Shown here: piece after piece, positions 1 to 64,000 of the stretch
Numbering within the stretch: the stretch's first letter is position 1
How the letters are laid out: every line of letters starts with the position of its first letter
Assembly (NCBI RefSeq): GCF_000214175.1
Contig: NC_015564.1
Location: forward strand, 124,001-188,000
DNA: 64,000 bases
From: Hoyosella subflava DQS3-9A1
Lineage (GTDB): Bacteria > Actinomycetota > Actinomycetes > Mycobacteriales > Mycobacteriaceae
Reading direction: 5' to 3'
Made by a program: the position numbers and the translations under genes
Notes under the pieces: generated by a model
What the model was told of the DNA's origin: nothing
Databases searched by the model: none
What the model saw: the letters and a program-made list of their open reading frames with translations, nothing else

Positions 1-2390
1 TCACGGTAGCCCTCTACCGAAAGCTGCAGGCGTGCGTCGAGTTCCGCGGCGATTCCCTCCGAATCATCAAGCAGCACCGATTTGAGGGTGTCGAGACCGA
101 CTCGAGGAACGAAGTCGTAGGTGCGTTCCAGCCATTTGGCGTTCTCGCGGTAGTACTGAACGAATCGCCCGCACAGCAGTAGGACCTCGTCCGGAGTTTC
201 GACGGTCGTGAAGAGATCACCCTTACGGATGTGAGCGCCTGCCGCGCCACCTAGATAGATTTCCCAGCCGGAGCCGACCGCGACGACGCCGACGTCTTTG
301 CACAACGCCTCACTACAATTTCGGGGACAGCCCGCCACCGCCATTTTCAGCTTCGCCGGCGACTCGAGGCCCTGCAACCGAGTCTCCAGCTCAACTCCGA
401 GGGCAGTTGAATCGCCGAGCCCGTACCGGCAGAAATCGCTGCCGACACACGTCTTCACGGTGCGCATCGACTTTCCGTAAGCGAAGCCGGAAGGCATCCC
501 AAGATCTTCCCAGACGCGGGGGAGTTCTTCCTTCTTGATGCCCAGCAGATCGATCCGCTGGCCACCGGTCACTTTCACCATCGGTACGTTGTATTTGTCG
601 GCGACGTCCGCGATTTTGCGCAATTGATCGGGCGTGGTGACGCCACCCTTCATTTGCGGAACGACGGAGAAAGTGCCGTCGCGCTGGATGTTCGCGTGCA
701 CACGGTCGTTGATGAAGAGCGCTCCACGCTCGTCGGCCCAGTCCGGTCCCCAGATGATTCGCAGCAGGGACGCCAGGGGCATCTTCGCGGTGGCGTCCTC
801 CTTGCCGTCAACGGCGAGGTCGGCGAAAACTGCCGACACAGACCGCAGCCCACGATCGCGGACTTCGGCAATAAGCTGTGGTTTTGTCAATGGGATGCAA
901 GGAACGTAGTAGTCGGCTGCCGGGTCGGGCTCGAGAGTTCCGCCTGCGGCGCACGCCACGATATCGCCCACGAGGTTTTTGCAGGACCCGCAACCCTTTC
1001 CGGCCCGGGTTTGCGCAATCACCTCGGAAAGCGACGACGCTCCACGGTGGACGCAATCGACGATCGCGCCCTTGGTGACGCCATTGCAGTTGCAAACCTG
1101 CGCGTCATCAGCAAGTTCCATGGCGCCGGTTGTTTCTCCGGGCCCGCCCAGGTCGAACAACATGCTGATGCGTTCCTCTGGCAGGGGTACCTTGTCGTCG
1201 AATGCCTGGCTCAGGTACCCGATCTTGCTGACGTCTCCAAGCAGCATTGCCCCGATGAGTTTGCCGTCGCGGACGACGACACTTTTGTACACGCCAGTCG
1301 AAGGCTCGTAAAACTGAACGAACTCGTCATCGTCTCGCTCAGGTCCCTTCACACCCATCGCGGCGACGTCGATGCCCGCGACCTTTAGCTTCGTGGTGAT
1401 GCGAGAGCCGTGATACGCGGCGTCGGGGTTGGCTCCAGTGAGATGATCGGCGAGTGTGACTGCCTGCTCCCACACCGGTGCGACGAGACCGTAGACCTCG
1501 CCGCGGTGTTGCACGCATTCCCCAACCGCGTAGATGGCGCTTTCGTCTTCGCAGCGCATGTGGTCGTCGACCACGATTCCGCGCTCCACGATGACTCCAC
1601 CAGCCCGCGCGAACTCGGTGTTGGGCCGGATACCAGCAGTGACGACGACCATGTCGGCGGGGAGATCGGTCCCGTCGGCGAACCCAACGCCCGTGACGTC
1701 GTCTGCCGCGTCCCGGTGCACGGAGGTCGTACGCGCGCCGGTGTGTACAGCGATCCCCAACTTTTCGATTTCCCTGCGCAGCACGTTTCCGCCGCGCTCG
1801 TCGAGTTGCTGGTTCATCAGGTAGCTGGGCGAATGCACCACATCGACAGTGAGCCCTTGGGTGCGCAGGCCGTACGCCGCTTCCAGCCCCAGTAACCCAC
1901 CACCGATGACTACAGCGTGTGTCTTGTCGCGGGAGTGCGCCATCTGCAGCATCCCGTTGGTGTCCTCGATGTTCCTGAAACCGAAGACACCTTTCATCAG
2001 GTGGCCATCGGAGGCGCGGAGGCCGTCGATGTTCGGAAAGAAACTCGTCGAACCCGTCGCGATGATCAGGGTGTCGTAGCTGACCGACCGTCCGCTTTCG
2101 CATCGCACGTATTTGGCGAAGCGGTCAAGTCGGGTCGCGCGATCACCTGCGTAGAGGGTCACGCCGTTGTCCCGGTACCAGCTCATCGGATTCAGCAGCA
2201 GATCATCGTCGTCGATCGTGGCCTCACCAGCCAGAACGTGCGAGAGCATGATGCGGTTATAGTTGCCGTACGGCTCATCACCGATCATGGTGATGTCGAA
2301 CTGCTCCTTGCCGCCACGGTGGATGATCTCTTCGACTGTCCGCGCCCCGGCCATCCCGTTGCCGATGACGAGAAGGCGCCTCCGCGTCAT
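1..2390 (-). CDS. nirB: Nitrite reductase large subunit NirB, C-terminus cut by window edge
   Basis: Assimilatory NAD(P)H-dependent nitrite reductase, reducing nitrite to ammonium in the cytoplasm with FAD, Fe-S and siroheme. About 796 residues are visible; the family runs to about 840, so the last codons lie beyond position 1. The N-terminus has the pyridine-nucleotide-disulfide reductase fold (VIGNGMAG) and a second dinucleotide motif (VIGGGLLGLEAA). The middle has the [2Fe-2S] BFD-type cysteines (CNCNGVTKG and KGCGSC). The C-terminal sulfite/nitrite reductase half has the siroheme-[4Fe-4S] cysteines in CVGSDFC and CPRNC. The ATG at 2390 overlaps the stop of the upstream small gene as ATGA, so the two are translationally coupled. 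nirD would be expected just beyond the left edge. Confidence 0.95.
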   Translation of the reverse strand, partial: MTRRRLLVIGNGMAGARTVEEIIHRGGKEQFDITMIGDEPYGNYNRIMLSHVLAGEATIDDDDLLLNPMSWYRDNGVTLYAGDRATRLDRFAKYVRCESGRSVSYDTLIIATGSTSFFPNIDGLRASDGHLMKGVFGFRNIEDTNGMLQMAHSRDKTHAVVIGGGLLGLEAAYGLRTQGLTVDVVHSPSYLMNQQLDERGGNVLRREIEKLGIAVHTGARTTSVHRDAADDVTGVGFADGTDLPADMVVVTAGIRPNTEFARAGGVIVERGIVVDDHMRCEDESAIYAVGECVQHRGEVYGLVAPVWEQAVTLADHLTGANPDAAYHGSRITTKLKVAGIDVAAMGVKGPERDDDEFVQFYEPSTGVYKSVVVRDGKLIGAMLLGDVSKIGYLSQAFDDKVPLPEERISMLFDLGGPGETTGAMELADDAQVCNCNGVTKGAIVDCVHRGASSLSEVIAQTRAGKGCGSCKNLVGDIVACAAGGTLEPDPAADYYVPCIPLTKPQLIAEVRDRGLRSVSAVFADLAVDGKEDATAKMPLASLLRIIWGPDWADERGALFINDRVHANIQRDGTFSVVPQMKGGVTTPDQLRKIADVADKYNVPMVKVTGGQRIDLLGIKKEELPRVWEDLGMPSGFAYGKSMRTVKTCVGSDFCRYGLGDSTALGVELETRLQGLESPAKLKMAVAGCPRNCSEALCKDVGVVAVGSGWEIYLGGAAGAHIRKGDLFTTVETPDEVLLLCGRFVQYYRENAKWLERTYDFVPRVGLDTLKSVLLDDSEGIAAELDARLQLSVEGYR

Positions 2391-2734
2391 ATCAGTACCA
2401 GCCCGAAGTCGATGACGACCTCGCCGGAGCATCCCTTCGGCGCGGCGACGTGCAGTTCCAGTCGGGTATCGGGGTCGACGTCTTCAACGACGCGGAGGGG
2501 AATGTTAACCGCGCCCTGTGCGGCCATGGGGAATATCCGCATCGTGGTCCCGTCTCGAACCAATGTGACCGTGACAAGGCTGGAGCCTGTGTGGCCGCCA
2601 CGGAAGTAGAGCGGCTGCGCGAGGTGACCTGACGGAACGGTGAACGCCATCGAATCGTCGATCAGCCTCGGCTTGTCGAGACCTTTCCCGCTGAACGGGA
2701 AGACGCCGTGCAGGAACTGAGGTGTGCTCAACAT
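2387..2734 (-). CDS. Conserved hypothetical protein coupled to nirB
   Basis: A 115-residue protein with no signal peptide or membrane segment and no motif I recognise. Its sequence alternates hydrophobic and polar residues and is rich in Val, Thr and Gly, suggesting a small beta-sandwich. Its TGA overlaps the nirB ATG (ATGA), so it is the first gene of the nirB transcript as far as can be seen. The context implies a role in nitrite or nitrate assimilation, but this is inference only. Upstream lies a strong inverted repeat that separates it from dprE2. Confidence 0.65.
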   Translation of the reverse strand: MLSTPQFLHGVFPFSGKGLDKPRLIDDSMAFTVPSGHLAQPLYFRGGHTGSSLVTVTLVRDGTTMRIFPMAAQGAVNIPLRVVEDVDPDTRLELHVAAPKGCSGEVVIDFGLVLI

Positions 2735-2830
2735 AAACCGAGCGTCTCGCGCTGCGGTGTCTGCCGCGCTACCTGGGCGTTACGGGCCCGTCAGGAACTC
2801 CTCACGGGTGCTGTAGGACCGCGGCCAGAA

Positions 2831-2904
2831 GCACCCAAATGCACTAGAAGTGGGCAGCTGCGCAGGAAATTGCTAACGCAGCTGCCCACTTCTAGTGCGG
2901 GTGC
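2831..2904. terminator. Long perfect inverted repeat, probable terminator after dprE2
   Basis: Positions 2841-2862 and 2877-2898 are exact reverse complements (22 bp arms, 14-nt loop). An outer 6-bp pair, 2831-2836 with 2899-2904, extends the stem across a 4-nt bulge. It starts about 10 bp past the dprE2 stop and ends about 95 bp before the next minus-strand gene. No clear U-tract follows on the minus strand. Termination or mRNA 3'-end protection is the simplest reading. Confidence 0.6.
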
Positions 2905-2913
2905 ATCTTCGGG

Positions 2914-3669
2914 CTAGATCGGGAGCTTTCGGAAGAGCGGTCGGGGTACGTGCCGTAGCGCGGACATGACGAAGCGATACGGCGCAGGAGCCCACACGAG
3001 TTCTTTGCCCTTGCGCGACGCGTTGACGGCGATCCGTGCGACTTCTTCGGCGGTGATTGTCATGGGAGCTTCGTCCATACCGTCGGTCATCTTGGTGCGA
3101 ACCATGCCCGGGCGCACCACGGTGACGCGAACACCGAACGGACGCAACGCTTCGCCAAGCCCGAGGTAGAAACCGTCGAATCCGGCTTTGCTCGAACCGT
3201 AGACGAAATTCGACCGGCGGACCCGCTCCCCAGCGACTGACGACAGCGCGATTATCCGTCCGTAGCCCTGGGCTTTCAGTTTGTCGCCGATGAGCACGCC
3301 AGCAGAGACCGCAGCGGTGTAATTGACGGTTGCGAGCTCGACAGCTTTGACCTGGTCCTGCCACATTTCTTCGGCATCACCGAGGAGCCCGAATGCCACT
3401 ACAGCGACGTCAATGTCATTGCCGGAGAAGGCTTCGTCGATGGACTTTTCGTGGCTGGACGCGTCGAGCGCATCGAAGTCGACCAGAACGACGGTGGCCC
3501 CCGCGTGTCGCATGCGGCTGGCTGCGGCCTCACGGCGATCTGAGGGCCGCGCTGCCAGCACGACGCGGACAGGCCCTGCTGCGAGGTACTGCTCAGCGAT
3601 AGCGAGCGCGATGTCTGACGTGCCGCCGAGCAGCAGTATGGACTTGGGATTGCCAACAGCATCGATCAT
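2914..3669 (-). CDS. dprE2: Decaprenylphospho-beta-D-erythro-pentofuranosid-2-ulose 2-reductase (DprE2)
   Basis: NAD(P)H-dependent short-chain reductase that completes the two-step epimerisation of decaprenyl-phospho-ribose to decaprenyl-phospho-arabinose, the arabinose donor for arabinogalactan. It has an N-terminal Rossmann motif ([13 protein letters not shown], about residues 12-24), the active-site serine in ALSSVAG and the catalytic YxxxK as YGSSK. The start chosen is the ATG at 3669, giving 251 residues, because it overlaps the dprE1 stop as ATGA. A longer in-frame start at 3744 would run 25 codons into dprE1 and adds no conserved sequence. Order dprE1-dprE2 matches the mycobacterial Rv3790-Rv3791 pair. 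Confidence 0.93.
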
Positions 3670-5099
3670 AGGAGTTCCAGCCTTCTGGCGAGATCGGAGA
3701 CAAAGACACCATTCGGATCCACGGAGCGGCGGACCTTGATCCACTCGTCAATCCGCGGATACATCGCATGGAAGGTTTCCGCAGTGGTACGCGAATCCTT
3801 GGCGAGGTAGAGACGACCACCCATTTCGAGAACACGACGATCCAGGTCTGTGACGAGTTCGTGGAGACCGGGCTTGATCGGGAAGTCGACGCAGATGTTC
3901 CACCCAGGCATGGGAAAGGACAGCGGCGCGTCATTGCCTGGACCGAATCTCTTAAACACGTTGAGGAACGAGTAGTGGCCGCTGTGCGCAATGTCGCGGA
4001 TGATTGCCCGGAATTCATCGACCGCGCTTATGGGAACAATGAATTGGTACTGGAGGAAGCCAGTCGTTCCGTAGGCGCGGTTCCATTCACCGAAGAGATC
4101 GAGCGGGTGATAGAACTGCGTGAGGTTTTGCACCTTGTTCCGGTAGGTGCCGGACTTCTGATACCAAACCTCACCGAGCATGCCGAAGGTGAACTTGTTG
4201 CCCATCCCGTTCGGGAACACGTCGGGCAGCGTCATCAATGTCGGCGCGTCGAACTTCAGCGGGTCTTTTTGCAGCTTCTTCGGAAGCTCGTCCAATTTGG
4301 CGAGCGATCCTCGCGAGATCGCGGCCCGGCCTAGCTTGGGGCCCTTGGAGATCGCATCGAACCATCCCGAGGAGTAGTCGTACTGATCCTCACTGCCGTC
4401 GCTGTGCAGGGCGATCGTCTCATCCAGATTCCGCGTGCGGTCACCGTCGGCGATGAAGTACGCGGTTTCCGTCGGCGTCATCTTGATGACTGCCCGCAAG
4501 ATGATCCCCGTGAGCCCCTGACCGCCCACGGTGGCCCAGAACAGTTCGGAGTTCTTTCCGTGTGGCGTGAGCGTACGAACCTGGCCATCTGCGGTGAGCA
4601 GATCCATTGACACCACGTGATTGCCGAAGCTCCCCGCGCTGTGATGGTTCTTGCCGTGAATGTCGGACCCGATCGCCCCGCCGATGGTGACCTGGCGGGT
4701 CCCCGGGAGGACCGGAACCCACAGCCCGAACGGCAGTGCCGCCTTCATCAGCTGATCGAGGTTGACGCCCGCATCAACGTCCACGAGCTGGGTGTCCGCG
4801 TCGATCGAATGAATCCGGTTGATCGGATTCATATCGATGACGAGGCCACCGGCGTTTTGTGCCGGGTCGCCATAGGAGCGGCCCAACCCCCGCGCGATGA
4901 TTCCCCGCTGGAGGTAGGAGGGTTTGCTTTCGGCCTTTTCGCTGGCCATGCGCACGGCCTTGGCGATGAGCTCAACGTCGGGCGTCGAAAGCACCTGAGC
5001 TGTGGTCGGCGCGGTACGTGCCCAGCCCATTAGCGTCTTTGTCTGAGTGGGCAGTTCCGGGCTGAACCCCGGAGCGCCTGATTTGGCAGTCGTTGACAT
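3666..5099 (-). CDS. dprE1: Decaprenylphosphoryl-beta-D-ribose 2-oxidase (DprE1)
   Basis: FAD-dependent oxidase of the vanillyl-alcohol-oxidase type. It oxidises the 2'-OH of decaprenyl-phospho-ribose; DprE2 then reduces the keto intermediate. The FAD-binding region is seen in [16 protein letters not shown] and in [22 protein letters not shown]. Cys403, in NICVDFPI, aligns by motif with the cysteine that benzothiazinones modify in Mycobacterium tuberculosis DprE1 (Cys387). The start chosen is the ATG at 5099 (477 residues, against 461 in M. tuberculosis). The reading frame stays open to 5501, but that extension runs into the neighbouring tetR gene and lacks family sequence. Confidence 0.95.
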
Positions 5100-5151
5100 C
5101 GAGGTAGAGGTTACTCGCCCGCTCTGACACCTGGCGGCGGACAGGCCGAAC

Positions 5152-5709
5152 TCACTCAGCCCGCAGGGAATTAGTGAAGGCCCGGATGCCCCTCTCCCAG
5201 GTGCGGTCAAGTTCTGAACCTGGAGGGTAGCGATTGTCGATCTCGAGGATCGACATTCCGTGTGCGAAAGACCACAGTGCTTGTGCATCGTATGGGTCAC
5301 CTGTGACCAGGAAAAATGGCGATCCGGCCCACTCTTCCAACCCGTCCGGAAGGTCTGCTCTCGGCATCTCACCCGAGGTCGCGAGCCGGTACATGCTGGG
5401 GCTCTCGCGTGCCAGTTGGCGATAGGCGTGCAGAAGCGCCGCGATCGAGTGTTCTTCCGTGATCGCGGCGAATAGTCGCTGACCGGTTTCAGCGAGCCCA
5501 TCGCTGATCAGTGCGGCGCGCAGCGCCTCTCTGCCGCGGAAGTGTTTGTACAGCGACGGGGCTTTGATGCCCAGCTCCGCCGCAAGAACTCGCATAGTCA
5601 CGTACTCCCAGCCGTGAGCCTCGAGGAGGCGTCTCGCGCAATCGGTGATTTCACGAGCGCGCACGGAAAGTTCAGGGAGTGGGGGCCGCTCCGGCAACTC
5701 GGGCGTCAC
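5152..5709 (-). CDS. TetR-family transcriptional regulator
   Basis: A 185-residue repressor. The N-terminal helix-turn-helix is at about residues 17-63 (recognition helix around [16 protein letters not shown]), followed by a TetR C-terminal ligand domain with the [16 protein letters not shown] segment typical of WHG/TetR_C families. It overlaps the end of the SRPBCC gene by 38 bp and is read with it, so it probably controls its own operon. The paired palindromes at 6231-6270 are the obvious operator. Its ligand is unknown. An in-frame GTG further in could be the true start, but none has a clearly better ribosome site. Confidence 0.85.
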
Positions 5710-6217
5710 TCTCCTCCTCTGCTTTCTTCTTGAGCGCCTGATTCATTGCGTCGAAGCCGTCTTCGACGTCGAGTGCACTTCCAGCAAAAGGAACGAGTGC
5801 TCCGCGGAAGTCTTCACCCTGAATGAAACGTACCCTGCCGGGGCTGGTCTCTTCGATAAGGAAATAGTGCTCACCCTTGATGATCCCTGGCAGGAGGAAC
5901 TGACCGATCCAGCGGAGTTCTGAACCCGGATCGGCGACGACGATCGTGGGCGCGAATTCCATTTCGGTATCGCCGTTGCTCAGCGTGTTGTGCAGTTGTG
6001 CGCCGACTTCGGCTGCGCCAGAGGAGTGGATGATGAACGGGTTCCACTCGCCGTACGCGTCGAAGTCAGTGAGTATCTCCCACACAGCATCGGGGCCAGC
6101 GTTGATGTCCACCGATGTGTGAATGGAGGGTTTAGTGATTGCGGTCCAGGCGTAGCTGCCGATTCCGGCAAGGAGTACTACACCGAGTGCGATGAGCGGA
6201 TATTTGGCGAACTTCAC
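5672..6217 (-). CDS. Membrane-anchored SRPBCC (START-like) protein
   Basis: One N-terminal transmembrane helix (YPLIALGVVLLAGIGSYAW) is followed by a polyketide-cyclase/START-like ligand-binding domain with the family signature VWEILTDFDAYGEWNPFI. Such domains bind hydrophobic ligands, here probably outside the membrane. An ATG lies upstream at 6250, but that frame would run through one of two TetR-type palindromes. The GTG at 6217 is preceded at 5 nt by AAGGAGG and leaves both palindromes upstream, so I place the start there. The function is not known; co-regulation with the downstream TetR suggests response to a lipophilic compound. Confidence 0.75.
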   Translation of the reverse strand: MKFAKYPLIALGVVLLAGIGSYAWTAITKPSIHTSVDINAGPDAVWEILTDFDAYGEWNPFIIHSSGAAEVGAQLHNTLSNGDTEMEFAPTIVVADPGSELRWIGQFLLPGIIKGEHYFLIEETSPGRVRFIQGEDFRGALVPFAGSALDVEDGFDAMNQALKKKAEEESDARVAGAAPTP

Positions 6218-6230
6218 GACAGCCTCCTTG

Positions 6231-6270
6231 GCTAACACTGTTAGCTCCATTGTGGGCTAACAGTGTTAGC
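6231..6270. promoter_or_regulatory. Tandem palindromic operators for the TetR/SRPBCC operon
   Basis: Two 15-bp palindromes, 6231-6245 (GCTAACACTGTTAGC) and 6256-6270 (GCTAACAGTGTTAGC), have identical 7-bp arms and a single central base. They are reverse complements of one another and lie 25 bp apart centre to centre. They sit 14-53 bp upstream of the SRPBCC GTG and about 50 bp from the divergent gtrA start. The geometry fits autoregulation by the TetR protein, possibly affecting gtrA as well. Confidence 0.8.
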
Positions 6271-6317
6271 TCGCGCAAGTGCCGGGAATCTTGCCAAAGG
6301 CACGATAGGCTCGCCTC

Positions 6318-6785
6318 GTGGCAACAGCGTCCGAAGAACACCACGAAGTGCCCCTGCCCGTTGAGCTGCCGCTCGACGAATACACCAGCACCGCCGATGT
6401 CAGCCTGAAGACACAGATGATCCGCTTCGGTGTAACGGGCGGGCTTTCAGCGATTGTGGACTTCGGTTCCCTGCTTGCGTTTCTTGGCCTCGGGCTTCCG
6501 TTCTGGCTGGCGAAATCGATCAGCTTTATCCTGGGCACCACAACCGCCTACATGATCAACCGGCGGTGGACCTTCAAAGCACCCCACAGCAACGCGCGAT
6601 TCGTGGCGGTCATCGCGCTCTACGGCGTCACTTTTGCGCTCCAAGTAGGCATCTCGACCGCGCTGTACCACTATTTTCCCGAAGACGCGCTCTGGCGGGT
6701 CCCGGTAGCGTTCGTGATTGCGCAAGGGACGGCGACAGTCATTAACTTCATCGTTCAGCGCGCAGTGATCTTCAAGATCTCCTGA
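6318..6785 (+). CDS. GtrA-family membrane protein (Rv3789-like)
   Basis: A 155-residue protein with four predicted transmembrane helices and the GtrA signature (IRFGVTGGLSAIVDFG near residue 36 and INRRWTF after helix 2). The family comprises small flippase-like or anchoring membrane proteins for polyprenyl-phosphate sugars. In mycobacteria the homologue Rv3789 sits beside dprE1/dprE2 and takes part in arabinogalactan synthesis, so the position here supports the same role. The GTG start at 6318 gives an N-terminal cytoplasmic tail of about 35 residues. Here the gene is divergent from the TetR/SRPBCC operon rather than next in line to dprE1. Confidence 0.85.
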   Translation: MATASEEHHEVPLPVELPLDEYTSTADVSLKTQMIRFGVTGGLSAIVDFGSLLAFLGLGLPFWLAKSISFILGTTTAYMINRRWTFKAPHSNARFVAVIALYGVTFALQVGISTALYHYFPEDALWRVPVAFVIAQGTATVINFIVQRAVIFKIS

Positions 6786-6796
6786 CTCGTGCACAG

Positions 6797-7135
6797 TCAG
6801 CGAGCGTCGGCGAGTCCGTTAAGCTGGAGCGTCAGAGCGAACGGTTCCGCCGTCGTGAAATCGCCGGAAACGGCGGGGGCCTCCTGGTAGCCGAAGTCCC
6901 CAGCGAGGTGCAGAGCCGTCAATGTGGCGGGCTCATCAAGATTGACTATCCAGTAGTGCGGGCTTCCGGCCTCGGCGTATTCGGAACGCTTCGTGACGGT
7001 ATCGGTGCGCTTCGATCCAGGTGAGACGATCTCGATGGCAATGACGACCTCCGCTGCGGCCACACGCTTGTCGGGTCCGTCGGACCGCGTCACAACAACA
7101 ATCCCGGATAGCCTCGCTGACCGCGTCCAACACTC
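6797..7135 (-). pseudogene. Uma2-family (DUF820) endonuclease-like remnant
   Basis: Only the C-terminal half of a Uma2-type protein is present: VVIAIEIVSPGSKRTDTVTKRSEYAEAG followed by PHYWIVNLDE, which matches the E-SPxS...K..EY..G..YWIVD core of this PD-(D/E)XK-like family. Full members have about 190 residues; here a GTG at 7093 would give 98. The homology can be followed upstream only to about SGIVVVTRSDGP, and the frame then meets the rmlC stop codon at 7136-7138, with no room for the first half. I read it as a 5'-truncated gene, although expression from the GTG is possible. Confidence 0.6.
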
Positions 7136-7723
7136 CTACCCGCGGAACGTCGGCAGGAGCCCCTGCTCCTGAGCCTCTTTCAGGGTCGGCGCCGCAGCAT
7201 CCTTGTCGGACAGAATCGGGTCCAGCCGCCGTCCCGTGTGGCCGATATGCGGCCACTCGATTCCGATATCGCGGTCGAGTGGGTTGATCCCGTGTTCCGC
7301 TTTCGGGTTGTACCCGCTGGTGCAGAGGTAAAGGACCGTCGCCTTCTCATCGAGTGCGTAAAAGGCGTGTCCCAGCCCTACGTCGATGAAGACCGCGCGC
7401 TTCGCTGTGTCATCAAGCAAGACGCTGTCCCACTGCCCGAACGTTGGTGAGCCGACACGGACATCCACGACGACGTCGAGTATCGCGCCGCGCACGCACG
7501 TGACGTACTTCGCCTGGCCTGGCGGTACGTCAGCGAAATGAATACCACGCAGCGCACCTTCGCTTGATACAGACCAGTTCGCCTGCTCCAGTTCAAAGCG
7601 CTGACCGGTCGTGCTTGTGAAGGTTTCCTGTTTGAACCATTCGAGAAAAACGCCACGGTCATCAGAGAATTGGCGAGGAGTGACTTCCCAGGAACCGGGA
7701 ATTCTCAGTTCACGAAATTCCAT
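7136..7723 (-). CDS. rmlC: dTDP-4-dehydrorhamnose 3,5-epimerase
   Basis: Third step of dTDP-L-rhamnose synthesis; in this group rhamnose forms part of the linker joining arabinogalactan to peptidoglycan. The 195-residue cupin protein shows the family motifs: [30 protein letters not shown] with the catalytic His, GHAFYALDE, and [13 protein letters not shown]. It overlaps the end of rmlA by 14 bp and is translated with it. Confidence 0.94.
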
Positions 7724-8594
7724 CGTCTTTTTCGCTTTCCAGCAGTTCGAGGAGGTAACTTCCGTACCCCGATTTCATGAGCACATGCGCGTGGCGCTCG
7801 AGAGTCTGGTCATCGATGTAGCCGCACCGCCATGCGACCTCTTCAGGCGCACTGATTTTCATGCCTTGCCTATGCTCGATTGTGCGTACAAAATTGCACG
7901 CTTCGAGGAACGAGTCGAACGTTCCAGTGTCGAGCCAGGCGGTGCCACGGCCGAGTTTCTCCACGGAAAGTCTGCCTGCGTTCAGGTACGCGAGGTTGAT
8001 GTCGGTGATCTCGTATTCACCGCGCTGAGAAGGCTGTAAACCTTGCGCGATGGAGACAACGTCATTGTCGTAGAAATACAAGCCCGGCACCGCATAGTGC
8101 GATTTGGGTTTCGCTGGCTTTTCTTCCAGAGATATCGCCCGCCCGTCGGCACCGAACTCGATCACCCCATATGCGGACGGGTCCGACACCCGGTAGCCGA
8201 AGACGAAACCTCCATCGAGTCCGTGGAACCGTTTCAGACTCGTTCCCGTTCCCGGACCGTAGAAGATGTTGTCGCCAAGAATGAGTGCGACCGCACCTGT
8301 GCCTATGTGCGCCGCACCAAGGGTGAACGCTTGTGCCAGCCCGCGTGGTTCGGGCTGGACCGCATACGTCAGGCTGATTCCGAATTGTGAGCCGTCACCG
8401 AGCAGACGCTGAAACTGCCCTTGTTCGTGTGGGGTAGTGATCACAAGAACATCCGAAATCCCCGCCATCATCAACGTGCAGAGCGGGTAATAGATCATCG
8501 GCTTGTCGTAGACCGGCAGCAGCTGTTTGCTGATGCCAAGCGTGATCGGATGCAGGCGCGAACCTGTGCCGCCCGCCAGGATTATTCCCCGCAT
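7710..8594 (-). CDS. rmlA: Glucose-1-phosphate thymidylyltransferase
   Basis: Makes dTDP-glucose from dTTP and glucose-1-phosphate, the first step to dTDP-rhamnose. The 294-residue nucleotidyltransferase begins [18 protein letters not shown], the nucleotide-binding loop, and contains [25 protein letters not shown] and the sugar-binding EEKPAKPKS segment. The family length is about 290. It is the first gene of an rmlA-rmlC unit; rmlB lies on the other strand 7 kb to the right. Confidence 0.95.
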
Positions 8595-8655
8595 AAGGCA
8601 ATCGTGTCAGGTTCCGGGCCCGAATCAAGCACCGGGAATCGGTAGCGGACTGAAA

Positions 8656-10080
8656 TTAATAGTGTTCAGGTCCGCAGTCCGGCAAAAGGTCACCCTGCTC
8701 GGCGCCGTAGCGGTGGCCAAAGCCGGGGCCAGCGGCAAGCGAATTCGCCAGATCAGCGCTCACTTGGAGGTACGACACAACTGGGAGCCAGACGTCCAGG
8801 CGTTCTGTCGGCCATACAGCGAGGCGCGGTTCCCAGACAGCAACGGGATCGCTGGGGTTCTCGACAACAACGGTTCGCGTCGTCGTGCGGTCCACGGCGG
8901 GCGGCGCTCCGGCCCAGAGGACACCACAGGGCTCCAGGCCAACGTGATCGAGTGCGGCCAGTGCTGCTGCACCAGCGACCGAACCCATGCTGAGACCGTA
9001 AAGGTACATTCGGGGGCGTTCCGCCCGGGGCATCTCCTGAAGGCGCGCCGCTACTTCGGAGGTGAAGATCGCTGCGGCTTCCTCCGCTTCCACCCGGCCG
9101 AATAGATAATTGATCCAGCTCGGACTTGTCGAATAGGCCATGGCCGCGGTCGCCACATCATCGCCGAATCGATCTTCGATCGCCCTGGCCGCAGCCGGGT
9201 CAATCCAGCCGCTGCCAGTGGGGAAAGCGAGGACTAAATGCGACTTCATCAGCCCCCCAGTCCTTTCAAGCTCGCGCACCACTAGGGCCGCGCGCTGCTG
9301 GATGGAATCCGCCGCGGACATGCCCGCATAAACGCGTACCGCACCACTCGATGCCCCGGCGGCTCCCGAGCCCAGCACGAAACGCTGACCGTAACTTCCC
9401 AGTTCCTCCCAGGAGACCCCGGAATCCACACTGCCTGAGACCCACGGAGTATTAGCAAGTTGCCCGGGCATATCCAGGCTGACTGGCTGAACAGCCCGAG
9501 TGGCCATGGAACCTCCCGCGGGCAGCGCGACGAGGTACACGACAGCGCCGACAACGACGGCGGTCCCCACGAGCTTCATCGGCGAGCGGGAGGCTCGCGC
9601 GATGAGGCGGACACCGAGCATGGCAAGCGCGATCATGGCTCCGGCTAGGCCAGCGAACACCGCCCAATAGGTTGCCCCGATCTCCGGCATCCGCATTTCG
9701 CTCCTGAGCGCGTTCTGCCACTCGGAGTTGCGCCAAATCGCGTAGGCGGCAACGACTACTCCCAGTCCCGCGGCCACCACCCGAAACGCAGCGGGCACCG
9801 TCACCCCACGGCGGCGCAATACCCACGAAATGCCGCCGCGAAGGGCGAGCGCCACAAGTACGAAAAGGCCGGTGACGAAGGCCTGCATTGCTGCCGCTCG
9901 GGGCAGCAACCCCGGCGTGAGGGACAGTGCGACCGCGATCCCGCTCGTGGAGAGCATGCCGGCGCGCAACATGAACCAGTCACGAATTGGCCAGGCGAGG
10001 GTGCCCAGCGAGATCTTCTCAGCAGGGTACGAGACGGCGGGCGTCATGTGTCGAAGCTGGGCTACAGCCATGGCGTCCAT
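8656..10080 (-). CDS. Membrane alpha/beta-hydrolase (Abhydrolase_9 type)
   Basis: A 474-residue protein. About four transmembrane helices occupy the N-terminal 200 residues, the extra membrane domain that accompanies this actinobacterial hydrolase family. The catalytic domain follows, with the nucleophile elbow YGLSMGS and VLAFPTGSGWIDP further upstream. The substrate is unknown; lipid or ester cleavage at the membrane is plausible. It overlaps the phospholipase-like gene by 19 bp, so the two are probably made together. An ATG three codons in (10071) is an equally good start. Confidence 0.8.
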   Translation of the reverse strand: MDAMAVAQLRHMTPAVSYPAEKISLGTLAWPIRDWFMLRAGMLSTSGIAVALSLTPGLLPRAAAMQAFVTGLFVLVALALRGGISWVLRRRGVTVPAAFRVVAAGLGVVVAAYAIWRNSEWQNALRSEMRMPEIGATYWAVFAGLAGAMIALAMLGVRLIARASRSPMKLVGTAVVVGAVVYLVALPAGGSMATRAVQPVSLDMPGQLANTPWVSGSVDSGVSWEELGSYGQRFVLGSGAAGASSGAVRVYAGMSAADSIQQRAALVVRELERTGGLMKSHLVLAFPTGSGWIDPAAARAIEDRFGDDVATAAMAYSTSPSWINYLFGRVEAEEAAAIFTSEVAARLQEMPRAERPRMYLYGLSMGSVAGAAALAALDHVGLEPCGVLWAGAPPAVDRTTTRTVVVENPSDPVAVWEPRLAVWPTERLDVWLPVVSYLQVSADLANSLAAGPGFGHRYGAEQGDLLPDCGPEHY

Positions 10081-10820
10081 CCTTCTCTGAGGGAATTCAC
10101 TGGGGCACCGGGGCGACCCCGGGTTTCTTTCGCGCGCATGTCAGGGATGGACGGAGAAGTTTCAGGGTTTTTCCTGAAGCCGCGAAGCCTGGAGAAGCCC
10201 ACAGCGGCAATGACGATGGCGATCACGATACCCGCGAGCTGGAGGGTCAGAAGCGGTTCGTGTCCGGGGACACTATTGGCCTGACGCAGCGAATTTGCCG
10301 CGACCACCGTAGATGCCGTGGTCGCTGCGGCGCTGCACAGCCATGCTGGCGTATCGGTGGTCTGCCTCGCGCAGGTGGCGTCCAGCCGGGCAGCGAAGCG
10401 TTCGTCTATTGCCTGACGTGCTTCACTGCCGAGCGCGTCGCCAGTACTCGACGCGTATCGCAGCAAGTCGTAGCCGAGGTCGTGCTCCCGGCAGGGATCG
10501 GTGAACTCGGGGGGCAGCGGAATTGGTGACGAGCAGTCACCGTCGATGTTCATCCAGATGCCGTTACGCAGCTGGGGCGTATAGCCAATCACCTCAGGGA
10601 AGTCGGACGGCCACCAGCCGTACTGCGAGTAGGGCGAGGTGAAGGCTGTGATCGCTCGCATGGAAGTACTGGGACCGCTGTGCTGAGGCAGCGTGGACAC
10701 CGCATTCGCGGTGATCGCGGCGTCAACCGGAGTGACGGCGGCGAGCGCCAGTGCGGTGAGGATGGCGGCCCCAGTCGCGTATCTTATTCGTCGTCGACGA
10801 AGCGGCACTGAGCTGTTCAT
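10062..10820 (-). CDS. Secreted phospholipase A2-like protein with C-terminal membrane helix
   Basis: A signal peptide or N-terminal helix (ATGAAILTALALAAVTPVDA) leads to a domain with DPCREHDLGYDLLRY, the Cys-x-x-His-Asp-x-x-Tyr centre of phospholipase A2 enzymes, preceded by an NIDGD segment that could help bind calcium. A second helix (LAGIVIAIVIAAVGF) near the C-terminus would anchor it with a short basic tail inside. The ATG at 10820 is chosen; one 11 codons upstream lacks a better ribosome site. The pairing with a membrane hydrolase suggests lipid remodelling. Activity is inferred from the motif only. Confidence 0.7.
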   Translation of the reverse strand: MNSSVPLRRRRIRYATGAAILTALALAAVTPVDAAITANAVSTLPQHSGPSTSMRAITAFTSPYSQYGWWPSDFPEVIGYTPQLRNGIWMNIDGDCSSPIPLPPEFTDPCREHDLGYDLLRYASSTGDALGSEARQAIDERFAARLDATCARQTTDTPAWLCSAAATTASTVVAANSLRQANSVPGHEPLLTLQLAGIVIAIVIAAVGFSRLRGFRKNPETSPSIPDMRAKETRGRPGAPVNSLREGWTPWL

Positions 10821-10984
10821 AGGGCGGACGGTATGGACCGCGGCCGCTTGCACACATCACCTTCGGGACTGAAATGCCTCCTCAGTCTGTGTGGGGAGAA
10901 CGTCAGCGCCTAGTACTGAGGTATGACGCAGCGATCGCTCCGCAGAGTGAGGCGCGGGGGTTCGCGCCTGCGTACGGTAATGGC

Positions 10985-12136
10985 ATGGGCCTTGCGTCGA
11001 GGGTGCGTGCGAACCTGACGGTGTGGATCGACGCGTCCCTGGCGGTCGTGAGTGTGATCCTGTTCGTGGTCGCGTGGTCGACTCTGCAGCTGACGCACGA
11101 TGTGTCGCTCGCGACGCAGCCGGTTGTCGCTGCGGTTACTGCGGCGCCTTTGTTGGCGGCACGCCGGAAACCGGTGCTCGGATTCGGCGCGGCTGCCGGG
11201 TGGGCGGTCATCGTCAGCATGCAGATCGAGACGCTGCCCGGATGGCATTTTCCGTGGCAAGTGGTGCACGTGATCGTGCTGATGCTGCTGGCTGGGGCGG
11301 TGGCTCTGCAGTGCCGGATATGGGTCAGCGTGGTCGTCTGGGCGGTGACGGTTGCTGTCTTCGACCTGACTGCCGGCGCCGATGGACTTCCCCTAGGCGT
11401 GACCGCCCTGATGGTCGTGGCTGTGCTTCTCCGCAGCCTGGTGCTGTCGCGGCTGCAGCTTTCTGATCAAGAGCGGCTGCGGGATGAGGAGCGCGAACGC
11501 CGCATCATCCTGGAAGAGCGTGCACGTATCGCGCGTGAACTCCATGACGTTGTCGCGCACCAGATGTCGCTCGTGGTGGTGCAAGCGGAGACGGCACCGT
11601 TCCGATTGAAGAATGTTCCTGGTGAGGTGCGTGATGAGTTCACATCGATAGCGGGAACAGCGAGGGACGCTTTGCTCGAAGTGCGCGGTCTGCTCGGGGT
11701 ACTCCGTGCAGAGGATGCGGTGGTGCAGCGCGCGCCGCAACCGGGGGCGCAGCAACTGCCTGAACTCCTCGCGAGCACGAAAAGAGCAGGCGTGCCGCTG
11801 AACTGGTCGTTCAGCGGGGAGGCGCCTGAGGATCTGAGCACGCTGACCGGGATGAGTCTCTACCGCATCGTGCAGGAGGCGCTGGCTAACGCTTCCAGGC
11901 ATGCGCCCAGAACTCCGGTTCGCGTTCAGATTTCCTACACCGACGTCGCGGTGGAGGCAGTGATCACAAACAAGCTGCTGCAGCCGCTGTCAGGCGTACC
12001 AGGCAACGGAATTGCGGGAATGAACGAGCGTGCCGTCAGCGCTGGCGGCACCCTTCATGCAGGCCCTACCCCTAAAGGGGGTTTTGAGGTTCGCGCTGAG
12101 CTGCCCATCACCGTTGTGCGACCCCGGCCGGCATAG
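10985..12136 (+). CDS. Two-component sensor histidine kinase, NarL-partner (HisKA_3) class
   Basis: The N-terminus has five or so transmembrane helices and no large periplasmic loop. A linker leads to the dimerisation/phosphoacceptor helix RIARELHDVVAHQMS (His187 from the ATG at 10985), then an HATPase_c domain with IVQEALANASRHA (N box) and NGIAGMNERA (G box). I prefer the ATG at 10985 to the upstream one at 10874, since the extra 37 residues are hydrophilic and poorly conserved in look. The response regulator follows 9 bp later. The stimulus is unknown; the hydrolase pair on the other side is read away from it. Confidence 0.9.
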   Translation: MGLASRVRANLTVWIDASLAVVSVILFVVAWSTLQLTHDVSLATQPVVAAVTAAPLLAARRKPVLGFGAAAGWAVIVSMQIETLPGWHFPWQVVHVIVLMLLAGAVALQCRIWVSVVVWAVTVAVFDLTAGADGLPLGVTALMVVAVLLRSLVLSRLQLSDQERLRDEERERRIILEERARIARELHDVVAHQMSLVVVQAETAPFRLKNVPGEVRDEFTSIAGTARDALLEVRGLLGVLRAEDAVVQRAPQPGAQQLPELLASTKRAGVPLNWSFSGEAPEDLSTLTGMSLYRIVQEALANASRHAPRTPVRVQISYTDVAVEAVITNKLLQPLSGVPGNGIAGMNERAVSAGGTLHAGPTPKGGFEVRAELPITVVRPRPA

Positions 12137-12145
12137 GGTGGACAC

Positions 12146-12811
12146 GTGACCATCAGGTTGTTCATCGCCGACGATCAAGCGATGGTGCGTCAAGGCTTCG
12201 GTGCGCTGCTCGCTTCGCAGGACGACATGATCGTCGTTGGTGATGCCGCGAATGGTGCTGACGCGGTGGAAGCTGTGAAACGCCTCGAGCCTGAGGTGGT
12301 GCTGATGGACGTGCGTATGCCAGTGATGGATGGGCTGGAGGCGACCCGGCAGATCTTGACCTCAGCGACGGCCCGGGACCACGTCAAAGTGCTGATGCTG
12401 ACGACGTTTGACATCGATGACTATGTTTACGAGGCGCTCGCCGCCGGCGCCAGCGGCTTCCTCCTGAAAGACGCCACTGCCGAGGAGCTAGTTAGGGCAG
12501 TGCGTATTGTCGCGAGCGGTGATGCGCTGCTAGCCCCCTCGGTGACGCGCCGCCTCATCGCCGAGGTCACGAAACGGCGGGCAGCTCCAAAGCGTCGCAA
12601 GTCGTTGCTCATGGAGTTGACGCCGCGTGAACGCGAGGTGCTTGAACTCGTTGCGCACGGCATGAGTAACGCCGAGATCGCGGACGCGCTGGTGGTTGCG
12701 GAGCAGACCGTGAAAAGCCATGTCAGCAATGTGCTGTCGAAATTGCAGCTGCGCGACCGTGCTCAGGCGGTTGTGGCCGCCTACGAATCGGGACTGGTGA
12801 CGCCCGGCTAG
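12146..12811 (+). CDS. Response regulator, NarL/FixJ family
   Basis: A receiver domain (residues 1-120) carries the phosphoacceptor Asp55 in VVLMDVRMPVMDG, with the conserved acidic pair near the start (FIADDQ) and Lys in LLKDA. A LuxR-type helix-turn-helix follows (LTPREREVLELVAHGMSNAEIA...VKSHVSNVLSKL). The GTG start follows the kinase stop by 9 bp. The target genes cannot be told; the importer operon just downstream is one candidate but appears to have its own control site. Confidence 0.93.
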   Translation: MTIRLFIADDQAMVRQGFGALLASQDDMIVVGDAANGADAVEAVKRLEPEVVLMDVRMPVMDGLEATRQILTSATARDHVKVLMLTTFDIDDYVYEALAAGASGFLLKDATAEELVRAVRIVASGDALLAPSVTRRLIAEVTKRRAAPKRRKSLLMELTPREREVLELVAHGMSNAEIADALVVAEQTVKSHVSNVLSKLQLRDRAQAVVAAYESGLVTPG

Positions 12812-12849
12812 CTGGTCCGATTGGCGCATTCACCGACAAGGTACTAAGA

Positions 12850-12866
12850 ATGATTACTGTTTTCAT
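12850..12866. promoter_or_regulatory. Fur/Zur-like palindrome before the FecBCD importer
   Basis: On the minus strand this reads ATGAAAACAGTAATCAT, an imperfect palindrome around a central A, 26-42 bp before the GTG of the permease. It resembles Fur-family (Zur-type) operators of actinobacteria (TGAAAAC..TTTTCA style) more than the IdeR consensus. A nearly identical sequence stands before bchI at 42360-42376 (14 of 17 identical). Confidence 0.5.
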
Positions 12867-12891
12867 CTAGTCCTCGAGTCTGTGAGATTGC

Positions 12892-13977
12892 GTGCCCAGT
12901 CCGACCGTTGAAGCTCGCACCGTGGCTCGGCCTCCTGGCCGCGCTACGGCGCTCCTTTGTGGGCTTATCGGAGTCGGAATCGCTGCGGTTCTGTTGGTCT
13001 CAGCAAGCACCGGTCCTCTCCAGACGTCCTTCATCGATGCCCTGAAAATCGTCGTGGGCCACCTACTGCCGAACATGCCATGGATGGCTGACGGATCGTT
13101 GACGCTGGCCCAGGACCAGGCAGTGTGGAACTTCCGGGTGCCTCGGACGATCCTCGCTGGTGTCGCCGGGGCATCGCTTGCACTAGCTGGCGCAATCATG
13201 CAGGTCACGGTGCGCAACCCCCTTGCTGAGCCGTACATACTCGGTGTGTCCGCCGGAGCGGGCGTCGGCGCGGTACTTGCGATCGTCTTCGGGTCGACCG
13301 CATTAGCGGGGGTGCCGCTGAGCATCGCCGCGTTCCTGGGCGCCACGGTCGCTACGGTGCTTGTCTACCTGCTAGCTCAGCAGCGCGGCGTTATTGCTCC
13401 AGCCAGGCTGATCCTCGCTGGTGTCGCCCTGGGTGCGCTGCTTTCCGCCATCACGAACTTCCTGACCATCACAACCGAAGCGCAGAACGTCTTCAGTGTG
13501 CTGTTCTTCCTGCTCGGCAGTGTCTCGGCCGCGACCTACTCCCAGATCGTATTCCCGGCGGTGTGCTTGGCCGCCCTCGCGGTGCTGGTGATGCTGCAGT
13601 CGCGTTCCCTCAATGCCATGCTCACGGGGGATGAGGCGGCGACCGCGCTGGGCGTCAACGTAGGCCTCATGCGGAAGCTGCTCCTCCTCGCTGCGGCGCT
13701 CCTGACGGGAGCGACAGTCGCCGTTGCCGGTGGGATTGGCTTCGTCGGGCTTGTGATACCCCACGTCGCGCGGATCCTTGTCGGTGCGGATCACCGGAGG
13801 ATGCTGCCCGTAACAGTGCTGGGCGGCGCGCTCTTCCTGATGCTCGCGGACTTGCTTTCCCGAACGCTCGCACAGCCGACGGAGATTCCACTGGGGATTC
13901 TCACTGCCGTTGTTGGGGCACCGTTCTTCCTCTGGCTGATGCGGCGCGCTAGCGCAGTCCGCGGGGGAGTGAGCTGA
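12892..13977 (+). CDS. FecCD-family metal-chelate ABC permease
   Basis: A 361-residue BtuC/FecCD permease with about ten transmembrane helices. Signatures include RVPRTILAGVAGASLALAGAIMQ, NPLAEPYILGVSAGAGVGAV and GGIGFVGLVIPHVAR (contact to the ATPase). These importers take up ferric siderophores, haem, cobalamin or other metal chelates. It overlaps the ATPase gene (TGATG) and forms a three-gene operon with a binding protein. The start is GTG at 12892; no other candidate fits. The promoter carries the Fur/Zur-like palindrome and no recognisable IdeR box, so the cargo may not be the siderophore made by the locus at 17-38 kb. Confidence 0.92.
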   Translation: MPSPTVEARTVARPPGRATALLCGLIGVGIAAVLLVSASTGPLQTSFIDALKIVVGHLLPNMPWMADGSLTLAQDQAVWNFRVPRTILAGVAGASLALAGAIMQVTVRNPLAEPYILGVSAGAGVGAVLAIVFGSTALAGVPLSIAAFLGATVATVLVYLLAQQRGVIAPARLILAGVALGALLSAITNFLTITTEAQNVFSVLFFLLGSVSAATYSQIVFPAVCLAALAVLVMLQSRSLNAMLTGDEAATALGVNVGLMRKLLLLAAALLTGATVAVAGGIGFVGLVIPHVARILVGADHRRMLPVTVLGGALFLMLADLLSRTLAQPTEIPLGILTAVVGAPFFLWLMRRASAVRGGVS

Positions 13978-14777
13978 TGGAGATACGTTTGGACCAGGTG
14001 GACGTCGCCCTGCGTGGCACCCAGATCGTGCGGGACGTCACACTCGTCGTGCCAGACGGCACCTTCACGGGCTTGCTCGGACCGAATGGCAGCGGCAAAT
14101 CGACCTTGCTGAGGACGCTCTACCGCATACACAAGCCCACCGGGGGGTCGATCTTCCTCGGTGACCACGACATTCGTGAACTCACCGCCAAGCAGACCGC
14201 GCGAACCGTGGCTGTGATGACTCAGGAAACATCGCAGGACTTTGCTTTGACCGCGCTCGACATCGCGCTGCTGGGGCGCGTCCCACATCAGCGCGGCTTC
14301 GGCGGCGACTCCGATCGAGACCTCACCCTGGCCTACGAGATGCTCAGCTCGGTGGGAGCGAAGCACCTCGCCAACCGGATGTTCGCCGACCTGTCGGGCG
14401 GCGAGAAACAGCGAGTTCTCCTCGCGCGTGCGCTCGTGCATGAGGCTCCGATACTGGTTCTCGATGAGCCGACCAACCACCTGGATATCGGCTTCCAGCT
14501 CGAACTGATGACGATGGTGCGTGAACGGGGGCTGACCACGATCGCTGCTCTCCACGACCTCAACCTCGCTGCGGCTTTCTGTGACTCGGTGGTTGTTCTG
14601 AACGAGGGGACGGTGGCTGCCCAGGGAAGCCCCGAGGATGTCCTGCTGCCCGATCTTCTGCGCGATGTCTTCCGGGTTGCTGCGCACACCCTCACGCACC
14701 CGGCAGATGGGCGCCGTGTGATCGCATTCAGCGCGCAGCGAAGCCCGATATCGACCACCACCCGAGGAGCACGATGA
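13977..14777 (+). CDS. FecE-type ABC transporter ATPase
   Basis: Cytoplasmic ATPase of the metal-chelate importer. Walker A is GPNGSGKST, the signature is LSGGEKQR, Walker B is ILVLDEPTNHLD, and the switch histidine is in IAALHDLNLAA. The length of 266 is normal for the group. It starts within the permease stop codon and ends overlapping the start of the binding protein by 4 bp (ATGA), so the three subunits are translationally coupled. Confidence 0.94.
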   Translation: MEIRLDQVDVALRGTQIVRDVTLVVPDGTFTGLLGPNGSGKSTLLRTLYRIHKPTGGSIFLGDHDIRELTAKQTARTVAVMTQETSQDFALTALDIALLGRVPHQRGFGGDSDRDLTLAYEMLSSVGAKHLANRMFADLSGGEKQRVLLARALVHEAPILVLDEPTNHLDIGFQLELMTMVRERGLTTIAALHDLNLAAAFCDSVVVLNEGTVAAQGSPEDVLLPDLLRDVFRVAAHTLTHPADGRRVIAFSAQRSPISTTTRGAR

Positions 14778-15769
14778 GGATGCGGCAAGCGAGCTATTGG
14801 ATAGCTACCGCTGCAGCGGGACTGCTGACACTGACCGCCTGTGGTCAGTCGGTGAGCCCGGTTGCGAGCGACGAAGAGGCGCATGAGAGGCGCACCGCTG
14901 AGAGTTGTGGGCAGCCCGTCACCCTCGACGGTGACCCACAGCGAATCGTCTCGATGATGCCGGGTACCACGGATCTGCTTGTCCGGCTCGGCGTGGCCGA
15001 TCGCATCGTCGGTGAGGCGCAGGGCAAGGGTGCTGCCCTGAACTCACAACTCGATGGCGAGGCAGTCGTGATTCTCAGTGAGGACTCGCCACCCTCGCGA
15101 GAAGTGCTGCTGAATGTCGAGCCAGATCTCGTGGTATCTCCAACCAGCTACGAATTCACCGCGGAACAGGGCTTTGCGAGCATCGACCAGCTCGGCGATG
15201 CGGGAGCGGGAGTCTATATCGCGGCGGCGGGCTGCTTTGATCGCAGAAAGACCGCTGAAGTATCGGACCTGGTCGTCGACATCGAGAACCTTCCGGCACT
15301 ACTTGGCGTAAAGGCACAGGGGAGCGAGCTGGCCAGCTCCGTTGAGGCGGAGATCAGCGCAATCGAGTCTGCTGTCGCGGAGCGCGAGAACCCTTCGGTA
15401 GCTCAGCTTTACATTGAAGGCACGACCATTTCTGCCATCGGTGCCGGGCTCGAATACGACACTATCCGTACAGCGGGCGGAGACAATGTCTTCGATCCAG
15501 CTGATCCTGAGTTCTCTGACTTCATCGCAGCGGTGATCTCCCCCGAAACACTCATCGCACGGGACCCTCAGGTCATCGTCATCTCAGTGGAGAATGATGC
15601 TCATGAGCGGGCCGTTCGCGACTTCCTGACGAGCCGGTTCGGTGACGTCAGTGCGGTTCGTGAGGACAGAATCGTCGCAGTCAGCAGTGACGCGGTGATG
15701 CCGGGAACGTGGGGCAACATCGAAGTGTTGCGACAGCTCGCGCATGCGTTTCACACTGGCGTGTTCTGA
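14774..15769 (+). CDS. Substrate-binding lipoprotein of the FecBCD importer
   Basis: The signal peptide ends in the lipobox LTAC (Cys23). The mature part is a type III periplasmic binding fold: PQRIVSMMPGTTDLLVRLG near the start, then DLVVSPTSYEF and a DPQVIVIS segment, as in FecB/BtuF proteins. Acidic patches suit docking to the permease. It completes the operon with the permease and ATPase. Ligand specificity cannot be read from sequence. Confidence 0.9.
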   Translation: MRMRQASYWIATAAAGLLTLTACGQSVSPVASDEEAHERRTAESCGQPVTLDGDPQRIVSMMPGTTDLLVRLGVADRIVGEAQGKGAALNSQLDGEAVVILSEDSPPSREVLLNVEPDLVVSPTSYEFTAEQGFASIDQLGDAGAGVYIAAAGCFDRRKTAEVSDLVVDIENLPALLGVKAQGSELASSVEAEISAIESAVAERENPSVAQLYIEGTTISAIGAGLEYDTIRTAGGDNVFDPADPEFSDFIAAVISPETLIARDPQVIVISVENDAHERAVRDFLTSRFGDVSAVREDRIVAVSSDAVMPGTWGNIEVLRQLAHAFHTGVF

Positions 15770-15781
15770 GGGGTTCGCTAG

Positions 15782-16813
<1,032 letters not shown>

Positions 16814-16890
16814 GATCACCGCCGTGACGGGGCGGCCACCCCGTGCCCACGCAAATTCAGCGTAAACAGGACAGACTCATTGTTCGTTTC

Positions 16891-18165
16891 CTATGCGGAT
16901 GTCTCGTTTCTTGTGAAGCTCGGCGCCCGGGCGATGGACTGGAGGATTTCGCCGGCTCGCACTGCGACGTTGGACAGCAGGGACGAGCTGATGCCGTGGC
17001 TGTGTTCCACTCCGCCCTGCAAGTAGATTCCGGCGCGAATCCCTGGGCTGGTGCTGAGGCGATACTCGCGTGTGACAGCAGGCGGTTGCGCCACGAGTGT
17101 CCCGAACAGCGGTTGTAGGGGAGTTGGGGTGAAACCGGTCGCGAAAACTACGGCATCGCAGGTGAGCTCGTCATCGAGGCCGTCAAGATCGGAGCGGATG
17201 GTGACGTCAACACCGTCGGGTCGTTCCTGCACGCGAGTTAGCTGGGAGGCTCTGCGCATGAACAGTCGCCGCTGGCCGCTGACCCGTTCGCGGTACTCCG
17301 CCGCGTACAGTTTGGCAATGAGATCAGGGTCCACGACGGAGTAGTTCACCCCGCGGTGGAGGTCGAGCAGGCGCCGCCGGACTGCGGCGGGCGCGTGATG
17401 GAATTCGTCGACAACGGCGGGGTCGAAGATGCGGTTGGCGTACGGGCTGTCGTCGGCGGGGCTGTAGCCAAAACGCGAAAAGACGCTATGCACCTCGGCG
17501 CTCGGGTGGTGAGTGTGCAGGTAATCCACGATTTCGGCGGCGCTCTGGCCAGCGCCTACGACGATGAACCGCTGATGCGCAGGTGGGGGCATCTCTGCGA
17601 TCCGATGGAGGAACTGGTGGTTGTGGAAGCACCGCCGCGATGTCTGGATGCCTTCGGGCAGTCGCTCACGGAGGCCAACCGCGGCAACAACGTGGCGCGC
17701 AACCACAGATTTGCCCTCCGTGTCGACTCTGAGTGTGTCCGCCTGGCCGTTCGCGTCGTACATCGGTGTGACGCTGGTGACCGTGGTGCCGTAGCGGACG
17801 TCGGCACCAACCCGGTCAGCGGCCCACTCGAGGTAGGCGTGAAACTCCTTTCTGGAGGGGAAGAACGTCTGGTGGTTGACGAAGTCGACGAGCCGGTCCT
17901 GATCGTGCAGGTACGAGAAGAAGGTGTATCGGCTGCGGGGATTGCGGAACGTCGCGAGATCCTTGGGAAAAGCGACCTGCATGGACGTTCCGTCGAGCAG
18001 CATGCCCCGGTGCCAGCCGAAGCGTTCCTGCCGTTCAAAAAAAACGGCGCGCAGTGGTTGGCTCGCAGTCTCGTTGTACTCCTCGATCGCGATGGCCAGC
18101 GCCAGGTTGGAGGGGCCGAAACCGATTCCGGCGATGTCGATTTCAGTGGAATCCTGGTCGCTCAT
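16891..18165 (-). CDS. L-ornithine/L-lysine N-monooxygenase for siderophore synthesis
   Basis: FAD- and NADPH-dependent N-hydroxylase (SidA/PvdA/IucD family) that converts the side-chain amine of ornithine or lysine to a hydroxylamine, the precursor of a hydroxamate ligand. Motifs are the N-terminal GIGFGPSNLALA FAD loop, FPKDLATFRNPRS in the substrate region, VVGAGQSAAEI for NADPH, and the C-terminal ATGFTP and SLLSNVAVRAGEI. The ATG at 18165 is preceded by AGAGGAAC and gives 424 residues; the upstream extension is not conserved. Last gene of the minus-strand siderophore operon. Choice between Orn and Lys is not certain. Confidence 0.9.
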   Translation of the reverse strand: MSDQDSTEIDIAGIGFGPSNLALAIAIEEYNETASQPLRAVFFERQERFGWHRGMLLDGTSMQVAFPKDLATFRNPRSRYTFFSYLHDQDRLVDFVNHQTFFPSRKEFHAYLEWAADRVGADVRYGTTVTSVTPMYDANGQADTLRVDTEGKSVVARHVVAAVGLRERLPEGIQTSRRCFHNHQFLHRIAEMPPPAHQRFIVVGAGQSAAEIVDYLHTHHPSAEVHSVFSRFGYSPADDSPYANRIFDPAVVDEFHHAPAAVRRRLLDLHRGVNYSVVDPDLIAKLYAAEYRERVSGQRRLFMRRASQLTRVQERPDGVDVTIRSDLDGLDDELTCDAVVFATGFTPTPLQPLFGTLVAQPPAVTREYRLSTSPGIRAGIYLQGGVEHSHGISSSLLSNVAVRAGEILQSIARAPSFTRNETSA

Positions 18166-18205
18166 GAAGTTCCTCTCGCTGGAGCGGGGCGGGTGGGCAG
18201 GTGGC

Positions 18206-18856
18206 CTAAACGCGCGCCGCACCTAATGCTGCGTCCACGCCGGAGGTGGGCAGGACGACGGCGCATCGGGCGGCGGCGTAGGCAAGAGCTTCGTTGTGTT
18301 CGCGTGCGGAGAAGTCCGCGACCGCATCGGACACGAGAAAGATCTCCACGTCCTGCATGAAGCCGTCGAGGGCGGTTGTGAGGCATCCGATGTGGGCGTA
18401 GACGCCCGTAATCACCAACTGGTCGCGGCCCCACTCCCGCATCAGGTCACGGAGGTTCGTCCGAATGAAGGCGCTGTAGCGCCATTTGGTCAGCAGCGTG
18501 TCATCAGGATCGGGAGCGAGATCGTGGATGATGGATGTTTCACGTGGATCATCGCTGAGCCCAGGCCCCCAGAAGTCGGCAAGCAGCGCCCTATCCGCCG
18601 GGTGCTGGTCGCCGGGCTGCGCGGTATAGACGACGGGTACCCGCAGCTCTTTCGCCTGTTTTCTGATCCGCTGAATGTTCGGGACAACCGTTGCGAGGGG
18701 CTCCGCATTGCGCTCGAACGCGCGAATGAAGTACTCCTGCATGTCATGCAGCAAGAGCACCGTGCGCCGCGGATCGATGGTCCACGTCGCCACGTTCGAC
18801 GGCTGCTCATACGGCAGGGCATACGAGATCGACTTAGGCAAAGAGGTCTGGGGCAT
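18206..18856 (-). CDS. entB: Isochorismatase without aryl carrier domain
   Basis: Hydrolyses isochorismate to 2,3-dihydro-2,3-dihydroxybenzoate and pyruvate. The cysteine-hydrolase fold has LLLHDMQEYF (catalytic Asp), the TKWRYSAF Lys segment and GVYAHIGCLTTA with the usual cysteine. EntB and DhbB have about 290-310 residues because an aryl carrier domain is fused at the C-terminus; this protein stops at 216, exactly where that domain would begin. The free carrier protein at 35792-36016 probably replaces it. Start and entE stop overlap (TGATG). Confidence 0.92.
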   Translation of the reverse strand: MPQTSLPKSISYALPYEQPSNVATWTIDPRRTVLLLHDMQEYFIRAFERNAEPLATVVPNIQRIRKQAKELRVPVVYTAQPGDQHPADRALLADFWGPGLSDDPRETSIIHDLAPDPDDTLLTKWRYSAFIRTNLRDLMREWGRDQLVITGVYAHIGCLTTALDGFMQDVEIFLVSDAVADFSAREHNEALAYAAARCAVVLPTSGVDAALGAARV

Positions 18857-20493
18857 CAGGATTTCACTTTCTCCCAGCTGCGAGTCAGGGCGCGGCGAAG
18901 GTCGGCGCGGCTGATCTTCCCGACACCGGTGACCGGGAATTCCGGCACGACCTGTACGAGGTCAGGCACCTTGTAGCCGGCAAGTCCACGGCCGCGCAGG
19001 AATGATTTGAGTGCGATCGGGTTCGGTGGTTCGCCGTCTGCGACGACGAACGCGCAGGTGCGTTCTCCGAGGTAGGCGTCAGGAATGGCGACGATCGCGG
19101 CGTCGAGCACGTTGGGATGCGCGACGAGGTGGTTCTCAACCTCTTCGGCGGCGATCTTCTCGCCACCCCGGTTGATCTGGTCTTTGCTTCGTCCCTCGAC
19201 AACGAGGTAGCCAGATTCGGTGAGGCGCACAATGTCACCGGTGCGGTAGAAGCCGTCCTCGGTGAATGCCGTCTTATTGTGCTCGGCGGCGTTGTAGTAG
19301 CCGCGGATCGTATAGGGACCGCGGGTCAGGAGATGGCCCACCTCACCGGCGCGGACGTCGCAACCGGCGTCGTCGACAACGCGAACCTCGTCATCCGGGC
19401 TGATCGGGCGGCCCTGTGTTGTGACTATCACGTCTTCGGGGTCGTCAAGCCGCGTGTAGTTCACGAGGCCTTCCGCCATCCCGAATACCTGCTGCAGCGT
19501 ACAGCCCAATTCTGGTGTGACCCGGCGCGCTGCTTCTTCGGTGAACTTCGCGCCACCCACCTGCAATACCCCGAGCGACGACAGATCGGCGCTGCTGTTC
19601 TTGCGCGCTGCGAGCCATGTGAGTGCGAGCGGTGGCACGAGCGAGGTCATTGTGATGCGGTGGCGCTCGATCATCGAGAAGGCGGTGGAAGGACTCGGAT
19701 CTGGTGCGAGCACCACAGTGCCGCCCGCATGCAGCACGCCGAGAAATCCGGGTGAACTCATCGGGAAGTTGTGTGCGGCGGGCAGGACCACAAGCATCCG
19801 TGTCGCGCTGCTCACGCCACAGATCGCGGCCGATTCCCGCACTGAGTACAGATAGTCGGCGTGTGTTCGCGGTATCAGCTTGGGTGTGCCGGTAGTGCCG
19901 CCCGACAATTGCAGGAACGCGACCGTTTCCGCGTCGACATGTGTGACATCTGAGGGCCCAGTGGCCCGAACGCCGGAAAGCGCGAGGAAGTCGCCTGCGT
20001 CCCCAGCAACGATGACGTGCGGCGTGGACGGCAGGGTCCGGGCAATCCCGCGATAGTCGAACCCGCCATGCTGATCAGCGATCACATATGCCTTCGCCGC
20101 CGCGAATTCACAAAAGAAGCCGATCTCCGCGCTGCGGTGTGCGGGCAGCGCGAACACGGGCAGCGCACCGAGCCGGAACAGCGCGAACACGACCTCCATG
20201 AACTCCACGATGTTGGGGAGTTGAACGACCACACGGTCACCGGTACGGATACCTAGCCGACCGAATCCCCCGGCGATCCGCTCGGCCGACGTGGTGAGTT
20301 CCAGGTAGCTCAGGGCCCGGTTGGCGCCTGTGGCGTCCCGTCCGATGACCGCGATGTGATCTGCAAAGCGGTCCGCGCGGCGCGGCAGGAATTCCTGGAA
20401 TGTTTCGGTCGTCCAGTACCCGGCGGCGCGGTATCGCGCGGCGAATTCGGCTGGAAACGGAATGTGATCAGGCACGAAGGGTCGCACCCCCAT
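18856..20493 (-). CDS. entE: 2,3-dihydroxybenzoate-AMP ligase
   Basis: Activates 2,3-dihydroxybenzoate as the adenylate and loads it on the aryl carrier protein. The 545-residue ANL enzyme carries the P-loop [15 protein letters not shown], the aryl-pocket region [15 protein letters not shown] typical of DHB/salicylate ligases, YRTGDIVR and the catalytic Lys near GVGKISR. The start overlaps the end of entA by 26 bp. The neighbours entC, entA and entB supply the substrate. Confidence 0.94.
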
Positions 20494-21226
20494 CTACGTA
20501 AAGGGTCTGCATGGTGATGTGGCGTGCGCGTTCCGACAGCAGAAAGTCCACCGCATCAGCGATGTCATTGGGTTCCGCGATGCGGCCCAGCGGAATGCCC
20601 ACTTTGAACGAGTCAGGGTCGCCGCTGAGCACGGTGCGAAGGCCGGTTTCCTCATCGCGCCAGAGAGATCGCTGCATCGCCGTGTCTGTGGAGCCCGGTG
20701 CCACCACATTCGCGCGGATCCCGAAGGGTGCAAGTTCGAGACCGAGAACCCGGACAATCATGGAGACAGCAGCTTTGGAAGCGCCGTACGCGCCCATTCC
20801 TGTTCGCGGAACTCCCGCTGCGTTCGAGCCGACGACGACAATTGCACCGTGCTGCCGTTTACGCATGATTGCGCCAGCCGTGCGGAGCACGTTCACGGTG
20901 CCATGGACATTGACGTCGAAAACCTGCTGCCAGGCCGCCGCGCCGGTGTCGAGAATCGAGCCAGTGACAAGAACCCCGGCGACGTGCGCGAGGTGGGTGA
21001 TCGGCCCGTGGCCGACTTCGATAGTGCTGATCACGCGTTCAACTTCTGCGGTGTCCCGGACGTCGAGCACATACGCAGGCTGGTCGCCGATTAGCCGCGA
21101 CGTTTCGTGGAGTGCCGCTTCGTCGACGTCAGTGAGGACGACGGTGCGGCCGGCTTTCGCGAGCGTGAGGGCGGTGGCGCGTCCGATGCCGCTTCCGGCG
21201 CCGGTAACGAGGGTCAGCTCCGTCAC
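20468..21226 (-). CDS. entA: 2,3-dihydro-2,3-dihydroxybenzoate dehydrogenase
   Basis: NAD-dependent SDR that aromatises the isochorismatase product to 2,3-dihydroxybenzoate. It has the [10 protein letters not shown] cofactor loop, the [10 protein letters not shown] segment, VVGSNAAG with the active-site Ser and YGASK. The length is 252. Its start overlaps the stop of entC by 4 bp (ATGA). The assignment to entA rather than another SDR rests on its place between entC and entE. Confidence 0.9.
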
Positions 21227-22359
21227 TGTTCCACCCCGAATGCGTCGAAGATGGTGCGCAGCTTGCTGGTTGTTTCGTCGAGCTCTTCATGCGGTTCAGA
21301 CTCGGCGACAATGCCGCCTCCCGCATGGGCAGTGAGGGTGACACCGTCGCTCGCGAGGGTTACGCACCGGATGGTCACCATCCATTCGCCGTCTCCGGCA
21401 GCGTCGGTCCAGCCGAGCGCGCCTGCGTAGAATCCGCGGTCCCCCTCGGTTTCGCGAATGAATGCCTGCGCAGCCGGCGTTGGTGTGCCGCAGACGGCTG
21501 GGGTTGGGTGCAGCGCGAGAGCCAGGTCAAGTGCGGTCGTTGAGGCGCTTCGGAGTTCGCCCCGAATCGGTGTGCCAAGGTGCCAGAGTTCCCGCGTGCT
21601 GGTGAGCGTGGGCTGACGCGGGGTGCGGAGTTCGCGGCACAACGGGGTCAGCGTCGCGCGGATCTGGTCTACGACGAATGCGTGTTCAGCGAGGTCTTTG
21701 CTGGAAGCCCGCAAATTGGCGGCGTGCGCTCGGTCGAGCTCTGCGTCACGGTCACGCGGCGCTGATCCGGCGAGCGGGTGGCAGGTGATCGTTGTGCCGC
21801 TGCGCGATATCAGCACTTCGGGGCTGGCGCCAATGAGATGGCAACCCTGCCACGGACCTCCAGCTGCGCTGAGGTTGATCGCGAATCCATTGCGATTCGG
21901 GTCGCTGTGGACCAGCCGGGCGAGAAGAGCGGAGGAATCGACGGGTGAGCTTGCACGAAGTTCCACTGCACGTGCAAGGACTACCTTCTGCAGTGTGGTG
22001 CTGCTCAGTGCCCTGACGGCAGCATGAACGCGATTGAGGTGGGTGTCGGGCGAGGGGGCGAAGCCGGTGACGGAGAGTCGCGGCAGCGCAACTTCTCTGG
22101 GGTCTAGCGGGGTGTTGTAGCGGAGCAGGTCGTGCGGGGCGGTGAGCGCGGCGGGGTGCTCGGGGTCGAAAGGCAGTGCTCCAGCTATGGCGGATATTTT
22201 TCCCGACCGCAGCGCGTGAGCTGCCGAATTGGCACAGTCGAACGTGGCGGCTGTGCCCATCGCGATCACGGTTCCATGCGGCCTGGACAGCACGAAGGAC
22301 GAGGGTTCGAGGCAGCCGTGGAAGTCGCGGGCTGGTTGTGAAATCACCTGTGCCTGCAT
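21223..22359 (-). CDS. entC: Isochorismate synthase
   Basis: Converts chorismate to isochorismate with Mg2+, the entry step to the catechol. The chorismate-binding fold shows KVVLARAVEL, FLIGASPEVLI-like GCHLIGASPEVLISR, HPLAGSAPRD, STRELWHLGTPI and the C-terminal CGTPTPAAQAFI and RGFYAGALGW. The ATG at 22359 has GGGAGGAAA upstream and gives 378 residues. The frame is open to 22428, but that would cross into the promoter. First gene of entC-entA-entE-entB-N-hydroxylase. Confidence 0.93.
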   Translation of the reverse strand: MQAQVISQPARDFHGCLEPSSFVLSRPHGTVIAMGTAATFDCANSAAHALRSGKISAIAGALPFDPEHPAALTAPHDLLRYNTPLDPREVALPRLSVTGFAPSPDTHLNRVHAAVRALSSTTLQKVVLARAVELRASSPVDSSALLARLVHSDPNRNGFAINLSAAGGPWQGCHLIGASPEVLISRSGTTITCHPLAGSAPRDRDAELDRAHAANLRASSKDLAEHAFVVDQIRATLTPLCRELRTPRQPTLTSTRELWHLGTPIRGELRSASTTALDLALALHPTPAVCGTPTPAAQAFIRETEGDRGFYAGALGWTDAAGDGEWMVTIRCVTLASDGVTLTAHAGGGIVAESEPHEELDETTSKLRTIFDAFGVEQ

Positions 22360-22429
22360 GCCGCAGTTTCCTCCCGATTGCCTGACGTGATGGTCGCCGC
22401 GGGCATCCCCCGCGCCAATCGAGAACATA

Positions 22430-22448
22430 TATGGTTAGCCTAACCTTT
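22430..22448. promoter_or_regulatory. IdeR/DtxR iron box in the divergent siderophore promoter
   Basis: TATGGTTAGCCTAACCTTT matches the IdeR consensus TWAGGTWAGSCTWACCTWA at 17 of 19 positions, with the central inverted repeat GGTTAGCCTAACC intact. It lies 71 bp from the entC start and 95 bp from the NRPS1 start, so iron-loaded IdeR could shut both operons. The 22360-22542 intergenic region holds no other feature I recognise beyond the NRPS1 ribosome site AGGAAGG. Confidence 0.85.
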
Positions 22449-22542
22449 TGGGGGATTCCCCCAGGTAGACGTCCGATTAGCCCGCTTTGGCCACCTCTCG
22501 GCCGGTAAATAGCCCCCGACATGCAGAAGATGAGGAAGGTAC

Positions 22543-25500
22543 ATGGCTGTCCCGTTCTTCCAGGACAATGCGTCGTTTCCACTTACCCGAGCTCAGCTCG
22601 GAGTGTGGTTCGCGCAGCAACTCGACCCCTCCAATGCGATCTTCAACACATCCGAGTGTGTCGAATTGTGCGGCGCGGTGGCACACGAAGCTCTCGCCGC
22701 AGCCGTGCAAGACTCAGTCAACGAAGCTGAAGTGCTTGTTGCGGAGTTCATCCCGGATCCTGGCGGGGGAGTCTCGCTTCGCCCTGGAAGGCGCAGCCTC
22801 CCGGCCGTGGAACGACTCGACATGCGTCACCACGCGGATCCGTGGGCAGCGGCCCAGAAGTGGATGGCGGCGGATCACCAGCAGGTCATCGATCCGGCGC
22901 GAGAGCTTTGTGTCCGCGGGGCCATCCTGCAGCTGGCTCCCGATCACGCCCTGCTCTATCTGTGCATCCACCATGTTGTGATCGATGCGTACGGCTTCGG
23001 GCTGCTCATCCGCCGGATAGCACAGCGGTACACGGCACTGGTGAACGGCGGTGAACTCCCCACTGGCCCTTCCCCATTCGCTCCGGTTGTCGAGGAGGAA
23101 TCGGCGTATCGCGCCTCCAGCGACTGGGAGCAGGATAGGCAATTCTGGCTCAACTACCTCGACGGCGCTGAAGAGGCGGTCAGCCTTTCCAGCACCGCAA
23201 CCGGTATCGCGCGCACCGTCCGCAGCGCCCGCCTCATTCTGACCGCGGAAGACAAGCGCGGCCTGGCCAGCGCCGCTGCGGCAACGGGAGTACCAGGCGC
23301 GAGCTGGGGTGACGCGCTCACCGCGGCGATCACGACGTATCTGCGTGGCGTGACGGGACGCGGGGACATCATTGTGGGGTTCCCGGTCATGAACCGGCTG
23401 GGCAGCGCTTCCATGGCTGTACCGATGTCAGCTGTCAACGTGGTTCCGTTGCGACTCGATGTGCGGCCCGAGTTCACCGTCGTTGACATCATCGGCCAAG
23501 TGAGCGGGGCCATCAAGCAGTGCCGCACGCACTTCCGCTACCGCGGCGAAGACATCGTCAACGACCTCCGCCTCCCGGCTGGCTCACGCGGCGTGATGGG
23601 TGCCTCCATCAACGTCAAACCGTTCGCGGACCGTTTCAGCTTCGGGGACATTCGCGCCTCGGTTCATTCGATCGCCCGCGGTCCGCTCCAGGACCTCATG
23701 GTGACGGCACGCCCCATCGACAACACGGGCGAACTCGAGGTGTGGCTCGACCTTGACGCCGCGGCGTACACAGAAAACGATCTGGCCGTGCATGCAGCAA
23801 GGCTGACGAAGGTGTTCCGCGACGTCGCCGCGCTGGGTGGCAGCGACACGCCGGTCGCTCGATTGCAGATGCTCACTGACCCCGAAATGCGAACCATCCT
23901 GCACGGGTGGAACAGCCACCACGCCAGCGTTCCAGCGGGTCAGACACTCGTCGACCTCTTCCGCGACTGCTGTGACCGCAACGGCGACCGCGTCGCGATC
24001 TATGACGGTGCTACGTCGATGACCTACCGGCAACTGGCGTCCCGCGCTCGCCGCCTCGCCCGCCATGTGCTCGCAGTGGATGGGCTGGGAACAACGGGTC
24101 GCGCCGCGGTTGCTCTGCCGCGCGGTGCTGACGCTCTGGTTGCGCTGTTCGCGGTCCTGGAAGCAGGCGGAACCTGCGTACCGCTCGATCCCGACCAGCC
24201 GGCAGAGCGGCTCGCGCACATTCTGGAGGGCACGGCTCCAGGCAGCGTCATCACCACAGCCGACTGCGCTTCCCGCGTTGCCGGGACATTCGAAATCTGG
24301 CTCGACGAGGCTGACGTGAGCAGCTACCCCGATGGTCCCCTTACGAACAAGGAACGGCGCAGGCCGCATCCACTCGACATCGCCTACGTCATCTACACAT
24401 CCGGGTCGACCGGCCGCCCCAAAGGCGTTGAGGTACCGCATGCCGGTGCGGTGAACCTGTTCCATAGCCACCGCGCGCGTGTGTTCAGCCGCACCAAAGA
24501 GGTCGCGCACAAAGAACACCTAATCGTCGGCCACGTGTGGTCGCTCGCGTTCGACGCATCGTGGGGCCCGCACCTGTGGATGCTGGATGGGCACACGCTG
24601 CACCTCGTCGATGAGACAACGCAACGCGACCCGGAGTTGCTCGCGACGTGGGCGAACCGGGAGAACTGGGACTTCGTCGAGCTACCGCCGGCGCAGCTGG
24701 AGTACATCATCGACCATGGCCTGCTGACTGAGGGGAGCGTGCCGGTGCTTGGTTTCGGTGGCGACGCGGTCACGGCCTCGCTCTGGAAGCAGCTCCGTGA
24801 ACGTCCGGGTGCCGCATTCAATTTCTACGGACCGACGGAAGGCACCGTTGATGTGCTGATCGCCGAAGTGCGCGACCATCCAGAACCTGTCGTCGGTCGG
24901 CCGGTTTCGAATCTGCAGGTGTACGTGCTGGATGCAGGGCTGCAGCCCGTGCCGCCGGGGTGCGACGGTGAGCTTTACGTCGCGGGCCCAGGTGTGGTGC
25001 AGGGTTACCTCGCTGCCGCCGCGCTGACCGCCGCTCGGTTTGTGGCCAATCCGTTTGGGGACGGGCGTATGTACCGCACCGGCGACGTTGTGCGGTGGAC
25101 TGATCACGGCACGATCGTCTATCGCGGCCGTGGCGATGATCAAGTGAAAATCCGGGGTTTCCGGGTCGAAGTTGCTGAGGTCGAAACCGCGCTCCGCCGA
25201 CTGCCGGGAGTCACTGCTGCCCTGGCGGTCGCTCGTCCCGACGAGACCGGAGCGAATCAGCTTGTTGGATACATTGTCGGCGTCGGCGATGAGGTCGGTG
25301 ACGCCACCTCGGTTCGGCAGCAGCTAGCACAGTGGCTCCCCAGCTACATGGTGCCTGCCGTAGTGATGCCGCTCGATGCGGTGCCACTTACGACCAATGG
25401 GAAGGTCGACCGGAAACGTCTTCCCGACCCGGACTTTCAGACGATGGTTTCGGCGCGAAAGCCCAGTACCCACGTGGAGCGTGTGGTCGCCGACATTGTT

Positions 25501-28500
25501 GCGGGGGTGCTCGGCCTCCGTGCCGTCGGTGTAGATGACGACTTCTTCATGCTTGGCGGGCACTCTCTTGCGGCCGCGAAGCTGATCGCAGCGGTGCGCG
25601 ACAAACTCGGAAGTGACTTGTCGATCCGGTCAGTCTTCGACAACCCGACCGTGGCGGGGCTCGCCAGGGAGTGTGGTCGGCAGGTGCGCCACCGCCCTGC
25701 CCTTAAGCCTGTTTGCAGGGGAGCCGTATCGCCTGTGTCGGCGGCGCAACGGCGCCTTTGGTTCCAGTACCAGCTAGAAGGCGCGGCACCGACATACAAC
25801 ATTCCCGTCGCACTGCGTTTGTGCGGAACCCTGGATATCGAGGCGCTGACCGAGGCGCTGCGGCGAGTCCTTGACCGGCATGAAGTGTTGCGCACCGTCA
25901 TTCGCGCAGATGAGGACGGTCGTGCGAGTCAGCACGTGTTGCCGCTTCCCGAAGTGCCGCTTACGGTCCGCAACGTCGCAGCGGAGTCGCTCGACGATGA
26001 GCTCACCGAAGCGGCTCGGCATGCTTTCGAGCTGGAACACCACATCCCCCTGCACGTCACGCTGTTCGTCACCGGCGGTGAGTCGGTTCTGCTCGTGCTT
26101 GCTCATCACATCGCCAGTGATGAACTGTCGACCCCAATCTTGCTGCGGGACATCGGTGCCGCATACGCCGCAGCATCAGAGGGGACGAGGTGGGCGCCAC
26201 CGGCGCTGCCTGTCCAGTACGCCGATTACGCGCATTGGCAGCACATTCTTCTGGGCAGTCCCGACGACGCCGGCAGCCTCGCCGCTGAGCAGATCCGGTA
26301 CTGGACCGGTGCGCTGGCTGGGCTGCCACCGGAGATGACGTTGCCGTACGACCGCCCGCGGCCCGGCACGGCGAGTTATCGAGGGGGTGTCGCGGAGGTG
26401 ACTGTGGGTGCGTCCACGGTCGCTGAACTGCAGAGCTTCGCGCGCCGGAACGGCCTGACGATGTTCCTGCTTTCGCACTTGGCGGTTGCGGTAACCCTGA
26501 ATGGGAGCGGCGCCGGGCAGGACGTCGTGGTGGGCACTCCCACAGCGGGGCGCCCCGATTCGGCGCTCGACGGTCTCGTCGGGTTCTTCGTCAACATGGT
26601 GGTTCTGCGATCCGATCTTTCAGGCAACCCGACTCTGGAAGAGTTGTCGATGCGAATCCGCGATGCTGACCTGAGCGCGTTTGCTCACCAGGACGTGTCT
26701 TTCGACCGCGTCGTCGAGGTCCTCAGCCCACCGCGTCATGCTGCACGGCACCCGTTGTTCCAGGTGCTCGTCCAGTACAGGACGCCACCCGTGGTAGAGG
26801 TGTTCGGGGACCTGCAGCCTCAGGTTGCGACAGTGGACACGCAGGCCGCGATGTATGACCTGGTGTTCGACGTCGTGGGGGAATGTGACGGTTCGGCGCG
26901 GATTCGTGTCGAGTACGCCCACGACCTGTTCGATGACCGCACAGGTGCAGGTTTCGCTGCGCGGGTGGCGCGGGTTTTCGAACTGATCGCAGCGAATCCC
27001 CATCAGCGGCTTACTGAACTGCAACTGCTGTCCCGGGAGGAACAGCAGCTCGTGGATGGACCCCCTGAATACGCATCCAGCGCATTGGCGCCGCAGATGA
27101 CCGTGATCGATGCGTTTTTCGCGCAGGCGGCGCGTACCCCTGCTGTGACTGCGCTGGTATCGGAGGAAGCCCGTTATTCCTTCGGCGAGCTCGCGGAGCG
27201 CGTGCGTCGTATCGCGGGGGACCTCGCTGACCGGGGTGCGAAACGGGAATCACGTATTGCGCTGAAGATTCCGCGCGGGGCGGACGCGATTACGGCGGTT
27301 CTCGCGATCTGGCAGGTGGGTGCTGCGTATGTGCCTATCGATCCGGACTACCCGGCTGAACGCGTCGACCATATGCTGCACGATGCGGCACCTCAATTTG
27401 TTCTGGAGGACAAAACGTTTGGCCCGCCTCTGAGCGACAGCCGCGCGGAGCTGCGGAACGCCGCATACGTGATCTACACGTCGGGTTCGACTGGACTGCC
27501 GAAGGGAGTGGTCGTACCGCACGTGGGACTCGCGAATCTACGTGACGCGCACGTGCTTGGCTCAGCTAGACCGAAGAGCGTTCTGCTGACATACAGCTTG
27601 TCCTTCGATTCTGCCCTGGATCCGTTGATGGCAATGGTGAACGGGCACACGCTGCACGTGCTGCCCGCGGAGCTCAAAGCTGACGCTCACGGAATCGTCG
27701 ACTACGTGCGGAAGTGCCAGATCGACGTCATCGATTGTGTGCCCCTGCTGATGGCGGAATTGCTCGCTGCGGGGGTGCTCGCCGATGGTGCAGGCCACCG
27801 CCCTGACACGGTCATGGTCGGCGGTGAAGCGGTGCCGCCGGAGCTGTGGAGGCAGCTTGCGCACGCCCCGGGTATCACCGCGTACAACGTCTACGGTCCA
27901 ACTGAGTGCACTGTGGACACTGCTGTCTCTGTGGTAGCCGGGGCACGTCCCGTGATCGGGAGACCGATCCCGGGAGTCCAGGCGTACGTTCTCGACGACC
28001 TCTTGCGGCCCGTGCCACCGGGCGTTGCTGGCGAGCTGTATGTGGGCGGCCAGGGGGTGGGCCGTGGCTACCTGGGTCAGCCGGGCGTGACGGCGTGCCG
28101 ATTCATTGCGAGCCCGTTCAGTGGTGCGGGCGAGCGACTGTACCGGACTGGGGACCTAGTTCGGTGGCGCGCCGATGACGCGGCGCTCGACTATCTCGGT
28201 CGCGCCGATGACCAGGTGAAGCTGCGGGGTTTCCGGATCGAACTGGGCGAGATCGAAGCGGCGCTGTCTCAGCATCCATCGGTGGAATGGGCCGCCGTGA
28301 TGCTGCGCGAGGACGCACCGGGTCGGCGCCTACTTGCGGGTTACGTCACGGCATGTGAAGTGGTCACCACTGACGCGCTGCGCCGCTACCTCGCAGAACG
28401 ATTGCCTGAGCATATGGTCCCCGCCTCGGTGGCCGTCCTTGATGTCCTGCCTCAGACTCCCAACGGCAAGGTTGATCGGGCCGCACTGCCGGAACCGGAT

Positions 28501-30168
28501 TTCACTGCCGAACCGGTGCGTGACGCTGCGAACGAGCGGGAGCGACTCATGTGCGACATCGTGGCGGACGCGCTCCGGCTGCCATTGGTGGATCCGGATG
28601 CCGACTTCTTCACGCTCGGTGGCGATTCGATCGTCGCGATCCAGCTCGTGTCGCGCGCGCGGAATGCCGGGCTCCGAGTAACAGCACGCGAGGTGTTCGA
28701 GCATCGCACCGCTGCGGGACTGGCTCGAGTGGCAGTCCCAGATGATCCTGCACGGTGGACCTGGGATGAGCAGTCAGCGACGGGAACGGTGCCGGTGCTG
28801 CCGATCACCCACGACATGATCGGTCGCGGTGGCGAGTATCGCCGGTTCGCGCAATCGCGGCTGCTGCATGCCCCCGCAGATCTGACACGTGAGGCGCTGG
28901 TCGCGGGCATGCAGCAGGTTCTCGACATCCACGATGTCCTGCGGGCGAGTTTCACAGCGCAGATGCGAACGCTGGAGATTCCCCCGGCGGGCGCCGTGCG
29001 CGCGGAAGATGTCGTCGCCGAGGTGGCGCTGCCGGCAGGGTATGCGGAGGAGGTCATCGCGGAGGTGACGGCGCAGGCGTACCGCGAACTCGATCCGGCG
29101 GCAGGCAGAATGACGAGGGTTGTTCTGTTTACCGGCGAGACGCCGCGCGTGCTCATCGTTGTGCACCATCTCGCGATCGACGGTGTGTCATGGCGGATCG
29201 TCGTTCCGGACCTTGCTGCGGCGTGTGAAGGGCGGCTACTGGCGCGGTCGGGGATGCCGATGCGCGCCTGGGCGCAGGCATTGACGCAGCGTGCCAGCGA
29301 GCGGCGGGCCGAACTGCCGCTGTGGAGGCAAATCCTCGCTGCTCGGGGGCGAGTCCGGGTCGGGTCGCGCGAGCTTGGTCCCAGCGACGTGATGTCACAG
29401 ACCGGGACAGTGGAAGTCGACGTCCCTGTGCACGTAGCGAAAAGGGTACTTACTGTGCTGCCCGAGAGTTTCCGGGCCCGCGTCGACGATGTCTTGCTCA
29501 GTGCGCTCGCCCGGGCGGTGGTCGCGGAGCACGGGCCCGGCGGTGTGCTTGTTGATCTTGAGGGGCACGGTCGTGAGGAGTCCGTGGTGCCGGGGGCTGA
29601 CCTTGCACGTACCGCGGGATGGTTCACGACGCTGTACCCCACTCGGCTCGACCCTGGTGAGGGTGATGCGGCGAGCGCGCTGAAGCGCGTGAAGGAGCAA
29701 CTCCGCGCCATTCCCGATAACGGGATCGGTTACGGGATGCTGCGGCACCTTGACGTTGGGGGGCGCGCGGAACTCAGTTCGCTTCCCGCTCCGGAGATTG
29801 GGTTCAACTATCTGGGCCGCTTCACGCTCGGTGAGGAGGCGGGAGAGCCGTGGTCTGCTGCCGCTGACGCGCTCGGTGGATCGACTGATGCGGAGATGCC
29901 AGTGAGCCATGCGATTGAAGTGGGGGTGGTGGCGCTGGAAACCGATGCAGGAACAGTGTTGCGCGCGCGCTTCGGCTTCAGCACTGGCGTCGTCACCAAG
30001 CACGTGGTGCAGCAGATGGCCGAGCGATGGGCAAGGGAATTGAGCGGGCTTGCCGAGGATGCGTCGGTAGGCGGGTTTACCGCCTCTGACCTCACATTAA
30101 GCGGTTTGAATCAGGACGAGATCGAAGAGTTCGAGGCGGAGTTCACAGAGTTCTCGGACATCAACTGA
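22543..30168 (+). CDS. Siderophore non-ribosomal peptide synthetase 1 (C-A-T-C-A-T-E)
   Basis: A 2541-residue two-module synthetase. Module 1: C domain with HHVVIDAYG at 143-151, placed to accept dihydroxybenzoate from a separate carrier protein; A domain with [11 protein letters not shown] from 618 and FYGPTEGT from 761; T domain with GGHSL, Ser1008. Module 2: C domain with HHIASDELS at 1188-1196, A domain with YTSGSTG from 1645, T domain Ser2029 in GGDSI, then an epimerase with [10 protein letters not shown] at 2208 and EGHGRE. The acidic tail ([13 protein letters not shown]) looks like a docking segment for NRPS2. Specificity positions, aligned by eye to GrsA, read DAGELFFVDK and DSDDVVVVDK; acidic residues at 278 and 331 suggest basic amino acids such as Orn or Arg. 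There is no thioesterase. Confidence 0.93.
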
Positions 30169-30186
30169 ACACTTGATCATGATAAG

Positions 30187-30205
30187 TTCGGTAAGGCTAA
30201 CCAAA
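30187..30205. promoter_or_regulatory. Second IdeR/DtxR iron box
   Basis: TTCGGTAAGGCTAACCAAA matches the IdeR consensus at 17 of 19 positions. It lies just after the NRPS1 stop and 46 bp before the binding-protein ATG at 30251. It gives the downstream set (binding protein, NRPS2, carrier protein, exporter, reductase) its own iron-controlled promoter. Confidence 0.82.
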
Positions 30206-30250
30206 TATGTCGGGCAATTCCGGCATTCTCATTCCGGGGAGATCAAGCAC

Positions 30251-31294
30251 ATGCGAGGAACAAAACTGAGTGGCGCACGCCGTGCGGGGGCACTCGCTGC
30301 GGCGTCGCTGCTGGCGCTGGGGCTGGCGGCATGCGGAAATGACGGAGATGGCACGAGTGCCACTGCCGACTCGGACTCGGCGGACGTGGCAGCCACATCA
30401 GACTCGACTCGCACATTCGAGGCGCAGAACGGCTCCATCGAGATTCCCGCAGAGCCGCAGAGCATCGTGGCGTGCGGTTACGCTGTCCTGCCGCTGATCC
30501 AGGCCCAGGCAAACCTCTCAGCAGTGTGCGAGTGGACCCGCGAGATCGACAGCATGGACGAGGAAACTCGCGCTGCCTACGATGCACTGCCGAAAATCGC
30601 ACCTGATGGGGCGGCGCAGTCGATCAACTATGAGGCAGTCGCCGCGGCCGAGCCAGACCTGATCATCATGGGAGTCCCGATTCGCGCGAAGGAAAGCCTC
30701 AACATGGAGGCGCTGGAAGCACTGGCTCCGGTGGTCTTCCTCGGTCCCACGACCGCGTCAGACTGGCGGGAACTGGGTGAACAGCAGACCGACGCTGCCG
30801 GAGTCGCCCAGAACTATGGTCCCTACAAAGAGACATACGACGCGCGTGCCGCCGAAATCGCGGAGAAGTATCAGGCCAGTCTTGGCAGCCTGAAATTCGC
30901 TGGCGTGTGCGATATCTGTGGTGCCAACGCAGGGGAGTTCGTCCGCGAGTATGCGGATTCCTACACCACGAACTTGTTCGCTGACCTCGGCGCCGACTTC
31001 CCCGGTCAACCCGACGACGATGCTATCGAGCATGCAGAGTACGCGTCGTACGAGCGCATTCCCGAGCTTCTCGGCGACGCCGATGTCATCGTCTACGCGG
31101 TTCAGGAAGACGGCACCGTTACCGAGGAACTCGAGGAACTTATGAATTCTGATCTGTGGCAGTCGCTTCCAGCGGTTCAGGCCGGGAACTTGATCCCTGT
31201 CCGCCACGGCCACGCCGCGACCTACCAGACGGCAGTACTCGCGCTCGATTCCATCGAGGAAACACTTGAAACGCTGCCCGCAGCCAACAACTAA
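30251..31294 (+). CDS. Ferric siderophore-binding lipoprotein
   Basis: The signal peptide ends in lipobox LAAC followed by GNDGDG, so the protein is membrane-anchored outside the cell. The body is a FepB/FhuD-like type III binding fold (PQSIVACGYAVLPLIQAQ, EPDLIIMGVPIRAK, VIVYAV). It is the likely receptor for the ferric form of the product. The ATG at 30251 follows GGGGAGA and is preferred to the frame opening at 30173, which would overlap the iron box. No permease or ATPase accompanies it; those must lie elsewhere or be shared with the FecBCD-type importer. Confidence 0.9.
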   Translation: MRGTKLSGARRAGALAAASLLALGLAACGNDGDGTSATADSDSADVAATSDSTRTFEAQNGSIEIPAEPQSIVACGYAVLPLIQAQANLSAVCEWTREIDSMDEETRAAYDALPKIAPDGAAQSINYEAVAAAEPDLIIMGVPIRAKESLNMEALEALAPVVFLGPTTASDWRELGEQQTDAAGVAQNYGPYKETYDARAAEIAEKYQASLGSLKFAGVCDICGANAGEFVREYADSYTTNLFADLGADFPGQPDDDAIEHAEYASYERIPELLGDADVIVYAVQEDGTVTEELEELMNSDLWQSLPAVQAGNLIPVRHGHAATYQTAVLALDSIEETLETLPAANN

Positions 31295-31315
31295 CGGCTA
31301 AGGACGAGATCTCTG

Positions 31316-34300
31316 ATGTCCCGCACCACTGCGCTCGAAGACGTTGTCCCTCTGTCACCATTGCAGCACGGTCTGCTCTACCTTCATACCGTCACCAAGC
31401 CGGACGATGATGCGGATACTCGGCCTGACGTGTACACGGTGCAGTCAGTATTGAGGCTGACAGGTGACCTCGATGAGCAGCGGCTGCGGGACTCGGCACA
31501 CGCCCTCCTTGAACGGCACGCGGCTCTGCGCACCTGCTTCCGGCAGCGTAAAGATGGGCGCACCGCTGGTCTGGTTGTCCGTGGTGTGACCGCACCCTGG
31601 ACAACGAGCGACCTGACCCACCTGCACAACGGTGCCCAGCTCACCGAACTCGAGAAGATTTGCTCCGCCGATCGTGGGCAATGGTTCGACCTCACACAGC
31701 CGCCCCTTATCCGCTGGCATCTCGTACGCACGGGTGCCCGCGAATGCCATCTCATCATGACGGCGCATCACATCGTCGTCGACGGCTGGTCCACACCGAT
31801 CCTCGTTCGTGAACTGCTCGAACTGTATGCCGGCACCGGGGAGCTGGCGCCGGTTCGTCCCTACCGCGACTATCTCGCCTGGCTGGACAAGCAGGATCTT
31901 GCCGCCGCCCGGGCTATCTGGCAGGAGACGCTCGCGGGGCTCACTGAGCCGACACTGGTTGCGGCGCCCGGATCTACCCGCGAAGCACGCCAGATCGATA
32001 CTCACGACCCCGGGACCCCTACCGAACTCACTGCTGCGGTTCTTGCGTGTGCGCAGCGGCGCGGGGTAACGGTCAATACAGTTCTGCAGGCAACGTGGGC
32101 GTTGCTGCTCAGCGGCCTTACTGGCCGTCGGGATGTGGTCTTCGGAGCGACAGTATCGGGACGCCCTCCAGAACTGCCTGGAGTGGAATCCATGGTCGGG
32201 CTCTTCATCAACACCGTTCCCGTTCGCGTACAGATAGAGCCAGGCGACACAGCCGGCGACCTTTTAGAGCGAGTCCAGCGGTCCCACGCCCGAACCATCG
32301 ATCACCAGTACGCCGCCCTCGCTGATATCCAGCGTGACCAGGGGCTCGGTGAACTCTTCGACACCCTGACCATCTTCGAAAGCTACCCAATCGACAAGGA
32401 TGCGCTCGAACGAGCACAGGATTCAGGCGGTATCCGCGTGGATGCCGTGCACGGAGCGGATGCGACGAACTTCCCGCTCGTCCTGGTCGCAGGCCTGCAT
32501 GACCAGTTGATTGTCCGGCTCGAATACCAGCCAGCATTGTTCTCACCCGACGCCGTCACCGCTATTGGCCGCCGCTTCGTCTCGCTGCTCACACAAGTCA
32601 CCGGTCAGCCAGAGCGTCCAGTCCCGCAGATGTCCTTTCTGCTCGACGAAGAGCGTAAGGAACTCGCGTCCTGGCTTCCCGCCCGCGCTGGCGCGACGAC
32701 GATGGCGGACCACCTCACCGCGCAGTCCGAAGCAACACCAGACCGCCTCGCGGTCGTCTGTGGCGGTGACATTCTCACTTTCGCCGACTTCAGTCGTGCG
32801 GCGAATCAACTGGGCCGGGCGCTGATATCTCACGGCGTCGGGCCCGAAGCTGTAGTGGCGATCGCCTTGCCCCGCTCCGCAGCCGTGATGTCCGCGATTT
32901 TCGGTGTTTTCGCCGCGGGCGGCTGTTATGTCCCACTCGATCCGTCGTATCCACCGGAGCGTCTCGCGCACATGCTTGACGACGCGCGGCCCGTCATGGT
33001 CATTACTGACGCTGCGACATCCGAGGCGCTGGGCAGCGTGCTGAGTGGCTGCAATGTGCTCCACCTCGACGCGGCTCGCGAGCTGATCTCACGACAGCCG
33101 GCACGCCCTATTACCGACGACGATCGGTGCGGCCCGCTGCGGCCCAGCAACACCGCATACGTCATCTACACCTCAGGTTCTACCGGCCGCCCAAAAGGTG
33201 TGGCGATCACCCACTCGAACCTCGTGAACCTGTTCGCCAGCCATCGCGCTGATCTGCACCAGCCTGCAGTGCAGGCGGCGGCTCGCGAGAACCTGGGTGT
33301 CGGACACGCGTGGTCATTCAGCTTCGACGCTTCCTGGCAGCCCATGCTGTGGCTGCTCGACGGCCACACAGTCCATATCTTTGACGACACCACCATGCGT
33401 GACCCGGCAGAGATGACGCGCTACACCCTCGAGCACGAACTCGACTTCCTCGAGGTCACCCCCACTTTCCTGGACCACATGACAGGTGAAGGCCTGTTCA
33501 GCGGAGCGCACCGTCCGGCCGCTGTCGGTTTCGGTGGTGAAGCGGTGAACCCCGATCTGTGGCGGCGTCTGCGGGCGGCACCAGTGTTGGCAGCGAACCT
33601 GTACGGGCCCACCGAATGCACCGTCGATTCACTGATCGGTTTCGCCGCGGACGCGGAGTCACCGACGCTCGGACGTGCTGTGCACGGAGGCCGCGCGTAC
33701 GTGCTCGACGACCTGCTGCGCCCCGTCCCACCCGGCGGGACCGGTGACCTCTACCTTGGTGGGGCCGGGGTGGGCCGAGGCTATCTGAACCGCCCGGAGC
33801 TCACCGCGGAGCGGTTTGTGGCCGACCCGCACGGAATCGCGGGGCAGCGCATGTACCGCACCGGCGACGTAGTGCGACTCTCTGCCGGATCGCCATACCG
33901 TCTTGAATACCTCGGACGCGGTGACGACCAGGTCAAAATACGTGGCTTCCGAGTCGAACTCGGCGAAGTGGAAGCGGCGCTGGCCGCAGCGTCCGGAGTG
34001 CGCAGTGCGATCGCAGTAGCCCACACCGACGAGTCCGGTGTTCGTCGCATCGTCGGGTACATAACCTGTGACGACCCTGCTGAGGCCAATGTCGACCCGC
34101 TCGATGTGCGCAGCGATCTCCACACGCGTCTGCCGGACTACATGGTGCCCGCGGCCGTGATCTTGATCGACTCGATCCCAACGATGCCCAACGGAAAGAT
34201 CAACCGGAAAGCGCTGCCAAACCCTGACTTCGCCGCATTGACCAGCAGTCGAGCGCCCCGGACCGCCACTGAAGCGACGCTGGCCGGTGTTGTCGCAGAG

Positions 34301-35782
34301 ATTCTTGGCCTGGAGAACATCGGAATCGACGATGATTTCTTCTCGCTCGGCGGGGATTCCATCGTCTCCATCCAGCTGGTGTCGAAAGCCCGCGCGGCAG
34401 GCATAGCCTTGAGTGCACGAGACGTATTCGAACTGCGCACCATCGCCGCGATGGCGGCAGCGTGCGATAAGTCGGACGCCATCGTCGCCGACGCTGAAGC
34501 CGCGGTACGACTCGACGCAATTCCCGCGACCGGCGAAGTCCCGTTCACGCCTATCATGCGCGACGCCCTTGAATGGGGCGGTCACCTGAGCCGGTTCACC
34601 CAATCCCGGCTTCTCACCGCGCCCGCTGGACTGACGGTCGCAGCGCTCAGCAGCGCGATTGGGGTGCTTATTTCAGCGCACCCGGCACTCCGATCCAGGC
34701 TTGCATGCGATACCTGGGTTCTCAATGAGACCGGCCCCGCGCCAGAGGTTCTCGTACGCCGGGTCGACGCGGCACAGGGCCCCTGGGAGGAGCTTTTCCG
34801 CGCGGAACGGCACCGTGTGCTCGATGCTCTCGATCCATATCGCGGCATCATGTTGCAAGCCGTGCTGTTCGACATGGGGCCTAATGTCCCCGGTCGTGTT
34901 TTCCTTGCGATCCATCATTTTGCCGTCGATGGGGTCTCGTGGCGGACGCTAGTTCCTGAGCTGGCTGCCGCCGTGCGCGGCGACGGGATCGAGCCGGAGG
35001 GCACTTCCTTCCGGGCCTGGGCAACGACCCTTGCTACCAGCCACCGGGTGCCCAGTACACGGGACGTGTGGCTGCCCGCTCTCAGCGCGGAGGAACCGGT
35101 GCTGGGAACGCGTGCGCTGACCGAAACGGACACTGTCGCGACGATGCGATCCGCCCACGTCCGCCTGCCCACTCGAACCACCGAGAAGGTCCTCGCCAGC
35201 GGGACCGTCAACGACATCCTCCTCGCCGCACTGGCATTCGCGGTGCGAGAAGTGCGCGGGGGGTGCGCCGTGAAAATCGAGCTCGAGGGACATGGCCGCG
35301 AAGAACACCTCGTCCCCGGCGCAGATCTTTCCCGAACTGTCGGCTGGTTCACCACGACGTTCCCCGTGCTGATCGACGTCGATGACGACCTGACAGCGAC
35401 ACTGCACAACACAGCTTCGTCGCTGCGGGCCATCCCTGATGGTGGCATCGGCTTCGGGTTGTTGCGTGAATACGACAACGAGTTCAGGGCGAGGCCCTAC
35501 CAGCGGCCGTCCGTGGTGTTCAACTATCTGGGCCGCATGACGCTCGGGGAAGAAACCGGTGCGGCCTGGACCACAGCGCATGAAGGGGAGGCGCTCGGTG
35601 GTTCCGTTGACCCCGCCACCAGGCTCAACCACCCGCTCCACGTGGACGCGGTGACCGTCGACAGTGCCGACGGGCCCGAAATCGAATGCGAATTCTCCGC
35701 TGCCAGTGGCGTTCTCGGGCCCGAGTCCACCCAGCGAATTGCGGCGATCTGGCGGCAGGCCGTCATTCACATCACAGAATAA
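31316..35782 (+). CDS. Siderophore non-ribosomal peptide synthetase 2 (C-A-T-E)
   Basis: A 1488-residue single module: C domain with a canonical HHIVVDGWS at 151-159, expected to take the D-configured chain from the NRPS1 epimerase; A domain with [11 protein letters not shown] from 618 and LYGPTECT; T domain with GGDSI, Ser1015; epimerase with [10 protein letters not shown] at 1200 and ELEGHGRE. Specificity positions by eye read DAQEVFLVDK, again acidic at 278 and 331. The protein ends with the epimerase, with no thioesterase, reductase or terminal condensation domain. Release must be by another enzyme or by self-cyclisation, for instance of a hydroxyornithine; this is inference. Confidence 0.92.
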
Positions 35783-35791
35783 GGAAGAGCC

Positions 35792-36016
35792 ATGGGACTG
35801 CAACGCTCCACCATTCTTGCCGATACCGCGCGCATCCTCGAGGTTCCCGCGGACCAGCTTGACCCATCCGTCAGCCTCGTGGATCAGGGACTCGACTCGG
35901 TGCGGCTGATCGCGCTCGTCGAGCAGTGGCGTGAGACTGGCGTGGACGTTGACTTCGTGGCGCTGTCAACACAGCCAGAACTCGACCACTGGTTCGCCGT
36001 CCTCGGGGCGAACTGA
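35792..36016 (+). CDS. Free-standing carrier protein, probable aryl carrier protein
   Basis: A 74-residue acyl/peptidyl carrier domain with the phosphopantetheine site GLDSVRL (Ser33 by count). It begins 9 bp after NRPS2. The nearby isochorismatase lacks the carrier domain normally fused to it, and the first C domain of NRPS1 has no upstream loading module in the same protein. This protein is therefore the likely acceptor of dihydroxybenzoate from EntE. Confidence 0.85.
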   Translation: MGLQRSTILADTARILEVPADQLDPSVSLVDQGLDSVRLIALVEQWRETGVDVDFVALSTQPELDHWFAVLGAN

Positions 36017-36021
36017 TCCGC

Positions 36022-37299
36022 GTGGCACTGCGCGACAGACTCCTCATCGACATCAGCCCGCTGCGTACCAGCCGCGAGTTCCGGTACCTGTTCACCGCGC
36101 GGGCCGTGTCGATCCTCGGCATCGGCTTCTTGATGGTCGCACTGCCCGTACAAATGTATGACCTGACCGGCTCCACCACGCAGGTCGCCGCGGTCGCTGC
36201 TGTCTTCGGAGCTGCCACCTTTGTGGCGACCTTCCTCGGTGGCGTCCTCGCGGACCGCTGTGACCGCCGTCGCCTCATCATGCTCGCGCGCGGGACCGCT
36301 GGTGTGTTCTTCGCGGTACTCGCAATCAACGCCGTTCTTCCCGAGCCACAGACTTGGGTGCTGTACCTCTGTGCTGTCGTCGACGGAGTGTGTGGCGGCA
36401 TCTCGGTCACTGCGCTGATGGCTGTCACACCCAGCCTGATACCCCGCGACAAGCTCGCTGCCGCAGGTGCGCTCGTCGCATTGACGGGGAACATCGGCGC
36501 CCTCGCGGGCCCCGCACTTGGTGGCGTCGTCATCGCTGTGGGGGGAGTGGGTGTCAATTACACCGTTGCGGCTGTGGCGACTGCGGTGACCACGTTCTGC
36601 ATTTCGCGACTACCATCGCTGCCGCCTCCAGGTCGCGCTCGCGAATCACCCGTCGCGTCGGTCATTAGCGGCTACAAGTACGCATTAGGTGACCGTGTTG
36701 TCGGCGGAGTTCTCATCGCTGGATTCGTGTCCATGCTCTTGGCCGGGTGGACTGTTTTCATACCCGAATACGCCACCGAGGTCCTCGGTGTGGGTCCGTC
36801 AGTCATCGGCCTGCTTTACGCGGCCCCCGCGGTGGGAGCGCTCCTTGGGTCGCTGACCAGCGGATGGACGTCGACGGTGCAATGGAGCGGACGGGTGATC
36901 TTCGGTGGCATGCTGATCTCCGCCACCGGACTGGCGGGCGCAGGTGCAACCGCTGCCGTCGCGCTTGTGGTCGTGGGACTCGCCACGCACGGCTTCGGCG
37001 ACACGATCACCGACATCATGCGTTACGCCGTCATCCAGCGCGGCACCCCCGACAAGTACCGCGGTCGCATCGCTGGTGTCTGGTCCGCTCAAATGACGGC
37101 AGGGGCGTCCATCGGGGCTATCGCCGCAGGTGCAGTGTCTTTTCTTGTGCCGATTTCCGCAGCCCTGGTGGTGTACGGACTGATCGGGTGTGTGCTGACA
37201 CTCGTGCTGTGTGCATGGCTCAGAACGCTGCGGGGTGTGAATGAGCGAACGCATGTCAACGAAGAAGTAACTGCCGCTAGCGGAAGGAGCGCGAAATGA
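36022..37299 (+). CDS. MFS exporter, EntS-like
   Basis: A 425-residue major facilitator protein with about twelve transmembrane helices, the LADRCDRRRLI loop between helices 2 and 3, and overall similarity to EntS/YbdA siderophore exporters. GTG start 5 bp after the carrier-protein stop; its end overlaps the reductase start (ATGA). Position within the siderophore operon supports export of the iron-free product. Confidence 0.88.
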   Translation: MALRDRLLIDISPLRTSREFRYLFTARAVSILGIGFLMVALPVQMYDLTGSTTQVAAVAAVFGAATFVATFLGGVLADRCDRRRLIMLARGTAGVFFAVLAINAVLPEPQTWVLYLCAVVDGVCGGISVTALMAVTPSLIPRDKLAAAGALVALTGNIGALAGPALGGVVIAVGGVGVNYTVAAVATAVTTFCISRLPSLPPPGRARESPVASVISGYKYALGDRVVGGVLIAGFVSMLLAGWTVFIPEYATEVLGVGPSVIGLLYAAPAVGALLGSLTSGWTSTVQWSGRVIFGGMLISATGLAGAGATAAVALVVVGLATHGFGDTITDIMRYAVIQRGTPDKYRGRIAGVWSAQMTAGASIGAIAAGAVSFLVPISAALVVYGLIGCVLTLVLCAWLRTLRGVNERTHVNEEVTAASGRSAK

Positions 37300-38132
37300 A
37301 CCGGACGGACTATCAGGACCGGCTCGCGGAGGTTCTAGCGGGTCACAACGCCGCTAAGGTCGGGTACCCGATTGGGCTCCGCGAACTGACAGTGCTGCGG
37401 CGCACAGCCGTCGGTTCTGGGATAGTGCGCGTCACGTTTGGTGGTCCAGAGCTCGCCGGATTCGTCTCGCACGTGCCCGACGAACATGTACGGCTGATCT
37501 TTCCGGATTCGGATGGCGTTCTCCGGTTGCCCGAACGCGACGGTCTGTCGTTGCGATGGTCAGCGCCTCGGCCGGTTTCGCGCGAGTATTCGGTTCGCCG
37601 TTTCGATGCGGAGGGTGGCGAGCTGGACATCGAGTTCGTGATCCATCCGGGAGGGCTCGCCTCTGAGTGGGCTGCGAGTGCCGAACCCGGCACCCGGATA
37701 CACATCGCGGGACCGCCCGGTGGCGTCGTGGTACCGAACAGTTACGACCGGTACCTGCTGGCGGGGGACATTACTGCGCTACCCGCCATCGCTCGCTGGC
37801 TCGAGACGTTGCCGCGCGATGCGCGCGGCTGGGCAATCGTGGAAGTTGCGGACGAATCCGAGGAGGTCGCTCTTGACGCCCCCGCCGGACTGGACGTGCA
37901 ATGGCTGCACCGCGGCGACGCGGCGCCCGGTTCAACGGATCTTCTGGAAAAGGCGATCCGGACGCTCGCGCTGCCTTCCGGTGAGCGCGTTTACATCTGG
38001 ATCTCCGGGGAAGCGGGGTCGATTCGTCCGCTGCGCAGGTGGGTTCGCACGGAAGTCACGTCCGAGCGGTGTGACCACTTGATCACGGGGTATTGGAAGC
38101 GCGGCACGGCGGATTACGGTGATGCGGAGTAA
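37296..38132 (+). CDS. Siderophore-interacting protein (FAD ferric reductase)
   Basis: A 278-residue member of the ViuB/YqjH family. The FAD-binding half contains the RPVSREYSVRRFD motif and FVIHPGGLASEW; the C-terminal half is the SIP domain (YLLAGDITALPAI, WISGEAGSIRPLRRW). These enzymes reduce Fe(III) in imported siderophore to release iron. Last gene of the plus-strand siderophore operon and convergent with gltS. Confidence 0.92.
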   Translation: MNRTDYQDRLAEVLAGHNAAKVGYPIGLRELTVLRRTAVGSGIVRVTFGGPELAGFVSHVPDEHVRLIFPDSDGVLRLPERDGLSLRWSAPRPVSREYSVRRFDAEGGELDIEFVIHPGGLASEWAASAEPGTRIHIAGPPGGVVVPNSYDRYLLAGDITALPAIARWLETLPRDARGWAIVEVADESEEVALDAPAGLDVQWLHRGDAAPGSTDLLEKAIRTLALPSGERVYIWISGEAGSIRPLRRWVRTEVTSERCDHLITGYWKRGTADYGDAE

Positions 38133-38152
38133 CCCAAGTGGCCCCCGCGGAA

Positions 38153-39583
38153 TCAGCTGGTCTTGGTCTCGACCCGCAGGGGTTTCCGTTTACCGAAGTA
38201 GAGCAAACCGGCGGCAATAGAACCGATGAACAGCGCGAGCATGCCGCCGAAGAACCAGCCTGCGCCGAAGCTCATAATCAGGGGTATTGAGCCGGCAGTA
38301 ATGAGACCGCCACCGAAGAACGGTTCGAGTACCAGCTGCTTGTAGCCAAAAGCGGGATAGGCGGGTGTCTTGAGGTCAGGGTCGGCGACCCTCAGCAGGA
38401 TGAGCCCGGTAGACGTCACACCGAGTGACTGGCCAATGTCGGCGAGGCCACGCTCAAACCAGTAGTCAGGCATAACGCGACGCGCGAGGACGAGGAACGC
38501 GAACACCGCCCAGAGGAGGCCCGTGATCGCGAGGAGCAGGAATGGGCCGATGTTTGCCGCAATCGCTTGCAGCGAAAGGGTGCCGAGCGCGGCGATGATC
38601 AGAACGTCCAGCGAGAAACCCTGAATGCGTTCGACCAACTGCTGGTCGACGATCTCGTGTTTGTCGAATGACTGAATTAAGAGCTGCACGATGATTCCGC
38701 CGATCATCGCGATCGGGAACAACGGAACGAACGCGAATAGTTCGAAACTGTCGGCCCAGAATTGCTGTTCGATCCACCGCAGGCTCTCAAGGATCATCCA
38801 GCCAATGAGTACGGCACACGCGATCAAACCGAAATGCAGCGTGAGGGGCTCGATCGAGGACTGCTGAACGGTGAGCGTACCTGCGCGGCGACGGTCCTCC
38901 TTCTCGATGAGGCCGGCCTGCTCGGCGACCGTGAGATCGTCCCGGTCAGTAATCTGCGTCGTTTTACCCGTTCGCACACCCCAGTTGATGAGGATGATGC
39001 CCACAATTACGCCCGACAAAATACCAATCGTCGCGAGGCCCAGGGCGAGGTCCTGCCCTTCAGGGAACCCGAACTCTTCGAACGTAGCTGCCATTCCGGC
39101 CGCTGTGCCGTGACCGCCTTCGAAACCGATCTCAATCAGTGTTCCCGAGATGATCGGCAACCCGAAAAGTGGGCCCAGGACGAGGAACGCGAGCAGCAAA
39201 CCGAGCACGTACTGCCCACTGCCTAGCGCCATGCCGAAGCTGATCTGTGGCCCAGCTACATGGAATGCTTCTTTGATCGACGGCAAGCGGTGACCAAGAA
39301 ACAGTGCCGCGAAGACCACTGAGATGAGGAGCCCCGGAAGTGCGCTCCAGACATCGAGTACTGCCTCGGTGAAGAGGCCGGATTCGGAGAACCGATCAAC
39401 TCCGAATAGGCCCATGATCTGGCCGAACACGTCTGGACCGAGCAGCAAAGCGATGCCGCCGCCGATGATGGAACTGGGAATGAACAGTCGCTGTGCCAGC
39501 CGCCATTTCACACGAATGATCTTTGACAGGAGCATAAACACGCCGATGAGGAGCAGGGCGAAGCCGATCACGTTCGCGGACAT
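38153..39583 (-). CDS. gltS: Sodium/glutamate symporter family protein
   Basis: A 476-residue membrane protein with about twelve helices. It carries the GltS signatures GGHGTAAGMAATFEEFG and, in the second half, PDYWFERGLADIGQSLGVTSTGL. The ATG at 39583 has GGAAGG nearby; the reading frame is open to 39799 but that part is not family sequence. Family members import glutamate with sodium; longer actinobacterial members have not been assigned a substrate with certainty. Confidence 0.85.
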   Translation of the reverse strand: MSANVIGFALLLIGVFMLLSKIIRVKWRLAQRLFIPSSIIGGGIALLLGPDVFGQIMGLFGVDRFSESGLFTEAVLDVWSALPGLLISVVFAALFLGHRLPSIKEAFHVAGPQISFGMALGSGQYVLGLLLAFLVLGPLFGLPIISGTLIEIGFEGGHGTAAGMAATFEEFGFPEGQDLALGLATIGILSGVIVGIILINWGVRTGKTTQITDRDDLTVAEQAGLIEKEDRRRAGTLTVQQSSIEPLTLHFGLIACAVLIGWMILESLRWIEQQFWADSFELFAFVPLFPIAMIGGIIVQLLIQSFDKHEIVDQQLVERIQGFSLDVLIIAALGTLSLQAIAANIGPFLLLAITGLLWAVFAFLVLARRVMPDYWFERGLADIGQSLGVTSTGLILLRVADPDLKTPAYPAFGYKQLVLEPFFGGGLITAGSIPLIMSFGAGWFFGGMLALFIGSIAAGLLYFGKRKPLRVETKTS

Positions 39584-39895
39584 GAGGATCCTTCCCCGCG
39601 AGTCGGCCTGCGGCATTGCCGACAGGACCCGCGATATGCGGTCTTCCCTAAGGTTCTCTCGAAACGAACTGCGCAGTGTCTTAAAAGAGTTACGGTACGA
39701 CACCAGCGGGGGGCATGTGACTTGAATGATCGTCCGCGTCCGTATCGTCCTACCTTCGGCCGGGAGTGTGTCGTCGCCGCCTGCTGACGTCAACGTCATG
39801 ACTGAGGGGTGTTCATTAGTGAACTAATCGGCTTGGGAGCATCTGGCTAGCTGGCGTGCCCCTCGCCTCGGGTGTCGTCGCGTTCAGTTTTGGAC
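39584..39895. other. Intergenic region upstream of gltS
   Basis: 312 bp between the gltS start and the bchD 3' end. It presumably contains the gltS promoter. I see no gene, repeat or recognisable operator. Confidence 0.5.
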
Positions 39896-41407
39896 TCAAG
39901 TACCACCCACGGTGCGAACCACCGTGAAAGCGGCCCCAGCTCGCTCCAGCCACGCCAAATCTTCTGCGCTGACGCGCCTGCCAGTGTGTGTCAATGGCAG
40001 GACCTCCACAGGCAACGCCGCCGCGAGCATGGTCAGTTGCTCAGCCGCTTGTTCGACGGCACCCGCAGCTTCGTCAGGGTCGAGTTTTACGGTCGCACTG
40101 CCGTCGGTCACAACGAGGACCCGGACCGCCACGTTTCTCCGCGCAAGGTACGGCGCCGCGACCACTCTGGCCAGTTGAAAGGCCGATGCCAGGGGGGTGC
40201 CTCCACCGCTAGGCAGCTTGGTGATCACTCTGTGGGCGCGCAGGAGTCCGCGTGTGGGAGGAAGCACGAGCTGGGCTTTGGCCCCGCGTGCACTGATGAC
40301 TGCCACGTCGCAGCGGTCGCGGTACGCGCGCTCGAGCGCGTCGGTGGCGATCGCCGTTGCCTGGCGGATCCGCAACATTCCCATTGAATCCGACCGATCT
40401 ACGATCACGATTGTGACGGTCTTCGCGCGTCCAGTGCGGAGCATGCCGCGCAGGTCAGCACGCGTCACCCGGTACTGTTCGCCCTGGCCTGCGGCGTGAC
40501 GGCGTGCAGCCGCCACCAGGGTGGGGTGGATGGCGACCTTGCCTTGTGCTCGTTCCACGGAAACGACTCGGCCCGGCCGCCCACGATCACTGTGGACCTG
40601 GGGGCCACGACGGGTTGAGGCGCGCACGGTGGGGCCGCGTAACCGCGCTTGCTCGGGAGGCTGGCAGGTAGGTGGCGCCTCGAGCAGCTCAGAGGGTTCC
40701 GCTGCACTTTCCTCGTCCGCGTGACTTTCGGTCACGTTGGCCGTTTCGCTGGCGTCCGCTGAACTGCCTTCGGTCGCAGTGTCACCGTGATCAGGAGCAG
40801 AGTCCGCCTCGGGTGGTTGCCCGGCAGACTGGTCAGCATCTTCATCTGCATCCGAACGCCCAACGCTTCCGTCGGGGTCAGCTCCCGCTGGGCCGAGAAG
40901 CCGCGGCGCAATTACCGTGCGGTACAGGGCTTCGAGCCCTGCCTTTGCGCTGCCGCGCATCTGCGCAACAGCGTGGGTGAATCGGCCGGCGGTGACGTCA
41001 AGACCGTGGTCGCGAAGTCCGTTGGCCTCGAGCGCTTCGACGACCGCGCGCGTGAGGTCTGGGGACGGCGGTATCCGTTTTGGTTTGCGAACTGGACTTG
41101 CTTGAACTCCGATTATGCAGGTCACCCGCCGTAACAGGATGGGCGGGACGGATTCAGTGTCGGGCGCGGCGGCGAGTATCCGCATGGGAAATTGCGCAAC
41201 GCCCTCGGTGTCGACGAGATCCGCAGCGGGTACGAGTTGCATGGTGCCGCTGCCCTTTGCTGCGAGTGCGAGTTCACGCCACAGTTGCTCCCGGCCCCAG
41301 TTGTCGCCCACGAGGAGGAGCCCGAATTCGCCACCACGCAGCCATGTTTCACATAGTGCCCAATCAGAGGCTGAAAGCAGCTCCCGCGGATCGGGTTCGA
41401 TGCACAT
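39896..41407 (-). CDS. BchD/ChlD-like chelatase subunit with VWA domain
   Basis: A 503-residue protein. The N-terminal part resembles a degenerate AAA module without Walker motifs; an acidic Ser/Asp/Glu-rich linker follows (about 190-255); the C-terminal von Willebrand A domain has an intact MIDAS, DRSDSMG near residue 336, and TDGSATV. In magnesium and cobalt chelatases such a subunit bridges the ATPase to the large catalytic subunit. It overlaps the ATPase gene (TGATG). The large subunit (ChlH/CobN) is not in the window, so the metal and the porphyrin or corrin are unknown. Confidence 0.82.
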   Translation of the reverse strand: MCIEPDPRELLSASDWALCETWLRGGEFGLLLVGDNWGREQLWRELALAAKGSGTMQLVPAADLVDTEGVAQFPMRILAAAPDTESVPPILLRRVTCIIGVQASPVRKPKRIPPSPDLTRAVVEALEANGLRDHGLDVTAGRFTHAVAQMRGSAKAGLEALYRTVIAPRLLGPAGADPDGSVGRSDADEDADQSAGQPPEADSAPDHGDTATEGSSADASETANVTESHADEESAAEPSELLEAPPTCQPPEQARLRGPTVRASTRRGPQVHSDRGRPGRVVSVERAQGKVAIHPTLVAAARRHAAGQGEQYRVTRADLRGMLRTGRAKTVTIVIVDRSDSMGMLRIRQATAIATDALERAYRDRCDVAVISARGAKAQLVLPPTRGLLRAHRVITKLPSGGGTPLASAFQLARVVAAPYLARRNVAVRVLVVTDGSATVKLDPDEAAGAVEQAAEQLTMLAAALPVEVLPLTHTGRRVSAEDLAWLERAGAAFTVVRTVGGT

Positions 41408-42345
41408 CAGGCCGCGCTGTGGAGGCCGACTGTGCGAACGGCAATGTTGTGCACGCGAGCGCTTGCAGTAGTGGGGTTTTCGAAAGGTTCACGTGCGACG
41501 CGGTGGCGCAGTACGGGCACGGCGACGGCCAGGATGTCGCGCGTGGTGACTTCAGCGCGTCCCTGAAGTGCCGCGGCGGCCCTCGCGGTGCGCACGAGCA
41601 CGATCTCCCCGCGATGACCTACGGCACCACATTCGACGCATAGCTGGACCGCGGCTTCACTTACTCTGTGTGGGATCGTCACGTCGTCCAGTGAGTTCCG
41701 TGCACGGCTGACTCGCCCAGCTAGGTCTTGCTGCTGGTCGTGGAAGGCGTGCAGCACGGAGTCGGGGTCAGCGTCGAACGCGAGCCGTCGCCGGACGATC
41801 TCGGTGCGTACGCCGACGTCACGAATCGTGGTGACGTGCGTCGACAGGCCGAAACGGTCTTCCAGTTGTGGGCGGAGCTCCCCTTCTTCGGGGTTACCGG
41901 AGCCAATAAGAACGAACTGGGCCTCGTGCTGATGGCTGAGGCCGTCACGCTCCACCCGGTTGACTCCGGAGGCCGCGACGTCGAGGAGAAGGTCGACGAG
42001 GTAGTCGTCGAGCAGGTTGACCTCGTCGATGTAAAGGAAGCCGCGGTGGGCCTCCTGGAGTAGTCCAGGGCGAAAGCGAACCTCGCCACGTGCGAGCGCA
42101 GCGTCAACATCGAGTGATCCGAGTAAGCGGTCTTCGGAGGCGCCAAGCGGGAGGTCGACGACGGGCGCGGAGATTCCGGCCGCGTGGAGCATGTCTGCGA
42201 GCGCGCGGACGGTGGTCGATTTGGCGGTGCCGCGGTCACCCATGGCGAGAACGCCACCGATCGCGGGGTCGATGGCGGTCCATAGGAGGCAATTCTTGAG
42301 GTCGGTCTGCCCGAGAATCGCGGTGAAGGGGAAGTGCGCGCGCAT
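41407..42345 (-). CDS. BchI/ChlI-like AAA+ chelatase ATPase
   Basis: A 312-residue AAA+ protein. Walker A is GDRGTAKST, the BchI insertion VVDLPLGASEDRLLGSLDV is present, Walker B is FLYIDEVNLLDD, and sensor 1 is IGSGNPEEGELRPQLEDRFG. It should form the hexamer that powers metal insertion with the BchD-like partner. In mycobacteria related proteins are often one fused chain; here they are separate. The Fur/Zur-like palindrome 15 bp before its start suggests metal control. Confidence 0.87.
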   Translation of the reverse strand: MRAHFPFTAILGQTDLKNCLLWTAIDPAIGGVLAMGDRGTAKSTTVRALADMLHAAGISAPVVDLPLGASEDRLLGSLDVDAALARGEVRFRPGLLQEAHRGFLYIDEVNLLDDYLVDLLLDVAASGVNRVERDGLSHQHEAQFVLIGSGNPEEGELRPQLEDRFGLSTHVTTIRDVGVRTEIVRRRLAFDADPDSVLHAFHDQQQDLAGRVSRARNSLDDVTIPHRVSEAAVQLCVECGAVGHRGEIVLVRTARAAAALQGRAEVTTRDILAVAVPVLRHRVAREPFENPTTASARVHNIAVRTVGLHSAA

Positions 42346-42359
42346 AACCGCCGACAGTA

Positions 42360-42376
42360 ATGGAAACAGTTATCAA
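42360..42376. promoter_or_regulatory. Fur/Zur-like palindrome before bchI
   Basis: ATGGAAACAGTTATCAA on the plus strand, 15-31 bp upstream of the bchI ATG. It differs at three positions from the site before the FecBCD importer read on the opposite strand (12850-12866). It may also be read as a wider inverted repeat TGGAA..TTCCA (42361-42381). Confidence 0.5.
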
Positions 42377-42458
42377 TTCCAACTGAAGGGTTTGCGGGCG
42401 GATGTGCCATCTTGCGGGCAGATTTGGGATACATCAGCCCGCGAAGTCAGTGGACCTG

Positions 42459-43340
42459 CTACACGCGACGGAATTGCTCGCGGCGCCCCAGGCGGCGAAG
42501 CCGGTTCCATTCCTTCCAGCCAGTGAAGTCACGCTGGTTCACCAGGAAGTACCAGCTGAACCGGACCCATTCCTGGAACAGAAGTTTCCGCATGCCCGGC
42601 TGCGCGAGCAGATATCCCCGGTTGCGGTAGGTGTAGTACCGCTTCACCGAGTTGTCGGGGTACTGAGTGTGCATGCGCCCGCCGAGAATCGGCTTGAACT
42701 CGTCTGACCCGTCGGGATGCAGATATGCCGTCTGCAGGCACGTCCCGAATGGAAGGCCGGAGCGGACCAGTCGCCGGTGGACGTCGACTTCATCGCCCCG
42801 CACGAACAAGCGAAGATCCGGGACGCCCACCGCCTCGATCGCTTTGGACGAGAACAGTGCCCCATTGAACAGCGACGCGATGCCCGGCAGGAAGTCCTCG
42901 TCGCCAAGCTCGTGCCGCCAGCGTCGCCACACGACCCCGCGCCGAAGGGGGAACGCCAGCCGGTCTGGTTCGCCGATGTTGCACACCACGGGGGACACCT
43001 CAGCGAGGTCGTACCGTTCAGCGCAGTCCAGCAGGGTCTGCAGAACCTCCGGCCCCTCAGGCCGGCCGTCATCGTCGGCCAGCCACACCCAGTCTGCACC
43101 CAGCGCGAGGGCGTGCAGCATACCCAGCGCGAATCCGCCGGCGCCGCCCAGGTTGTGCTGTGAACCGAGGTATGTTGCCGGTACCGGTTGTGATTCGACG
43201 AGTTCCTTCACCTCCGGCTCGGAGGCATTGTCCACGACTATCAGGTGGTCGACGGGACGGTTCTGGCCCGCCACAACCGCGAGAGATTCGGTGAGGAGCT
43301 CACGTCGGCGATGTGTCACCACAACTGCGATGATCTTCAT
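42459..43340 (-). CDS. glfT1: Galactofuranosyltransferase GlfT1
   Basis: GT2-family enzyme that adds the first galactofuranose residues to the rhamnosyl linker lipid of the galactan. Features are VVVTHRRRELLTESL near the N-terminus, the DDDGRP metal-binding motif after WVWLA, and FVRGDEVDVHRRL as the catalytic acidic region. The ATG at 43340 overlaps the exporter-ATPase stop (ATGA) and gives 293 residues; a longer frame runs into that gene. Order with the ABC genes matches mycobacterial Rv3781-Rv3783. Confidence 0.9.
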   Translation of the reverse strand: MKIIAVVVTHRRRELLTESLAVVAGQNRPVDHLIVVDNASEPEVKELVESQPVPATYLGSQHNLGGAGGFALGMLHALALGADWVWLADDDGRPEGPEVLQTLLDCAERYDLAEVSPVVCNIGEPDRLAFPLRRGVVWRRWRHELGDEDFLPGIASLFNGALFSSKAIEAVGVPDLRLFVRGDEVDVHRRLVRSGLPFGTCLQTAYLHPDGSDEFKPILGGRMHTQYPDNSVKRYYTYRNRGYLLAQPGMRKLLFQEWVRFSWYFLVNQRDFTGWKEWNRLRRLGRREQFRRV

Positions 43341-44137
43341 TCCTCTGCCGCCATATCTGCCTGCACCTTGTCGACTATCTTCGCGGCTTCGGGTCCCTTG
43401 TAGTGGGTGAGAACATCTTTGATCATCCCGCGTTCGCGCACGGTGCCGTGGTCGATCCACATGGCAGTGTCGCAGAGCTGGGCCAGGAACTCATCAGAGT
43501 GGCTCGCGAACACGAGAATGCCGGAGCGGGAAACCAGCTCCTGCAGCCTCTTGCGGGCCTTGCGCATGAAGTCGGCGTCCACCGCCCCGATGCCCTCGTC
43601 GAGCAGCAGGATCTCCGGCTCGATACTGGTGACAACACCCATCGCGACCCGGACTCGCATGCCAGTCGAATAGGTGCGCAGCGGCATGTCCAGGTAGTCA
43701 CCGAGTTCAGTGAATTCCGCGATGTCATCCATCCGCTGCATCATCTGCTTGCGGGTCATACCGAGGAACAACCCGCGGATGATGATGTTTTCGTAGCCGG
43801 AAATTTCCGGGTCCATGCCGACACCGAGGTCGAAGATCGGAGCTACGCGGCCCTGGATGCGCGCCTTGCCGCGGGTGGGTTCGTAGATTCCGGCGAGCAA
43901 TCGCAACAAAGTGGATTTACCGGCACCATTGTGGCCGACAAGGCCGACCCGATCGCCTTCCCGCAGCGACATGGTGACGTCCCTGAGTGCTTCCACCACC
44001 ACGACGTTCGAATTGGTGCGGCCGATCGAACCACCCGCCTTACCCAGGAAGGCCTTCTTCAGCGACCGGGTTTTCGCGTCGAATATCGGAAAGTCTACGC
44101 AGGCATGCGCAGTGTCAATGCGTACTTCGTCAGGCAC
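43337..44137 (-). CDS. wzt: Galactan/polysaccharide ABC exporter ATPase (Wzt/RfbE)
   Basis: A 266-residue ATPase with Walker A GHNGAGKST, a YSTGMRVR signature in place of the usual LSGGQ, as in polysaccharide exporters, and ILLLDEGIGAVD as Walker B. It lacks the C-terminal carbohydrate-binding domain of some Wzt proteins. It lies between the permease and glfT1. The role is export of the lipid-linked galactan across the membrane. Confidence 0.9.
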   Translation of the reverse strand: MPDEVRIDTAHACVDFPIFDAKTRSLKKAFLGKAGGSIGRTNSNVVVVEALRDVTMSLREGDRVGLVGHNGAGKSTLLRLLAGIYEPTRGKARIQGRVAPIFDLGVGMDPEISGYENIIIRGLFLGMTRKQMMQRMDDIAEFTELGDYLDMPLRTYSTGMRVRVAMGVVTSIEPEILLLDEGIGAVDADFMRKARKRLQELVSRSGILVFASHSDEFLAQLCDTAMWIDHGTVRERGMIKDVLTHYKGPEAAKIVDKVQADMAAEE

Positions 44138-44147
44138 TGGTCCCCTC

Positions 44148-45056
44148 CTAAACCCAATAGGGCACGCGGGCCCGGTAGTTGCGCAGCGCGACGATTGTCA
44201 GCACCCAGCCGACAACAGTGCAGGCGATGACGATCCCCCAGTGATAAAGCGCGACGGAGTTCCCCAGCATGGGTGCACGGACTATCTCCAGGTAGTGGTA
44301 CAGCGGATTGATCTCGACAATACGGGCGCGGTCAGCAGCCTCGCCGCCACGCGCGATCAGGCCCTCCGTCGTCCACACGATCGGAGTCATGAAGAAGAGC
44401 AACAGCGTCATGCTGTTGAGGATCGGCTGGATGTCCCGGTATCTGGTGGCGAAAATTCCGAAGAACATCGTCACCCACACCACGTTCAGCATGATCAGCA
44501 CGAGGCCGGGGATCGCGAGCAAGCTCGACCAGTCGAGCGAGGGCCGGAAAATCGCGAGCATGATGACGTAGATCAGGATGTTGTGAACGAAGAGCAAGAA
44601 CAATCGCCAGGCCAGCCGATACACGTGGACACTCAGTGCGGACGGCAGAAACTTGATCAAGCCTTCGTTTTTGATGAACACTTCCGCGCCGTCGATGATC
44701 GCGCCCTGGATCATCGTCCAGATGATGAGTCCCACGGTGACGTGTGGAAGGAATGTCCGAAGCTCAACCTCCAGAAGCACCGAGTAGAGCAACCCCATCG
44801 CGACGGCCTGGACGCCGGTAGCGATGGTGATCCAGAACGGGCCGATGACGGAGCGCCGATAACGCTGCTTGATGTCCTGCCACCCGAGTTGAAGCCACAG
44901 TTCGCGCTGTGACAGGCCTGTACGAAGATCACCGAACGCCCGCGCAAAGGTCCGTGAGTTCGCAGTGATCTCGTGAACCTCGACCTGCAACGCGTGCGCG
45001 TGTTCGGCATCCGGCTGTTGAGCGCCGCCTTGGGGATCAGTCGGTGAGTCGGGCAC
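44148..45056 (-). CDS. wzm: Galactan/polysaccharide ABC exporter permease (Wzm/RfbD)
   Basis: ABC-2 type permease with six transmembrane helices and the entry motif LGWQDIKQRYRRSVIGPFW. I place the start at GTG 45056 (302 residues; family about 280). The frame stays open to 45560, but that part lies opposite the next, divergent gene and has no membrane or family character. Forms the exporter with the ATPase 10 bp downstream. Confidence 0.88.
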   Translation of the reverse strand: MPDSPTDPQGGAQQPDAEHAHALQVEVHEITANSRTFARAFGDLRTGLSQRELWLQLGWQDIKQRYRRSVIGPFWITIATGVQAVAMGLLYSVLLEVELRTFLPHVTVGLIIWTMIQGAIIDGAEVFIKNEGLIKFLPSALSVHVYRLAWRLFLLFVHNILIYVIMLAIFRPSLDWSSLLAIPGLVLIMLNVVWVTMFFGIFATRYRDIQPILNSMTLLLFFMTPIVWTTEGLIARGGEAADRARIVEINPLYHYLEIVRAPMLGNSVALYHWGIVIACTVVGWVLTIVALRNYRARVPYWV

Positions 45057-45089
45057 GAACGGTAAGCCTAGTCGCCGGGGGATGGAATC

Positions 45090-46454
45090 GTGGAAGGGCC
45101 GCGCGGGGGACACTCGGAAGGAGCCTTCGAGTTGCCTAAAGGTAAAGAGATCGCCAAAGTTGTCCTCATGCTGCAGCCCGACGAAGGCCGTGAAGTCGTC
45201 TACCTCATCGCTCCAAGTGGGCACCCAAACTACGGTGACGAATTCATCGCCGCGGCCTGGCTGCGATATTTGGCGCGGGCCCGGCCGCACGCGCTCATCG
45301 TGCTCGACTGCCACACACCGGGCCAGGCGTCCGTGCTGCTGAACGGCTGTCATCCGCATGTGATGTTCGTGGACACCGCGTGGCGCCTCGCTGTGGAGGC
45401 AGGCGACCGGCCGCAGGAAGAATCGCATGAGTTGCTGGACGGGGTCATCGAGGAACCGGGGCGTGCGTGCCTGCTCGTAGACGGGATCGGGCTGCTGTCC
45501 AGGGCGTCGAGCATCCACCTGCTTGGCGGTGGCTACCTGAATTCGGTGTGGCCCCACCATCTCGGTTTGTTGAGGCTTGTACGCGCAGCAGCGCGACGGT
45601 CCGGCGCCCGCCTATACGCGACCGGTCAGGGACTCATGCCGGCAGGCAGTGCGGACGAGCTCCGTGCGAGCGTGGGTGACTTCGACGTCTTCGACGTCCG
45701 GGACCGTGAATCCGCCGAACTCCTCGGTGTCACCGCGACCGGAGATGACGCGTGGCTCGCTGTGCCACCGAAGTCAGGAACCGATCGACAGCTGCGTCGC
45801 GAGGTGCCTGTGTACGACGGCACGAGTGACGCCGCTCAACGCGACGTCGTCCTGTGTCTGCAGTCCGACCTAGTGACGAACACCGATGATGCGCCCGGCG
45901 GGGACGTCGCCGACCTTGCCATTCGTTTGCTCGACGAATGGGGTGTGACCGGCGATCAAGTAGCCGTCATTGAATGCATCCCGGGTACTGACCGGGTCGC
46001 CTACGACCAGATCGCGCACCGAATAGAAGGGGCCGTATTTGTTCCGTTCACCGTGCTGTGGCGTGACGGGCTGCCAGCGCGGGCAGGGCAAACATGGATC
46101 AGCACTCGCTTCCATCCGCACCTGCTCGCCGCAGCGGCAGGCGCGTCGGGGGTCGCGCTGAGCGGGCGCAAGGACTACTACGACACCAAGCACCGCTCGC
46201 TCACCGACGAAGGATCACCATGGGTAGTTCTGCCGCTGAACGCTGATACCGACGCTCCCGCCAGGCCGTCGCGCGGCGGATTTGCCGCCGGAGTCGTGGA
46301 CAGTCTGGTGGCGCGCAAACGACGCCTTGCCGGTCAGTTGTACCCGCGCCAGTCCGCGCGGGTACGTGTCAAACAGGCGTTACCACCGCAGGTGCGGCGC
46401 AAGCTTCGCGCCGGAGTCCAGCGAGGAAAAGCTCTGCTGGCGAGACAGGACTAG
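45090..46454 (+). CDS. Polysaccharide pyruvyltransferase family protein
   Basis: A 454-residue protein of the CsaB/WcaK type: an N-terminal APSGHPNYGDEFIAAAW motif, a central HLLGGGYLNSVWPHH and a C-terminal STRFHPHLLAAAAG with the conserved His. Family members add ketal pyruvate to cell-surface glycans, though some are other glycosyl-handling enzymes. GTG start at 45090, divergent from wzm with a 33-bp gap. Association with galactan genes suggests a cell-wall polysaccharide as acceptor; this is inference. Confidence 0.8.
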   Translation: MEGPRGGHSEGAFELPKGKEIAKVVLMLQPDEGREVVYLIAPSGHPNYGDEFIAAAWLRYLARARPHALIVLDCHTPGQASVLLNGCHPHVMFVDTAWRLAVEAGDRPQEESHELLDGVIEEPGRACLLVDGIGLLSRASSIHLLGGGYLNSVWPHHLGLLRLVRAAARRSGARLYATGQGLMPAGSADELRASVGDFDVFDVRDRESAELLGVTATGDDAWLAVPPKSGTDRQLRREVPVYDGTSDAAQRDVVLCLQSDLVTNTDDAPGGDVADLAIRLLDEWGVTGDQVAVIECIPGTDRVAYDQIAHRIEGAVFVPFTVLWRDGLPARAGQTWISTRFHPHLLAAAAGASGVALSGRKDYYDTKHRSLTDEGSPWVVLPLNADTDAPARPSRGGFAAGVVDSLVARKRRLAGQLYPRQSARVRVKQALPPQVRRKLRAGVQRGKALLARQD

Positions 46455-47015
46455 CTACAGGTATTGGCCGGTGCCTGTCGCGGAGTGTCCGCCATGCTCC
46501 GGGTGCTCAGGGTCGTGATGTGCATGTCCGAGGCTCATTCCTGGGGGCAGGGCGCCCTGACGCATCTGCTCGAGCTGCGCACGCGCCGCCATTTGCTGAG
46601 CGAAAAGTGCTGTCTGGATGCCGTGGAAGACCCCCTCCAGCCATCCGACCAGCTGCGCCTGCGCGATTCGTAGCTCCGAGTCACTGGGTACGGCATCCTC
46701 GCCGAACGGCAGAGTGATCCGGGTGAGTTCGTCTCGCAGTTCTGGGGCGAGACCATCCTGAAGTTCCTGGATGGATGATTCGTGAATTTCACGCAGACGG
46801 GTGCGGCTCGCCTCATCAAGCGGTGCAGCGCGTACTTCCTCAAGCAGTTGCTTGATCATCGTGCCGATCCGCATGACCTTCGCCGGCTGCTCGACGAGGT
46901 CGGTGAGCGCGGTGGATGATGATTCCGGCTTCCCGTTTTGTGCCGCCGTTGACTCCTCGGCCTCTACTGGCTCGGTGCTGATCACTTCGATGTCATCGTT
47001 CTCTGACAAGGACAT
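46455..47015 (-). CDS. bpa: Bacterial proteasome activator Bpa (PafE)
   Basis: ATP-independent ring activator that opens the 20S proteasome gate for unfolded substrates. The 186-residue helical protein ends in GQYL, the C-terminal motif that docks into the proteasome alpha ring. It has the DUF2587 core (VMRIGTMIKQLLEEVRAAPLDE, then LVGWLEGVFHGIQTALFAQQMAA). The stop codon abuts the end of the convergent pyruvyltransferase gene. Its place beside the galactan genes matches mycobacterial Rv3780. Confidence 0.95.
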   Translation of the reverse strand: MSLSENDDIEVISTEPVEAEESTAAQNGKPESSSTALTDLVEQPAKVMRIGTMIKQLLEEVRAAPLDEASRTRLREIHESSIQELQDGLAPELRDELTRITLPFGEDAVPSDSELRIAQAQLVGWLEGVFHGIQTALFAQQMAARAQLEQMRQGALPPGMSLGHAHHDPEHPEHGGHSATGTGQYL

Positions 47016-47048
47016 GTTCCTATTCTTGCGGGTGGTGCTTGTTAATGG

Positions 47049-48047
47049 TCAGGCGACGCTGAGCAGGATTTTCCCGGTAACCGCGCCGGAATCGAGCATC
47101 TGGTGGGCAGATGCGGCTTCAGCGATGGGCACCTCGTCATGCACAATCGGCCGGACGAGCCCGCTGCTGATCATGGGCCACACGTGCGCAACCACTTCCT
47201 TGATGATTTCATCTTTGGAGCCCGGGCCGGTGACGGGGCGTCCGCGCAGGCTTGTCGCCGCGATTCGTGCCCGTTTCGTCAAAATCTTGCCGAGGTTCAG
47301 CTCCGCTTTCACTCCCCCCTGGAGTCCGATTATGACGAGATTCCCGTCTTTGCCTAGCGCATCGATATTCCGGTCCAGATACTTCGCCCCCATGATGTCG
47401 AGAATGATATCTGCACCCTGCCGGGCAAAGTCACTCGTGAAGGCCGCGATTTCGGCAACGAAATCCTGCTCACGGTAGTTGATGAGACATTCCGCCCCCA
47501 ACTCCTTACACACGGTGAGCTTCTCTGCTGATCCGGCCGTCACGGCGACACGGACGTTCATTGCACGCGCCACCTGGATGGCGTGCGTCCCGATACCGCT
47601 CGCGCCGCCATGAATCAGCACCGTTTGGCCGCGGTGCATTCCCGCTGTCATCACGAGGTTCGACCACACAGTGCATGCCACTTCTGGTAGACACGCGGCT
47701 ACGCGCAGGTCAACGCCTGTCGGCACGGGCAGGAGCTGGGAGTGCGGAACAGCGACGTACTCGGCGTAGCCACCCCCTGCGAGCAGTGCACACACCTCAT
47801 CCCCGACCTCCCAGTCATGCACGCCCTCGCCAAGCTCAGCGATGACTCCGGAACATTCGAGGCCCAGCACGTCGCTGGCTCCCGGGGGAGGTGGGTAGTG
47901 GCCCTGACGCTGCAGTAAGTCCGCACGGTTCACGGCGGTCGCTGCGACGCGAAGGAGGACTTCACCAGGGCCGGGCTTAACATCGGGCACCTCGGACCAG
48001 CGCATAACGTCGGGTCCACCGGGCTCTGAGATCGTGATGGCACGCAT
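47049..48047 (-). CDS. NAD(P)H:quinone oxidoreductase, zinc-free MDR family
   Basis: A 332-residue medium-chain dehydrogenase of the TP53I3/PIG3 type. An N-terminal GroES-like domain (AVNRADLLQRQGHYPPPPG) is followed by a Rossmann fold with IHGGASGIGTHAIQVA and the family's NYREQDF. The zinc ligands of alcohol dehydrogenases are absent. Members reduce quinones or enones with NADPH. It lies 33 bp upstream of bpa on the same strand and probably shares its transcript. Confidence 0.88.
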   Translation of the reverse strand: MRAITISEPGGPDVMRWSEVPDVKPGPGEVLLRVAATAVNRADLLQRQGHYPPPPGASDVLGLECSGVIAELGEGVHDWEVGDEVCALLAGGGYAEYVAVPHSQLLPVPTGVDLRVAACLPEVACTVWSNLVMTAGMHRGQTVLIHGGASGIGTHAIQVARAMNVRVAVTAGSAEKLTVCKELGAECLINYREQDFVAEIAAFTSDFARQGADIILDIMGAKYLDRNIDALGKDGNLVIIGLQGGVKAELNLGKILTKRARIAATSLRGRPVTGPGSKDEIIKEVVAHVWPMISSGLVRPIVHDEVPIAEAASAHQMLDSGAVTGKILLSVA

Positions 48048-48171
48048 GCTTCGAGCCTAGCGGTTCTCAGTACACCGCCTTGTTCCCAAATTGTGGCAGT
48101 ATTTTCCTTTGGTAACCATCGAACCTAGCTAGGCTCGGTACGCAGAAATCCGGAGCAAAGGGAGACCGCAT

Positions 48172-48651
48172 ATGATCCCCGTACAGCCAACACAAGTGCG
48201 GTGGCTGAATGACGAGGAACAGCGGGCGTGGAGAGCGTTCATTGATGGCAGTCAGCGTCTGATGGCCGTCCTGAACAGGGACCTCGCTGATGCCACTGGG
48301 CTGACGCTGGCCGATTACCGGATCCTTGTGCTGCTCTCAGAAGCGCCGAGGAATGCCCTGCGCATGAGCGAACTGGCTGAGGGCATTCTCGCATCGCGGA
48401 GCAAGTTGACCCATCAGGTGCGGCGCCTTGAAGGGCAAGGTCTTGTGGTGCGTGAGTCCTGCGAGGACGACGGCCGGGGCGTCATTGCGCGCATCACGCC
48501 GCGTGGGCTGGACACGCTCCGGGAATCCGCTCCTGGTCATGTAGAAAGCGTCCGCGCGAATTTCATCGACCTTCTCGATCAAAAGCAACTCAACGCCCTC
48601 AGCGACGTCTTCGAGAAAATCGACTCATTCCTGCACGAGCAAAGTAGTTGA
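48172..48651 (+). CDS. MarR-family transcriptional regulator
   Basis: A 159-residue winged-helix regulator. The DNA-binding part spans about residues 50-115 with LRMSELAEGILASRSKLTHQVRRLEGQGLV and the wing DDGRGVIARITPRG. Start ATG 48172 has GGGAG 8 bp before it. It is divergent from the quinone oxidoreductase with 124 bp between them, so regulation of that gene is the natural guess; MarR proteins often sense quinones or phenolics. Confidence 0.88.
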   Translation: MIPVQPTQVRWLNDEEQRAWRAFIDGSQRLMAVLNRDLADATGLTLADYRILVLLSEAPRNALRMSELAEGILASRSKLTHQVRRLEGQGLVVRESCEDDGRGVIARITPRGLDTLRESAPGHVESVRANFIDLLDQKQLNALSDVFEKIDSFLHEQSS

Positions 48652-48697
48652 CGAGCCGATTCGCGGATCCCGGTGGCCGTTCGTTAGGATCTCCGGT

Positions 48698-48783
48698 GGA
48701 AGCGTGGCAGAGCGGCCGAATGCACTCGCCTTGAAAGCGAGCGTCGTTAACAGCGACCGGGGGTTCAAATCCCTCCGCTTCCG
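48698..48783 (+). tRNA. tRNA-Ser (anticodon TGA)
   Basis: Acceptor GGAAGCG (48698-48704) pairs with CGCTTCC (48776-48782), discriminator G at 48783. The anticodon stem CTCGC/GCGAG encloses loop CTTGAAA, anticodon TGA, decoding UCA. A long variable arm (GCGTCGTTAACAGCGAC) and T loop GTTCAAAT identify a class II serine tRNA of 86 nt. CCA is not encoded. The terminator follows directly. Confidence 0.96.
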
Positions 48784-48788
48784 CTTGG

Positions 48789-48820
48789 ATGCCCTGACTT
48801 GTACCCGCAAGTCAGGGCAT
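48789..48820 (+). terminator. Intrinsic terminator after tRNA-Ser
   Basis: A 13-bp perfect stem, ATGCCCTGACTTG with CAAGTCAGGGCAT, encloses a 6-nt loop and is followed by the T-rich stretch ATTTGTG. It ends the tRNA transcript. Confidence 0.85.
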
Positions 48821-49269
48821 ATTTGTGCCGACGCGTTGAATATTCGTGCCAATGCCACAATCGCGGCAGATCTTGCCTGTTCCAGAGCCATTCCGCCGAC
48901 GCACAATCGTTGTCAAACGGTCGACGTAGGTGTCCAGTTTCATTGCCGAAGCGCCGCCGCGCCGAGCATTCTTTGCAGCGCCTATAGGTTGACGGGCGGA
49001 GACACGGCCAAGGATGCTGTCGCGTCGCGGAGGTTCCGCGGCGCAATTCGCGAAACGTTGGTCCGCTCCACGACCTTGATAACCAGCCGGAGTGGCTAGC
49101 CGGGTGAGAGAGGACGTGGGTGCTATCCGTGCCCGGGACGTGAGTCGGATTCCGATGCGAGTTGTTGGCTCCCCGCGGCGAGCCCCGACGACAGTGTGGC
49201 GCAGACGGCCGCAGGTGCGAGTGCTCATGCTCGCAGCGCTTTTCGTGAAATACTACGCTTGCGCGGTCG
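48821..49269. other. Gene-poor stretch between tRNA-Ser and the catabolic cluster
   Basis: About 450 bp with only short or composition-driven open frames. No integrase, transposase or repeat of the tRNA 3' end is seen. On the minus strand at 48943 a short frame begins MKLDTYVDRL, which recalls the start of a small actinobacterial protein family, but the rest does not continue that similarity. Confidence 0.5.
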
Positions 49270-50049
49270 TTACACCATGGAGAAGCCTCCGTCGACGACG
49301 AGGGAGGATCCGGTCACGAACGATGCCCTGTCCGAGAGCAGCCACAAGGCAGCTTCCGCCACTTCTGCCGGTTGTGCGACGCGCCCGATGGGCTGCATTT
49401 TGTCCGCCCAGGATCTCAATTCGGGGTTCTTGTCGAAGGACTTTGCCATCATAGGTGTCAGGGTGATTCCTGGTAGGAGTGCGTTGACCCGAATTCCCTG
49501 GGTGGCGTAGTCAAGCGCCGCCGACTTGGTCAGGCCGATCACCGCGTGTTTGCTCGTCACATAGTCGCCGGCGGAGGCGATGGCCAGAATTCCTGCATCG
49601 GATGAGGTATTGACTATCGAGCCTCCCCCTGTGCGTAGCATCGCCTCGATCTGATGTTTGATGCACAAGAAGGTACCCACCACATTGACGTCGAGGGTTC
49701 CCTGCAGCATCTCGGGTGTGAGGTCTGCGAACGGTGTCGAGGTGTTTCCCGGGCGTTGTCCCCATGCCGGCAGCCCTGCGTTGTTGAAGGCGCCGTCGAG
49801 TTTTCCGTATGCGGATGTTGCAGCGGCGACCATGTTCTGCACGTGCTCTGTGATCGAGATGTCCACATGGACGAACTGTGCGGTTCCTCCGTCTCGATGG
49901 ATTCTGTCGAGGACGGATTGGCCGGCGTCGTCGTCGATGTCGGCGAGGGTAACCTGGGCCCCTCGTTCGGCTGCGAGCACTGCTGCGGCCTCGCCGATAC
50001 CTGAACCGGCGCCGGTGACAATGATGGACTTGTCTGCAAGCTCTTTCAC
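49270..50049 (-). CDS. Short-chain dehydrogenase/reductase
   Basis: A 259-residue classical SDR with cofactor loop [10 protein letters not shown], the acidic ADIDDD after strand 2 (NAD preference), NNAG, the active-site Ser in NTSSDAG and YVTSK. It probably oxidises a hydroxyl or reduces a ketone of the cluster substrate. Last gene of the minus-strand catabolic run before the tRNA. The substrate cannot be told from sequence. Confidence 0.9.
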   Translation of the reverse strand: MKELADKSIIVTGAGSGIGEAAAVLAAERGAQVTLADIDDDAGQSVLDRIHRDGGTAQFVHVDISITEHVQNMVAAATSAYGKLDGAFNNAGLPAWGQRPGNTSTPFADLTPEMLQGTLDVNVVGTFLCIKHQIEAMLRTGGGSIVNTSSDAGILAIASAGDYVTSKHAVIGLTKSAALDYATQGIRVNALLPGITLTPMMAKSFDKNPELRSWADKMQPIGRVAQPAEVAEAALWLLSDRASFVTGSSLVVDGGFSMV

Positions 50050-50140
50050 ACGTGTCTCCTGGATTGCTTGTGCATGTTGGGTGTGCGATGTCGTCTCACG
50101 GCGCAGAACCAGGGCGGGCTACGCGGGCATCAGTCAATGG

Positions 50141-51019
50141 TCAGGGCCCCTGGTCGACGTGGGTTGCCAACCACTCCAGATAGTCGACGTGCTCGCCGAC
50201 GTGGGTGAAGCCTTGGCCGAAGGTGCTGGCCGTGATGTGGGTGGCGCCCGCGTCACTCAATCGAGAGATAGTGTCGAGTGTCCGCTGGCGATCGGGGCCG
50301 TGTTCATCGATGTGCAGATTGAAGTAAGACGCGAACGAGGAGGGTGATCGGCCTGATTCCTGAAGCAACTGCTGCACTCGCGACCATGCGGCGAGAGAGT
50401 GGTCGTTGCCGCCCGCGAAGATGAAGCCGTCGGCGAGCGCGACCGCCCGTTGGAAGGCGGCTTCCGACCAGCCTCCGGTATAGATGGGAATTTGCATGCG
50501 AGGCTTAGGATTCAACGCGGCGCGGTCGATCTGATCGAATTTTCCCGAGAAAGTCACGACGTCCTCGGTCCACAGTCGTCGCAGATACGGGATTTGCTCG
50601 GTCAATCGAGCACCGCGCGTACTGAATTGTTCGCCGAGGGCATCGTATTCGACGTAGTTCAGCCCAACGCCGACACCCAACGCGAGGCGCCCACCTGAGA
50701 GAATCGAGACATCGGCTACTTGTCGTGCCACCAGCACCGTCTGGCGCTGGGGGAGAACGAGAACCCCTGTCACGAGACGAATTCTTGTGGTCAATGCGGC
50801 CAGGTATGCGAACGAGACAAGTGGATCGTGGAACGGGTCGTGCTCGGTGTAGGCCAGCTCTGGGAGAGCTGGCGTGCGATCTCTGTGAACGGCACCGACG
50901 ACGTGATCGTACATGAGTACATGGTCGTACCCGAGATCTTCTGCTGCAGTCGTGAATTGCGACAGCGCTGCGGCGCTCCCGGCCAGCTCGACTTGGGGAA
51001 AGGATACTCCGAGCTTCAT
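50141..51019 (-). CDS. LLM-class flavin-dependent oxidoreductase
   Basis: A 292-residue luciferase-like (beta/alpha)8 protein of the F420/FMN group with the subgroup motifs SILSGGRLALGVGVGLNYVEY and PIYTGGWSEAAFQRAV. In Mycobacteriales many such enzymes use F420 as reductase or dehydrogenase, others FMN as monooxygenase; this cannot be decided here. It is placed between the SnoaL-like protein and the SDR, with about 90-120 bp gaps. Confidence 0.85.
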   Translation of the reverse strand: MKLGVSFPQVELAGSAAALSQFTTAAEDLGYDHVLMYDHVVGAVHRDRTPALPELAYTEHDPFHDPLVSFAYLAALTTRIRLVTGVLVLPQRQTVLVARQVADVSILSGGRLALGVGVGLNYVEYDALGEQFSTRGARLTEQIPYLRRLWTEDVVTFSGKFDQIDRAALNPKPRMQIPIYTGGWSEAAFQRAVALADGFIFAGGNDHSLAAWSRVQQLLQESGRSPSSFASYFNLHIDEHGPDRQRTLDTISRLSDAGATHITASTFGQGFTHVGEHVDYLEWLATHVDQGP

Positions 51020-51138
51020 ACCTGCCTCCTAATTGATCTCGTAATCGTCGTTGTCATGGAGCGTGAGCGGCATCCGCTACAACCATGTGTCAGTCCGCGA
51101 ACCGAAAAGTCGGCGTCGACACCGGCTCCGGGGGATCG

Positions 51139-51588
51139 TCAGGTTGCAGGCAACGCTGATATCGCAGCTGCGGTGTCCCACAGGTAAACCTGGATTTCGA
51201 CGACCTTGTCGTCGCGCACAGTGAACCATTCCAGTGCTTTCATCGGGATGGTCACGGCACCTCGCCACGGAAAAGAGACGGCCGCGAGCACGTGGGTGGT
51301 GTTGTCGCTGCTGGTTGCGCCCACGTGTAGGTGGTCGATGTGCAGATTTGCTGCATCGACGGGGGAGGCGGGGGATGCGAGGCCCTTCGTCATGGCAGCG
51401 ACGGTCTCGATGCCCTCGTAGATCCCTCCCCACGGCAAGGATTCGGCTTCTCGCACAACTACCGTGTCCGCAAAGTATGTCCGTGCAGTCTCCTCGATAA
51501 TGTCAGGGTCGAGGGAGTTGAAAGCCGAGTAGACCGCACGGACGATGTCCTGGGGGCTCAAAGTTTCGGTGACCACTGAGTTCGTCAT
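51139..51588 (-). CDS. SnoaL/NTF2-like protein
   Basis: A 149-residue alpha+beta cone protein (IVRAVYSAFNSLDPDIIEETARTYF, then AVTIPMKALEWFTVRDDKVVEIQVYLWD), typical of SnoaL-like isomerases, cyclases or hydratases. The ATG at 51588 is preceded by AAGAGAAG. The same frame stays open upstream through about 540 bp to the ferredoxin start at 52131, but the intervening sequence has no protein similarity I recognise, so the internal ATG is used. Confidence 0.82.
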   Translation of the reverse strand: MTNSVVTETLSPQDIVRAVYSAFNSLDPDIIEETARTYFADTVVVREAESLPWGGIYEGIETVAAMTKGLASPASPVDAANLHIDHLHVGATSSDNTTHVLAAVSFPWRGAVTIPMKALEWFTVRDDKVVEIQVYLWDTAAAISALPAT

Positions 51589-51953
51589 GACTTCTCTTTC
51601 GTTGGGGGGAAGGTGTTCGACAAGGCATGGGGCGTTGAGATCGGTTTCCGGTTCGCGGCGCAGGCAACAGTCGGCCGTCGCGCCGATCATCCGATGGATG
51701 GCCCGGCTGTACACCCCTCCGCACTCGAAGTGGCTACCGACACGACGCTTCGAACCCACGGTTCGTGTGCATATAAAGAATGGGGCTAACCAATAAACGA
51801 ACTGTTGTGTGTGATGTGCGTCTCTGTCAAGGCTGCGATGGAGTGACCTGAAATCGATTGGTTCGATGAAGACGTCGCTGAGTTCACGGTTCACTTGCGC
51901 CGAGACCGGTTGGTTGACTTGATGAATGCGACGGGTGGGTCGCTGGCTCCGCT
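51589..51953. other. Spacer between decayed ferredoxin and SnoaL-like gene
   Basis: 365 bp with no recognisable gene, although one minus-strand frame happens to be open throughout. It contains the A/T-rich element at 51768-51801 and is the probable promoter region of the SnoaL-LLM-SDR unit. Confidence 0.5.
51768..51801. promoter_or_regulatory. Candidate cluster operator, copy 1
   Basis: TGCATATAAAGAAT (51768-51781) and CAATAAACGAA (51791-51801) are about two helical turns apart, 180 bp upstream of the SnoaL-like start. The first matches the element TGCAAATAACGAAT at 56919-56932 at 12 of 14 positions. A shared regulator, perhaps the IclR protein, is an inference. Confidence 0.4.
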
Positions 51954-52131
51954 TCAGACTGTCGCTCCGGTACGGAATAACTTCCTGGACTGCAGCACGT
52001 TGATCTTCGCCGGGGGAGTCGTCGAGCCGAACAACTATGCCGTCGTCGGCGCGCTGGTCGAAGACATCGGGCGCGTCGAGCACGCACTGGCCGCCTGCGC
52101 AGCACTTCCCTTCGTCTACGGTGATTTTCAT
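51954..52131 (-). pseudogene. Decayed [3Fe-4S]-type ferredoxin
   Basis: Starts well, with AGGAGAACG before the ATG at 52131 and a normal ferredoxin N-terminus: MKITVDEGKCCAGGQC, then APDVFDQRADDGIVV. The last cluster cysteine, in a Cys-Pro motif about residue 53, is missing; the frame reads EVIPYRSDS and runs on without a stop into the SnoaL-like gene. One base away the alternative frame reads RTGATV and stops at 51954, close to a normal ferredoxin end. A frameshift plus loss of the cysteine is the best explanation. Such ferredoxins serve cytochromes P450; none is in the window. Confidence 0.65.
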
Positions 52132-52233
52132 CGTTCTCCTGTGGCGAGTTGGGCAGAGGCGGTGACGGATGCGGCCTCGTCCAGGTGTGCCTCGACGAGG
52201 CCGCACCCGCCATCACTTCTGTGTCCGCGGCTG

Positions 52234-54027
52234 TTACTGGCTTGCCAGTAAGTGAGCGTCGCGTCGGTAGGCCTCGGGAATCAGTTCGAGTAGGTCGGCC
52301 TTGATGAGGAGGGCGAGAATGCGCGCGCCGGGGCGGACCTGTGGGATGCCGCCGCCGCTGAACCACAATCCACGCTGCGCGGTCTGACTCCACATGTTGG
52401 CCCATTCACCCTCGTCGGTGAGCCGTGCGATATCTCCTACGCGATCAGCGACCTCCTGACCGAACTGCTCGGCAACTTCGACCTTGCGGTTCTGGTAACC
52501 GGTTGCCAGTAGAACGAGGTCTGCGTTACGTGTCGTTCCGTCGGCCAGTTGTGCACCGGCTTCGGTGAATGTGGTGATTTGATCTGCCTGGATGACCTTG
52601 ATGTCGCCGGAGATGATCAGCTCTGAGGCGCCGGCATTGAGGTAATAGCCGCCGCCGGTGCGCAGGAACAGATCCAGCCAACCCGAATTATCGTGTCCGT
52701 CGCCGAGGACGACGCCTGCGGCTTCGAGACCTCTGTGCAGTTCGGCGTCTGCTTCCTTGCCTATTTGGTGTGCCATTTTCGAGCTCGCGACCCGGAGAGA
52801 GTTGATCAACGCCAAGCCATAGCGGATGTCGCCGAGCTCGATGGGGACGCCGTCTGCGTAGCCCGCTGCGTACGCGGAGTTGGCGATCTCGACACTGTTG
52901 ATCACTACTGGGCTGCGCTGGACCATGGTAACTTTGGCGCCGTGGTTGCACAGGTCGCGGGCGATGTCGTGTGCACTTGACCCCATCCCGATGACGATGG
53001 CGCTCTTGCCCTGGTACTCGTCCGAATCGTGGAATTCGGAGGAATGCATGACCTTGCCGGCAAACTTATCGAGACCTGGCAGGTTCGGGACGTTCGGCTT
53101 GCCGCCGATTCCGCCCGTTGCGAGGACGATGTGGCGCGGGTGCAGTACTCGCTTCTCACCGCTGGCCGTGACGACCGTCGCTGACCATGACTTGTTGGCC
53201 TCGTCGTATTCTCCGCCAACGAAGTCTGTCGAGGTCCATACGTCGAGATCGAGGTAACGGCTGTAGGTCTCGAGCCATTCTCCGAGAACGTCTTTCGGGA
53301 GGTACTGGGGGTAGTGCTCCGGGAACCGCAGCATCGGGAAGTGATTCATGTTGATCGTGTTGTGCAGAAACAGGGAACTGTAACGCTTGCGCCAGTTGTC
53401 GCCGACGCGGTCGTGCTTGTCGATCACCAGTGCGTTGACTCCGAAGTAACGCAGGTACGCGGCCGTCATCAGTCCGGCTTGTCCGGCTCCGACGATCAGA
53501 ACCTCGAGTTCACGTTCGTCGAACGCGCGCTGACGTTCGCGATGTTCGAGCCAGTTCTCGCCCGTGTGCCTGGGGGTGTAGCCGTAGCCGGCCGGGTGTA
53601 CGGCGGGGGTGTCGACGCCGTGGATACCTTCGAGTCGGGTATACAGAGACTGTGTTCGGAATCCGTACGGGCTGTTCTCGTCGGGCACGCCGTACATCAA
53701 CGCGATCGCTTTCGCGGACCGGGTATCGAACTCGAAGAAGATCTCCACGGCCGGGCCCGCGCCGTTGTCGACGACCTGAGGAGCCGGCCAATGCTCGGCC
53801 AGGCGGAAGTTCGTCGGTTCGAGGTCACCGGTGACGGAGCCGAGCACACCCTCGATGACGGAGCGTCCCTCGTACTGATGAAAATCCCAGGTGAGCGCGC
53901 CTGTGTCGCGATAGTAGGACTCGTCGAGAAAGAGCGCGGAGAGGTCGGTGCCATCGGGCGACGCCAGGGCCGCCGCGAAATCCTGTACCCACTGTTCGGC
54001 GCCTCGAGCGATGCGGTCGGTAGCCAT
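52234..54027 (-). CDS. Flavin-containing monooxygenase with N-terminal NTF2-like domain
   Basis: A 597-residue two-part protein. Residues about 1-165 are NTF2-like (ALFLDESYYRDTGALTWDFHQYEG). The rest is an FAD/NADPH monooxygenase of the FMO/YUCCA type: VLIVGAGQAGLMTAAYLR, then GDNWRKRYSSLFLH, the second nucleotide motif VIGMGSSAHDIARDL and ATGYQNRK. The full Baeyer-Villiger fingerprint FxGxxxHxxxWP is not evident; HSSEFHDSDEYQGKS occupies that place. It could oxygenate a ketone, amine or sulfur. It lies between the acetoacetate-decarboxylase-like gene and the ferredoxin remnant. Confidence 0.86.
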   Translation of the reverse strand: MATDRIARGAEQWVQDFAAALASPDGTDLSALFLDESYYRDTGALTWDFHQYEGRSVIEGVLGSVTGDLEPTNFRLAEHWPAPQVVDNGAGPAVEIFFEFDTRSAKAIALMYGVPDENSPYGFRTQSLYTRLEGIHGVDTPAVHPAGYGYTPRHTGENWLEHRERQRAFDERELEVLIVGAGQAGLMTAAYLRYFGVNALVIDKHDRVGDNWRKRYSSLFLHNTINMNHFPMLRFPEHYPQYLPKDVLGEWLETYSRYLDLDVWTSTDFVGGEYDEANKSWSATVVTASGEKRVLHPRHIVLATGGIGGKPNVPNLPGLDKFAGKVMHSSEFHDSDEYQGKSAIVIGMGSSAHDIARDLCNHGAKVTMVQRSPVVINSVEIANSAYAAGYADGVPIELGDIRYGLALINSLRVASSKMAHQIGKEADAELHRGLEAAGVVLGDGHDNSGWLDLFLRTGGGYYLNAGASELIISGDIKVIQADQITTFTEAGAQLADGTTRNADLVLLATGYQNRKVEVAEQFGQEVADRVGDIARLTDEGEWANMWSQTAQRGLWFSGGGIPQVRPGARILALLIKADLLELIPEAYRRDAHLLASQ

Positions 54028-54126
54028 TGTTGATTCCTTCGGTGTCTTCGATGCTGGATCTGGTGCAGACTTATGGTTGAAACACTGGCCGAACTCTGTG
54101 CGGGTTGTATCGACCCGCAGTTGTTT

Positions 54127-55044
54127 TCAGTGCGTTGCTGGTGCTGGTGCTGGTGCTGGTGCTGGTGCTGGTGCTGGTGCTGGTGCTTGCGTGGTGTGGT
54201 GTTCGTCGAGTAGGTCGGCGAGGATGTAGCGGGCTCCGAAGTGTTCTTTTCGGGAGCTGGAGTCGTAGACGTAGGCGCCGGTGATGGCGTTGACGGGCAG
54301 GTCGGCGAGTTCGTCGAGTTCTCCGGAGTGCAGTTCGACGAATCCGGAGTCGGCGTGCCATGCGCGTGCGACGCGGTCTTCGGTGACGGGGTCGCTGATG
54401 ACGATGGAGCGTTCGATGTATCCGGTGTAGTCGACGTTGGGGAATTCGCGGACTCCGAAGACGCCGAGGCTCGACTGGTTGAAGGCGCGTAGTTCGGTGT
54501 CGTCGACGGGGTCACCGGCGCGCAGGCCCAGTTTGATCAGTAGCTTGCCGCGGCGGATGACCTCGACGTTGAATTCGTGTGCCCCGGTGTGGGAAACCTT
54601 GATGTCGGCGAACTTCTTGAGCATTCCGAAGTGCAGTCCCCAGGGGCCCATTATGTCCATCGCGGTCTTGTCGCCGTAAAGTCCGTCGACGAATTCCCAC
54701 CCTGCCACGCCCTTGCGGTCTCCCCATTGGGTGCGTGCGGTGAGCATCACTGCCTGGTAGGGGGTGTTGCGGCCGTCGTAGGCGTAGACCTCGGCGTTGG
54801 TGAAGTAGGAGATGGTGACGATCGGTGGCTCGGAGCGGTCGCTTTTCAGCGGTGGTGGGAGCACCAGAGATTCGATGGCGTCGTGAGTGGATTCGAACGT
54901 GATGTCGAAGTGGATGACGCTGGGCATGGCTTTCTGTTCGTAGGCGTACGCGTTGCCCGGGCGCACACCGAACAAGTTGAGCACGCTGCGCCCGATGGGT
55001 TCCTCAGTTGCGGGGATGTTCGACTGCGGTTCGGTGGTGCTCAC
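54127..55044 (-). CDS. Acetoacetate decarboxylase (ADC) family protein with Ala-Pro tail
   Basis: About 305 residues. The ADC-like fold is seen in PPPLKSDRSEPPIVTISYFTNAEVYAYDGRNTPYQAVML and PWGLHFGMLKKFADIKV. Family members decarboxylate or hydrate beta-keto acids or act as aldolase-dehydratases; the catalytic Lys is probably in MLKKF, unproved. The C-terminus ends in eight Ala-Pro repeats encoded by a hexanucleotide array. The GTG at 55044 is chosen because GAAAGGAC lies just before it; an ATG at 55071 is possible. It overlaps the end of the KstD-like gene by about 40 bp. Confidence 0.75.
   Translation of the reverse strand: MSTTEPQSNIPATEEPIGRSVLNLFGVRPGNAYAYEQKAMPSVIHFDITFESTHDAIESLVLPPPLKSDRSEPPIVTISYFTNAEVYAYDGRNTPYQAVMLTARTQWGDRKGVAGWEFVDGLYGDKTAMDIMGPWGLHFGMLKKFADIKVSHTGAHEFNVEVIRRGKLLIKLGLRAGDPVDDTELRAFNQSSLGVFGVREFPNVDYTGYIERSIVISDPVTEDRVARAWHADSGFVELHSGELDELADLPVNAITGAYVYDSSSRKEHFGARYILADLLDEHHTTQAPAPAPAPAPAPAPAPATH
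54137..54186. repeat. Hexanucleotide tandem repeat in coding sequence
   Basis: GCTGGT repeated 8.3 times without error, read on the minus strand as alternating Ala-Pro codons at the C-terminus of the ADC-family protein. Because the unit is six bases, copy-number change keeps the frame and only alters tail length. Confidence 0.9.
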
Positions 55045-56821
55045 GTCCGATGTCCTTTCGTTTCTTCTCATCGAGGCGATCGGCTGCCGACTTCGCGGCT
55101 TTGTGTGGATGAGTATCTGCGGTCGCGGCGATGTGTTTCGCTGCGATGTAGCCGAAGGTCATCGCTGGGCCGATGGTGGCGCCTGCGCCTGCGTAGCTTC
55201 GGCCCATGACGGATGCCGCGACGTTGCCGGTTGCGTAGAGTCCCTCTATGGGATTTCCCGTTTCGTCCAAAGCGCGGCCGCGTTCGTCGGTGAGGATTCC
55301 GCCGTTGGTTCCGAGGTCGCCTGGAACGATCTTGAATGCGTAGAAGGGTGGTGACTCCAGCGGCGCAAGGTTCGGATTGCTCAAGGTGACGTCGCCGTAG
55401 TAGTTGTCGTATGCGGACTCGCCGCGGTGAAAGTCACTATCGACTCCGGCTCGGGCGAAGTTGTTGAACCGATCCGCTGTGCGGTTGAGTGCTTCGACCG
55501 GGACACCGATCTTTCTGGCCAGTTCCGGCCACGTCGATGCGCTTTGGACTACATCCGTCTCCAACCACGCCTTCGGAGGTTTGGTTCCGGTCGGGACCGG
55601 TGCGAACGGGATCTTGGGCAGTGGGAGGTGACCAGCGAACAGATACTTCCGCCACGATCGTGAATCGATGATCAGCCAGCTGGGTATGTGAGTGGTGCCC
55701 GATCGCTGTCCTTCGATCACCGCATGGCCGAAATCGGTGTAGGGGGCCGCTTCGTTGACGAACCTCTCGCCCGCACCGTTGACGATGAACTGCCCGGGAA
55801 TCATTCGTTCATTCAGCATGAACTGCAACCGCCCGTCGGGCCATTCGATTGCCGGGAACCACCACGCTTCGTCCATGAGATCAACGGCGGCACCGGTCTT
55901 TTGAGCAGCCTCGATGCCATCGCCCTCGGCGTATCGATTGCCCATGCTCCAGTCCTGGGCAATCGTGGGTTGGTATCGCTGCCTCATCGGCATGTTGTGG
56001 TCGAATCCACCACTGGCGATGATGACGCCACCGCGCGCGTAGATGGTCTCCGGATGCCCGTCACGCTCGATCTCGACACCGACGATTCTGCCGTCGTCTA
56101 CCACGAGGCCGGTCATCGGACTGTTCAGCCACAAGGGAATACCCTGATCCCGCATTGCCAGACGCAGACGTGCGACCAGGGCCTGGCCTATCGCGACGAT
56201 CTGCTCGCCCGTCACACGCGCCTTGACCATTCGCCACAGCAAGCGAAGCAGAACCAGTTTTCCTTTGTAGGACTGGCGGATTCGATAGAAGTCACGCAGT
56301 TCCAGGGGACCAAGGTAGATACCCTTCGGTGCCAGGGCAAGCGGAGGAATGAGCTCGTCCCGGAGGTCGCCCAGCTTCCGTAGGTCGATGGGATTGACAT
56401 TCATGGTGGCACCTACCGCTGATCCACCTGGCAGATCCGGATAGTAGTCGGGATAACCAGGCTTCCAGACGAATTCGAGCCAGTTGCTCACTGATTCCAA
56501 CTCGTCCATCATCGCTGGCGCGGAATCCACGTACGCCCGAAGCCGTTCGTCGGACACCAGTCCATCGGTGATGGTTTTCAGGTAGGTGAAAACCCCAGCG
56601 GGATCCGGTACGTGCCCCCTGCGCGTCATCGCTTTCGCGCCGGGCGCCCAGATTCCACCGCCGGACAACGCGGTGGATCCGCCGTAGAATTCACCCTTCT
56701 CGATCACCACCGTGTCCAGGCCGCGCTTGTTCGCCGCAAGTGCAGCCGTCATCCCTCCTGCGCCCGAGCCAACTACCACCACATCGAATGTGGTCTCTTT
56801 CAATGTTCGATCACCAGCCAT
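55004..56821 (-). CDS. KstD-like FAD dehydrogenase (3-ketosteroid delta1-dehydrogenase family)
   Basis: A 605-residue flavoprotein. The N-terminal FAD loop is VVVGSGAGGMTAALAA followed by GGSTALSGGGIWAPG; the C-terminus has GNVAASVMGRSYAGAGATIGPAMTFGYIAA, where the Tyr-x-Gly-Ala-Gly segment holds the catalytic Tyr and Gly of KstD enzymes. The family introduces a double bond next to a ring ketone, passing electrons to a quinone. The ATG at 56821 has GGGAG upstream. The true substrate may be a steroid or another cyclic ketone; neighbours do not include the kshA/kshB/hsa genes of the standard steroid pathway. Confidence 0.85.
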   Translation of the reverse strand: MAGDRTLKETTFDVVVVGSGAGGMTAALAANKRGLDTVVIEKGEFYGGSTALSGGGIWAPGAKAMTRRGHVPDPAGVFTYLKTITDGLVSDERLRAYVDSAPAMMDELESVSNWLEFVWKPGYPDYYPDLPGGSAVGATMNVNPIDLRKLGDLRDELIPPLALAPKGIYLGPLELRDFYRIRQSYKGKLVLLRLLWRMVKARVTGEQIVAIGQALVARLRLAMRDQGIPLWLNSPMTGLVVDDGRIVGVEIERDGHPETIYARGGVIIASGGFDHNMPMRQRYQPTIAQDWSMGNRYAEGDGIEAAQKTGAAVDLMDEAWWFPAIEWPDGRLQFMLNERMIPGQFIVNGAGERFVNEAAPYTDFGHAVIEGQRSGTTHIPSWLIIDSRSWRKYLFAGHLPLPKIPFAPVPTGTKPPKAWLETDVVQSASTWPELARKIGVPVEALNRTADRFNNFARAGVDSDFHRGESAYDNYYGDVTLSNPNLAPLESPPFYAFKIVPGDLGTNGGILTDERGRALDETGNPIEGLYATGNVAASVMGRSYAGAGATIGPAMTFGYIAAKHIAATADTHPHKAAKSAADRLDEKKRKDIGREHHRTAVEHPRN

Positions 56822-56918
56822 GAGTCCGGTGTCTCCCTTCTCGTTGCTGTCCCGCAGAACGCCGTGACATTCAAGTGAGGTCCGAAGCCATCGTGCCGGA
56901 CTTTGACAGTGGCTCACG

Positions 56919-56948
56919 TGCAAATAACGAATGTTCTTAGTCGTTATT
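56919..56948. promoter_or_regulatory. Candidate cluster operator, copy 2 (inverted repeat)
   Basis: AATAACGA (56923-56930) and TCGTTATT (56941-56948) form an 8-bp inverted repeat with a 10-bp spacer, about 100 bp upstream of the KstD-like start. The longer left half TGCAAATAACG recurs in reverse at 59673-59683. Confidence 0.5.
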
Positions 56949-57113
56949 GAGTCAGTATTTCTGTGATCTGCATCGCTGTCAACCCTGTACGCCTCGGGGA
57001 AGAGTCGACTTCGAACCGTGCCGAACGCGAGAGTGGCACCACGGAAAACGAACGCAGCACGCCCCAGCGTGATGTCGCCGTGGCGTGCTGTCTCATTCGC
57101 AGTCGGATCAGGC

Positions 57114-58748
57114 TCAGCTACGTTCGGGGCTGCGCATACCCAGCGTGTCGATCAACTTGCGAGCCAATGCGTCGGCGTCTTGAGCGATGCACGATCCCGC
57201 GATGGCCCGATCAGGTCGTATGAACAGAACTGCGTCGTCGTGAGAATCGAACCATTGCCTCAAGACGTCCTCGGTGTCTGCAACTACGGTGACGTCGGGA
57301 TCGTCATCGTCGTTCCAATGAAGCTGCGAAAGCGGGAGCGCAGTTACGAACCTTGCCCCCAGGCCCAACCAATCGGCGGCGACGTCCTTGTCCAAGATCC
57401 TCTTGGGCGAATTTCCCCAGGCGAGGACGGAGAAACCGGTGCCCAGCACCTCGTCGAGTTTGTGCACGTCACCTCCGCGCAGAGTGACCTTCGGTTGCAC
57501 GAACAGCGACCCCACCCCCGAGGAGCTGGCGGACGACAGTCGGCCTTTCGAGGAGAATTCGTGAACGACCGCGCCAGTCTGGTAGCTGGGCATCGGCTTG
57601 AACCGCATTTCCATGATGTATCTCTTGAGCGAGGGGATTCGCGAGGCGCTAAGCAGGAATGCGTCGCGGATTCCAGCGACCACACGGTTGGTCGGTGAAA
57701 TCACTTTGCCGACCATGGTCGAGAGGTCGATCATCGATTGCGCGTGTTTACGTCGCTCGGTGTCGTAGCTGTCGAGCAACCGGTCCGCCGCGAGGCCGTT
57801 GACCACTGCCGCAAGTTTCCAACCCAGGTTGTTCGCGTCGCGGATTCCACTGTTGTAGCCCTGGCCCTGCCACACCGGCATCAGATGCGCCGCGTCTCCG
57901 GCGAGGAAGACCCGGCCTTTGCGGAACGAACCGGCAATTCGTGAATGGTGGGTGTAGACCCGGCTCCGAATGATCTCCACCGTCTCAGGCCGGGGCAGGA
58001 AGTCTTTCAGACGCGCATGCAGATACGCCGGTGTGTTCGCCTCTTCGGTGCTCTCGTCGTCTTTGACCATGAACTCGAACCGCCTGATGCCGTGCGCGAT
58101 GGCGACGGAAACGAAGGGCCGAGAGGGGTCCGCCCCGACATAGATGTTCGGGGTGCCGAGCGGGTCGTTCGCGATGTCGATGACCAGCCACCGGGTAGGC
58201 GAGGTGGTGCCTTCGAACGTGGTGTCGATGAGTCGGCGAGTTACCGAGCGTCCGCCGTCGCAGCCCACGACGTAGGACGCCTCGATCGTTTGTAATTGAC
58301 CGTTGTTGCTTGTGACGACCTCGACACGGTCACCTCGATCGGTCAGGCCCAAGACCGCCTGGCCCCACTCGACACTGACATTCGAGAAGCGGCCCAACCC
58401 TTCCAGTAGTTCCGCATCGACGAGAGGCTGGACGAAACCGTTTCGCCTGGGCCACCCGTAAGGCTGGGTGCTCGGTGCGATCTCGGCGATCACACGGCGC
58501 TTGCTGTTGACGAAGCGCATCACCTGGTTGGGGACGGTGTGCGGCACTATGGCGTGGGCGAGGCCTACAGCCTGGAAGGCTCGCAGCGACTCATCGTCCA
58601 ACCCGACACCTCGGGGGTAGTCGATGAGTGTTGCTCGTTCTTCGACAACCTTTGTGGTGACGCCGTTCTGGCCGAGAATGTTCGCCAGGGTCAGCCCCAC
58701 CGGTCCGGCCCCGACGATGATTACGTCGACTCTATTGATCTCGGACAT
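57114..58748 (-). CDS. MhpA-like FAD aromatic hydroxylase
   Basis: A 544-residue group A flavoprotein monooxygenase of the 3-(3-hydroxyphenyl)propionate hydroxylase type. FAD loop [14 protein letters not shown], the [12 protein letters not shown] motif and [30 protein letters not shown] are all present. Such enzymes add an ortho hydroxyl to a phenol, making a catechol for ring cleavage. The ATG at 58748 is used; the longer frame to 58793 is not conserved. An MhpB-like dioxygenase and an MhpC-like hydrolase occur further upstream in the cluster, supporting this role. Confidence 0.87.
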
Positions 58749-58824
58749 GTGAACCTTTCGGGATGAATCAAGGTGAACGCCTCTCGGTGCCACCGAATCG
58801 GTGCGCGGGGGATCGTGCGGGCTG

Positions 58825-59586
58825 TTATTGGATGGCGATCATTCCGCCATCGATCACCAGGTCGGTACCGGTGATGAACGAGGACTCGTCGGAGCCAAGG
58901 AAAAGAACTCCGTTCGCAATTTCACGTGCGTCGCCGAAACGCTTGAGCGGAATGAGCGACTTCATCGGCTCCAGATCCACGAACTGGCGCGCATTGGCCA
59001 CGATCGCGGTTTCGATGATGCCGGGGTCGATTGCGTTCACGCGGATGTTCTCCACGCCGTACTGGCATGCGGCCTGCTTGGTCAAGGACCGGACTGCGCC
59101 CTTGCTGGCGTGGTACGCGGTCGCGAGCTCCGTTCCGACGATCCCGTGAATGGAAGCGATGTTGACGATCGACCCGCCTCCTGCGCGGCGCATGGAGGGA
59201 ATGGTGGCTCGCATTCCGTAGAACACTCCGCTCTGGTTGATGCCGATGGTGCGATCCCATGTCGACTGGTCGGTGTCCTCGACACCGGGCGTGACGTAGA
59301 CGCCGGCGTTGTTCACCAAGATCGAAATCGGGCCGTACGTCTCCTCGGTGAAACGAACGACGTCAGTCCAGGCGTCGGGATCGGACACATCGAGGGTCGC
59401 AGCGGTGACCGCCAAGCCTTCGCCTCTGAGTTCGTCGACGAGCGCATCGAGACGCGCCTTGTCCACGTCGCAGCCGACGACGGATGCGCCTTCTTCGGCG
59501 AGCAACCGGATGTCGGCAGCGCCCATTCCGCTCGCCGCACCGGTAACCAAGGCAACTTTGCCCTTCACGCGATCTGCCATGTCCAT
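58825..59586 (-). CDS. Short-chain dehydrogenase/reductase
   Basis: A 253-residue classical [13 protein letters not shown], the GCDVDK acidic site for NAD, NNAG, NIASIHG and YHASK, ending [12 protein letters not shown]. Two ATGs two codons apart (59586, 59580) are possible starts. It is about 75 bp upstream of the MhpA-like gene and probably shares its transcript. It is distinct in sequence from the other two SDRs of the cluster. Confidence 0.9.
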
Positions 59587-59984
59587 TGTCCATTCGTTGT
59601 CGTCGGAGAAATCCCGGCCGACGCGGTGCAAGCCGGGTGCCGATCCCCGCGGCCGACGGACGAGAATGCGTGCGTTATTTGCAACACGGTGATCGTTATG
59701 TACAAATGTAACAGCGGTCACACGCCGTGTCAACCTGCGGGAGGGCTCGCGTACAAGCTCGAAACCTTAGGTAGCAGGGTGGTTAGACAGTCGTTGTCGA
59801 CCTACTCATTCGCGTCGGCATGCGGGCAATTCACGACAGCAGCGAGCGTGAGGGCACCGACCGCCGCCAGCCCGAGGTGGAGCGTCGGGACGGCGTGTAC
59901 AGGGCACCGAGCAACCCAGGCGCTCGGAGAGAGGGTTTCTCGGACCTCGGGTTATCAGTTGGAGCGCGAAGTTGGAGCGAAAGA
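59587..59984. other. Intergenic region between SDR and metallo-hydrolase genes
   Basis: About 400 bp. The half next to the SDR holds the candidate operator pair at 59673-59704. The remainder shows only chance open frames; I see no gene, remnant or terminator. Confidence 0.5.
59673..59704. promoter_or_regulatory. Candidate cluster operator, copy 3
   Basis: CGTTATTTGCA (59673-59683) and CGTTATGTACA (59694-59704) are direct repeats 21 bp apart, about 90-120 bp upstream of the SDR start. The first is the exact reverse complement of the 11-mer at 56919-56929. Confidence 0.5.
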
Positions 59985-60830
59985 TCAGATTGTCGCGTAC
60001 GCAATCGCCGGAGATGTGCCGCGTTCGATCCAGAGCCGACCCCACCGGAGTCCGGGGAAGTGCGCCGCAGCGAAGGGGATATTGTTGTCCAGGATGTACT
60101 TCCGGAACTTCTCGATCGTCTCGATGGATTGGGCATGATCTCCGTTGAATGCGAGATCCCATCCGTTGACCAGTTCGCCTTGGGTGTGCACCAGATCGCC
60201 GATCAGCAGTCCACGTTCACCGCGAGAGACCAACTCGAAGACCGTGTTGCCTGGTGTGTGGCCGGCGGCGTCCATCGCCCGGACGCCGGGAAGGATCTCG
60301 GTGTCGGGTTCGAATAGGTTCACTCGGTCGTGGACCGGCGCGAATTTCGCGGCTATTTTGTCGCGCACGGGGTCGACTGCGGCAGCTTCCCACTCCTGCA
60401 TCTCGTAGTCATCGGCGGCGAAGTGATGCCAATCGCGACGGTCGATCCAGAGGTCTGCGTTGGGAAAGAACGGTTTGTCGTCAAGCGTCGTCCATCCGAC
60501 GTGGTCGAGGTGCAGGTGCGAGTAGATGACGTCGGTGATGTCGGTTGGTTTGACACCTGCGGCCCAGAGTGCGGATCGCAGTCCGCCGCCGGAGAAGGGC
60601 GCCTTCACGTTCGGCCCTGACCCGGCGTCGTTGAGAATCAGACGTTCCCCGGTACGGATCAGGAACGATCCGATCGAGTTGAGCTGGTGCCCGGTACAGG
60701 TATCGAGGTACTCGGTGTACGGCGACCAGTCCTCCTCGGTCGGCGCGTTTTCGCCGATGTAGAGGTATTCCTTCGGCATCAGCGCCTCGCCGTCGATCAG
60801 TGCTTCGATTTTCGTGTCTCCGATGATCAT
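59985..60830 (-). CDS. Metallo-beta-lactamase-fold hydrolase, AHL-lactonase-like
   Basis: A 281-residue protein with the zinc motif SHLHLDHVGW (HxHxDH), a further GHTPGNTVF histidine, the GDLVHT aspartate and a C-terminal AHFPG histidine, so all binuclear metal ligands appear present. The family hydrolyses lactones and esters. Start ATG 60830 follows GGAAAGGATG. In this cluster it might open a lactone formed by a Baeyer-Villiger-type step; this is inference. Confidence 0.86.
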   Translation of the reverse strand: MIIGDTKIEALIDGEALMPKEYLYIGENAPTEEDWSPYTEYLDTCTGHQLNSIGSFLIRTGERLILNDAGSGPNVKAPFSGGGLRSALWAAGVKPTDITDVIYSHLHLDHVGWTTLDDKPFFPNADLWIDRRDWHHFAADDYEMQEWEAAAVDPVRDKIAAKFAPVHDRVNLFEPDTEILPGVRAMDAAGHTPGNTVFELVSRGERGLLIGDLVHTQGELVNGWDLAFNGDHAQSIETIEKFRKYILDNNIPFAAAHFPGLRWGRLWIERGTSPAIAYATI

Positions 60831-60901
60831 TTCGCATCCTTTCCAATTGGCCGAGCGACGGCGCGGTGTGACCGTCGTGGGGTTTGTGTGGTCGCAGCGG
60901 G

Positions 60902-61648
60902 TCAGCGAGCCGTGAGTCCACCGTCGACGACGATGACCGAACCTGTCATGAAGGAACTTTCGGGTGAGGACAGAAACCCGATGACCGACCCAATTTCTTC
61001 GGGCTTGCCCCAGCGCCGCATCGGTACACGCAATTGCTCGTTGATCAGTCGATCGCTCGACTCCTGGTCCGGTGCGAGCCGTGAAACCTGTTGAGTGAGG
61101 ACGTAGCCTGGGCACACGACGTTGACCCGAATGTTGTCCTTTGCCGTACTGAGCGCGTAATCCTTGGTCATGCCGACCACCCCGTGCTTGGCGGGTCCGT
61201 AGCCGGGTGCGCCGATCGATCCGGTGATGCCGGCGATCGAGGCGATATTGACCACCGATCCCCCGCCGGCCCGTCCGAGCGAGTCCACGGCGCATCGCAT
61301 CGATCGATACACCGACAACAGCAACATGTTGATATTGCGCTCGAACACGTCGGGGACGTTGTGGGCGATAGTGCCCGCCGAATTCACGACCGCGTGAACA
61401 GCCTTGAAACGCTCCTCGGTCGATGCGTAGGCGGCCGCGACCGAGTCGTCGTCGAGGACATCCACGTCGACGAATGCTGCGTTCCCGTATTTCTGAGACA
61501 GGTTGCTAACCAACTCTTCTCCGGATTTGCGGTCTCGGTCGGCGATGACAATGTCAGCGCCCCGGCGGGCCAGTGCAATCGCACCGGCACGGCCGATTCC
61601 GTTCGCGCCCCCGAATACCAACCCGACCTTGCCGTCCATGTCACCCAT
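60902..61648 (-). CDS. Short-chain dehydrogenase/reductase
   Basis: A 248-residue SDR with a variant cofactor loop FGGANGIGRA, ADRDRKSG acidic site, NSAG, NIASIAG and YGPAK as the active-site Tyr/Lys. Starts at 61648 or, three codons later, 61639; a longer frame to 61672 is less likely. About 70 bp upstream of the metallo-hydrolase and probably co-transcribed. The A/T-rich region above it has an AATCA..TGATT inverted repeat (61667-61690) that may be a control site. Confidence 0.88.
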   Translation of the reverse strand: MGDMDGKVGLVFGGANGIGRAGAIALARRGADIVIADRDRKSGEELVSNLSQKYGNAAFVDVDVLDDDSVAAAYASTEERFKAVHAVVNSAGTIAHNVPDVFERNINMLLLSVYRSMRCAVDSLGRAGGGSVVNIASIAGITGSIGAPGYGPAKHGVVGMTKDYALSTAKDNIRVNVVCPGYVLTQQVSRLAPDQESSDRLINEQLRVPMRRWGKPEEIGSVIGFLSSPESSFMTGSVIVVDGGLTAR

Positions 61649-61888
61649 GAGAGCATCCGTTCTATAAATCATCGTTTTATTTCATTGATTAAGGCCCATT
61701 GTTCGTCTGTCAAAGAGCCTGCCGCAGGAGCGTCGGGCGAGGGCCTGAGCAGAGTCAGTAGTGGTCGGCTAGACCCGAAATGGTTCGAGATCAGGCGACC
61801 CGAAAAGAACCGAGCGGGGCCGGTCGGGTGCGCGATGCGACATACGTCGGCGCGCAGCCGACCGTATGAGGTGTAAATGAGTGGGCTG

Positions 61889-62656
61889 CTACCGTAGATC
61901 GCCGGCGGCGAGGCGCTCGCCGATGAGTGCTGCGCAGTCACGTACCTCGGTCACTGCTTGCTTGGCCTGTTCCTCGACATAGGTCATGACGTTGAGGCAC
62001 GCCCGAACATTCGGAACCGAGAACCCGGCCGCCACGGCGTGCGCGCCCTCCTCGACCTCTCCGTGACTGGTTGCGTACCCGTCGACGCGCGCTTTGGTCA
62101 CCTGGGACGGTTCGCCGTCACGAAATGGACTCTGTGCGAGCAACGCATAGCCGGCTGCACCCCGATCGAGCGGCGTACGCATGCCGGAGCGAAACCGGAT
62201 GTGGTGGGTGGCCGTGGTGGGCTCGGCCATCGCGATCGAGACGGCACTGTCACCTTCTGCGACGAACAGCGAGACGGTGCATCCCACTCGTTCCGCCAGC
62301 TCTCGCATTGCCGGAATTGCGATCGCGCGAAGAGTCGGTAGGTAGGATTCGGATAGCGCAGCCAGCCGGGCACCTGGGCGGTATACCTTGTCCGGCGATT
62401 GCGTCACCAGATCGAATTCGACAAGCGTTTGCACAACGCGGTAGGCGATCGACCTGTGCACATCGAGCAATTTCGCGATGTCCTGGACGGTCATTCCGTC
62501 GGCTGATTCCACTACTGCCATCAGCGCTGACAGGCCCCGCGCAAGGGTTTGAGAGCCGCCCTGGCGGACTGCTGTGACCGCTGCGGGGTCGTCGCTCGCG
62601 GGTAAGGAACCAAGGCCGTGCCGTGCATTCGATTCCGCTTTCGCTCTGGGATTCAT
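61889..62656 (-). CDS. IclR-family transcriptional regulator
   Basis: A 255-residue regulator: winged helix at about residues 37-95 (GLSALMAVVESADGMTVQDIAKLLDVHRSIAYRVVQTL) and the IclR effector domain with LPTLRAIAIPAMRELAERVGCTVSL and GAAGYALLAQSP. Start ATG 62656 has GAGG before it; an ATG at 62716 is possible. IclR proteins commonly control aromatic and steroid catabolism and bind palindromes of about 15 bp. It is the only regulator in the cluster, so it is the best candidate for the repeated elements listed above. Confidence 0.9.
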   Translation of the reverse strand: MNPRAKAESNARHGLGSLPASDDPAAVTAVRQGGSQTLARGLSALMAVVESADGMTVQDIAKLLDVHRSIAYRVVQTLVEFDLVTQSPDKVYRPGARLAALSESYLPTLRAIAIPAMRELAERVGCTVSLFVAEGDSAVSIAMAEPTTATHHIRFRSGMRTPLDRGAAGYALLAQSPFRDGEPSQVTKARVDGYATSHGEVEEGAHAVAAGFSVPNVRACLNVMTYVEEQAKQAVTEVRDCAALIGERLAAGDLR

Positions 62657-62809
62657 GGCTCGACCTCGCTTTCCGCGTGCTGACTCTTCGGTGACCTTGA
62701 CCGATCTCGTAATCATTTCATACCGTCCGATCTCGCATGAGGTGCAACGCCCACCGTGGTCTGTGTGCGGCTCGCCGACCGACATATCCGTGTCGTTCTC
62801 GATGCGCGG

Positions 62810-63670
62810 TCATGAGGTTGGGACTTCGGAGCGGGCGAGGAAGTCGAGCATCAGTTGGTCGTACAGCTCCTGCTGCTCCCACTGTGGCCAGTGACCGGCA
62901 TTCTCGATCAGTGCGAAGCTGCCGTTGTGCAGCTGCTCCGCCATCGTTCGACCTGCAGTGGCTGGACCGGAGGGGTCATCGGAGGTCCACACCACCAGGG
63001 TTGGCGCAATCACCGCGCCGAGTGTGTCCTCGGTAACGAGGTTACGTGTTCGCACGGCGGGGTTCTGAAGGCACAGAATGTGCTTCATGGATTCACTGAA
63101 ACCCGGGCGAGCGTAGATCGCTCGCCGGACTTCCACTAGTTCGTCCGTGACGGACGAGTTGTCGGCCATGAGCCACTCCAGACGCGAACGCACGCGCTCG
63201 GGCGAGGGATCGTCCGCGGCAGCCTGACTGAGTGAACGGATACGTTCCATCACCTCCGGCGTCGCCATCGTGCCGCCTGGGGTGTTGAGCACCATCCGAT
63301 CGACGAGCGTGGGGTATTGCTCGGCGAACTTGATCGCCACCCAACCCCCGAGTGACTCGCCACACAGGTGCGCTCGCGAGATGCCCAGCGTCGTGAGCAG
63401 TTCCGCAAGATGATCGACGTAGGTTCCGATCTCGATATCGGTGTGCGCGTGTGTGGTGTAGCCGTGCCCTGGCATGTCGTAGGCGATGACACGAAAGCGC
63501 TCGGTGAGCGCTCGGATGTTGCGGGTGAATGCCTCGAGGTGCCCGCCTGTGCCGTGCAGCAAAACCAGAACGGGCCCCGACCCGGCGTCGAGGACCCGGG
63601 TGCGCCACTCGCCCACGTCGATCCAGCTGACGCGGAACGGGACCTCGTCGAAGGACGTCCACATACTCAT
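62810..63670 (-). CDS. Alpha/beta-hydrolase, MhpC/meta-cleavage product hydrolase-like
   Basis: A 286-residue hydrolase with the oxyanion motif LLHGTGGH, nucleophile elbow CGESLGGW, a C-terminal VVWTSDDPSGPA acid region and ENAGHWPQWE catalytic His. Length and motifs fit hydrolases such as MhpC and BphD that split the C-C bond of meta-cleavage products. The ATG at 63670 follows AAAGGAG and overlaps the dioxygenase stop (ATGA), so it acts directly after the ring-opening enzyme. Confidence 0.86.
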   Translation of the reverse strand: MSMWTSFDEVPFRVSWIDVGEWRTRVLDAGSGPVLVLLHGTGGHLEAFTRNIRALTERFRVIAYDMPGHGYTTHAHTDIEIGTYVDHLAELLTTLGISRAHLCGESLGGWVAIKFAEQYPTLVDRMVLNTPGGTMATPEVMERIRSLSQAAADDPSPERVRSRLEWLMADNSSVTDELVEVRRAIYARPGFSESMKHILCLQNPAVRTRNLVTEDTLGAVIAPTLVVWTSDDPSGPATAGRTMAEQLHNGSFALIENAGHWPQWEQQELYDQLMLDFLARSEVPTS

Positions 63671-64000
63671 CGAACTACTCCTTTGTTGGATACCCGTGCA
63701 TGTGCGAGTGCAGAAGCAGGGGTTGCAATCGTGGTGGAGAATCCCGCGAACCATTCCTTGATCGGACGGTAATACCTGGATTGGACCTGGTAGGGACCCT
63801 GACCGGACAGGGCCGCGTACGCCGCGATCCACGTTCGGATTTCATGCGAGGAGTGCCCGCCCTCGCGTACGAACCAGTCGTTGTCGTGGTCAACGATGCG
63901 AGCGAAGTCGCCGGAACTGAGTGCATCCAGCACCAATTTGTCCCACTCCGGATTCAGTTCTCGGTAGCCCGCTTCACCCGCGGCATACGCCCGCGCCGCT
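63667..64000 (-). CDS. MhpB/LigB-type extradiol dioxygenase, C-terminal part
   Basis: The last 110 residues or so are visible; the gene enters from the right edge. GGHSSHEIRTWIAAYAALS and the tail SRYYRPIKEWFAGF are characteristic of class III (LigB-type) ring-cleaving dioxygenases such as MhpB, 2,3-dihydroxyphenylpropionate 1,2-dioxygenase. The Fe(II) ligands lie in the missing N-terminal part. Coupled by ATGA to the hydrolase gene. Assignment within the LigB superfamily is probable, not certain. Confidence 0.7.
   Translation of the reverse strand, partial: AARAYAAGEAGYRELNPEWDKLVLDALSSGDFARIVDHDNDWFVREGGHSSHEIRTWIAAYAALSGQGPYQVQSRYYRPIKEWFAGFSTTIATPASALAHARVSNKGVVR

Follow-up and report, generated by a model that had tools for sequence, protein, structure and literature searches.

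How a siderophore synthetase that ends in an epimerase domain and has no thioesterase (TE) lets go of its product is the question raised by a locus of the soil actinobacterium Hoyosella subflava DQS3-9A1, contained in a window of 64,000 nucleotides (C3:124001-188000; positions without this prefix are those of the window). We consider it likely that the locus is an iron-regulated non-ribosomal peptide synthetase (NRPS) siderophore cluster with a rhequibactin-like layout, whose product leaves as a cyclic hydroxyornithine lactam, probably with help from a stand-alone hydrolase. The listings and passages of a literature search gave no description of the Hoyosella cluster; among the papers, PMC5550956 includes the A. 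subflavus genome.

Genes and domains of the assembly line

The genes for 2,3-dihydroxybenzoate (DHB) supply are all minus-strand genes whose ends overlap. They encode isochorismate synthase (EntC; 21223..22428; TIGR00543, above cut-off), the 2,3-dihydro-DHB dehydrogenase EntA (20468..21226; TIGR04316, 296 bits, just below the cut-off of 300), the 2,3-DHB-AMP ligase EntE (18856..20493; TIGR02275, 738 bits, above cut-off), a 216-aa isochorismatase (18206..18856; PF00857), which is EntB without its carrier domain and matched the isochorismatase model only in the profile search, and an N-hydroxylase, NOH (16891..18222; PF13434, 336 bits), predicted to be an L-ornithine N5-monooxygenase. NOH follows entB in all three Hoyosella genomes examined, and it is the sole match to its own sequence in the genome at E ≤ 0.001. 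Among solved structures it is closer to MbtG, which acts on L-lysine (415 bits), than to the ornithine enzyme KtzI (344 bits), so that lysine is possible as its substrate.

The aryl carrier protein (ArCP) is a separate 74-aa product (35792..36016, plus strand; PF00550) that gives a match to the carrier at the C-terminus of E. coli EntB (PDB 2fq1; E = 2.7e-9), with which it has the GLDSVR motif in common. Its gene starts 16.9 kb from entB; matches 61–70% identical to it were found in 22 genomes outside Hoyosella among the 401 searched. A single-domain carrier has published precedent.

Pfam, motifs, codes and orthology to modules 1 and 2 of relatives define NRPS1 (2541 aa; 22543..30168, plus strand) as C-A-T-C-A-T-E, while Pfam, code and the A-domain tree define NRPS2 (1488 aa; 31316..35782, plus strand) as the terminal module, C-A-T-E. 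Pfam finds three C-type, two A and two T domains in the former, and two, one and one in the latter; the three AMP-binding stretches that it counts in NRPS1 resolve into two A domains when BLAST and the codes are considered. In each protein the final C-type domain (28846..30066 in NRPS1 and 34589..35779 in NRPS2, both plus strand; PF00668) is an epimerase, with the motifs HHxxxDGVSW, EGHGRE and FNYLG all present, and no thioesterase comes after that of NRPS2. The first condensation domain of NRPS1 (22576..23898, plus strand; PF00668), which has 53–60% identical counterparts in relatives, is predicted to take DHB from the detached carrier.

Whole-genome family searches (E ≤ 0.001) gave no match in the window to PF00975 (thioesterase), PF03621 (MbtH), PF00551 (formyltransferase) or PF13523 (acyltransferase), all four of which are present elsewhere in the genome. 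That a TE was overlooked or frameshifted away is ruled out: the last condensation-family match reaches the final residue of NRPS2, the architecture with a terminal E and no TE recurs in H. altamirensis (95% identity), 19 outgroup loci are alike, and the same detector does find TEs in four heterobactin-like NRPSs. In all these respects an earlier sequence-only reading of the window held up against open reading frames, Pfam and TIGR models: the gene and domain content that it listed, the carrier split from EntB, the order C-A-T-C-A-T-E / C-A-T-E with a final epimerase, and the lack of a thioesterase, an MbtH-like protein and a formyltransferase in the window. The thioesterase at the NRPS2 C-terminus, which it had named as evidence against itself, is not there.

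A FecCD/FepD-like permease (12892-13977) and an ABC ATPase (13977-14777), both judged from translation, and a substrate-binding protein (14774-15769; PF01497), all on the plus strand and 97–99% conserved in H. altamirensis, form a probable ferri-siderophore importer (12892..15769). A siderophore-binding lipoprotein gene (30173..31294, plus strand; PF01497; probable start ATG at 30251) lies between the two NRPS genes, a position kept in relatives. An EntS-like MFS siderophore exporter (36022..37299, plus strand; NF007792, 501 bits, above cut-off) and a siderophore-interacting FAD reductase (37296..38132, plus strand; PF04954 and PF08021) complete the set. The divergent promoter carries a putative IdeR/DtxR-type iron box (22430..22448; core GGTTAGCCTAACC), with a 15-mer match at 22432-22446, although this short pattern does not by itself exceed chance (2 matches versus 1.29 expected). 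A second such box (30187..30205, plus strand), upstream of the probable lipoprotein start, has three mismatches to the consensus and was found in 0 of 100 shuffles. Elsewhere in the window, 8656-10080 encodes a protein matching PF10081/PF15420.

A family of loci in the Mycobacteriaceae

The window NRPSs are orthologous to an NRPS pair of R. ruber, R. aetherivorans and other Mycobacteriaceae. The full set of divergent entC/A/E, NRPS1, lipoprotein, NRPS2 ending C-A-T-E, ArCP and EntS-like MFS is found in the window, in H. altamirensis and, with NRPS1 as C-A-T-C-A-T-E, in 15 of the 22 outgroup loci fetched; the remaining seven comprise four with NRPS2 whole and NRPS1 cut by the stretch or contig, two without both NRPSs and one whose contig stops at ArCP. 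entB stands beside entE in the window and in 8 of the 15 full outgroup loci, the other seven having none in the fetched stretch; NOH is absent from all 22 fetched stretches. Every NRPS2 that could be read (19 of 22 loci) ends in E beside the carrier gene, and no TE was detected in any of these 19. C-A-T-E modules number two in 17 of them and three in two; the window has one. In the A-domain tree the window's A3 clusters with module 4 of the relatives (support 100/99), and its three A domains correspond to their modules 1, 2 and 4. On this sequence evidence, the window cluster is a shortened member of a family common to Rhodococcus-type bacteria.

R. ruber NBRC 15591 and R. aetherivorans DSM 44752 have the gene order of the window where it is in view and share its detached ArCP, terminal E and lack of a TE. 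In R. ruber, NRPS1 is 58% identical to the window's over its length, and modules 1 and 2 and the last module have the same or nearly the same codes. In both, however, NRPS2 is C-A-T-E-C-A-T-E. NOH, adjacent to entB in the window, lies ∼29 kb from that gene in R. ruber, whereas R. aetherivorans has it on another contig. Inactivity of the terminal epimerases in relatives was rejected: a motif-based filter singled out 13 among 61 E domains, yet each of the 61 retains its second His, Asp and Glu.

Predicted product and its proposed release

The A codes are DAWEGGFVDK (A1) and DSLDMGVVDK (A2) in NRPS1 and DAWEGGLVDK (A3) in NRPS2. Scabichelin is made by a TE-less line ending in cyclic N-hydroxyornithine, and the window likewise has a hydroxyornithine code on its terminal A domain and no TE. 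A3 is identical to the code printed for the scabichelin hydroxyornithine module in PMC7692728, and it recurs in the C-A-T-E module of amychelin/kasichelin-like loci of Streptomyces, Amycolatopsis and Lentzea. The predicted product is DHB–(Orn-type)–D-(basic, perhaps Arg)–D-cyclo-hydroxyornithine. Calculated [M+H]+ values are 537.278 for DHB-Orn-Arg-cOHOrn and 495.256, 553.273 and 511.251 for the variants with Orn-Orn, hOrn-Arg and hOrn-Orn; a second DHB would add 136.016 to each. We infer the identity of the first two residues and of the releasing enzyme, as we do lactam release at this locus, the part played by the hydrolase, the transport roles and the regulation.

EntC, EntB and EntA would make 2,3-DHB, which EntE would load onto the detached ArCP. 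NRPS1 would add an ornithine-type residue and then a second basic residue, epimerizing the latter; NRPS2 would add and epimerize N5-hydroxyornithine supplied by the neighbouring N-hydroxylase. No thioesterase would be needed, because attack by the terminal hydroxylamine nitrogen on the chain's own thioester would close a cyclic N-hydroxyornithine lactam, which provides the hydroxamate ligand. This cyclization is probably aided by a stand-alone alpha/beta hydrolase of the AmcB/DafK type, the candidate being at C3:510664-511461. The EntS-like MFS would then serve in export, the ABC system and lipoproteins in re-uptake, and the FAD reductase in iron removal.

Closing the last residue into a ring is a style of release already known from other siderophores, and it is the most likely one here. 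The sequence-only reading had guessed at it, which the terminal A code supports, while calling release unexplained; given the published precedents (kasichelin, amychelin, dactyloferrin), release appears, by analogy, largely explained. Its mixed catechol–hydroxamate tripeptide with residues 2 and 3 epimerized also stands, but its choice of heterobactin-like compounds as the closest class is not supported.

The hydrolase of an amychelin-like locus, which we used for comparison rather than the sequence of AmcB itself, has a 53% homologue in this genome, the candidate above. This homologue is unlinked, and no such hydrolase is present in the window cluster; in Hoyosella it either sits on a different contig from NOH or is separated from it by 343–368 kb. 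An AmcB-type hydrolase occurs in 93 of 121 genomes of the family, 62 with and 31 without NOH; seven have NOH only and 21 neither, a weak co-occurrence (odds ratio 6, p = 1.5e-4, kinship uncorrected). Where the two share a contig (38 genomes), they are <1 kb apart in nine, 16–21 kb in 19 and >100 kb in nine; in 24 more of the 62 they are on different contigs. An NRPS fills the 16–21 kb gap in both loci looked at (G044, G276), and in the genus of R. ruber the N-hydroxylase–hydrolase pair has no NRPS of its own.

The same product could arise by spontaneous cyclization or through the terminal E-type domain, with no dedicated hydrolase, a minority reading that we nevertheless take seriously. Mycobactin ends in a hydroxylysine lactam, and a terminal C-A-T-E with no TE detected is also found in Mycobacterium/Nocardia genes that we infer to be MbtF/NbtF-like. 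Like the window cluster, that of kasichelin is without an AmcB homologue (PMC12305651). Against this, AmcB is described as mediating hydroxyornithine cyclization in amychelin, with the AmcB-like DafK proposed for dactyloferrin (PMC10683483), and the hydrolase homologue is retained in the genome and lies near NOH in many relatives. Release by hydrolysis, yielding a linear D-hydroxyornithine acid, is improbable: the one clear stand-alone type II thioesterase of the genome (C3:4057919; 175 bits) is far from the cluster and has no adjoining NRPS gene within the 7 kb retrieved, an N-hydroxylamine left free would not serve as a hydroxamate ligand, and the close published precedents are lactams.

A subunit ending in E usually hands its chain to a C domain downstream, so NRPS2 might not be last: another NRPS could take the chain in trans, or a free-standing condensation enzyme could transfer it to an amine. 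Other large NRPS genes lie at C3:464-502k, 4142-4164k and 4553-4576k, and two free-standing C-domain genes at C3:3048 kb (EntF/MxcG-type) and C3:3825 kb (LCL-like). We think this very unlikely, as large frames in each of the three NRPS regions carry TE matches and the terminal code is that of the scabichelin hydroxyornithine module; the free-standing C domains, outside the window, unlinked to the cluster and among non-siderophore neighbours, are no more than a lead as release parts. Heterobactin consists of DHB-D-Arg-Gly-cyclic hydroxyornithine and a second DHB, and we give a product of this type hardly any credence. It would have the DHB and NOH parts in common with the window, and in a third Hoyosella genome (G029) that entCAEB-NOH operon adjoins a heterobactin-like NRPS. 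Heterobactin-type synthetases are nevertheless a separate family: in the loci that we take to be of this type from their features (G150, G209, G146), one NRPS of ∼4,500 aa has a Gly-type code DIVQLGVVWK, a last code DMWNMGLINK and a terminal TE, and its domains are about 30–51% identical to the window's. By Pfam and codes the window has no such single large NRPS with a Gly module and terminal TE; it has two NRPSs with neither feature.

Returning to lactam release with hydrolase help, we offer tentatively a wider scenario that we doubt holds in every part. DHB–L-(hydroxy)ornithine–D-basic residue–D-cyclo-hydroxyornithine may be a new minimal scaffold, its assembly line having dropped one A-T-E-C unit while the N-hydroxylase gene was taken up into the DHB operon. 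Off-loading may occur in trans, by a chromosomal AmcB-type cyclase formerly tied to a separate hydroxamate NRPS locus, the N-hydroxylase–hydrolase pair in the genus of R. ruber perhaps representing an intermediate state. ArCP may also serve the EntF/VibH-like enzyme at C3:3048 kb, adding a second DHB to give a hexadentate product.

Comparison with known systems

These assignments connect a widespread DHB NRPS family, present in Rhodococcus, Hoyosella and other Mycobacteriaceae, with a definite class of product and mechanism of release; the window cluster is its smallest version for testing. Two questions become testable: how an E-terminated siderophore synthetase off-loads, and how modules are gained or lost in nature. 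Rhodobactin of R. rhodochrous OFS may be the product of the R. ruber/R. aetherivorans-type cluster family, so that this rhequibactin-locus-like family may include the rhodobactin genes. PMC7502451 reports those genes as unidentified.

The rbt1/iupS (rhequibactin) locus of R. equi, REQ08100-08200, has a layout similar to the window's as far as the published description goes: EntCAEB homologues adjoin the NRPS genes REQ08140-60, the catecholate is DHB-derived, and a siderophore-binding protein and MFS transporters lie downstream. Its synthase is described there as dimodular with the binding protein downstream, whereas the window's lipoprotein gene is between the NRPS genes (PMC2947987). A fuscachelin/cellulochelin-type line does not match, the second cellulochelin NRPS ending in a TE (PMC13251462). 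The kasichelin line resembles the window's in lacking a TE, in its final C-A-PCP-E and in having a single-domain PCP. Kasichelins carry an N-OH-Orn lactam of D configuration (2R); unlike the window's predicted product, they start with a phenolate/catecholate oxazoline and contain a beta-amino-acid linker (PMC12305651). Dactyloferrin and chlorodactyloferrin have eight monomers, acetyl-hydroxyornithine and, in the main product, chlorinated DHB, all unlike the window; like it and its predicted product, they are DHB-primed, contain Orn/Arg and end in cyclo-N-hydroxyornithine with no TE (PMC10683483).

Catechol loci with a detached carrier and no thioesterase

The window occupies C3:124001-188000 of a 4.86-Mb genome in three contigs, and among named relatives Hoyosella altamirensis DSM 45258 is the closest, with an NRPS2 that is 95% identical. 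Pfam and NCBIfam domain calls reproduced the gene list and module order of the sequence-only reading (NRPS1, 22543-30168, C-A-T-C-A-T-E; NRPS2, 31316-35782, C-A-T-E). The detached aryl carrier that it described (ArCP, 35792-36016) is a 74-aa, EntB-like protein (PDB 2fq1, E 2.7e-9), and its claim of a window without thioesterase (TE), MbtH or formyltransferase held: family searches of the whole genome placed none of these, and no PF13523 acyltransferase, within the window. Two IdeR-like boxes, at 22430-22448 (core GGTTAGCCTAACC) and 30187-30205, judged by the usual IdeR consensus, suggest that the cluster is under iron control; the short pattern retrieving the first box is not above chance. The iron-uptake genes adjoining the cluster are surrounded by a dTDP-rhamnose-type set of RmlC-like, nucleotidyl-transferase and sugar-dehydratase-like genes (7136-8594 and 15815-16813). 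Other very large NRPS genes, with frames of 5,630-7,491 aa, lie at C3:464-502k, 4142-4164k and 4553-4576k.

Used as a query against 401 Mycobacteriaceae genomes, ArCP gave 22 matches outside Hoyosella (61-70% identity), including loci of R. ruber NBRC 15591 and R. aetherivorans DSM 44752. All 22 neighbourhoods were fetched, and domains were called by BLAST against those of the window and the rest of its genome. NRPS2 was complete in 19 of the 22 loci; every one of these ends in an epimerase (E) domain, and this calling detected a TE in none. The layout is C-A-T-E-C-A-T-E in 17 and three C-A-T-E modules in two, while NRPS1 (C-A-T-C-A-T-E) was complete in 15 loci and in four ran past the end of the fetched stretch or contig. 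As a control, the same detector was applied to heterobactin-like NRPSs and reported TEs in those of G150, G209, G146 and G041 but none in that of G029. One contig (G180) stops beside ArCP. Two genomes, G072 (L171-L172) and G032 (L177), keep entCAE and ArCP with NRPS genes absent between them, G032 having also entB and a lipoprotein; these may be non-producers, perhaps still taking up the siderophore. Of the 15 complete loci, eight have entB next to entE; in the other seven the fetched stretch did not yield entB. We conclude that the original observation on this cluster is real, and that the traits which make it stand out (detached carrier, terminal E, no TE) recur across a family and have published precedents.

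N-hydroxylase and predicted residues

In three Hoyosella genomes (this one, H. altamirensis and G029), the N-hydroxylase gene (NOH, 16891-18222, minus strand) follows entB in an entCAEB operon; none of the 22 fetched outgroup stretches yielded it. In G029 (L184-L185) the same operon lies beside a heterobactin-like NRPS of 4,716 aa (last code DMWNMGLINK), as though the NRPS next to a conserved DHB operon had been exchanged. That NOH accompanies this operon whichever of the two NRPSs is present supports the view that its product is used by the DHB siderophore. The NOH sequence is closer to MbtG (Lys) than to KtzI, which we take to be an Orn enzyme, and the Orn assignment therefore rests on the A-domain code.

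A-domain codes were read by alignment to GrsA, whose ten positions give DAWTIAAICK as expected. Modules 1 and 2 (NRPS1) read DAWEGGFVDK and DSLDMGVVDK, and module 3, the last (NRPS2), reads DAWEGGLVDK. The module 2 code agrees at 7 of 10 positions with DALDVGMVDK, that of the first heterobactin-type module and presumably an Arg code; since the two do not group in the A-domain tree, a basic residue, perhaps Arg, is only a guess. The module 3 code equals that printed for the hydroxyornithine module of scabichelin (PMC7692728), and recurs in C-A-T-E modules of loci that we infer to be amychelin/kasichelin-like in Streptomyces, Amycolatopsis and Lentzea. Module 1 is likely to take Orn or hydroxy-Orn, because its code differs from this one at a single position and two other actinobacteria (L022, L039) have a code of the same letters as module 1 (DA-EGGFVDK, W displaced in alignment) in the terminal module of an NRPS frame.

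Module number and a candidate off-loading hydrolase

In a maximum-likelihood tree with five relatives, the A domains of the window cluster with the relatives' modules 1, 2 and 4, module 3 being absent. In a comparison with 12 of the 19 loci, the NRPS2 C domain (residues 1-75) resembles the first NRPS2 module of the relatives more closely (65-76% versus 40-53%) and the A core (residues 601-750) their last (67-75% versus 33-51%). Either a deletion of one A-T-E-C unit in Hoyosella or the acquisition of one by the others would fit this pattern.

AmcB was represented by the alpha/beta hydrolase encoded at L020:1634-2437, in an amychelin-like locus. All 11 genomes tested carry a homologue (52-58%), which lies here at C3:510664-511461. 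Among 121 Mycobacteriaceae genomes surveyed (E <= 1e-50), 62 have both hydrolase and NOH, on one contig in 38 and on different contigs in 24. The gap on shared contigs is <1 kb in nine (168-305 bp), 2.8 kb in one, 16-21 kb in 19 and >100 kb in nine, two of them Hoyosella; two genomes outside this draw show the same two spacing patterns (G139, 300 bp; G276, 18.5 kb). An NRPS occupies the gap in both 17-18-kb cases examined (G276, G044). Counting G139, 7 of 10 tight pairs fall in genus g27, which holds R. ruber: all seven have an ArCP orthologue and six have DHB genes in view, the contig of G102 stopping inside NRPS1. The other three, from genera g22 and g24, are without a close ArCP orthologue. 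NOH and an AmcB-type hydrolase stand side by side in L189 and L190 and flank an NRPS in L191-L192 and L194-L195, a hint that hydroxamate siderophores may have a conserved N-hydroxylase/release pair. It is attractive to suppose that an N-hydroxylase–cyclase pair outlasted its own NRPS and may now serve the DHB line; against this reading counts the presence of the hydrolase in 93 of the 121 genomes, 31 of which are without NOH. The new elements are the Hoyosella version with three modules, the view across the family and a candidate hydrolase for off-loading.

Epimerases, a possible second catechol and described systems

The HHxxxD and EGHGRE residues are intact in both window E domains, and the second His, Asp and Glu are kept in 61 of 61 aligned E domains of the family, the window's two included. 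MbtF/NbtF-like genes of Mycobacterium and Nocardia (L041-L088) share the terminal C-A-T-E layout, with code DAWDAGCVEK; many of their terminal E domains have DVVSW and some ESHGR, so epimerisation may be absent there.

Elsewhere in the genome, a free-standing condensation enzyme (L197:6089-7459, C3:3048-3049 kb) has an intact HHxxxD motif. In NCBIfam it scores best against the first domains of MxcG (229 bits) and EntF (183 bits); its PDB matches are CDA synthetase I, EntF and 1l5a, a stand-alone amide synthase that we take to be VibH; and its nearest window domain is the first C domain of NRPS1 (29%). The detached carrier could feed this enzyme, attaching a second DHB. This is a lead only, because the gene is not linked to the cluster (one neighbour is EspG-like) and starter domains of the CDA type attach fatty acids. 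A second free-standing condensation-domain gene, LCL-like, lies next to an alpha/beta hydrolase gene (L196:7127-8917).

The larger clusters in the family may make rhodobactin, which has two catecholates and one hydroxamate. Its genes are described as not identified in PMC7502451, and the portions of PMC5550956 and PMC7502451 consulted give no product structure for this family. The R. equi rbt1/iupS locus is similar to the window by its published description: REQ08140-60, with a synthase described as dimodular, stands with EntCAEB homologues (REQ08130-100) and, downstream, a binding protein and MFS transporters (PMC2947987). For release, kasichelin is by analogy the cleanest precedent. Its line, PCP-Cy-A-PCP-C-A-PCP-E-C-A-PCP-E with a single-domain PCP and no TE, makes a 2R N-hydroxyornithine lactam (PMC12305651), and, like that of the window, it is TE-less, E-terminated and equipped with a single-domain carrier. 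For amychelin, cyclisation of the last residue is attributed to a stand-alone hydrolase, AmcB (as cited in PMC12305651). Dactyloferrin, DHB-primed and without a TE as the window line is, has a terminal cyclo-hydroxyornithine, and its release is assigned to the AmcB homologue DafK (PMC10683483).
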